A DNA stretch of 64,000 nucleotides, from positions 29,102,651 through 29,166,650 of the forward strand of contig OX387603.1 of the NCBI GenBank assembly GCA_947568835.1, in the 5' to 3' direction. The stretch is from Protonemura montana (taxonomy: Eukaryota > Arthropoda > Insecta > Plecoptera > Nemouridae). Every line of letters starts with the position of its first letter. The stretch's first letter is position 1. The notes under the pieces are model-generated. The model was given only the letters and a program-made list of their open reading frames with translations, ran no database searches and was not told the DNA's origin. A program made the position numbers and the translations under genes. Positions 1 through 64,000 of this stretch are shown here, in pieces.

Positions 1-347
1 TGGGAACTACTGCCCCAGCGCTACCTAGTGCTGCACTGGGAACTACTGCCCCAGCGCTACCTAGTGCTGCACTGGGAACTACTGCCCCAGCGCTACCTAG
101 TGCTGCACTGGGAACTACTGCCCCAGCGCTACCTAGTGCTGCACTGGGAACTACTGCCCCAGCGCTACCTAGTGCTGCACTGGGAACTACTGCCCCAGCG
201 CTACCTAGTGCTGCACTGGGAACTACTGCCCCAGCGCTACCTAGTGCTGCACTGGGAACTACTGCCCCAGCGCTACCTAGTGCTGCACTGGGAACTACTG
301 CCCCAGCGCTACCTAGTGCTGCACTGGGAACTACTGCCCCAGCGCTA
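1..347. repeat. 36-bp minisatellite, about 9.6 copies, cut by window edge
   Basis: Near-identical 36-bp units run from the first base to 347. One unit reads TGGGAACTACTGCCCCAGCG followed by CTACCTAGTGCTGCAC. Because 36 is a multiple of three, the unit stays open as a 12-residue repeat, which is not evidence of coding. The array continues beyond the left edge. Copies show almost no divergence, so the expansion is recent. Confidence 0.95.
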
Positions 348-805
348 ACGAGTTAACTTGACTGCGTATTAATCGAGACCTGCCAGTTATAGTCATTACT
401 CATTAGGTAGGAACCTAAATCTTTACTCAGGTATCTTTTAAAAACGCAAAAATCTTTTGCCTTTTTGTTAAGATTTCCGTGGCGAGGGACACATGATGAG
501 TCTGTAAGAAAATTTTTGGAAGCCCGGCTTCGGCTGGGCACAGAAACGCTATGAGCACAAAGGGTTTTTTGACTGGTATTAGCGACGCATGTGCTATCTT
601 ATCATGCCAGTGTTGCGCACATATCTCACGCGTGACGTAATGTGACATTGATGAAGGTGGTGAAATATTGTCAAATAAGACTTGAGAACTTGTTAAATAC
701 ACGATTAAATATTACAATATACCAATACCCCATTGGAGTACCTAATATGAAGTGAAACAAGTGCATCAAACACAAATAATATCAGACTTAAAACAACGCC
801 TAACT
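348..805. other. No gene seen
   Basis: Mixed-composition sequence. It holds short open frames on the minus strand (up to about 90 codons) with no recognisable motif, splice signals or repeats. I see nothing to annotate here. Confidence 0.5.
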
Positions 806-807
806 GA

Positions 808-960
808 AAATTGCTGAAAATACACTAAAATCGGCCCAAAAAGCGAATGTCCAAGTAGCTCAATGGGTTAGAGTGCAACACCCGCAAAAGGGGGAGATCA
901 AGTGGAGATCGAGTCCCCGTTTGGGCATCAATTTCGAGATGGTTATATTGTTGATAATAA
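808..960 (+). mobile_element. tRNA-derived SINE, single diverged copy
   Basis: A tRNA-like head begins near 850 with GTCCAAGTAGCTCAATGGGT, which carries a good Pol III A box in a D-arm setting. A weak B-box region (GAGTCCCCGTTTGGGCATC) and an AT-rich GATAATAATT-type tail follow. About 40 bp before the head is the motif AATACACTAAAATC, shared with the copies near 27200 and 41500. The 5' bases before the A box and the 3' TTGGGCATC can pair as an acceptor stem. It is the unexpanded relative of the array at 27220-28111. Confidence 0.7.
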
Positions 961-994
961 TTAAACATTAACTGCATATTCTCATAATTCTCGT

Positions 995-1690
995 ATTCAC
1001 CGGTTCTCGTGATATCACTGAAGTTAAGCAACACTGAGCTGGGTCAAGTGTTGGTTGGGTGACCATCATACACATGACCAGTTCTGTTCGGGAGAGAGGT
1101 TGGAGGGATGAAAGTTAAGCAACACTGCGCTGGGTCAGGTATTGGATGGGTGACCATCATACACATGACCAGTTCTGTTCGGGAGAGAGGTTGGAGGGAT
1201 GAAAGTTAAGCAACACTGCGCTGGGTCAGGTATTGGTTGGGTGACCATCATACACATGACCAGTTCTGTTTGGGAGAGAGGTTGGAGGGATGAAAGTTAA
1301 GCAACACTGCGCTGAGTCAGGTATTGGATGGGTGACCATCATACACATGACCAGTTCTGTTCGGGAGAGAGGTTGGAGGGATGAAAGTTAAGCAACACTG
1401 CACTGGGTCAGGTATTGGATGGGTGACCATCATACACATGACCAGTTCTGTTCGGGAGAGAGGTTGGAGGGATGAAAGTTAAGTAACACTGCGCTGGGTC
1501 AGGTATTGGATGGGTGACCATCATACACATGACCAGTTCTGTTCGGGAGAGAGGTTGGAGGGATGAAAGTTAGTACAGGAACTTCATTCGCTTTGCTTAT
1601 CAACCTCTCGACAGCATGGATTTGTGGAGGAATCTTTCTTGTACCGTCCTTCGGAAGGGACGTTCAACCGGCGCATACCATCGGTACTTG
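995..1690 (+). mobile_element. 5S-rRNA-derived SINE (SINE3-like) with internal array
   Basis: The head (CCGGTTCTCGTGATATCACT, then GAAGTTAAGCAAC and GGTTGGGTGACC) matches the second half of 5S rRNA, including the A box and C box of its internal Pol III promoter. About six 91-bp copies of the head follow. They lead into the body shared with copies near 25600, 32600 and 48500 (AACCTCTCGACAGCATGGAT, then TACCGTCCTTCGGAAGGGAC). The 3' part of the body and the tail are lost after about 1690. Confidence 0.8.
1038..1575 (+). repeat. 91-bp tandem array inside 5S SINE, about 6 copies
   Basis: Each unit reads from AAGTTAAGCAACACTG through GGTATTGGATGGGTGACC and on to GAGAGAGGTTGGAGGGATG. The unit keeps the 5S A box and C box at natural spacing. 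Copies differ at only a few positions. Confidence 0.85.
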
Positions 1691-1721
1691 GAACTCTTAG
1701 AGAGGAGAATCCTACTTGCGG

Positions 1722-1850
1722 ATACTGAAAACTATCTCTGCCAAAAGGCTGAGAAGCGATAGTTTTTCGTTAATTCAAAGTTAATGTGAACGGATATTGA
1801 ATATTATCTTAGCCAAAAAGGCCAAAAAGCGATAGTTCTTCGATGATTCA
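1722..1850 (-). pseudogene. Two U2-snRNA-like fragments in tandem
   Basis: On the minus strand, ATCGCTTTTTGGCCTTTTTG then GCTAAGAT, and a second copy ATCGCTTCTCAGCCTTTTGG, resemble the 5' end of U2 snRNA (ATCGCTTCTCGGCCTTTTGG then CTAAGATCAAG). In the first copy the likeness continues further: ATATCCGTTCACAT lines up with U2 GTATCTGTTCTTAT. The repeats are about 80 bp apart and diverged, so these are U2-derived pseudo-sequences rather than a working snRNA gene. The same repeat recurs at 3183-3439, beyond the LINE fragment. Confidence 0.6.
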
Positions 1851-1879
1851 AAGAAAAGGTGAGAGGATAACTTGTTTAT

Positions 1880-2162
1880 TGTTTTAGCACATATTTATAA
1901 AAATTGTAGTCAATAAAAGATTACACAATCAAAATGTTAAAAAACATATACATTAAAAAGCCGACTAATGGCACGAGTAAAATAATAAAATATCAAGTCG
2001 TTTCTCAGTCTTCATTTCGGCGAGTGCCAGCCGCCGCCAGCCCGACGACCCGACGCCGGACCCGTACCGCGACAGCAGCTTTCCTCGGAGCAGCGCCGTG
2101 CCCAACCTCTACAGCGACGCACACAAACTCCACGGTCCCGGGTCTAAGTCTACTGACGAAAG
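1880..2162 (-). other. Probable LINE 3' UTR (GC-rich part then AT-rich end)
   Basis: It directly continues the LINE 3' end on the minus strand, after the 74-bp array. It has a GC-rich stretch (about 2015-2160) and an AT-rich end. The plus strand of the GC-rich part also has an open frame of about 50 codons with GC-rich third positions, so a host exon is not excluded. I prefer the 3' UTR reading because of orientation and adjacency. Confidence 0.4.
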
Positions 2163-2898
2163 CCTAACAAGTGCTCAACGTAGACGTCCCGGGACCAATG
2201 GATGATGTCCGAGACCATGAGCCGGCTCATCAGTAGCCTAACAAGTGCTCAACGTAGATGTCCCGGGACCAATGGTTGATGTCCGAGACCATGAGCCGGC
2301 TCATCAGTAGCCTAACAAGTGCTCAACGTAGACGTCCCGGGACCAATGGATGATGTCCGAGACCATGAGCCGGCTCATCAGTAGCCTGACAAGTGCTCAA
2401 CGTAGACGTCCCGGGACCAATGGATGATGTCCGAGACCATGAGCCGGCTCATCAGTAGCCTGACAAGTGCTCAACGTAGACGTCCCGGGACCAATGGATG
2501 ATGTCCGAGACCATGAGCCGGCTCATCAGTAGCCTAACAAGTGCTCAACGTAGACGTCCCGGGACCAATGGATGATGTCCGAGACCATGAGCCGGCTCAT
2601 CAGTAGCCTAACAAGTGCTCAACGTAGACGTCCCGGCACCAATGGATGATGTCCGAGACCATGAGCCGGCTCATCAGTAGCCTAACAAGTGCTCAACGTA
2701 GACGTCCCGGGACCAATGGATGATGTCCGAGACCATGAGCCGGCTCATCAGTAGCCTGACAAGTGCTCAACGTAGACGTCCCGGGACCAATGGATGATGT
2801 CCGAGACCATGAGCCGGCTCATCAGTAGCCTGACAAGTGCTCAACGTAGACGTCCTGGGACGAATGGATGATGTCCGAGACCATGAGCCGGCTCATCA
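2163..2898 (-). repeat. 74-bp array of a LINE 3' end, about 10 copies
   Basis: Units of 74 bp differ at only one or two positions. On the minus strand each encodes MSRLMVSDIIHWSRDVYVEH followed by a few residues and a stop. This is the C-terminal motif of R2-like or NeSL-like LINE proteins. The innermost copy is continuous with the LINE ORF at 2822-3172, so the array is an amplification of the ORF end. 74 is not a multiple of three, so the array is not one long frame. Each unit also carries the 10-bp palindrome GAGCCGGCTC. Confidence 0.9.
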
Positions 2899-3172
2899 GG
2901 GCGCCGAATTGAGCACTGATACCAAGCACCTTTAGAACCGGCCCTTTGTCTGCATCCCAGGATCCCAGGGCCCCTGCGATGAATGCATCCAGCCGGATGG
3001 CCCGACCAGCACGCGTCAGTTTCATGGCAAGGTCTGCGTACTTTTCCACCTTGGCTTGGCTCGCCAGGTGGAAAGCTTCTAGCCGGTTTTCGAACGGAAC
3101 GGTGACATCGACGACGATAACAACCATCTTGTCAGCGTCGATGAGCACCAGATCCGGAGGAAGAGCCGACCT
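2822..3172 (-). mobile_element. LINE ORF C-terminus (R2/NeSL-like non-LTR element)
   Basis: About 117 codons on the minus strand contain PPDLVLIDADKMVVIVVDV, TVPFENRLEAFHLA, KVEKYADLA, FIAGALGSWD and a final MVSDII...YVEHLSGY. This order is typical of the endonuclease-side C-terminus of site-specific non-LTR retrotransposons with a restriction-like endonuclease. Reverse transcriptase and everything upstream are absent: the copy is strongly 5'-truncated, as LINE insertions usually are. The truncation point runs straight into U2-snRNA-like sequence. Confidence 0.75.
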
Positions 3173-3182
3173 AACATACTAA

Positions 3183-3439
3183 AAATTATCTCAGCAAAAA
3201 GGCTGAGAAGCGATAGTTTTTCGATGATTTAAAGTAAAAGTGAACTGATATTGAAAATAATCGCAGCCAAAAGGCCGAGAGCTTCCCAGAGCCTTGTTAA
3301 TCGTCACTGCAAAAGCCGGTCCGGACTCCGGAGAAGAAATGTTGGGCAGGGCTGTAAGGAGAAAAGAGGGAATTTTATTAGTTGGTTCTGAACAAGGTAT
3401 TTATTAGATAATCTTAGCCAAAGGGCTAATAAGTGATAG
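3183..3439 (-). pseudogene. U2-snRNA-like fragments upstream of the LINE
   Basis: Minus-strand motifs resemble the U2 5' end: CTATCGCTTCTCAGCC near 3215, CTCTCGGCCTTTTGGCTG near 3280 and CACTTATTAGCCCTTTGGCT near 3430. The middle copy continues with TTCAATATCAGTTCAC, as in the copies at 1722-1850. These are diverged partial copies, interrupted by unrelated sequence at about 3300-3405. Confidence 0.55.
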
Positions 3440-3840
3440 CGTTGAGTGTAGGTTATAGGTAGAGTTTCAACGTCAATGTTAAAGTCTCTGCGTGAAAAAT
3501 GACCACCTTACCGACAAAAATGCAGAGTACCGGACAATCACGTTAAGTGGAGCCACTGTCGTATGAATTTTAATTTCGATATTTCTTGTAGGTTAACTCG
3601 CTTTTGAAACTTTTCATGCTCAAAAAATCTTCATCAATGTTTACCTCAACGATTGATACACATGTAACGATATTCATAAGCGAGTAACCTACGAGAAATA
3701 TCAAAATTAAATTTCATGTTACAGTGGCTCCACTTAACGTGAACTTCCGGTACTCTGCATTTTTGTCGGTAAGGTAGTCATTTTTCACGCAGAGACTTTA
3801 ACATTGACGTTGAAACTCTACCTATAACCTACACTCAACG
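3440..3840. mobile_element. MITE / foldback DNA element, complete, 401 bp
   Basis: Two arms of about 170 bp are inverted repeats of each other. The ends are CGTTGAGTGTAGGTTATAGG and its complement CCTATAACCTACACTCAACG. A short AT-rich centre joins them. The 7-bp sequence GTGATAG stands at 3433-3439 and again at 3841-3847, a perfect target duplication. There is no ORF, so it is non-autonomous. The superfamily is unclear: 7 bp is unusual, and hAT or P would give 8. Relatives lie at 19895-20178 and 50112-50190. Confidence 0.9.
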
Positions 3841-3847
3841 GTGATAG

Positions 3848-5400
3848 TTATTTGTTTAATTGAATTAAGGACAGACAGATACTGAATAATTTCATAGCGG
3901 AAGTTCATAGCGGAAGTGCTCAGAACACAACGAGGTACTATAACCTAGGATACGTTCCATATCAAGTGCCGTCTTCGATTTGCATTTAAGCCGATATGTT
4001 TTGTCATGATCAATTACATAAAATGTAAGCAAATGCGACATCTATTTCTTTTGTCTTTGCTCTGGGAGCACGACATAACTTCAGAGCCTTGGCAATTGTC
4101 TGCACGCAAGAACATGAACATTAACGGGGTCTTCATTTCTTATGTAATATTATCAATCACATACTTTGTTGATTGGTGTTGTTAACACTGTACATAACAA
4201 TCACAACAATCACACAGGATAACAAAATATTAACAGGACTACAGGTTTATGATCAGCTTTTACTAATCAATATAACAACTACTTTGTATGCTTCAGTCGT
4301 TTAGTTTGTTTATTCTCACTTCAAAACTTCTACAAGAAATTAGGAATATGTTTTCGTACATTTTTTATTTATACATATTACAAAACCTCTCTTCCAACAC
4401 TTCTTTATGTATCTAATCAACGTTACTATATTTGAAATTTGGGCAGGAGATTTAATCTAAAAATTGCACTTGTAAATAGCCATTGTAAAAGCCTAGTGCG
4501 TTCGGCTACGAAATAGTGAAATTAAGTAGCTTTTACAAATGGTCGAAAGTATTGATTCTACTTCTATTGTAAAAGATTTGAACCATTTATAACATTACAA
4601 ACTAATTATATTAATAATTTTCCTAGATAAAGTCTGACCAGAACATTTTAAATTTGGGTTTTTTATTCCCAGTAATAATTGCAGATAGAGAAACTCCGTC
4701 TTGTATCATCCTGAATGGTATAGAAAATAAAATATTTATCTTTAACTTTTGCCAAGCGGTGTAGTCCCGGGTGTAAGTGCCGGGTGTAAGTGCCGGGTGT
4801 AAGTGGGTTCCCTGCATACTCGAACATTTACATGAATTATATAAGCTGGTAAACTTGTTCAAAAATCATTGCAATTGCCCATTTTTTGTTGCAACTCAAT
4901 GTAAAGTTTGTTGCACAGAACTTGACCATCAATGAAAGTGTTCAGAAGTGATATTAAGGGAAAACAAACTGCCGCCAGTATTCTTTACAACTGTAGTGAA
5001 GTAATTAAATTAAATAAATAAATCAATTCATAATAACATCCCTGGCTCACTTTCTGGTATTGATTTACAATTCTCCACTTTGATTATGTATAAAAATAAC
5101 TTCCTGTGCATACAGCAACCACGATTACATTGGAAATAAAGTGAATAATGTGTTTCCGACCCCCCCCCCCCCCTCCCCCCCTGTTCATTCAGTCTCTGTT
5201 TGAGACAACAGTTAGCAGCTAGAATTACAACTGGAGGTTGTTAGAAAAGTATCTCTGATCATTTCCATTACATACCAAGTGCTTTTCAGTCTAATAATAT
5301 TGTTCTGTTCTGCAGCACGTTAGAACCTGTCTTCCTACTTTCTCGATACTGCTTAAAAATATTTCCAGCACCGAGCTGTGCATTCCTCCACAATAGCTAG
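3848..5400. other. Intergenic, no gene seen
   Basis: AT-rich sequence downstream of the zinc-finger gene. Small features are a doubled CATAGCGGAAGT (3893-3919), three copies of a 13-bp GTGTAAGTGCCGG unit (about 4770-4802) and a C-rich homopolymer run (about 5161-5181). No coding or RNA gene is recognised. Confidence 0.5.
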
Positions 5401-5420
5401 CGCATTATTCTTCTACATGT

Positions 5421-5426
5421 TTTATT
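5421..5426 (-). terminator. Poly(A) signal of the zinc-finger gene
   Basis: AATAAA on the minus strand, about 45 bp beyond the stop codon at 5471-5473. This gives a short 3' UTR. Confidence 0.5.
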
Positions 5427-5470
5427 AAATGACTTGTGGCTTGCCAATCGGAGTTGTGACAGCTTACGAT

Positions 5471-8314
5471 TCAATGCCAGGAGTTAGAATCGTCTTCTAT
5501 TTTAATTATTGGCACCATCTCAAATGCAGATTTCAGTTCAACTTGCAAATGTTCTTGTTTTGGCAGATTTTCAGTACTTGACTTCAGTTTCTCCTGAAAA
5601 TCTCTTTTAGTTTCCAAAACTCTCCCACCATCTAAGATCTCATCCTCCTCAGCACTGAGTTCAACATCAGCAATTTTATTCTTCTTCCCTCGAGTGAAAA
5701 TCTTACGTTGATTCTCTTCTTTACCAGGAGTTCTACTCCCATCTAGCGGTGTCCAATCATCAGACTCGGAACCCTGTTTCGTTTCCTTCATTTTAATCTT
5801 CTTTCTTCTCGTAACTGCCTTACGTTTCTTCTCTTTGTTGTGAGTTAACATGTGGCGCTTCAGATGGCAATTGCTGACGAACGAGTAGTTACAAACCTCA
5901 CAGACGTAGTTACGAACTCCGCTGTGTATTCGCTCGTGGTGGTTTCGACTGCTTATCGTCTGGAACGGCTTCTCACAAGTGCGACAATTGTGCGGTCTCT
6001 CCCCCGTATGAATGAGCATGTGCTTCTTATGATCACTCGACTGTCTGAACTTTTTCCCACAAACATCGCAAACGTATCGACGGATATCAGCATGGATCAG
6101 CATATGCGACTTCAAGTTACTGCCTTGCGTGAATTTTGAATTGCAGATCTCACACGAGTAGTCTATCTTCTGCGTGTGTATGTTTATGTGCCGGCTACGA
6201 TGGCAGCTCCGGAAGAAAGATTTGTCACAAAGGTCGCACTTGTACATTCGAACTTCGGGATGAACACACTTGAAGTGGTTTTTCAGTTCTTGACTCTGAG
6301 TGAAAACAATGTTGCAATGATCGCATCTGTGAACCCGGCCAGCGATTGTGTGAATCCCCATGTGTCTCTGCTTGTAGCTGTTCTTGGCAAATCCCTTGCC
6401 ACACACTTCACAGCGATGATTTAACAGCTTCGGGTGGAATTCCACCTTGTGCACCTTGAGATCTCTGTCGCATTCAAACGTCGTCCTGCACTTGACACAT
6501 TTAAGACTTTTTGATCTGCGCAATCGATCCAGGCTTGTGACTTGGACTTGGTCTTCGCTGGCCAAGCGTCGTTTGAGCTCGCATTTGTTGCGGGGACTCA
6601 GGTTACGGAAACATATTTCCGTCACGTGTTTTTCAAGGCTTCGCTTGTTGCGGAAGCTTGCTAAGCATGAGGCACATCGATAACTCTTCACATCTATGGA
6701 ATAGATGCTTCTTCCTTTACAATGTGGCTGACTGATAACCTCATCAGAGTGTTGCATGCTTGAGCCGTCATCTGTCAAAAGAAATCAAGGCAATATTTTC
6801 ATACGACGAAAACTCACTAATGTCAACTATTTGTACAAGTTCTGAATGACTTGATCTTTAAACCAATGAAAATTGAGATAATTTGTTTAAAAATTTCCTC
6901 ACTTTCTACAGCCAAAAGTTCTTCAAACCTGCTATCAAGCTACTAATTGGTGCGGGTATTCTGAAAAAGCTGATGCCAAGAGTAAAGTTTTTGCAATATT
7001 TTTATGATCTAACATTTTACAGTGTGTTGATTCACAAGTGACTTTTTGGAGCGGTTAATTAATATTTAATTGTTGAGACACGTACCTGGATCATCCTCGA
7101 ACTCCAAGTCAGAAATGTCTATTTCCTCAGTTTTCAGACCTGCAATATCAAAGTATATCCATTAAGAACCAATAAATAATTCACGAGAAAGCAAGAACAG
7201 ATCATGAAATACAAATTGAGCAAGGTTAATTATCAAATCTGATAAAATTGTACCAAACGCAATGTCTTTGTTGTCTTCAGGTGCGCCGGTTACAGACTCA
7301 ATTCTGATTGTGGTCTCGTATTCTTCATCTTCTAGGGAACAAGACAAAATGTGTGGTCAGTGACTTCAGCAAAGACAGTCAAAATTATATTAGTCCAAGG
7401 TTATCAAGATCAAGAAATTGGCAATGTTATCAATCGCAATGTTTTGTTTACAGACATGTCGGTCAAGTCCCGGCTAAGTCTCAAAGTCTAGCTTAGGCAA
7501 AGAAATTCTTGGAATCTCACTAAAAAGCCTGGCTCTGTAGCAGTGGCGTAAGTAGGTATTCCTGGACCCCCCTCCCTCCCCCACTCCAAAGTAAGTGGTC
7601 TGGAAAAATATAACAGTTAAAATGTTTCTGTATCGGTATGACGGTATCGCACACATTTGTTTACATTCACTTGCGAGTGCTGAAAAAAATACTTCAACAT
7701 TTATGGTTTCCACGTTAAAAGAATTACAAAGTAGGCATCTTACAGCCAGGAATTGTTAAATGCACATGGAGTATACAGGTAGGGCTGTGTCAGTTAGCTT
7801 CACATGCTGACAGTAAGGGGTGGCAGTAAGGGGTGGCAGTAAGGGGTGCAGTAAGGGGTGGCAGTAAGGGGTGGCAGTAAGGGGTGGCAGTAAGGGGTGG
7901 CAGTAAGGGTAGCTAGCAACTATATCCAGACATGAGTCCATGCAAGAATGAAAACTATGATCGCATGGAGGTGGTTATGTAATGAGGGTTATCAAAAATG
8001 TCATAATGTGATAGTTTAACTTACCACCAGTCTCCAACTCCTTGTTAGGTTTACAATTTTCCGATAAAGGCTCTGCTTTGATTTGAGATTGAATAAATCC
8101 ATCTGCAAGTAAAGTATAATACAGTTAACATTCTTGTGGTGCCAGACCGTGCTGTGCTGTGCACCTTGATTAAGTGAATTAAATGCATTTTAAAATGATA
8201 AAGTATGATGTTGCTAACCTGTATAATCATAAAAAAAGTCTTCTGGAGTATCATTTTCTGAGATCCCTGGCTCAGTTTTTATTTTTATGGTAGATAGGTA
8301 GGATTCCATTTCCA
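5471..8314 (-). CDS. C2H2 zinc-finger transcription factor, nine fingers
   Basis: Likely a nuclear DNA-binding regulator. Exons on the minus strand are 8314-8219, 8102-8025, 7331-7254, 7139-7086 and 6771-5471. Each has an AG acceptor and GT donor, and all phases agree. The acidic N-terminus (residues 1-130) holds repeated sumoylation-type motifs IKTEP, IKAEP and LKTEE; IKIEDD lies at the C-terminus. About residues 135-415 contain nine fingers. The first is CxxC...H...C-like; the rest are canonical, for example YVCDVCGKKFRQSSDHKKHM, with partly TGE/K-like linkers. A basic KEKKRKAVTRRKKIK follows and is probably a nuclear signal. The first visible exon starts with TG, so the ATG may be completed by an unseen upstream exon; otherwise MESYL is the start. 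A Met at 6778 lies inside the intron and is not the start. The exact orthologue is not recognised. Confidence 0.88.
7810..7910. repeat. 13-bp minisatellite in zinc-finger intron
   Basis: About eight copies of GTAAGGGGTGGCA, with one shortened unit, lie between exons 2 and 3 of the minus-strand zinc-finger gene. Confidence 0.85.
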
Positions 8315-8539
8315 CTGCAATAAAATGAAATGAAGTGCGAGGTAAGTGTCGGCTAAATAACCACTGGCATTACATTTCTTTATAAGGAGGATGCAACTCG
8401 ACTGGTAGGATGCCTCCCACACAGTATCTTTGGCACCCCCATGGTCCACTAAGCCATCGGTATCAAAAAGTTCCTTAAAATATGAGTGATAATTTTACTT
8501 TCTACTTCAACTTTGCACCATAACTGAGTGTGATGATCT

Positions 8540-8600
8540 CCGAATCAGAGCCTGACCCATCTCATGTTGCTTAACTTCAGTGATCCCATAAGAATCGATT
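8540..8600 (-). mobile_element. Old 5S-SINE head fragment
   Basis: On the minus strand GATCACTGAAGTTAAGCAAC matches the 5S-derived SINE head, including the A box. The following C-box region (GGGTCAGGCTCTGATTCGG) is decayed. No body or tail is seen. Confidence 0.45.
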
Positions 8601-8869
8601 TTCAAGCTCGGAAATCCATTTGGTGCTTTCATTGAATTTACCCTCGAAACTTAATTTTAATCTTTGAATTGTGTGTGCCTATTCCAAAAACACTCTAGGA
8701 CCTCCAGACCTATGCTCCAGACTTGCTCCAGGCCAAAGACTATAGATAGGGACTCCAGACCAACTCCAGACCCATGGCAAATTTCTACAAGTAGTGTTCC
8801 TATTATAATGTGTAACGTAATAATGCGAAAATACCTGGCCATTTAATTTTAACATGCATTTATTTTATT

Positions 8870-9646
8870 TACCCTCTTTTTTTTTTGTAGAGAAAAGTGG
8901 ACAGATTTTAAGATAGTTTTTGTAGCTCGGAGAACTCGACGTCTTTGAAATGCCCGTGACCTGCCTGACAGTAATGACAGCCAGCTGTCCACTCCTATTC
9001 TATCCTTTCCCCGCTTTCCCCTTTACGTGCTAGCGCCATTTTGAGCCAAAGCAACAATTCAAACTGATTCAAACCAACTGGCGGATCTCTGTGCTGTGCT
9101 TTGTGCACACACTCCGCAGTGTGTGCAATTCGAAATGTCTCGACTTTCTTCAAATAATTTATTTAGCACGTGTCCTTCCTTGGTCTCAGCCACTTATCGT
9201 GGTACAACCTCATTACGCAATATATGTGCGTTTTTGTGTGTGTCAGTGTCTGTTTTTGTATCGTTTGTACATGGTCTTTGGTTTGTACCTTTGTTCCTTT
9301 TGTACGTGCTTTGTACCTTTTAGATCTGCGTTTTCCTAATCCATGAAATAATTTAAAGAAAGTTAACTGTTTTCAATATATTGAGGAAATATTTTCATTT
9401 AAAGGGTCAACTATGTATACTTCTATTGTTCACAGATATTTAAAAACTCAGTATTGTTCTTTCGTAAATCGTGGAGCTCTGCTCTAATTTTATTTAAATG
9501 CAGCGCGGTTAGCTGCAGCTGTTGCATTCAGTTGTCGTCAGGGGGTCATGCAGCGCCGTTGATATACAGCGGCGGTCCGCACTACTAGAAAAGTTGTGAC
9601 TAACGAGTTGGTTAAGTTTTGTATTGTTCATATAATATCAAAAATA
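8870..9646. promoter_or_regulatory. Shared intergenic region between zinc-finger gene and CCT8
   Basis: The zinc-finger gene leaves leftwards and CCT8 rightwards, so about 1.3 kb separates the two visible coding starts. This stretch should hold both 5' UTRs and promoters. The CCT8 start context is AAAAATAATGG. No TATA box or initiator can be assigned with confidence. Confidence 0.4.
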
Positions 9647-12600
9647 ATGGCTCTGCACGTCCCTAAAGCCCCGGGCATGGCCCAAATGATGAAAGACGGA
9701 GCGAGGGTAAGTTTTTAATACATTTTCGTCTCCTACTTTTGTTCAAAATGTGAAGTATTTCGCGTTTGAAGTTCGTTTGGGACATGCTTCCTTTGCTTCC
9801 ATAAATGGCATGCAAAGACAGGCCGGCGTGACTGCATGTGGGTGTGGGAGTCATGCACTGTGCATCTGTTCATGCGTTTTCATTTTGATAGGAAAGTATC
9901 TAATAATATTCTCTCCTTTTTTTAGCATTTCTCTGGTCTGGAAGAAGCTGTCTATCGAAATATCAGCGCTTGCAAAGAGTTTGCACAAACTGTCCGAACG
10001 GCCTATGGTCCGAATGGCATGAACAAAATGGTCATTAACCACATTGAAAAACTGTTTGTAACAAACGATGCTGCGACAATTATGCGAGAGCTGGACGTTG
10101 AGCACCCTGCAGCTAAATTGATGATTCTGGCCTCGGAGATGCAGGAGCAGGAAATTGGTGACGGAACCAATTTTGTCATCATTTTTGCTGGGGCTCTGCT
10201 GCAAGAAGCAGAAGATCTTTTGAGGATGGTAACATTTCCTGAAGTTGTATTTGTTGTTGAGTTGCTGAAACTATAAACTTTCAATTAGGATTCTATGCTA
10301 ATATGCTGTTTTTCCTTGTCAGGGGGTTACTGCATCAGAAATCACCGAAGGATTTGAGATTGCTCTTGACAAGGCATTAGAAATCCTGCCAAATCTGTCA
10401 TGCTTCGAGTTAAAGGATTATCGAAATGAAGCCGAGGTGGTAAAGGGTCTGAAAACAGCGATTATGAGCAAGCAATATGGAAATGAAGACTTCCTTGCCA
10501 AGCTGATTGCACGAGCTTGTGGTGAGATAATATATTTATTTATAGTACTTAGCTTTGTACTTAAAAGCAGTTCATTGTCTAGTAAAGTTGCGTTACTCCA
10601 GGCCATGATCCAGTGAGTGCCGGCATGCTTTGGCTGCCCCCTGAATGTGCAAAGTCGGGCCGTCAACGAGGTTGATGGGTGTGAAAGATCAATAGCCGAC
10701 AAAAATTCACGTGAAACCCAAAATTGAACCGCGTTCGCACGAGATTCAAACCGATTCCCTTTCGAACTTTGCGTTGCCATTTAGGAATTCTGACATGACC
10801 GCAACCGCTTACCTACAACAGTGCATTTCCAGCAATTTTTAAACTCGTGCAACATCCACAACATTTTCCAAAAATCAGGGTTTCAAAAGTAAACTGCTCC
10901 AAAATCAAGAGAGGAATCTGAAAGGACCATCAAAACCAAAGTGCGAACTATCAAAACTGAGATGCGACCAAAATAAATCATGGCCCGGAATAAATAAGAC
11001 AATTTTACCCATTGTTTTATATAAAATTATTGAAACTTGAAAAAACCGTTTGTGTGCTGTTACCAGTGTCCATCCTACCCGAGAACACTGCATTCAATGT
11101 TGACAACATCCGAGTGTGCAAGATTCTCGGCTCGGGTATGCTTAACTCGGAGGTGGTGCAAGGAATGGTCTTCAAACGCAGCGTCGAGGGTGATGTCACA
11201 AAGCAGATGCAGGCCAAGATTGCTGTCTACACTTGCGCCATCGACATCATTCAAACAGAGACCAAGGTTCGTGCATTCTCCTTGACAGAAAGTAGTGACA
11301 CATAAACAACTGTCTGCTGTTCCCTTTGCTTTGAGTACTTCTCTACCTTCAGTTCACAGCGCCATCACACAACGTGCCATTTAACTTTCAAAGTTGAATT
11401 TATCAGCCTTTGTTGACAATACGAGCTGTCCAACAATCAAATATAAGTAATGAGCAATGTAGCTAAAACCTAAGCAAATATAGGTGGTGTAGTAATGTTG
11501 CTAAAACCTGAGCAAATATAGGTGGTGTAGTAATGTAGCTAAAACCTCAGCAAATATAGGTGGTGTAGTAATGTTGCTAAAACCTCAGCAAATATAGGTG
11601 GTGTAGTAATGTTGCTAAAACCTGAGCAAATATAGGTGGTGTAGTAATGTTGCTAAAACCTAAGCAAATATAGGTGGTGTAGTAATGTTGCTAAAACCTC
11701 AGCAAATATAGGTGATGTAGTAATGTTGCTAAAACCTGAGCAAATATAGGTGGTGTAGTAATGTAGCTAAAACCTCAGCAAATATAGGTGGTGTAGTAAT
11801 GTTGCTAAAACCTGAGCAAATATAGGTGGTGTAGTCATGTAGCTAAAACCTGAGCAAATATAGGTGATGTAGTAATGTTGCTAAAACCTAAGCAAATATA
11901 GGTGGTGTAGTAATGTTGCTAAAACCTGAGCAAATATAGGTGATGTAGTAATGTTGCTAAAACCTAAGCAAATATAGGTGGTGTAGTAATGTTGCTAAAA
12001 CCTCAGCAAATATAGGTGATGTAGTAATGTTGCTAAAACCTAAGCAAATATAGGTGGTGTAGTAATGTTGCTAAAACCTCAGCAAATATAGGTGGTGTAG
12101 TAATGTTGCTAAAACCTAAGCAAATATAGGTGGTGTAGTAATGTTGCTAAAACCTCAGCAAATATAGGTGGTGTAGTAATGTTGCTAAAACCTGAGCAAA
12201 TATAGGTGATGTAGTAATGTAGCTAAAACCTCAGCAAATATAGGTGGTGTAGTAATGTTGCTAAAACCTGAGCAAATATAGGTGGTGTAGTAATGTTGCT
12301 AAAACCTGAGCAAATATAGGTGGTGTAGTAATGTTGCTAAAACCTGAGCAAATATAGGTGGTGTAGTAATGTTGCTAAAACCTGAGCAAATATAGGTGGT
12401 GTAGTAATGTTGCTAAAACCTGAGCAAATATAGGTGGTGTAGTAATGTTGCTAAAACCTGAGCAAATATAGGTGGTGTAGTAATGTTGCTAAAACCTGAG
12501 CAAATATAGGTGGTGTAGTAATGTTGCTAAAACCTAAGCAAATATAGGTGGTGTAGTAATGTTGCTAAAACCTCAGCAAATATAGGTGATGTAGTAATGT

Positions 12601-15600
12601 TGCTAAAACCTGAGCAAATATAGGTGATGTAGTAATGTAGCTAAAACCTGAGCAAATATAGGTGGTGTAGTAATGTTGCTAAAACCTGAGCAAATATAGG
12701 TGGTGTAGTAATGTTGCTAAAACCTAAGCAAATATAGGTGGTGTAGTAATGTTGCTAAAACCTCAGCAAATATAGGTGGTGTAGTAATGTTGCTAAAACC
12801 TAAGCAAATATAGGTGGTGTAGTAATGTTGCTAAAACCTGAGCAAATATAGGTGGTGTAGTAATGTTGCTAAAACCTGAGCAAATATAGGTGGTGTAGTA
12901 ATGTTGCTAAAACCTAAGCAAATATAGGTGGTGTAGTAATGTTGCTAAAACCTCAGCAAATATAGGTGGTGTAGTAATGTTGCTAAAACCTGAGCAAATA
13001 TAGGTGGTGTAGTAATGTTGCTAAAACCTCAGCAAATATAGGTGGTGTAGTAATGTTGCTAAAACCTCAGCAAATATAGGTGATGTAGTAATGTTGCTAA
13101 AACCTGAGCAAATATAGGTGATGTAGTAATGTAGCTAAAACCTGAGCAAATATAGGTGGTGTAGTAATGTTGCTAAAACCTGAGCAAATATAGGTGGTGT
13201 AGTAATGTTGCTAAAACCTAAGCAAATATAGGTGGTGTAGTAATGTTGCTAAAACCTCAGCAAATATAGGTGGTGTAGTAATGTTGCTAAAACCTAAGCA
13301 AATATAGGTGGTGTAGTAATGTTGCTAAAACCTGAGCAAATATAGGTGGTGTAGTAATGTTGCTAAAACCTGAGCAAATATAGGTGGTGTAGTAATGTTG
13401 CTAAAACCTAAGCAAATATAGGTGGTGTAGTAATGTTGCTAAAACCTCAGCAAATATAGGTGGTGTAGTAATGTTGCTAAAACCTGAGCAAATATAGGTG
13501 GTGTAGTAATGTTGCTAAAACCTCAGCAAATATAGGTGGTGTAGTAATGTTGCTAAAACCTAAGCAAATATAGGTGGTGTAGTAATGTTGCTAAAACCTC
13601 AGCAAATATAGGTGGTGTAGTAATGTTGCTAAAACCTGAGCAAATATAGGTGGTGTAGTAATGTTGCTAAAACCTAAGCAAATATAGGTGGTGTAGTAAT
13701 GTTGCTAAAACCTGAGCAAATATAGGTGGTGTAGTAATGTTGCTAAAACCTAAGCAAATATAGGTGGTGTAGTAATGTTGCTAAAACCTGAGCAAATATA
13801 GGTGGTGTAGTAATGTATCTAAAACCTAAGCAAATATAGGTGGTGTAGTAATGTATCTAAAACCTCAGCTTTATTCGGAGTTATCTTGCTGCAGGGTACA
13901 GTGCTGATCAAGACTGCCGATGAGCTGATGAAGTTTTCTCGTGGTGAGGAGTCGATGCTTGAGGAGCAGATCAAGTCCCTGGCTGCTGCGGGTGTCAACG
14001 TCATTGTGGCTGGAGCCAAGTTTGGCGACATGGCCCTGCACTACATCAACAAGTACAAGATGATGGCCGTGCGACTCAACAGCAAGTTCGATGTCAGGCG
14101 GCTCTGCAAGGCCGTCGGAGCAACTGCTCTGCCACGACTGGTGAGTTATTAGTTGGCCTACTTTCACTTCAACGCAATGTTTGTTAGTCAAGACTTGACT
14201 TGCTCGGTGGTTACTGACCAGACCACTTAGTGAGACACCTTAAACATTCACTGAGCTACTTTTTGCCAATTATTGGTCAAAATGATATTTTCTTAAAAAT
14301 ATTTTAAAAACAATTTTGCTTGTTTGCCAATATTTCAAACTTACTATCTTTTGAAACTTAACTTATTTTTAACTTTTACTCAAAAGTGGTGAAGCTTTTA
14401 AGGCTACTTTTAAACAATTTTGAACGGACAATTAATTTTACTCTCTTGAGCAATATTTTAACCACAATAACAAGTATTAAAACTAAATGTATTTTATAAA
14501 TATGTATTATTGACAAACGACACAAAGTGTATCACCCTATATATATACATTATTTTTTATTGAACTTATCTAAATAAGTTAAATATGTACATAATTTAGT
14601 TTTATAATTTTACTATTTGACTTTTTTTATATCATGTAATATGATCAATCATGGAATAAAAAATAAATACAATACAATTACATAACCAGACCAAACTTTG
14701 CAAGCAACATACACCTTGACTAAAAACTGTTGGTCTACAGGTCTCTTACACTGCCCCAGTGCTATTAGGTAACATTCTTGAAGTGATTTTTCTAGTTTTT
14801 TGGCTGTATTCAAGATTGAACATGTGATTGATTTAAAAGGCAGGGGCCATGCATGTCTGCCCCATTGTAAGAAGGTTGACATATCTGTGCATAGAATGGC
14901 TAGACGCTAAGCCTACTTGTTTGCAGACTCCTCCCACTCGAGAGGAGCTGGGCTTTGCAGACACCGTGGTCACAGACGAGCTTGGAGACACGGTTGTGGT
15001 CATCTTCCGTCTTGAGGGCAAGGAATCTCGCATAGCAACTGTTGTCGTGCGTGGATCCACAGACAACTACATGGACGACATAGAGCGAGCTATCGATGAT
15101 GGCGTCAACACTTTCAAGGGTAAGATATGTTGACCCATGAGCTGACCATTCAAAGTCCCTATCAAAGAGGAGACTTTGGATGAAGTGGTACATCTATTGA
15201 TCAATTCACGATATAAGTTCAACCGATTCATTGCTTCTAGTCCTTCCAACTGGCTGGATTTCAATAGTTTAGGATAAAAGGTTTTACGTGTTTTGTTTGG
15301 AGGAGACCTCTCCCACTCAACTGTCATGAATCCTCCCCACCCCCTCCCTTAAGATGCTACTGTAACTATAGAATAATTAATCTTGTTGTCTCTCATACAA
15401 GGAATCACCAAGGATGGCCGCTTTGTGCCTGGTGCTGGTGCCTCCGAGATCGAACTGGCTCGGCAGATTGCCTCATTCGGAGACACCAAGCCTGGCCTGG
15501 AGCAGTATGCCATCAAGAAGTTTGCCACCGCGCTCGAGTACTTTGCCAAGACGTTGGCCGAGAACACGGGAGTGAAGGCCAACGAGGTGATATCGCAGCT

Positions 15601-16200
15601 CTACGCGGCGCACGAGGAAGGACGGAAAAATGTCGGGTTCGACATTGATGTGAGTTTCTGCCTGAGGGAGTGGCCGAACGTGTCCTTGTAGAATGACGGC
15701 TGAGCACATCCCTTGGACGTAAAGCCTCGTAGAAATGGCTGTACCTAATTTGGGTACCAATTGCACTGATAGACTTTCTCTTTTTAAAAACACCCATTAT
15801 TGACTTGTTTCAGTGCATTAATGCTTGAACAGTAATGCCATGTCAATTGTGGATTATCATGGAAGCCTGCCCAATGAGAGTCTCTCTAGAACACATTAGT
15901 CATGTAGCTTTGTTCAAGTCAGGTACTGAGTTATGTTAATGGTAAGAGAGCAGCACAAAGGCTGGCAATGAAACAGCAGAGAAGTGAATTCAAACTTGTT
16001 GCGGGTTTCAGGGAGAGCAGGCCAGTGTAAAAGATGCCGTCGAGGCTGGCATCTTGGATCTCTACCTGACCAAGTATTGGGCGCTGAAGTACGCCACTAA
16101 TGCAGCATGCACCATCCTCAAAGTGGACCAGATCATCATGGCCAAGCGAGCTGGAGGACCCAAAGCCAGGCCCCAAGGAGCGCAGGACGAAGACGACTGA
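9647..16200 (+). CDS. CCT8: T-complex protein 1 subunit theta (CCT8), chaperonin
   Basis: One of eight subunits of the cytosolic TRiC/CCT ring, which folds actin, tubulin and other proteins using ATP. Exons are 9647-9706, 9926-10228, 10323-10521, 11067-11266, 13895-14140, 14927-15119, 15402-15649 and 16012-16200. They total 1638 nt (545 aa; human about 548) and all phases fit. The start MALHVPKAPGMAQMMKDGAR matches the family N-terminus. Theta signatures include TAYGPNGMNKMVINH, the nucleotide-site motifs VTNDAATIMREL and EIGDGTNFV, SKQYGNEDFLAKLI, FNVDNIRVCKILGSG, RGSTDNYMDDIERA and FVPGAGASEIELA. The end is a short acidic tail, QDEDD. Intron 4 is 92% a 38-bp tandem array. The donor after exon 4 is GTTCGT, weaker than the others. 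The coding frame is intact. Confidence 0.97.
11448..13868. repeat. 38-bp minisatellite filling CCT8 intron 4, about 63 copies
   Basis: Units read TAATGTTGCTAAAACCTGAG plus CAAATATAGGTGGTGTAG. Only a few positions vary (CCTGAG/CCTAAG/CCTCAG, GTTG/GTAG/GTAT, GGTG/GATG). The array starts about 180 bp after the donor and ends 26 bp before the acceptor AG. Variant units recur in the same order in separate parts of the array, which points to multi-unit duplication. Confidence 0.97.
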
Positions 16201-16498
16201 TTCACTTGCTAGCCATACCATCTCACCTATCAGCACGCTGCCTCGTTATAATACAACTCTCACGCTTTTCACTGCAGAGTTCTTTACTGTGGCCATTTGA
16301 TCTATCCCAACCTCTCCCTAACCTAACCTTTCCTTTCAACTATTTTGACAGGTGTAGGATTTTTAACTGGGAAAGAGAAAAGGAAGCTTGAGGTGCGGGC
16401 TTTTTTGTTAGCTCGAGGCTGAAATCCTAGATAGTCCTTTTTATTGCAATGGAAAATGGAATTGGAAAATGCAAGAATGTTATCAAGGCAATCTATCT

Positions 16499-16523
16499 AA
16501 TAAAGAAATCTGGGCTAAATAAA
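16499..16523 (+). terminator. Two poly(A) signals of CCT8
   Basis: AATAAA occurs at 16499-16504 and at 16518-16523, about 300 bp after the CCT8 stop. This gives a short 3' UTR. Confidence 0.6.
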
Positions 16524-16529
16524 CTTTCC

Positions 16530-17326
16530 TTTTGTGTTATGGGAAGTTGCATTTCATTTTTGCCATCTTCCCAGCTTAGAATTGTCTTATTGAATTTATT
16601 ACCAAAGGAACAATTCCTTTTTGCCACATAATATTTTAAAGAAAGTTGGTCAACTTGTTAAACAAGCTTATAGGTACTTTCTTCTTGCTGTGTGATTATC
16701 GTAAGTGCCACTGTTGTCAAAGAGGCGTCTGCCCTAGGATTGTTGACAGAGCTGTCTTAATAAGCATGATCTAGGCTTCAGCAATACACAAGAAAACCTA
16801 AATCCAAAACAGCATCAGAAGGCATTTAATTAAATGGCCGTCTCCACAAAAATAATAAACTATCTAATGAGAATGTACCAAGATAAAGAATGAATAATTT
16901 GTTGTCGAATACGATTTCGGCCTTGTTGATTACTGACACCATCTTTCCCTCTCTGTGCGACAGGTATAAATCTAAAAAAATCTTCATAGTCGTCGTCGCA
17001 GTCCCTAAAAGCTTCGTATTCTGGGTCCAATCAGCCGCGGTCTTGAAATAAATGATGGATGTCGTGATGGGCATGATTTTGGGCATGATGATTTGAAAAG
17101 TATCTACGGTCTCAATGGATACTTAGTTACCCCAGTGGCTACAAGGTAGCGCTAGCGCCGAGTTTACTGACTGCTGCCGCAGATCTCGAAAGAGGGAGAG
17201 GTGTCGTGGTGGGATGTCGCCATATTTTAATTGATATCCCATGGATATGGTTGTCCTGTTGTGACTCAAACAAAATTGTGCACCGTGCGTACGTGAAGTG
17301 TGTTTACAAGTGAACTTTACTCAGAC
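16530..17326 (+). promoter_or_regulatory. CCT8-RSK intergenic region with RSK 5' UTR
   Basis: RSK lies downstream in the same orientation, so this 0.8 kb must hold its promoter and 5' leader. A GC-richer patch near 17110-17330 includes GTCGCCATATTTT, a YY1-like CCATATT. No TATA box can be assigned. No ORF of note is seen. Confidence 0.35.
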
Positions 17327-42789
<25,463 letters not shown>

Positions 42790-42904
42790 AGCCAAGGGTA
42801 CGTATCCATGGCGACACTACGGCCAGCACACATTTAAACTCTTCCTCGAACGTCGGCGACTCTGTACTCCAAGACATCTATCGTAATGAGCTTTTGCGTG
42901 AAGG

Positions 42905-43410
42905 AATAAACCACGGCAGAGATGGCCACATTTTAAATGACTCCTCCAAGAGGCTGCCCCCTTGTTAACCTTGGTTACGCTAGCAATCATGATTCAACTC
43001 AACTTGTCAGTCGCATAGTACCTAGATAGAAAACAAAACTCTTTCATTGACTTCCTGGATTATTGAGATTCCTCATTTATTGAGATCATATCAAATTTTA
43101 TACAAATACACTAAAAACATACACATTAGAAATTGTTCAAGAGCAATGTTAATAAAAAAGGCTGACCCGATGTTGATTTGACACCAAGCATCAACTTGAA
43201 GCTGGATTGACTGAACTCTGTTTGTTTTGTTTGACAGATTGCCGGTCTTATTTTGTACACAAAGGAGGTTCAGCCTGGGGTCGGGTCTGCGATGCTGACC
43301 CAGCTTCAACAGTGAACGCACGTTTCCTCCCTTCCCATCGTCTTTACGTGTCTTATTGTTATATCACTTGTTTGAATTCTTACGTTACTTGTATTTAAGT
43401 CTAGAATAAA
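42905..43410 (+). terminator. RSK poly(A) signals
   Basis: AATAAA occurs at 42905-42910 (about 115 bp after the stop) and at 43405-43410. Either could end the RSK transcript. Confidence 0.5.
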
Positions 43411-43984
43411 ATTACATTACAATTACGTTGAAGTTGTGACTCTCAGCCGAGCAGTCCGTGAACATAAGAGGGGACATGTCATTGCCCAGTCAACAGAGAT
43501 AGAATTTCTAGGGAAGTTGAATGCACAGCCCTGTTTTTGTCTTGGATTCCTAATGTTCAAAATCAATATAGCGACACAACTCAATACAACTCAAAATCTA
43601 AATTGCCCATCGTGTTTGGGGGTGCAAACTTCCCTTTAGACCACAGTTTGGGTGAATCTTCAAAAATCAAGAAAAAACGCAAGAGTTCGTTGATTGTTTC
43701 AATATCTTTTTAGTTGAAATTCAAGTGGCGGATTTTGACCCACGAGGGATGTCAACAGGGGTAGAATTTCTAGGGGAGTTGAATGCACGCATCTGTTCGA
43801 ACCTGCAATGGAAACTTACCACACTTTTCTTAATTTCCTTGTAAGAATTCACCGAGTTCATCGACTCCCAACGCCTGGGCTGTAGACATAAGATAAGCGC
43901 ACATTTGTACGATGGGTGGCCTACCCATCAGGATTCACTGCTTCATGTGATTTATTTATATCTCGTTTTATTTACTTCTTGCAA

Positions 43985-44075
43985 AAGATACAAGAAAATG
44001 GAACGGATGAGAAATGGGGCCGGGTTCGTGTCCCGCTTGGCACACTATTTTTAACTAAGAAACAATCGCCTATCA
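43985..44075 (+). mobile_element. Decayed tRNA-SINE 3' half
   Basis: GGGGCCGGGTTCGTGTCCCG then CTTGGCACACTATTTTTAAC resembles the B-box and tail region of the tRNA SINE. The A-box half is not recognisable. Confidence 0.4.
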
Positions 44076-44449
44076 AGATTGTTAGAGTATTGCCATAAAA
44101 CTCTCCCCATCCATCAAAGCGACCGTTTAGCGACAAGTGAAGATCGCTCTCGTGCCCAGTGCCAGGTTGCAGAGGGTCGCTGGTTCAGTGCAGGTAAGTA
44201 ACATGAAGTCTATGTGATCTGTGTATTGATGTGCATGACATGTACCAATCTTTACAGAGCAAACTTTCATCTCTTCTCAATGATGTAATGAGATCTCCGC
44301 CAGCTGTTAAACAAGTACTTGTTATTTTCTACTGCAGTGGACAAGTCTCAGTGGCAATTTCAAAGAGACATGGGTTGGAATCCCGCCCGACCAGCTCTTT
44401 GTTCTTCATCAAGTGACGATTGGCATTCATTGCATCCCTGCTGAAAAAT

Positions 44450-44600
44450 CTTACGTAAGATCTTGTAAGATCTTGTAAGATCTTGCCAAGAACTTGCCAC
44501 GATTTTTTAGGATCTTACCAAGTTCTTATAAGATCTTGCCACGATCTCATGAAATCTTACTACGATCTGATAAGATCTTGTTTGAAGATCTTGCAAGATT
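44450..44600. repeat. Imperfect AAGATCTTG-rich short repeat
   Basis: The palindromic word AAGATCTTG and close variants recur about ten times in 150 bp, at irregular spacing. Confidence 0.7.
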
Positions 44601-45774
44601 TCCTAAGATTCATTGCAAAATGGCACGGAAAGGCAAAGCAGGTTTACAAAAAAATGAATGCATATTAGAGATGCTACCAAATTTATTTTAAAATTGCAAA
44701 ACTGTATGCACTGTATAACAAATTACAGAAATTGCAGTTTAGATATACTTTCTTCTTTCCAACAACTTCAAAACAGCTTCAAAACAAAACAAACAAAAAT
44801 CAAATAAGAATTGAAAATCGGCAAATACAAACTATCAATGCCCTATCTTTTGTAGGATGTAAACATGAAACAAAATTAAGAAAAAAATTGTCAAATAGAA
44901 TCAAAGCTCTATTAATTGAAAAATATAGTATAAGAATTTTATGAATGCAATTCAGTATACCTATATAGGTGTTCCCAAAAATAAAAATAAAATACTTTAA
45001 AACTTGGCAAATAAAAATCATGAATGCCTCATATAACAATAAATATTTTAAACAATATTAAGATAAAAATGGTAAAAAAGAACCCTGTAAGAAACTCTGA
45101 TTGAGAAATATAATAAGTATGCAAAAATAATAACCTAAATCAGCACAAAATTCAAACAAGGTACTTAATGAACATGAAGAGAAGAGAGGAACAGCCGGCC
45201 AGGAAGTACAGTGCACCCTCTGTCAATTAGGATGTCTTACTGTATCTGTAAAAAAAAAGTAAATGTGTAAAAGCTTTGTCGCCAGACAAATAACAGCCAA
45301 AACAAATAACTAAGAGCATCTGTTTTCTAAATTTTTTAAATCTGTGATATACTTTTTTTTCAATGAATCACTGATTTTACAGAGTAAACAAATTTGTTTT
45401 TGTTGTACTATCACAGAATAATAACAGAGGTGGTAAGTAAATGGATTTAGATATGCCATTTTTTGTGGTTTTGGGATTTTTTATTCAAAAAGCCTCATTT
45501 AGCTGGATTAATTATAGAACTATTTTGATTCTAGGAATCCTTGGCAAATATATAATTTCTTCTTGATATTTTGTTTATGCTGTCAAATCCATCAAACATT
45601 TTACCTTGAGAAAGCGTTCGTGGGAAGTTAGCCTCAGCCTTCGCCTTCAATAGCTCGGAATTGCTCGGAAATGCTTAGCAGACAATGTTAACAAACCGCA
45701 GTAAAAACAGTGTGTACAAAAGGAAAAGCACTTAAATAGTCCATTGTTAATAACGCATTAGCAAATAGAAACAA

Positions 45775-46752
45775 CATTGAAAATTTCACAGATGATAAAG
45801 TACGTGATAGGCTTTCGATCCGTGATGGTCCTAATTTTTGGCCCAGCCTAGGACAAAAAAAGGCTAACTTTTACAAAATTTGTGTTATCATTTATTTGCG
45901 AGAAAATGAAGGGGGGCTACTCCCTTGAAATTTTCACAGATGATAGAGTACGTGATAGGCTTTCGATCTGTGATGGTCCTAATTTTTGGCCCAGCCCTGG
46001 ACAAAAAAAGGCTAACTTTTACAAAATCTTTGTTATCATTTATTTGCGAGAAAATAAAGGGGGGCTACTCCCTTGAAATTTTCACAGATGATAGAGTACG
46101 TGATGGGCTTTCGATCTGTGATGGTCCTAATTTTTGGCCCAGCCTTGGACAAAAAAAGGCTAACTTTTACAAAATTTGTATTATCATTTATTTGCGAGAA
46201 AATGAAGGGGGGCTACTCCCTTGAAATTTTCACAGATGATAGAGTACGTGATAGGCTTTCGATCTGTGATGGTCCTAATTTTTGGCCCAGCCCTGGACAA
46301 AAAAAGGCTAACTTTAACAAAATTTGTGTTATCATTTATTTGCGAGAAAATGAAGGGGGGCTACTCCCTTGAAATTTTTACTGATGATAGAGTACGTGAT
46401 AGGCTTTCGATCTGTGATGGTCCTAATTTTTGGCCCAGCCTAGGACAAAAAAAGGCTAACTTTTACAAAATTCTTGTTATCATTTATTTGCGAGAAAATG
46501 AAGGGGGGCTACTCCCTTGAAATTTTCACAAATGATAGAGTACGTGATAGGCTTTCGATCTGTGATGGTCTAAATTTTTGGCCCAGCCTTGGACAAAAAA
46601 AGGCTAACTTTTACAAAATTCTTGTTATCATTTATTTGCGAGAAAATGAAGGGGGGCTACTCCCTTGAAATTTTCACAGATGATAGAGTACGTGATAGGC
46701 TTTCGATCTGTGATGGTCTAAATTTTTGGCCCAGCCCTGGACAGAAAAAGGC
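45775..46752. repeat. 148-bp tandem repeat, about 6.6 copies
   Basis: Units begin TTGAAATTTTCACAGATGAT and end GAAAATGAAGGGGGGCTACT. They differ by a few substitutions each. A frame of up to 99 codons spans neighbouring units because the unit has few stops; 148 is not a multiple of three, so no continuous protein is encoded. Confidence 0.95.
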
Positions 46753-46972
46753 TAATTACTTTGAGATAAATTTTGAAAAAAATGTGCGTATTTATTAAAC
46801 AGACCTATTTTGTGAAGGGCGAGGATAGGGAGAGATCACTGCAGCAAAAAAAAACACCTCGCATATAATTGTTTGTTATCTAATTAATTGAATTAAAAAA
46901 ATACATGGTAAATTACTAGATATAAAAAAGTGAATTGTGAAAAAGTGAACAAGAGATGAGAGTATTTTGGCT

Positions 46973-49339
46973 TTACATGCGTACGTTCATGTTCGTACCC
47001 TGGACAGGGTTCATCATGGTCGTACCCTGTCCAGGGTACATCATGTTTGTACCCTGTCCAGGGTACATCATGTTTGTACCCTGTCCAGGGTTCATCATGG
47101 TCGTACCCTGTCCAGGGTACATCATGTTTGTACCCTGTCCAGGGTACATCATGGTCGTACCCTGTCCAGGGTACAGCATGGTCTTACCCTGTCCAGGGTT
47201 CATCATGGTCGTACCCTGTCCAGGGCACATCATGTTTGTACCCTGCCCAGGGTACAGCATGGTCGTACCCTGTCCAGGGTACATCATGGTCGTACCCTGT
47301 CCAGGGTTCATCATGGTCGTACCCTGTCCAGGGTTCATCATGGTCGTACCCTGTCCAGGGTTCATCATGGTCGTACCCTGTCCAGGGTTCATCATGGTCG
47401 TACCCTGTCCAGGGTTCATCATGGTCGTACCCTGTCCAGGGTACATCATGGTCGTACCCTGTCCAGGGTTCATCATGGTCGTACCCTGTCCAGGGTTCAT
47501 CATGGTCGTACCCTGTCCAGGGTACATCATGGTCGTACCCTGTCCAGGGTACAGCATGGTCGTACCCTGTCCAGGGTACAGCATGGTCTTACCCTGTCCA
47601 GGGCACAGCATAGTCGTACCCTGTCCAGGGCACAGCATGGTCTTACCCTGTCCAGGGCACGAACATGATGTACCCTCTTTAGAGTACTGCCGTTGTCGGC
47701 GTTGCCTATTTTTTGTTTGCGGCTTGATGGTGTTCGCCCGGCGCGTCCGCCGATTGTTTCGGGGCTTTGGTCCTGCGAACAATAAGTTTGCATGATATTC
47801 AAGTAATTCACACCGAAGGCGGTACCTTAGAAGATTCACCGCAGAGAGGGAAATATTTGTCTTTCTTATCCGCTAAATAGATTGAAAAATAGATGGATAG
47901 TACAGTTCCTCGTGGTACATACCTTTCCCCTTCGGCTGTGACGCCGTCGTTGTCGCCGTCGGCGAATTGGCCGGCGCTTTCGATGACGGCGGCGGCGGTG
48001 GTGGACAGAACCACCACGGTTCTGTCTGCGACTGCGGTGGTGGTGAGGCCATTGGGCTGGACATTGCTTGATACTTGAATGAAAACAAATTAATAGGTTT
48101 TTTTTTTAATTACGCAAACACGGTTTACCCACATTTACACCAGGAAGTAAGAGGTCCACAGGTACTAGGCTTTGGTCATGCGAACAATAAGTTAGCATGA
48201 TATTCAAGTAATTTACACCGAGGGCGGTATAGTCCAGGAATATCGACGGCAAAAAGGGGCGTGACCGTATGTGAACACGCCTGTATGTTTTGGTGGTTTT
48301 TTTTAATGTCTTCCGATGAAAATTTTTTGTCCGGATTATTATTATTATTATTATTTGTGGTGTTTAACGACGCACTGTTTTGACAACTGGCCCTGCGGCA
48401 CTGGTCTAATGGCGTCGGTGAATGAGTGGATGATGATGAGGATGATGATGAACCTAACCTAGCCTAGAAAGGAGGAGGGGCAACCCGGTGCCGGCACGTA
48501 GCCTACTCCTGTCGAACAGCACCAAGGGGACCATCGGCTTTACGTCCCTTCCGAAGGACGGTACAATGCGAACGACAGAATTTCTCCACAAATCCATGCT
48601 GTCGAGAGGTTGATAAGCAAGGCGAATGAAGTTGCTGTACTAACTTTCATCCCTCCAACCTCTCTCCCGAACAGAACTGGTCATGTGTATAATGGTCACC
48701 CATTCAATACCTGACTCAGCGCAGTGTTGCTTAACTTCGGTGATCTAACGAGAACCGGTGTTTCCAACACGCCAAACCGTTCGGTTTGTCCGGGTTTGTG
48801 ACATTAGTTGTGTCATAGTGTTAGGCATATAATATCAAAATTTCAGGTTTTTATAACACCGAATATCCTAACTTCTCTATTTGAAGAGATAGCCACTCGA
48901 TATTCCTACCTTAGAAGATATTCCTATCTTATCCGGTAAATAGATTGAAAAATAGATGGATAGTACAGTTCCTCGTGGTACATACCTTTCCCCTTCGGCT
49001 GTGACGCCGTCGTTGTCGCCGTCGGCGAATTGGCCGGCGCTTTCGGCGACGGCGGCGGTGGTGGTGGACAGAACCACCACGGTTCTGTCTGCGACTGCGG
49101 TGGTGGTGGTGGTGGTGGTGGTGGTTCTGTCTGCGACGGCGGTGGTGGTGAGGCCATCTGGGTTGTATAATTATTGCTTGAAACTTGAAAGAAAATAAAT
49201 AAATAGGTATTTTTAATTACGCAAATACGGTTTACCCACTTTTACACCAGGAAGTAAGAGGTCCACAGGTAGAGATGTAGATGTATATGATTGACTTACC
49301 ACTGCTCGCGGTCATCATTGCAGAATGAGCTGGCTGCAT
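46973..49339 (-). CDS. Candidate Thr/Pro-rich protein with 9-residue C-terminal repeats
   Basis: Unrecognised. Minus-strand exons chosen by GT-AG sites and compatible phases are 49339-49300, 49157-48986, 48056-47923 and 47772-46973. The model starts MQPAHSAMMTASS, then a Thr/Ala-rich, then acidic part (TTTAVADRT, FADGDNDGVTAEGE). Next comes a Pro-rich part (MASPPPQSQTEPWWFCPPPP, ASQPKGK), a basic KPRNNRRTRR...NRQRRQRQ segment that may be a nuclear signal, and about 25 repeats of the type NPGQGTTMM/YPGQGTTML. Exons 2 and 3 are copies of one another read in different frames. The open frame through the repeats is weak evidence, since the 27-bp unit has no stops. The gene could belong to a mobile element or be non-functional. 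Confidence 0.35.
46994..47660. repeat. 27-bp minisatellite, about 25 copies
   Basis: The unit reads CATGGTCGTACCCTGTCCAG then GGTTCAT. Many units contain TACCCTGTCCAGGGTA, an inverted repeat with 7-bp arms and a 2-bp centre. On the minus strand it reads as the 9-residue PGQG repeat of the candidate gene. Confidence 0.97.
47761..49268 (-). repeat. Tandem duplication of an exon-bearing segment
   Basis: The segment CCTGTGGACCTCTTACTTCC...exon...TATTGTTCGCAGGACC occurs twice on the minus strand. One copy is 48159-47761; the other is 49268-48165, enlarged by a SINE insertion. The two exons are about 90% alike. The acceptor at the end of the upstream copy has changed from GCAGGACC to GCATGACC, so only the downstream copy keeps a usable site. 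Confidence 0.8.
48335..48784 (-). mobile_element. 5S-derived SINE, complete single-unit copy, 9-bp target duplication
   Basis: TTTGTCCGG stands at 48326-48334 and 48785-48793. Between them is a 450-bp element in minus orientation. It has the 5' end CCGAACGGTTTGGCGTGTTG, a 5S-like head (CCGGTTCTCGTTAGATCACC, GAAGTTAAGCAAC, TGAATGGGTGACC), a body with GTACCGTCCTTCGGAAGGGA, a GATGATGATGAGGATGATG-type stretch and an (ATT)n tail at 48335-48355. With one head unit only, it shows the ancestral form of the family. Confidence 0.92.
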
Positions 49340-49470
49340 GGACAACGGCACACTCAACACCGGTGGTGGGTCTAATATTTTACTCAACCAATCACAGCAT
49401 TTAGATAAAAATTCTAAACCAATCGTGAGTCTTGTGCCAATGTGAACAGCCATGACGTCATACTCACAAG
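49340..49470 (-). promoter_or_regulatory. Possible promoter: CRE and two CCAAT boxes
   Basis: Upstream of the candidate start at 49339 are a palindromic CRE TGACGTCA (49453-49460) and two CCAAT words (49388-49392 and 49419-49423, read as ATTGG on the minus strand). The grouping and spacing are promoter-like. An open minus frame also runs through here from 49531, so the start could be further upstream. Confidence 0.4.
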
Positions 49471-49626
49471 CTGGCTTAGCACAAGTCGCGAGTTTAGCAG
49501 CTATGATATAATTTCGGGGAACTTTTTGCAAATTGCAAACCTAGCAATACATAGTCTTACATATCTAGCATACATGCATCCCCGCTAATACTGGCGCATG
49601 TCGACGCCGGACGATAAGCAGTAGCC

Positions 49627-49746
49627 ATGGACTTCGACGCCGACCCCTATCCCTTGCCGGCTGGGTCGCCCTTTTTGGGCGTCAAATCCGATGAGCTCGT
49701 CGAGGTGCTTCCAGCCTGGTTAGATACATACGATGCCTTAGGATAG
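49627..49746 (+). CDS. Small ORF or first exon, 39 codons
   Basis: ATGGACTTCGACGCCGACCC opens a 39-codon frame, MDFDADPYPLPAGSPFLGVK then SDELVEVLPAWLDTYDALG, with GC-rich third positions unlike its surroundings. It lies head-to-head with the minus-strand candidate gene. No family is recognised. It could be the first exon of a gene or a fragment of a mobile element. Confidence 0.25.
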   Translation: MDFDADPYPLPAGSPFLGVKSDELVEVLPAWLDTYDALG

Positions 49747-49859
49747 GGCGAAGTTCAAGGGAAGACGCCGGCCGTGACCACCAAGCGAGCCGTCATGGAA
49801 ACAGCATGGAAACAGCCACCATGAATCGATGTGACAGTTTTTTAAACAGCCACGGAAAT

Positions 49860-50110
49860 CTGTATCATAAACAAATAAAATCATAAATAATTCTGATTTC
49901 GACAGGTCCAGCGAACTTCACATCAAATCTTTTATAAATCTGTTATCTTTCACATCTTTCAAGTGATAAATTAGTTAAAATTAGTAATATTCATGAACAC
50001 AAAACTAGAAATGCCAAATTAAATTACTATCTACATCTCTCTAATAAAGACAAAACCGAAAAAGTCACTATTTTATCATTTTTTACTATAATTTTCACTA
50101 TTTATAAGTT
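49860..50110. other. AT-rich spacer, nothing seen
   Basis: Low-complexity AT-rich sequence without motifs. Confidence 0.4.
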
Positions 50111-50111
50111 T

Positions 50112-50190
50112 AATATCGTGACGTGTGTATCAATCGTCGAGGTACACATTGATGGAGATTTTTTGAGCATGAAAAGTCTCAAAAGCGAGA
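50112..50190 (-). mobile_element. MITE internal fragment (third copy)
   Basis: GTGTGTATCAATCGTCGAGG and ATTTTTTGAGCATGAAAAGT match the complement of the central part of the MITE at 3440-3840 (near 3600-3680). The terminal arms are missing. Confidence 0.75.
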
Positions 50191-50679
50191 TGGTGCACGC
50201 ATATCGGCGTGCAATGGTGTTTCCTACGTTTAATCGCGAATGCTGTAAGTGTCAAACTATTTCAAACCTCGGGGAACTAGAAGGTACGTTGAAAACACCG
50301 ATTGGGTCCCACTAAGATTTCATAATGTTTATATCGTTAAAGAAGCGTTATATCGTTGAGAAGCGTTCTTTGGTGGTGCCCTAGCAGCCAGCTACTTTGT
50401 TTTGTATCTGATAAGCTATAATCCTCGTATCCTGCCGACTCGACTCACTCGTGGGCCAGCGCGGGTAATAGCTTGTTTCATAATATGCTAGCGTATGTTA
50501 GATTGTATAACGAACAGATCCGAGCGACCAGCCAGTTTGGTCGAGTTTTCGCTATTTCTGGAATTTGTCCTGTTTCATAATGTCCGTAAGATGTGTCTTA
50601 ACTCATAAGAGACCTCATAAAGGAGGGATGCAAATCATACTCGTTGAGACTTTAGCTCAGTGTTGGCGAAATCGTGGTT

Positions 50680-50704
50680 ACAATAATAATAATAATAATA
50701 ATGT
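50680..50704. repeat. AAT microsatellite
   Basis: Seven or so AAT triplets in a row. It lies just past the 3' end of the minus-strand LINE remnant, so it may be that element's tail. Confidence 0.8.
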
Positions 50705-50866
50705 TTTTAATTCCGTTTAAACACATCGTGCCATCGTGCCAAGTTCAAAGTATTACATTTAGGTGACCAACAATTAAACAACATATACGTCTTATGTATC
50801 CATAGCAACATTTTTAGGTACTATAATATTTACATTTACACTACAATTTTTCATTGTCTCTACCTT

Positions 50867-51133
50867 TTACAATAAAACATCTTTTACAGTATAAAAACAT
50901 TTTTCAAGTAGAAAATTCTTGAGCACAATTTTGAATTTCTTGTCCTTTTTGATTTGAAGATCCGCCGGCAATGCCCTATAAAGCTCACAACCCGCATAGG
51001 TGGGCCCCCTTTTATAATTTTGAAAAGCTGGTTTATCCAGTTTATAGTTAATTTTATGTCTAGTGTTAAATAACCCTTTGCCTGTCCCCATCAGAGTGTA
51101 ACCGTAAATCCATTTCTTTACATTTTTTACTTG
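50867..51133 (-). mobile_element. LINE reverse-transcriptase C-terminal remnant
   Basis: On the minus strand KKWIYGYTLMGTGKGLFNTR leads to HKINYKLDK, RGPTYAGCELYRALPADL and FKIVLKNFLLEKCFYTVKDV. The order NTRH...Y...YAG..LY..LP......FK..LK..L....FY is the usual C-terminus of jockey/CR1/RTE-type LINE proteins. It differs from the R2-like fragment at 2822-3172. It is 5'-truncated, and the 3' UTR runs down towards the AAT tract near 50700. Confidence 0.65.
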
Positions 51134-51459
51134 AAAGCCTCAAACAAACTAACCCCTTGTCGTGCATGCTTTGTCTTATAGAGATGGACTAGCCTGCCTT
51201 TTTTACTCCGTACATAGTAGTACTCTGTAACTCTGCAGAGAAATTGAATCAAAAAAATTATTACGACTTCGTTACATCCCTATCTTTTATGCAACTGGCT
51301 TCGTGTGCTTTGAAACCCAATGTGAGGAAAAAGACCTGTCCCTGGCAGATGGAAAAACAAAACTAAGTGTCACTAAAAACCACTAAAGCTTGAACCTGTA
51401 CAACAGCAAAATTTAAAAAAATAACGTTTTATTTATCAAGTGAAACCGGAACCTTTTTA

Positions 51460-51650
51460 TACTTAAAGCCGGAATCAGAACCCTTATTTGAGAAAATTAG
51501 GAACCGGAACCGGAACCGGAACCCCTCTTCACAATATGGAACCGGAACCGAAACCGGAACCTTTAAAAACGTAAAACCGGAACCAGAACCAGAACCCTAA
51601 TTTGAAAAAATTAGGAACCGGAACCGGAACCAGAACCTTTTATCATTTCG
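51460..51650. repeat. GGAACC short-period repeat region
   Basis: Runs of GGAACCGGAACC (6-bp period) are interspersed with CCTTTTTATAC and AATTTGAAAAAATTAGG-type words, repeated about three times with variation. Confidence 0.8.
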
Positions 51651-51717
51651 GTTCGGGTCCCTGGTACCATCGACTCGCTTATCGCGCTTCTACCCTTTGT
51701 CGGTCAGCGCCGCTACA

Positions 51718-51741
51718 CTTTGTCGGTCAGCGCCGACAAAG
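51718..51741. repeat. Perfect 9-bp hairpin
   Basis: CTTTGTCGG and CCGACAAAG flank TCAGCG. A further direct copy of CTTTGTCGGTCAGCGCCG lies at about 51695-51712. Confidence 0.6.
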
Positions 51742-52385
51742 CAACGCGACAGTATGGAACAAAGACAACTACTGGGTATAGGGTGGATTTTTTCTAGTTA
51801 CTGAATGAGATATTGTAGGCAAAATAAAACATTTACGATGAATTTTATGCTTGATAGGATGTATTGCCGTTTAGGATTTTTACAGCCTTTTGAGTCTTAG
51901 ATCCGCCCCTGAGCGCACACACAGCTCATTCCGAATGAGTCAATCACCAATATCCAGCTAAAGCTCGATTCGAAAATGCAAACACATCTCTTACTGCTAA
52001 TACCCGTGTGAGTATTTTTTCGAAATGAGCAACTGTTAGACTCAATATTTTCGATCGTCGCCTACAATTTACATGGAACGGATGAGAGAGTTGAGGCTAG
52101 TGGGTTTCCAGCGTAAATTTTTGTCCAACAACCCAGCAAGAAATGATTATGGAAATGAAACGATCGTGCATCTTAATGTCAGATGCTGGGGCTCAATTTT
52201 CAATTGCCAAGTGTTGTTCAACAATAAACATAAAAAAAAGGAACGACTGTGCAAACGATCTTGATCTTTTAAAACGATCTTTTAAAATGATCTTTTGAAA
52301 GATCGTAAAAAATTCGAGCGCGATCAAATTAAAAGATCGTCTTACACAAAAAAGATCGCGATCAGTTCGAAGATCACTAAAAAAT

Positions 52386-52540
52386 GCATGCTGCAAGTGT
52401 TGCATTCATTGCATGCTGCAAGTGTTGCATTCATTGCATGCTGCAAGTGTTGCATTCATTGCATGCTGCAAGTGTTGCATTCATTGCATGCTGCAAGTGT
52501 TGCATTCATTGCTTGCTGCAAGTGTTGCATCACGCATTGC
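52386..52540. repeat. 25-bp minisatellite, 6 copies
   Basis: GCATGCTGCAAGTGTTGCAT then TCATT is repeated, the last copies slightly changed. It is preceded (52250-52375) by a stretch rich in the palindromic word GATC within AT-rich sequence. Confidence 0.95.
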
Positions 52541-52799
52541 ATGCTGCAACTGACTTTTCTCACAAACAACGTCGCATCAAGAATGTGCCTCTTTACCGAA
52601 GTATCTTCTGACATTAAATGAAATGCGTCTTTATTTAAATGAAAATTTTATCGCATTTCAACACCGTTAATAAGCAGCCTATCAGATGCAAACAGCTCAT
52701 GATGGATACTAGACATTAGATCCACAGTTTTACTACCTTTTATGAAGCTTGACCTCTTAACAAGTATCTTCCTTGAAATCCTTGAAATCGTTGAATTTA

Positions 52800-53990
52800 C
52801 CTGCAGTATCTTTATACCACAGTCTGGAAGTTAAATGCGTTTTTTTTAGCTGATGAACCAAAGTTCAGTAAAGTTTCAATATATGCTCGATAACCATAAG
52901 TGTGTGAAGGCGATGATATCAGTTTACCATTCAATGAGACCTCCACTTGCGAAAACAAACTATGCATCCAGTTATTGACCGGTCCGGTCACAACTTTATC
53001 ATCAGCAATTAAATTAGTACCATCTGCTTTGGTAATTTTTGCTGTTAAAAGGAGCTCTGTGTATGCAAGATCAATGAACTCATTGCCATTATTATTTACA
53101 ACAAACTCGAATTGTGCATTTCCTTCCAAAGACACAATAGGTTTCTATGCTGCTTTGTATCCATATTCGATGGCTGCTTGTGTTAAAGGTGTTGTGAAAA
53201 GATCGAGCTCAGATTTCATAGCCTCCATCGAATTGCTATGTATAACAGACATTTTCACTTTTCAAAAATATCTCGCACTCTTCTCGATAACTTGATCTTC
53301 TTGGTGGTTTTCTTGCGTTGATGACTCGAAGATTGTCTCTTCTTCTTTTTAACAACAACAGCCTTCCTACCACGGTTGCCCGGCACCAACTGAAGTGATT
53401 GCCAGCTTTTCAATCGTTTAAGACCCTTCATAAGAGTTTATCTTCGGCTTTTAGTTTAAGATTCGAACCAGCTTCCTTCAATCTATTTTCAAACGATTGT
53501 TTCACATTTTTTCTTTCCATTAAATCATTTGCAAAATTTACTCCAGTCATGAGTCCTTCTTGAGCAAGAGATCGAGCTCTACTTTTAAATATCGGTACTG
53601 CTAATCGCCACATATTTTAAAAAAATAACGCTAGTCCATAAACACGCTGAAATTAGTTACCGTGATATATATTCATTCCCGATCCACATTGATTTTGGAA
53701 ATAATCAGTGTATCGATCATGATAGTTACTGCTTTTACACATTTTAAATCTAGTGACGACGACGTCGGAAATGTAGTACAACGCTTAGAACATTACAATC
53801 GAATGAGATTGAATCACCAAATGCATCTCTTATTTCTATAGTAATCGATGAAAACTCTCGTTTAGCTGCCGGAAAATACATTGGTGTATTAAAAGACTGT
53901 GAATGATTTCTTCCATATTTTTCCTTGTACCAGAGAGTATCTATGCTAATCATTCGTGCGAGTAGCGCAAATATATCGCCCATTACGTGT
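52800..53990 (-). mobile_element. Polinton/Maverick-type capsid segment, broken fossil
   Basis: Minus-strand order, right to left: a piece (53983-53750) ending like a Polinton minor (penton-type) capsid protein; a small basic protein region (about 53613-53290) of the kind found between the capsid genes; and the N-terminal part of a double-jelly-roll major capsid protein (about 53258-52812), which includes the SELDLFTTPLTQAAIEYGY region and the later SLNGKLISSP. The gene order fits Polintons. The rest of the element (polymerase, integrase, ATPase, terminal repeats) is not in view. It is a broken remnant with a few breaks. Protein likeness is still clear, so it is of moderate age. Its upstream side abuts the 30-bp satellite. 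Confidence 0.65.
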
Positions 53991-54085
53991 GATTCAAAAA
54001 CATCACAATAAACAAGAAGCTGCTTTTAAAACACTACATTCAAGCGGGATTTGTGTGGAGACGTTTTATCAGCAACAATATTCAT

Positions 54086-57000
54086 ACCAGACACTCTGCC
54101 TCACACACCGGGCGCTCCAGACACTCTGCGCTAGACACTATGCTTCGCCAGCCAGTCGCTCCAGATACTCTGCTTCGCTTGCCAGACGCTCCAGACACTC
54201 TGCCTCGCTAGCAAGACGCTCCAGAAACTCTGCTTCGCTAGCCAGACGCTCTAGACACTCTGCCATGCAAGCCGACGCTCCAGACACTCTGCCTCGCTAG
54301 CCAGACGCTCCAGACACTCTGCCATAGTAGCCAGACGCTCCAGACAACTCTGCTTCGCTAGCTAGGTGCTCCAGACACTGTTCCTTGCTAGCCAGACGCT
54401 CCATACACTCCCATTTAATAGGAAGACGCTTCAGACACTCTGCCTCGGTAGTAACACGCTCCAAACTCACCGCTTTTCTATCTAGACGCTCCAGACATTC
54501 TGCCTTGCTAGTCAGACGCTTTATACACTCTCCTTTGCTAGCAAAACGCTTCAGATACTCTGCCTAGCGAGCCAGACGTTCCAGACTTTCCGCCTTGCTA
54601 GCCAGACGCTCCAGACACTCTGCCTCGCAAACCAGGCGCTCCAGACACTCTGCCTCGCTAGCCAGACGCACAAGACACTCTGCCATAGTAGCCAGACGCT
54701 CCAGACACTCTGCCTCGCAAACCAGACGCTCCAGACACTCTGCTTCAAATGCCAGACGCTCCAGACACTATGCCATAATAGCCAGACGCTCCAGACACTC
54801 GCCTCGATAGCCAGGCGCTCCAGACACTCTTCCTTGCAAGCCAGTCGCTCCAGACAATCTGCCTCCGTAGTAACACGCTCCGGACACTCTGCTTTGCTAG
54901 CCACTCGCTCCAGACACTCTGGTTCGCTTGCCAGACGCTCTAGAAACTCTACCTCGCTAGCAAGACGCTTCAGAAACTCTGCTAAGCTAACCAGACAATC
55001 CAGACACTCTGCCATGCTAGCCCGACGCTCCAGACACTCTGCCTCGCTAACAAGACGCTCTAGAAACTCTGCTTCACTAGCCAGACGCACCGGACACTCT
55101 TCTTCACTAGCTAGGCTCTATTGACACACTGCCTCGCTAGCAAGAAACTCCAGACACTCTGCTTCGCTAGCTAGGTGCTCCAGACAATCTGCCATGCGAG
55201 CCAGACGCTCCAGACACTCTGCCTTGATTGCCAGACGCTCCAGACACTCTGCCTCACTAACCAGACGCTCACGACACTCTTCCTCCGTAGTAACACACTC
55301 TTGACACTCTGCCTTGCAAGCCAGACGCTCCAAACACTCTGCCATAGTAGCCAGACGCTCCAGACAATCTGCCTCGCTAACCAGACGCTCCAGACACTCT
55401 GCCTCGCTACCCCGACGCTCCAGACACTCTGCCTCACGACGGGCGCTACAGACACTCTGCCTAACACACCGGGAGCTCCAGACACTCTGCCTCGCTAACA
55501 AGACGCTCTAGAAACTCTGCTTCACTAGCCAGACGTTCCAGACACTCTACCATAGTAGCCAGACGCACCGGACACTCTTCTTCACTAGCTAGGCTCTATT
55601 GACACACTGCCTCGCTAGCAAGAAACTCCAGAAACTCTGCTTCGCTAGCCAGACGCTCCAGGCACTCTGCCATGCTAGCCAGACGCTCCAGACACTCTGC
55701 CTCGCTAGCAAGACAATCCAGACACTCTGCCTTGCTAGCCAGGCGCTCTAGACACTCTACCTCCGTAGTTACACGCTCTTGACACTCTGCCTCGCAAGCC
55801 GGGCGCTCCAGAAACACTGCCATAGTAGCCAGACGCTCCAGACAATCTGCCTCGCTAACCAGACGCTCCAGGAACTCTGCGTCGCTAGCCAGGCGCTTCA
55901 GACATACTGCCTCCGTAGAAACACGCGCCAGACACTCTGCCATGCGAGCCAGACGCTCCAGACACTCTGCCTTGCTTGCCGGACGCTTCAGACACTCTGC
56001 TTAAGTAGCTAGACGCTCCAGACACTCTGGCATACTAGCCAGACACTTCAGACGGTCTGATGTTCTTGCCAGATGCTCCGGACACTCTGCCTCACTAACC
56101 AGACGCTCAAAACACTCTTCCTTGCTAGCCGGTCGCTCTAGACACTCTTACTCCGTAGTAACACGCTCTTGACACTCAGCCTTGCAAGCCAGACGCTCCA
56201 AACACTCTGCCATAGTAGCCAGACGCTCCAGACGATCTGCCTCGCTAACCAGACGCACCAGACACTCTGCCTCGCTACCCCGACGCTCCAGACACTCTGC
56301 CTCACACACCGGGCGCTCCAGACAATCTGCCTCACACACATGGCGCTCTAGACACTCTGCCTTGCTAGCCGGACGCTTAAAACACTCTGCAATAGTAGCC
56401 AGACGCGACAGACACTCTGCCATGCGAGCCAGACGCTCCAGATAATCTGCCTCGCTAGCAATCCGCTCCAGAAACTCAGCTTCGCTAGCCAGACGCTCCA
56501 GACACTCTGCCATAATATTAAGACGCTCCAGACACTCTCCTCGCTAACCAGACGCTCCAGACAGTCTGCTTCGCTAGTCAGACGCTCCAGACAATCTGCA
56601 TCGCTAACCAGACGCTCCAGGAACGCTTCGTCACTAGCCAGCGTTTCAGACAATCTACCTCCGTAGAGACACGCACCAGACAGTCTGCTTCGCTTGCCAG
56701 ACGCTCCAGACACTCTTCCTTGCTAACCAGACGCTCAATACACTCCCCTTCAATAGCAAGAAAATTCAGACACTCTGCCTCGATAGCCAGGCGCTCCAGA
56801 CACTCTTCCTTGATCGCCAGTCAATCATGACACTATGCCTCGCAAGCCGGGCTCTCCAGACACTCTGCCTCATTAGCCAGTCGCTCCAGACACTCTGCCA
56901 TGCTATCCTGACGCTCCAGACACTCTGCCCATCCAGCCAGAGGTTCCAGAAACTCACTCTGCCCCGCTAGCTTGGTGCTCCTGACACTCTGCATCGCTAG

Positions 57001-60000
57001 CTAGAAGCTCCAGACACTGCTTCGCTAGCTTGGTGCTCCAGACACTATGCCTCGCAAACCGGGCGCTCCAGACCGTCTGCCTCGCTAGCCAGACGCTCAA
57101 AAAACTCTGCCATAGTAGCTAGACGCTCTAGACACTGTGCCTTGCTAACCAGACGTTCTAGACACTCTGCCTCACTACCCAGACGCTCCAGACACTCTGC
57201 CTCGCTAGCCAGACACACCAGGAACTCTGCCTCGCTAGCCAGACGTTCTAGACATTCTGCCTCGGTAGCCAAACGCTCCAGACACTCTGCTTCGCTAGCT
57301 TGGTGCTCCAGACACTCTGCTTCGCAAGCCGGACGCTCTCGACACTGCTAGGCTAGCAAGACGCTCCAGGCACTCTGCCATGCTGGCCAGTCGCTCAAGA
57401 CACTCTGCCTCGCTAGCCAGACGCCCTAGACACTCTGCCCCACTACCCAGGCGCTCCAGAAACTCTGCCTCGCAACCGGAAGCTTTAGACACTCTGCCTC
57501 GCAAGTAGGGCGCTCCAGACACTCTGCTTAGCTAGCAAGACGCTCCAGGCACTCTGCCATGCTGGCCAGTCGCTCCAGACACTCTGCCTCACTAGCCAGA
57601 CGCCCTAGACACTGCCCCGCTACCCAGACGCCCCAGACACTCTGCCTCGCAAGCCGGGCGCTCCAGACACTCTGCCTTAGTAGCCAGACGCCCAAGACAC
57701 TCTGCCTTGCTTCCCAGATGCTACAGACACACTACCTCGCAAGCCAGACGCTCCAGACACTCTGCCTTAGTAGCCAGGCGCTCCAGACACTCTGCTTCGC
57801 TAGTCAGACGCCTAAGACACTCTGCCTCGCTACCTAGACGCTCCAGACACTCTGCCTCGCAACCGGGCGCTTCTGACACTCTGCCTCGCAAGCCGGGCGC
57901 TCCAGACACTGCTTAGCTAGCAAGACGCTATAGGCACTCTGCCATGCTGGCAAGTCGCTCCAGATACTCTGCCTCGCTAGCCATACGCCCTACACACTCT
58001 GCCCCGCTACCTAGACTCTCCAGACACTCTGCCTCGCAAGCCGGGCGCTCCAAACACTCTTCCTTGCTAGCCAGTCGCTCCGGACACTCTGCATCCGTAG
58101 TAACACGCTCATCCCTTCTGCTTTGCTAGCGAGTCGCTCCAGACACTCTGCTTTGTTGCCAGCCGCTCCAGACACTCTGCCTCGCTAGCAAGACGTTTCA
58201 GAAACTCTGCTTCGCTACCCAGTCGCTCCAGACACTCTGCCTCCCAAGCCGGCCTCTCAAGACACTCTCCCACGCTAGCCAGACGCCCCAGACACTCTGC
58301 CTTGCTACCCAGACGCTCTTGACAATCTGCCTCGCAAGCCAGACGCTCCAGTCACTCTGCCATGCTGGCCAAACGCTCCAGACTTTCTGCATCGCAAGCC
58401 AGACGCTCCAGACACTCTGCCTTAGTAGCCAGACGCTCCAGACACTCTGCCTTAGTAGCCAGACGCTCCAGACACTCTGCTTCGCTAGCCAGATGCTCCA
58501 GAAACTCTGCCTCACTTTCCAGACGCCTCAGACACTCTGCCTCGCTACCCAGACGCTCCAGAGACTCTGCCTCGCAACCGGGCGCTTCAGACACTCTGCC
58601 TCGCAAGCCGCGTGCTCCAGACACTCTGCTTAGCTAGCAAGACGCTCCAGACACTTTGCCTCGCTAGCCAGACGCCCTAGACACTCTGCCTCGCTACCCA
58701 GACGCTCCAGACACTCTGCCTCGAAAGCCGGGCGCTCGAGACACTCTTCCTCGCTAGCCAGACGCTCCAGACACTCTGCCTTAGTAGCCAGACGCTCCAG
58801 ACACTCTGCTTAAGTAGCCAGACAATCCAGAGACTCTGGCTCTCTAGCTAGACGATCCAGACTCTCTGCTTTGTTAGCTAGACGCTCCAGACACTCTGGC
58901 ATACTAGCCAGACACTTCAGACGGTCTGATGTTCTTGCCAGATGCTCCGGACACTGCCTCACTAACCAGACGCTCAAAACACTCTTCCTTGCTAGCCGGT
59001 CGCTCTAGACACTCTTACTCCGTAGTAACACGCTCTTGACACTCAGCCTTGCAAGCCAGACGCTCCAAACACTCTGCCATAGTAGCCAGACGCTCCAGAC
59101 GATCTGCCTCGCTAACCAGACGCACCAGACACTCTGCCTCACACACATGGCGCTCTAGACACTCTGCCTTGCTAGCCGGACGCTTAAAACACTCTGCAAT
59201 AGTAGCCAGACGCGACAGACACTCTGCCATGCGAGCCAGACGCACCAGATAATCTGCCTCGCTAGCAATCCGCTCCAGAAACTCAGCTTCGCTAGCCAGA
59301 CGCTCCAGACACTCTGCCTCGCTACCCCGACTCTTAAGACACTCTGCCTCGCAAACCGGGCGCTCCAGTTACTCTGCATCGCTAGCCAGACGCTAAAAAA
59401 CACTCTGCCTCGCTACCCCGACTTTTAAGACACTCTGCCTTGCAAACCGGGTGCTATAGACACTCTGCCTCGATAGCCAGACGCTCAAAACACTCTGCCA
59501 TAGTAGCCAGACGCTCTAGACATTCTCCCTAGCGAGCCAGACGTTTCAGAAACTCTGCCTCGATAGCCAGACGCTCCAGACAATCTGCATCGCTAACCAG
59601 ACGCTCCAGGAACTCTTCGTCACTAGCCAGGCGTTTCAGACAATCTACCTCCGTAGAAACACGCACCAGACAGTCTGCTTCGCTTGCCAGACGCTCCAGA
59701 CACTCTTCCTTGCTAACCAGACGCTCAATACACTCCCCTTCAATAGCAAGAAAATTCAGACACTCTGCCTCGGTAGTAACACGCTCCAAACACACCGCTT
59801 TTCTATCTAGACGCTCCAGACACTCTGCCATGCTATCCAGACGCTCAAGACACTCTGCCCCTCTAGCCAGACGCTCCAGAAACTCTGCTTCGCTAGTCAG
59901 TCTCTCCAGACACTCTGCTTCGCTAGCTAGGTGCTCCAGACACTCTGCCTCGCTACCCCGACTCTTAAGACACTCTGACTCGCCAGCCAGACGCTCCAGA

Positions 60001-63000
60001 CACTCTGCCTCGCTAGCTAGTCGCTCAAAACACTCTGGCTCGCTTGCCCGACGCCCTTGACACTTTGCCTCGCTACCACGACGCTCCAGACACTCTGCTT
60101 TGCAAACCGGGTGCTCCAGACAATCTGATTTGCTAGCAAGACGCTCAAAACACTCTGCCTCGCTAGCCAGACGCTCAAAAAACTCTGCCAGGCTACCTAG
60201 ACGCTCAAGACACTCTGCCACGATAGCCAGACACTTTCCAGGAACTCTGCCTCGCTAGCCAGTTGCTCCAGACACCCTGCCTCACTAGCCAGACGCTCCA
60301 GAGACTCTGCCTCGCTACCCCGACTCTTAAGACACTCTGCCTCGCAAACCGGGCGCTCCTGACACTCTGCATCGCTAGCCAGACGCTAAAAAACACTCTG
60401 CCTCGCTACCCCGACTTTTAAAACACTCTGCCTCGCAAACCGGGTGCTATAGACACTCTGCCTCGATAGCCAGACGCTTAAAACACTCTGCCAAAGTAGC
60501 CAGACGCTCTAGACATTCTCCCTAGCGAGCCAGACGTTTCAGAAACTCTGCCTCGATAGCCAGAAGCTCCAGACACTCTGCCTCAGAAGCCGGGCACTCA
60601 AGACACTCTGCCTAACTAGTCAGACGCTCCAGACACTCTGCCATAATATTAAGACGCTCCAGACACTCTCCTCGCTAACCAGACGCTCCAGACAGTCTGC
60701 TTCGCTAGCCAGACGCTCCAGACAATCTGCATCGCTAACCAGACGCTCCAGGAATTCTTCGTCACTAGCCAGGCGTTTCAGACAATCTACCTCCGTAGAA
60801 ACACGCACCAGACAGTCTGCTTCGCTTGCCAGACGCTCCAGACACTCTTCCTTGCTAACCAGACGCTCAATACACTCCCCTTCAATAGCAAGAAAATTCA
60901 GACACTCTGCCTCGGTAGTAACACGCTCCAAACACACCGCTTTTCTATCTAGACGCTCAAAACACTCTGCCAGGCTACCTAGACGCTCAAGACACTCTGC
61001 CTCGATAGCCAGACACTTTCCAGGAACTCTGCCTCGCTAGCCAGTTGCTCCAGACACCCTGCCTCACTAGCCAGACGCTCCAGACACTCTGCCTCGCTAC
61101 CCCGACTCTTAAGACACTCTGCCTCGCAAACCGGGCGCTCCAGACACTCTGCATCGCTAGCCAGACGCTAAAAAACACTCTGCCTCGCTACCCCGACTTT
61201 TAAGACACTCTGCCTCGCAAACCGGGTGCTATAGACACTCTGCCTCGAAAGCCAGACGCTCAAAACACTCCGCCATAGTAGCCAGACGCTCTAGACATTA
61301 TCCCTAGCGAGCCAGACGTTTCAGAAACTCTGCCTCGATAGCCAGGCGCTCCAGACACTCTTCCTTGATCGCCAGTCAATCATGACACTATGCCTCGCAA
61401 GCCGGGCTCTCCAGACACTCTGCCTCACTAGCCAGACGCTCCAGACACTCTGCCATGCTATCCAGACGCTCCAGACACTCTGCCCATCCAGCCAGAGGTT
61501 CCAGAAACTCACTCTGCCCCGCTAGCTTAGTGCTCCTGACACTCTGCATCGCTAGCCAGAAGCTCCAGACACTCTGCTTCGCTAGCTTGGTGCTCCAGAC
61601 ACTATGCCTCGCAAACCGGGCGCTCCAGACCGTCTGCCTCGCTAGCCAGACGCTCAAAAAACTCTGCCATAGTAGCTAGACGCTTTAGACACTGTGCCTT
61701 GCTAACCAGACGTTCTAGACACTCTGCCTCACTACCCAGACGCTCCAGACACTCTGCCTCGCTAGCCAGACACACCAGGAACTCTGCCTCGCTAGCCAGA
61801 CGCCCCAGACACTTTGCCTTGCTACCCAGACGCTCCAGACAATCTGCCTCGCAAGCCAGACGCTCCAGTCACTCTGCCATGCTGGCCAATCGCTCCAGAC
61901 ACTCTGCTTCGCTAGCCAGACGCTCCAGACATTCTACATAGCTACCAAGACGCTTCAGACACGCTGCCTCTTAAACCAGGCACTCCAAGCTCTCTGCCTC
62001 GCTAGCAAAACGCCCCAGACACTCTGCCTTGCTTCCCAGATGCTCCAGACACTCTGCCTCGCAAGCCAGACGCTCCAGACATTCTGCCTTAGAAGCCAGA
62101 TGCTCCAGACTCTCTGCTTCGCTAGCCAGACGCTCCAGAAACTCTGCCTCGCAACCGGGCGCTTCAGACACTCTGCCTTGCAAGCCGGGCGCTCCAGACA
62201 CTCTGATTAGCAAGCAAGACGCTCCAGGCACTCTGCCATGCTGGCCAGTCGCTCCAGACACTCTGCCTCGCTAGCCAGACGCACTAGACACTCTGCCCCG
62301 CTACCCAGACGCTCCAGACACACTGCCTCGCTAGCCAGACGCTCCAGACACTCTGCCTCGCTAGCCAGAAACTCCAGACACTCTGCCACGCTAGCCAGTC
62401 GCTCCAGACACTCTGCCAAGCTACCAAGACGCTCCAGACACGCTGCCTCGCAAGCCGGGCACTTCAGACTCTCTGCCTTGCTAGCCAGACACCCTAGACA
62501 CTCTGCCTTGCTTCCCGGACGCTCCAGACACTCTGGCTCGCAAGCCGGGCACACCAGACACTCTGCCTCTCAGGCCGGGCGCTCCAGACACTCTGCTTAG
62601 CAAGCAAGACGCTCCAGGCACTCTGCCATGCTAGCCAGTTGCTCGAGACACTCTGTTTCGCTAGCCAGAAGCCCTAGACACTCAGACCCGCTACCCAGCC
62701 GCTACAGACACTCTGCCTCGCAAGCCGGGCGCTCCAGACACTCTACCTCGCTGGCCAGACGCTCCAGACACTCTGCTTCGCTAGCCAAACGCTACAGACA
62801 CTCTGCCCCTCAAGCCGGGCGCTCCAGACACTTTGCCACGCTAGTCAGGCGTTCCAGTCACTCTTCCTTGCTGGCCACACGCTCCATACACTCTCGTTTA
62901 ATAGCAAGACGCTCCAGACACTCTCCCTCGGTACCAAGACGCTCCAGACACGTTGCCTGGCAAGCCGGGCTCTCCAAACACTCTGCCTCGCTAGCCAGAA

Positions 63001-64000
63001 GCCCCAGACACTTTGCCTTGCTACCCAGACGCTCCAGACAATCTGCCTCGCAAGCCCTACGCTCCAGACACTGTGCATAGCTATCAAGACGCTCCAGGCA
63101 CTCTGCCATGCTGGCCAGTCGCTCCAGACACTCTGCCTCGCTAGCCAGACGCCCTAGACAATCTGTTCCGCTACCCAGACGCTCCAGACACTCTGCCTTA
63201 GTAGCCAGACGCTCCACACACTCTTCCTCGCTAGCCAGACGCTCCAGACGCTCTGCTTCGCTAGACAGACGCTCCAGAAACTTTGCCTCGCTAGCAGGAC
63301 GCCGCAAACACTCTGCCTCGCTAGCCAGACGCTCCAGACACTGCCTCACTAGCCAGAAACTCCAGACACTCTGCCACGCTAGCCAGTCGCTCCAGACACT
63401 CTGCCTAGCTATCAAGACGCTCCAGACACTCTGCCTTGCTTCCCGGACGCTCCAGACACTCTGCCTCGCTAGCCAGACGTTCCAGACACTCTGCTTCGCT
63501 AGCCAGACGCTCGAGAAACTTTGCCTCGCTAGCCAGACGCCTCAGACACTCTGCCTTGCTACCCAGTCGCTCCTGACAATCTGCCTCGCAAGCCGGGCGC
63601 TCCTGACACTCTGCCTCGCTAGCCAGACGCTCCAGACACTCTGCCTTAGTAGCCAGATGCTCCAGACACACTTTCTCGCTAGCCAGACGCTCCAGACACT
63701 CTGCTTTGCTAGCCAGACGCTCCAGATATTTTGCCTCGCTAGCCAGACTCCTCAGACACTCTGCCTTGCTACCTAGTCGCTCCGGACACTCTGCCTTGCT
63801 TCCCAGATACTCCAGACACTCTGCCTCGGAAGCCAGACGCTTCAGACTCTCTGCATTAGCAGCCAGACGCCCCAAACACTTTGCCTTGCTACCCAGACGC
63901 TCCAGACAATCTGCCTCGCAAGCCGGGCACTCCAGACACTCTGCCTCGAACGCCGGGCGCTCCAGACACACTGCTTAGCAAGCAAGACGCCCCAGACACT
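54086..64000. repeat. 30-bp satellite, about 330 copies, runs off window end
   Basis: The consensus unit reads CCAGACGCTCCAGACACTCT then GCCTCGCTAG. Copies diverge by roughly 10-20%, with occasional small insertions and deletions, so the array is older than the intronic ones. Blocks of many units are duplicated: 56786-57241 with 61341-61800, about 56025-56440 with 58891-59240, and 59530-59815 with 60670-60955. As 30 is a multiple of three, 10-residue repeats (for example SEAECLERLA on minus, ARRSRHSASL on plus) appear in several frames at once. Frame changes keep breaking them, so coding is unlikely. Confidence 0.95.

Follow-up and report, generated by a model that had tools for sequence, protein, structure and literature searches.

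Tandem arrays from mobile elements and intron sequence in Protonemura montana, and their position along the chromosomes

Arrays and unexpanded elements in the window

The window, that is, the whole stretch of DNA analysed (64,000 nucleotides), is located 0.64-0.70 Mb from the end of its own contig. A sequence-only reading had described local tandem arrays derived from four mobile elements. Tandem Repeats Finder confirmed these arrays, with a 91-bp unit from a 5S SINE at four loci, a 52-bp unit from a tRNA SINE at one locus, a 47-bp unit from a MITE at two loci and a 74-bp unit at one locus. Moreover, the program delimited eight more arrays in the window, with units of 36, 38, 46, 29, 114, 148, 27 and 30 bp. 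All array results refer to one assembly. Arrays and unexpanded elements are as follows (arrays from Tandem Repeats Finder, tRNA-like parts by eye).

1..347, plus strand: 36-bp unit, 9.6 copies, truncated by the window start
about 849..927, plus strand: tRNA-like part of a single-unit tRNA SINE
1021..1572, plus strand: 5S-SINE array a, 91-bp unit, 6.1 copies
2161..2899, minus strand: 74-bp unit, 10 copies, overlapping the end of a LINE-like ORF (minus strand, 2822-3178)
3440..3840, plus strand: unexpanded MITE, 401 bp, with target duplication GTGATAG at 3433-3439 and 3841-3847
11438..13869, plus strand: 38-bp unit, 64 copies, in a CCT8 intron
19898..20130, plus strand: partial MITE body adjoining the next array
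20131..22442, plus strand: MITE terminal-repeat array, 47-bp unit, 49 copies
24392..24671, plus strand: second 47-bp array, 6 copies, without a MITE body alongside
25799..26167, minus strand: 5S-SINE array b, 91-bp unit, 4.0 copies, flanked by retained SINE body and 5S head
27220..28105, plus strand: tRNA-SINE array, 52-bp unit, 17 copies
29988..32240, plus strand: 46-bp unit, 49 copies, in an intron of a kinase gene
32825..33194, minus strand: 5S-SINE array c, 91-bp unit, 4.1 copies, flanked by retained SINE body and 5S head
34081..34693, plus strand: 29-bp unit, 21 copies; unit also arrayed at 400 kb of contig C3 (locus L075)
36349..39114, minus strand: 5S-SINE array d, 91-bp unit, 30.5 copies, with multi-unit blocks
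40361..40926, plus strand: 114-bp unit, 5 copies; unit also arrayed in locus L010 (contig C12)
about 41543..41616, plus strand: tRNA-like part of a single-unit tRNA SINE
45777..46755, plus strand: 148-bp unit, 6.6 copies
46987..47676, plus strand: 27-bp unit, 25.6 copies
about 48332..48794, minus strand: unexpanded 5S SINE, its 91-bp unit at 48641-48731 with TAACTT at each edge
54088..64000, plus strand: diverged array of a 30-bp unit; a similar array forms the final 2 kb of the contig (L069)

Genome-wide, 23,969 unit-unit junctions were counted for the 91-bp 5S unit, 13,938 for the 52-bp tRNA unit and 11,525 for the 47-bp MITE unit. Controls with reversed patterns gave none, which excludes chance. 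Thus, several unrelated element classes do seed arrays, as had been claimed, and the idea of a genome-wide process holds for these three units. It does not extend to the 74-bp unit, since nine of the ten matches to its junction are inside the window. The 38-bp unit of the CCT8 intron is fully private, 63 of 63 junction matches in a genome search being found in its own array; this array has no relative elsewhere. Element-assigned sequence represents about 10% of the array-collapsed window length, yet 8 of the 15 arrays fall in it (p 3e-5 by a binomial test, which is biased by an element list partly compiled from the arrays themselves).

Place of the units within their elements

The Nin-DC is a common central domain of 5S-headed SINEs. 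The head of the present 5S SINE is derived from 5S rRNA (Rfam RF00001, 64.4 bits across the whole model). In a 458-bp consensus made from 30 unexpanded loci, which carries as much as about 10 bp of flank per side, about 67 bp precede the 91-bp unit on the 5' side and about 300 bp follow it on the tail side. The unit had been presented as a head unit of the SINE; the four arrays and the unexpanded copy are there, but the unit is inside the element, and this interior place excludes an element-end mechanism in its case. A 6-bp direct repeat, TAACTT, marks its edges, 91 bp apart. Edge homology as good as this was found in 94 of 56,175 random point pairs; however, the consensus has 19 direct repeats of at least 6 bp, among which TAACTT is not the longest, a point that counts against the distal zone discussed below. 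The limits of the unit are identical across thousands of junctions, and separate births of arrays in such a zone need not give such recurrence.

Changes private to individual arrays are directly observed. In arrays b and c, units 2-4 differ by 0.007 from one another and by 0.073 from the first unit. A unit's nearest relatives belong to its own array for 24.1 of the 30 units of array d and for 15.9 of 21 units in L075. These values point to local growth. Units of array a and of L021, L028 and L055 are mostly not closest to their own array, which also speaks against the distal-zone view.

For the tRNA SINE, the array and the single-unit copies agree with the sequence-only reading. Its placing of the 52-bp unit at the head does not, since CACTAAAATC is found by eye upstream of the tRNA part in all three window copies, so that the unit is not at the element edge. 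ARAGORN detected no tRNA gene at 849..927 or 41543..41616.

The 401-bp MITE has terminal inverted repeats, with matches on both strands (84-87%). A perfect 7-bp target duplication was found in 28 of 30 copies, one other having a mismatch and one, with a mutated end, being skipped. As had been proposed, the outer 47 bp of the terminal repeat are arrayed: one edge of the unit is the last base of the MITE, and the unit starts with the heptamer GTTTAAC, which resembles the MITE target site. In the unexpanded copy at 3440-3840, the segment matching the array unit is 45 bp rather than 47 bp long and has several differences. This copy is a relative and not the exact parent. Hence, the statement that unexpanded window copies give the parent sequence is too strong for the MITE. 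A strand bias of MITE arrays, suggested by 100 listed places all on the plus strand, was dropped, as minus-strand arrays occur in the same stretch of contig C1 (971 kb) and the listed places seem to be ordered by strand.

The 74-bp array is present over the ORF end; its unit may be the last 74 bp of the ORF, as described. Unexpanded copies of parental type exist for the 5S, MITE and tRNA units; for the 74-bp unit, none was found. The 118-aa LINE-like ORF fragment matched no Pfam family and has weak matches (E 3.6 and 4.8) to the reverse transcriptase-bearing loci L004 and L005. On the basis of a motif, this ORF is a candidate for a LINE of the restriction-like endonuclease type.

The proposal that the process acts on element ends is not borne out, as only one of the four units is clearly terminal and private intron sequence has expanded alike. 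Slippage, which had also been suggested, fits as a seed of the 5S unit with its 6-bp edge repeat. By eye, edge homology is 2 bp for the 52-bp unit and 0-1 bp for both the 74-bp and 38-bp units; such short homologies sit uneasily with a distal zone. Re-insertion of rolling circles is a poor fit for arrays b and c, where the rest of the SINE copy is kept on both sides.

Position of arrays along the chromosomes

Uniform 5S arrays (exact triple 91-bp units) occur at 51 places forming 32 loci; 27 of these are less than 3 Mb from a contig end, and the farthest is at 4.74 Mb. Among the matches listed, 41 of 42 loci with uniform MITE arrays (exact fivefold 47-bp units) are also less than 3 Mb from an end, the 42 loci being derived from 100 listed of 145 such places. 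The corresponding numbers for the best-matching unexpanded copies are 5 of 39 for the 5S SINE and 7 of 38 for the MITE, and 27% of the 11 large contigs is within 3 Mb of an end. Distances to the end differ between arrays and unexpanded copies (Mann-Whitney, 2e-8 for 5S and 1e-12 for the MITE) in a sample that took arrays by highest uniformity and single copies by closest match, older arrays or single copies being possibly placed differently.

Two further counts were made. In C1, 18 SINE exit sites fall within the first 3 Mb and 62 beyond (exact matches, up to 25.1 Mb); 7 of the former and 2 of the latter have a unit-unit junction within 2.5 kb. Among 62 fetched stretches, arrays occupy 29.4% of the bases at 0-3 Mb from the end, 1.3% at 3-6 Mb and 0.8% beyond 6 Mb; stretches containing arrays number 6 of 9, 2 of 14 and 3 of 39, respectively. 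Array density is therefore greatest near chromosome ends, contig ends being taken as chromosome ends; telomere-like repeats were found at one of four contig ends. Chromosome position is a better predictor of expansion than element ends. No array is present in the distal 10-kb stretch L077, which is 0.63 Mb away from the C16 end. Interior arrays are found at L010, L042 and L034, and C1 has runs of tRNA junctions between 19 and 26 Mb. These cases go against a distal zone.

A proposed distal zone of array growth, its alternatives and known systems

It can be proposed, with a probability of roughly 0.6, that the outer 3 Mb or so of each chromosome is a zone where short tandem duplications both arise and grow, almost whatever the sequence, much like subtelomeric minisatellites. 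A dispersed element inside this zone would become a dimer via short homology. The TAACTT repeat would seed the 5S SINE dimer. For the MITE, the flanking 7-bp target duplication would perhaps pair with the target-like heptamer in the terminal repeat. Some element copies may have been dimeric beforehand. Unequal exchange, gene conversion or slippage would then extend the array in place and homogenise its units, and we infer that recombination is the driver. Intron sequence would expand in the same way, and elements would supply many arrays because they are common.

Alternatively, array-bearing elements such as a duplicated-head SINE or a Foldback-like MITE whose ends are filled with repeats may transpose as such, their subfamilies inserting or surviving near ends. 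This would account for the constant unit limits at very many 5S junctions, for the exact junctions at some interior SINE sites of C1, and for the head-proximal unit being the odd one in 7 of 8 groups having at least three units, as expected from a common dimer ancestor. We nevertheless consider it unlikely, since most units of array d, L075 and array c have their nearest relatives in their own array, the two window MITE arrays have the same orientation and do not form an inverted pair, and the 38-bp array in the intron lacks a mobile carrier. Less probable still is a spread of arrays as satellites among chromosome ends, by ectopic exchange or circle re-insertion, with an old element ancestry. 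In its favour, arrays of the 29-bp unit at distal sites of C2 and C3 are 93-99% identical (full-length matches of a three-unit query), the 114-bp unit is arrayed on both C2 and C12, and the 47-bp array at 24392-24671 stands without its MITE body. Against such a spread, arrays b and c lie within SINE copies retaining both sides, the 38-bp unit is private and the 74-bp unit is nearly so.

For the 47-bp unit, nested self-insertion was also considered, in which a MITE enters the GTTTAAC of another copy's terminal repeat and leaves exactly one extra unit. Within the array-bearing MITE, GTTTAAC indeed fits the target motif best (rank 1 of 274), an equally high score is reached by 0.2% of heptamers from three 10-kb stretches of the interior, and the other unit edge coincides with the end of the element. 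Yet CTAGAAC, located in that element too, scores nearly the same (5.6 versus 5.7) and is not a unit edge, the matching heptamer ranks just 3 of 395 in the unexpanded subfamily, and an identical unit would result from slippage in which the outer target duplication pairs with the inner heptamer. The second junction expected from such an insertion is absent from the genome, where the sole match has three mismatches, including two at the junction itself. This candidate was rejected as highly improbable. A stronger version of the distal zone would have chromosome address, and not the element, decide whether a copy stays single or becomes a satellite, with a bounded satellite nursery of about 3 Mb serving several classes and the target preference of the MITE building the homology that seeds its array; we regard it as tentative and rather doubtful.

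In the accounts cited here, pieces of SINEs, LINEs and DNA elements give rise to units that grow by local duplication, and the sources listed include tRNA regions of SINEs, MITE terminal repeats and LINE ORF2 (PMC3389668; PMC9659126). A human survey could assign two known mechanisms to only 6% of such cases (PMC3389668). As in these accounts, the head-to-tail 5S, tRNA and MITE units match parts of dispersed elements; here, several classes are involved in one genome, and uniform arrays are distal while single copies are spread along the whole chromosome. In Xenopus, Xstir and miDNA4 occur as MITE, array and MITE-plus-array forms, for which microhomology was proposed as a cause (as described in PMC12628747). 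The present MITE has similar forms, but its unit covers the outer terminal repeat as far as the final base of the element and opens with a target-like heptamer. A satellite of the limpet Patella was traced to a Nin-SINE (PMC11121367), likewise a SINE, though a different one. Short-unit arrays are frequent by the telomeres of primates (PMC7767330), as they are near the ends here. The difference is that one element, present in thousands of copies, acts as the control; its interior copies are mostly single, and those near ends are often expanded. The genome is thus a natural experiment: with sequence constant while position varies, seeding (edge homology) can be separated from growth (recombination, replication timing, chromatin). 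Tandem repeats derived from mobile elements are already known; the positional split across several classes is the new part.

Array units and their parent elements

The sequence-only reading held that four unrelated mobile elements had each seeded a local array, and suggested a general, genome-wide process acting on element ends. All of the named element arrays (5S SINE, tRNA SINE, MITE and LINE-like) are indeed found in the window:

1021-1572, plus strand: 5S-SINE array a, 91-bp unit, 6.1 copies
25799-26167, minus strand: 5S-SINE array b, 4.0 copies
32825-33194, minus strand: 5S-SINE array c, 4.1 copies
36349-39114, minus strand: 5S-SINE array d, 30.5 copies
27220-28105: tRNA-SINE array, 52-bp unit
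20131-22442 and 24392-24671: MITE arrays, 47-bp unit
2161-2899: 74-bp array, overlying the end of a minus-strand ORF in which no Pfam family was matched

Arrays of 36, 38, 46, 29, 114, 148, 27 and 30 bp are also carried, and the listed arrays, small ones counted in, cover 42% of the window.

Junctions between adjoining units number 23,969 genome-wide for the 5S unit, and exits, where a 5S unit runs into the SINE body, 7,555 (both with at most one mismatch); 11,525 MITE and 13,938 tRNA junctions were counted with at most two mismatches. Reversed-pattern controls gave 0 in all four cases. Thus, the process is general for the 5S, tRNA and MITE classes, but not for the 74-bp unit, which has 10 junction matches, nine in the window and one at 1.07 Mb distance on the same contig (C2). 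The 38-bp array lies in a CCT8 intron (11438-13869); with at most two mismatches, 63 of the 63 genome-wide matches to its junction fall at the window locus. The 114-bp unit is tandemly repeated in L010 (C12) and gives shorter matches in L076 and L042, and the 29-bp unit forms an array at C3:400 kb (L075), where full-length matches of a three-unit query show 93-99% identity; the 36-, 46-, 148- and 27-bp units found no match among the fetched loci (<0.2% of the genome). In addition, a 43-bp array with a common unit adjoins MITE copies in L040 (2717-3011, C14) and L042 (1-283, C13). Element-assigned sequence makes up about 10% of the array-collapsed length yet accounts for 8 of 15 arrays (p 3e-5, terminal 30-bp array excluded), a test biased upward because the element list was partly drawn from the arrays.

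Most of the observation thus stands, as does its genome-wide extent for three classes; the attribution to element ends was mostly wrong. That attribution holds, among the four, for the MITE unit only, whose final base is the final base of the element. The counterpart of the 5S unit in the window's unexpanded SINE lies at 48641-48731, with TAACTT at each edge. In a consensus built from 30 unexpanded loci (the window's own and some flank included), about 67 bp precede the unit on the 5' side and about 300 bp follow it on the tail side, which makes it internal. The tRNA unit begins at the tRNA-like part, upstream of which the window's three copies share sequence (by eye), and the 74-bp array has no known unexpanded copy.

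Distance to contig ends

What is chiefly new is that the arrays depend on chromosome position. The assembly comprises 34 contigs (258.5 Mb); C2 is 29.81 Mb long, and the window, at C2:29,102,651-29,166,650, is thus 0.64-0.70 Mb short of the contig end. Runs of three exact 91-bp units are found at 51 places (32 merged loci): 27 of the 32 are in the outer 3 Mb of their contig, and the most interior one is 4.74 Mb from the end. Runs of five exact 47-bp units number 145; the 100 listed merge into 42 loci, 41 of them in the outer 3 Mb and the most interior at 4.05 Mb. The outer 3 Mb represent 27% of the length of the 11 large contigs. Unexpanded copies, taken as the 40 best matches to one unexpanded copy per element (window copies removed, neighbours merged), lie within 3 Mb in 5 of 39 (5S) and 7 of 38 (MITE) cases. 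Arrays and unexpanded copies differ in distance to the end (Mann-Whitney p 2e-8 for 5S, 1e-12 for MITE), although the age of the two sets may differ because single copies were chosen by likeness to one window copy and arrays by exactness.

On C1, exact matches were compared up to 25.1 Mb, the end point of the 100 junctions listed. The first 3 Mb hold 21 array loci vs 10 beyond, and 18 SINE exits vs 62 (Fisher 1.5e-5 with 5-kb merging, 9e-5 with 2 kb, 6e-5 with 10 kb); an exact junction lies within 2.5 kb of 7 of the 18 exits vs 2 of the 62. In 62 stretches, fetched at set positions or because they contain unexpanded elements, arrays (period at least 20, score at least 250) make up 29.4% of bases at 0-3 Mb from the end, 1.3% at 3-6 Mb and 0.8% beyond 6 Mb. 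Against the trend count far-interior arrays in L010, L034 and L042, and L077, 0.63 Mb from the C16 end, where no array was found. Of the exact tRNA junctions, the first 100 all fall on C1, at 0.54-1.12 Mb, at 28.9-31.6 Mb and in a small number of runs, most of them short, at 19-26 Mb.

The contigs are inferred to run to the ends of the chromosomes. C1 closes with 2 kb of pure (GGTTT)n (L071 1-2000, C1:33120742-33122741), pointing to a TTTGG telomere repeat, as reported for the rice weevil Sitophilus oryzae (PMC12134996). At the three other ends inspected, the sequence is a 98-bp array (start of C1), unresolved bases (start of C2) and the 30-bp array (end of C2). Seven of the genome's eight best-scoring reverse-transcriptase matches fall within the first Mb of C11.

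The window contains CCT8 (Pfam TCP-1, 70.6 bits; top PDB match T-complex theta) and a kinase gene (Pfam Pkinase, 69.7 bits), presumably RSK. By eye, a 46-bp array (29988-32240) occupies almost an entire kinase-gene intron, from just beyond one splice site to shortly short of the next. The spans 423-540, 1699-1869 and 3180-3440 include a U5 snRNA match (62.8 bits, above the gathering score) and a weak U2 match (1699-1833, minus strand; 26.8 bits, below it); more U2-like pieces adjoin the LINE-like ORF and the MITE (by eye).

Possible growth and seeding

Growth may occur in place, arrays lengthening locally. In arrays b and c, three of the four units have common changes absent from the head-proximal unit, nearest the 5S head (difference 0.007 among the three, 0.073 to the first). 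The nearest unit belongs to the same array for 24.1 of 30 units of d and 15.9 of 21 of L075; for a, L021, L028 and L055 this does not apply to most units. In 7 of 8 groups having at least three units it is the head-proximal unit that stands apart, d being the exception, and this could also come from a shared dimer ancestor.

As to seeding, the 5S unit edges have 6 bp in common, as do 94 of 56,175 point pairs in the consensus (0.0017), which holds 18 further direct repeats of at least 6 bp, some longer than the edge repeat. Target duplications of the 401-bp MITE (window 3440-3840 and L040-L068) are perfect 7-bp copies with the motif GTNNNAC in 28 of 30 cases; L055 845-2170 (C5 distal) shows a MITE within a 91-bp 5S array, with the duplication CTCCAAC. 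The MITE unit starts with GTTTAAC. In the MITE that bears the array this is the best target match (rank 1 of 274), with a score reached by 0.2% of interior heptamers; the likeness was spotted before scoring. CTAGAAC, in the same MITE, scores nearly equally, yet is not a unit edge. Slippage may have taken place between the target duplication outside the MITE and the heptamer inside it. Nested MITE self-insertion was rejected, its predicted second junction giving one poor match genome-wide. Edge homology of the tRNA, 74-bp and 38-bp units is 0-2 bp. No single seed rule thus applies to all units; position is the common factor.

Relation to known tandem repeats

Among the open-licence papers searched, none was found that shows expansion of several TE classes near chromosome ends against a control of unexpanded copies. 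Double insertion was reportedly described by McGurk and Barbash in 2018. TE-derived tandem repeats are already well documented: SINE tRNA regions, MITE terminal repeats and LINE ORF2 are among the tabulated sources (PMC9659126), and MITE arrays and microhomology have been described (PMC12628747). In human, 23% of minisatellites and satellites are TE-derived, two established mechanisms explaining 6% of these (PMC3389668), and primate minisatellites are enriched near telomeres (PMC7767330).
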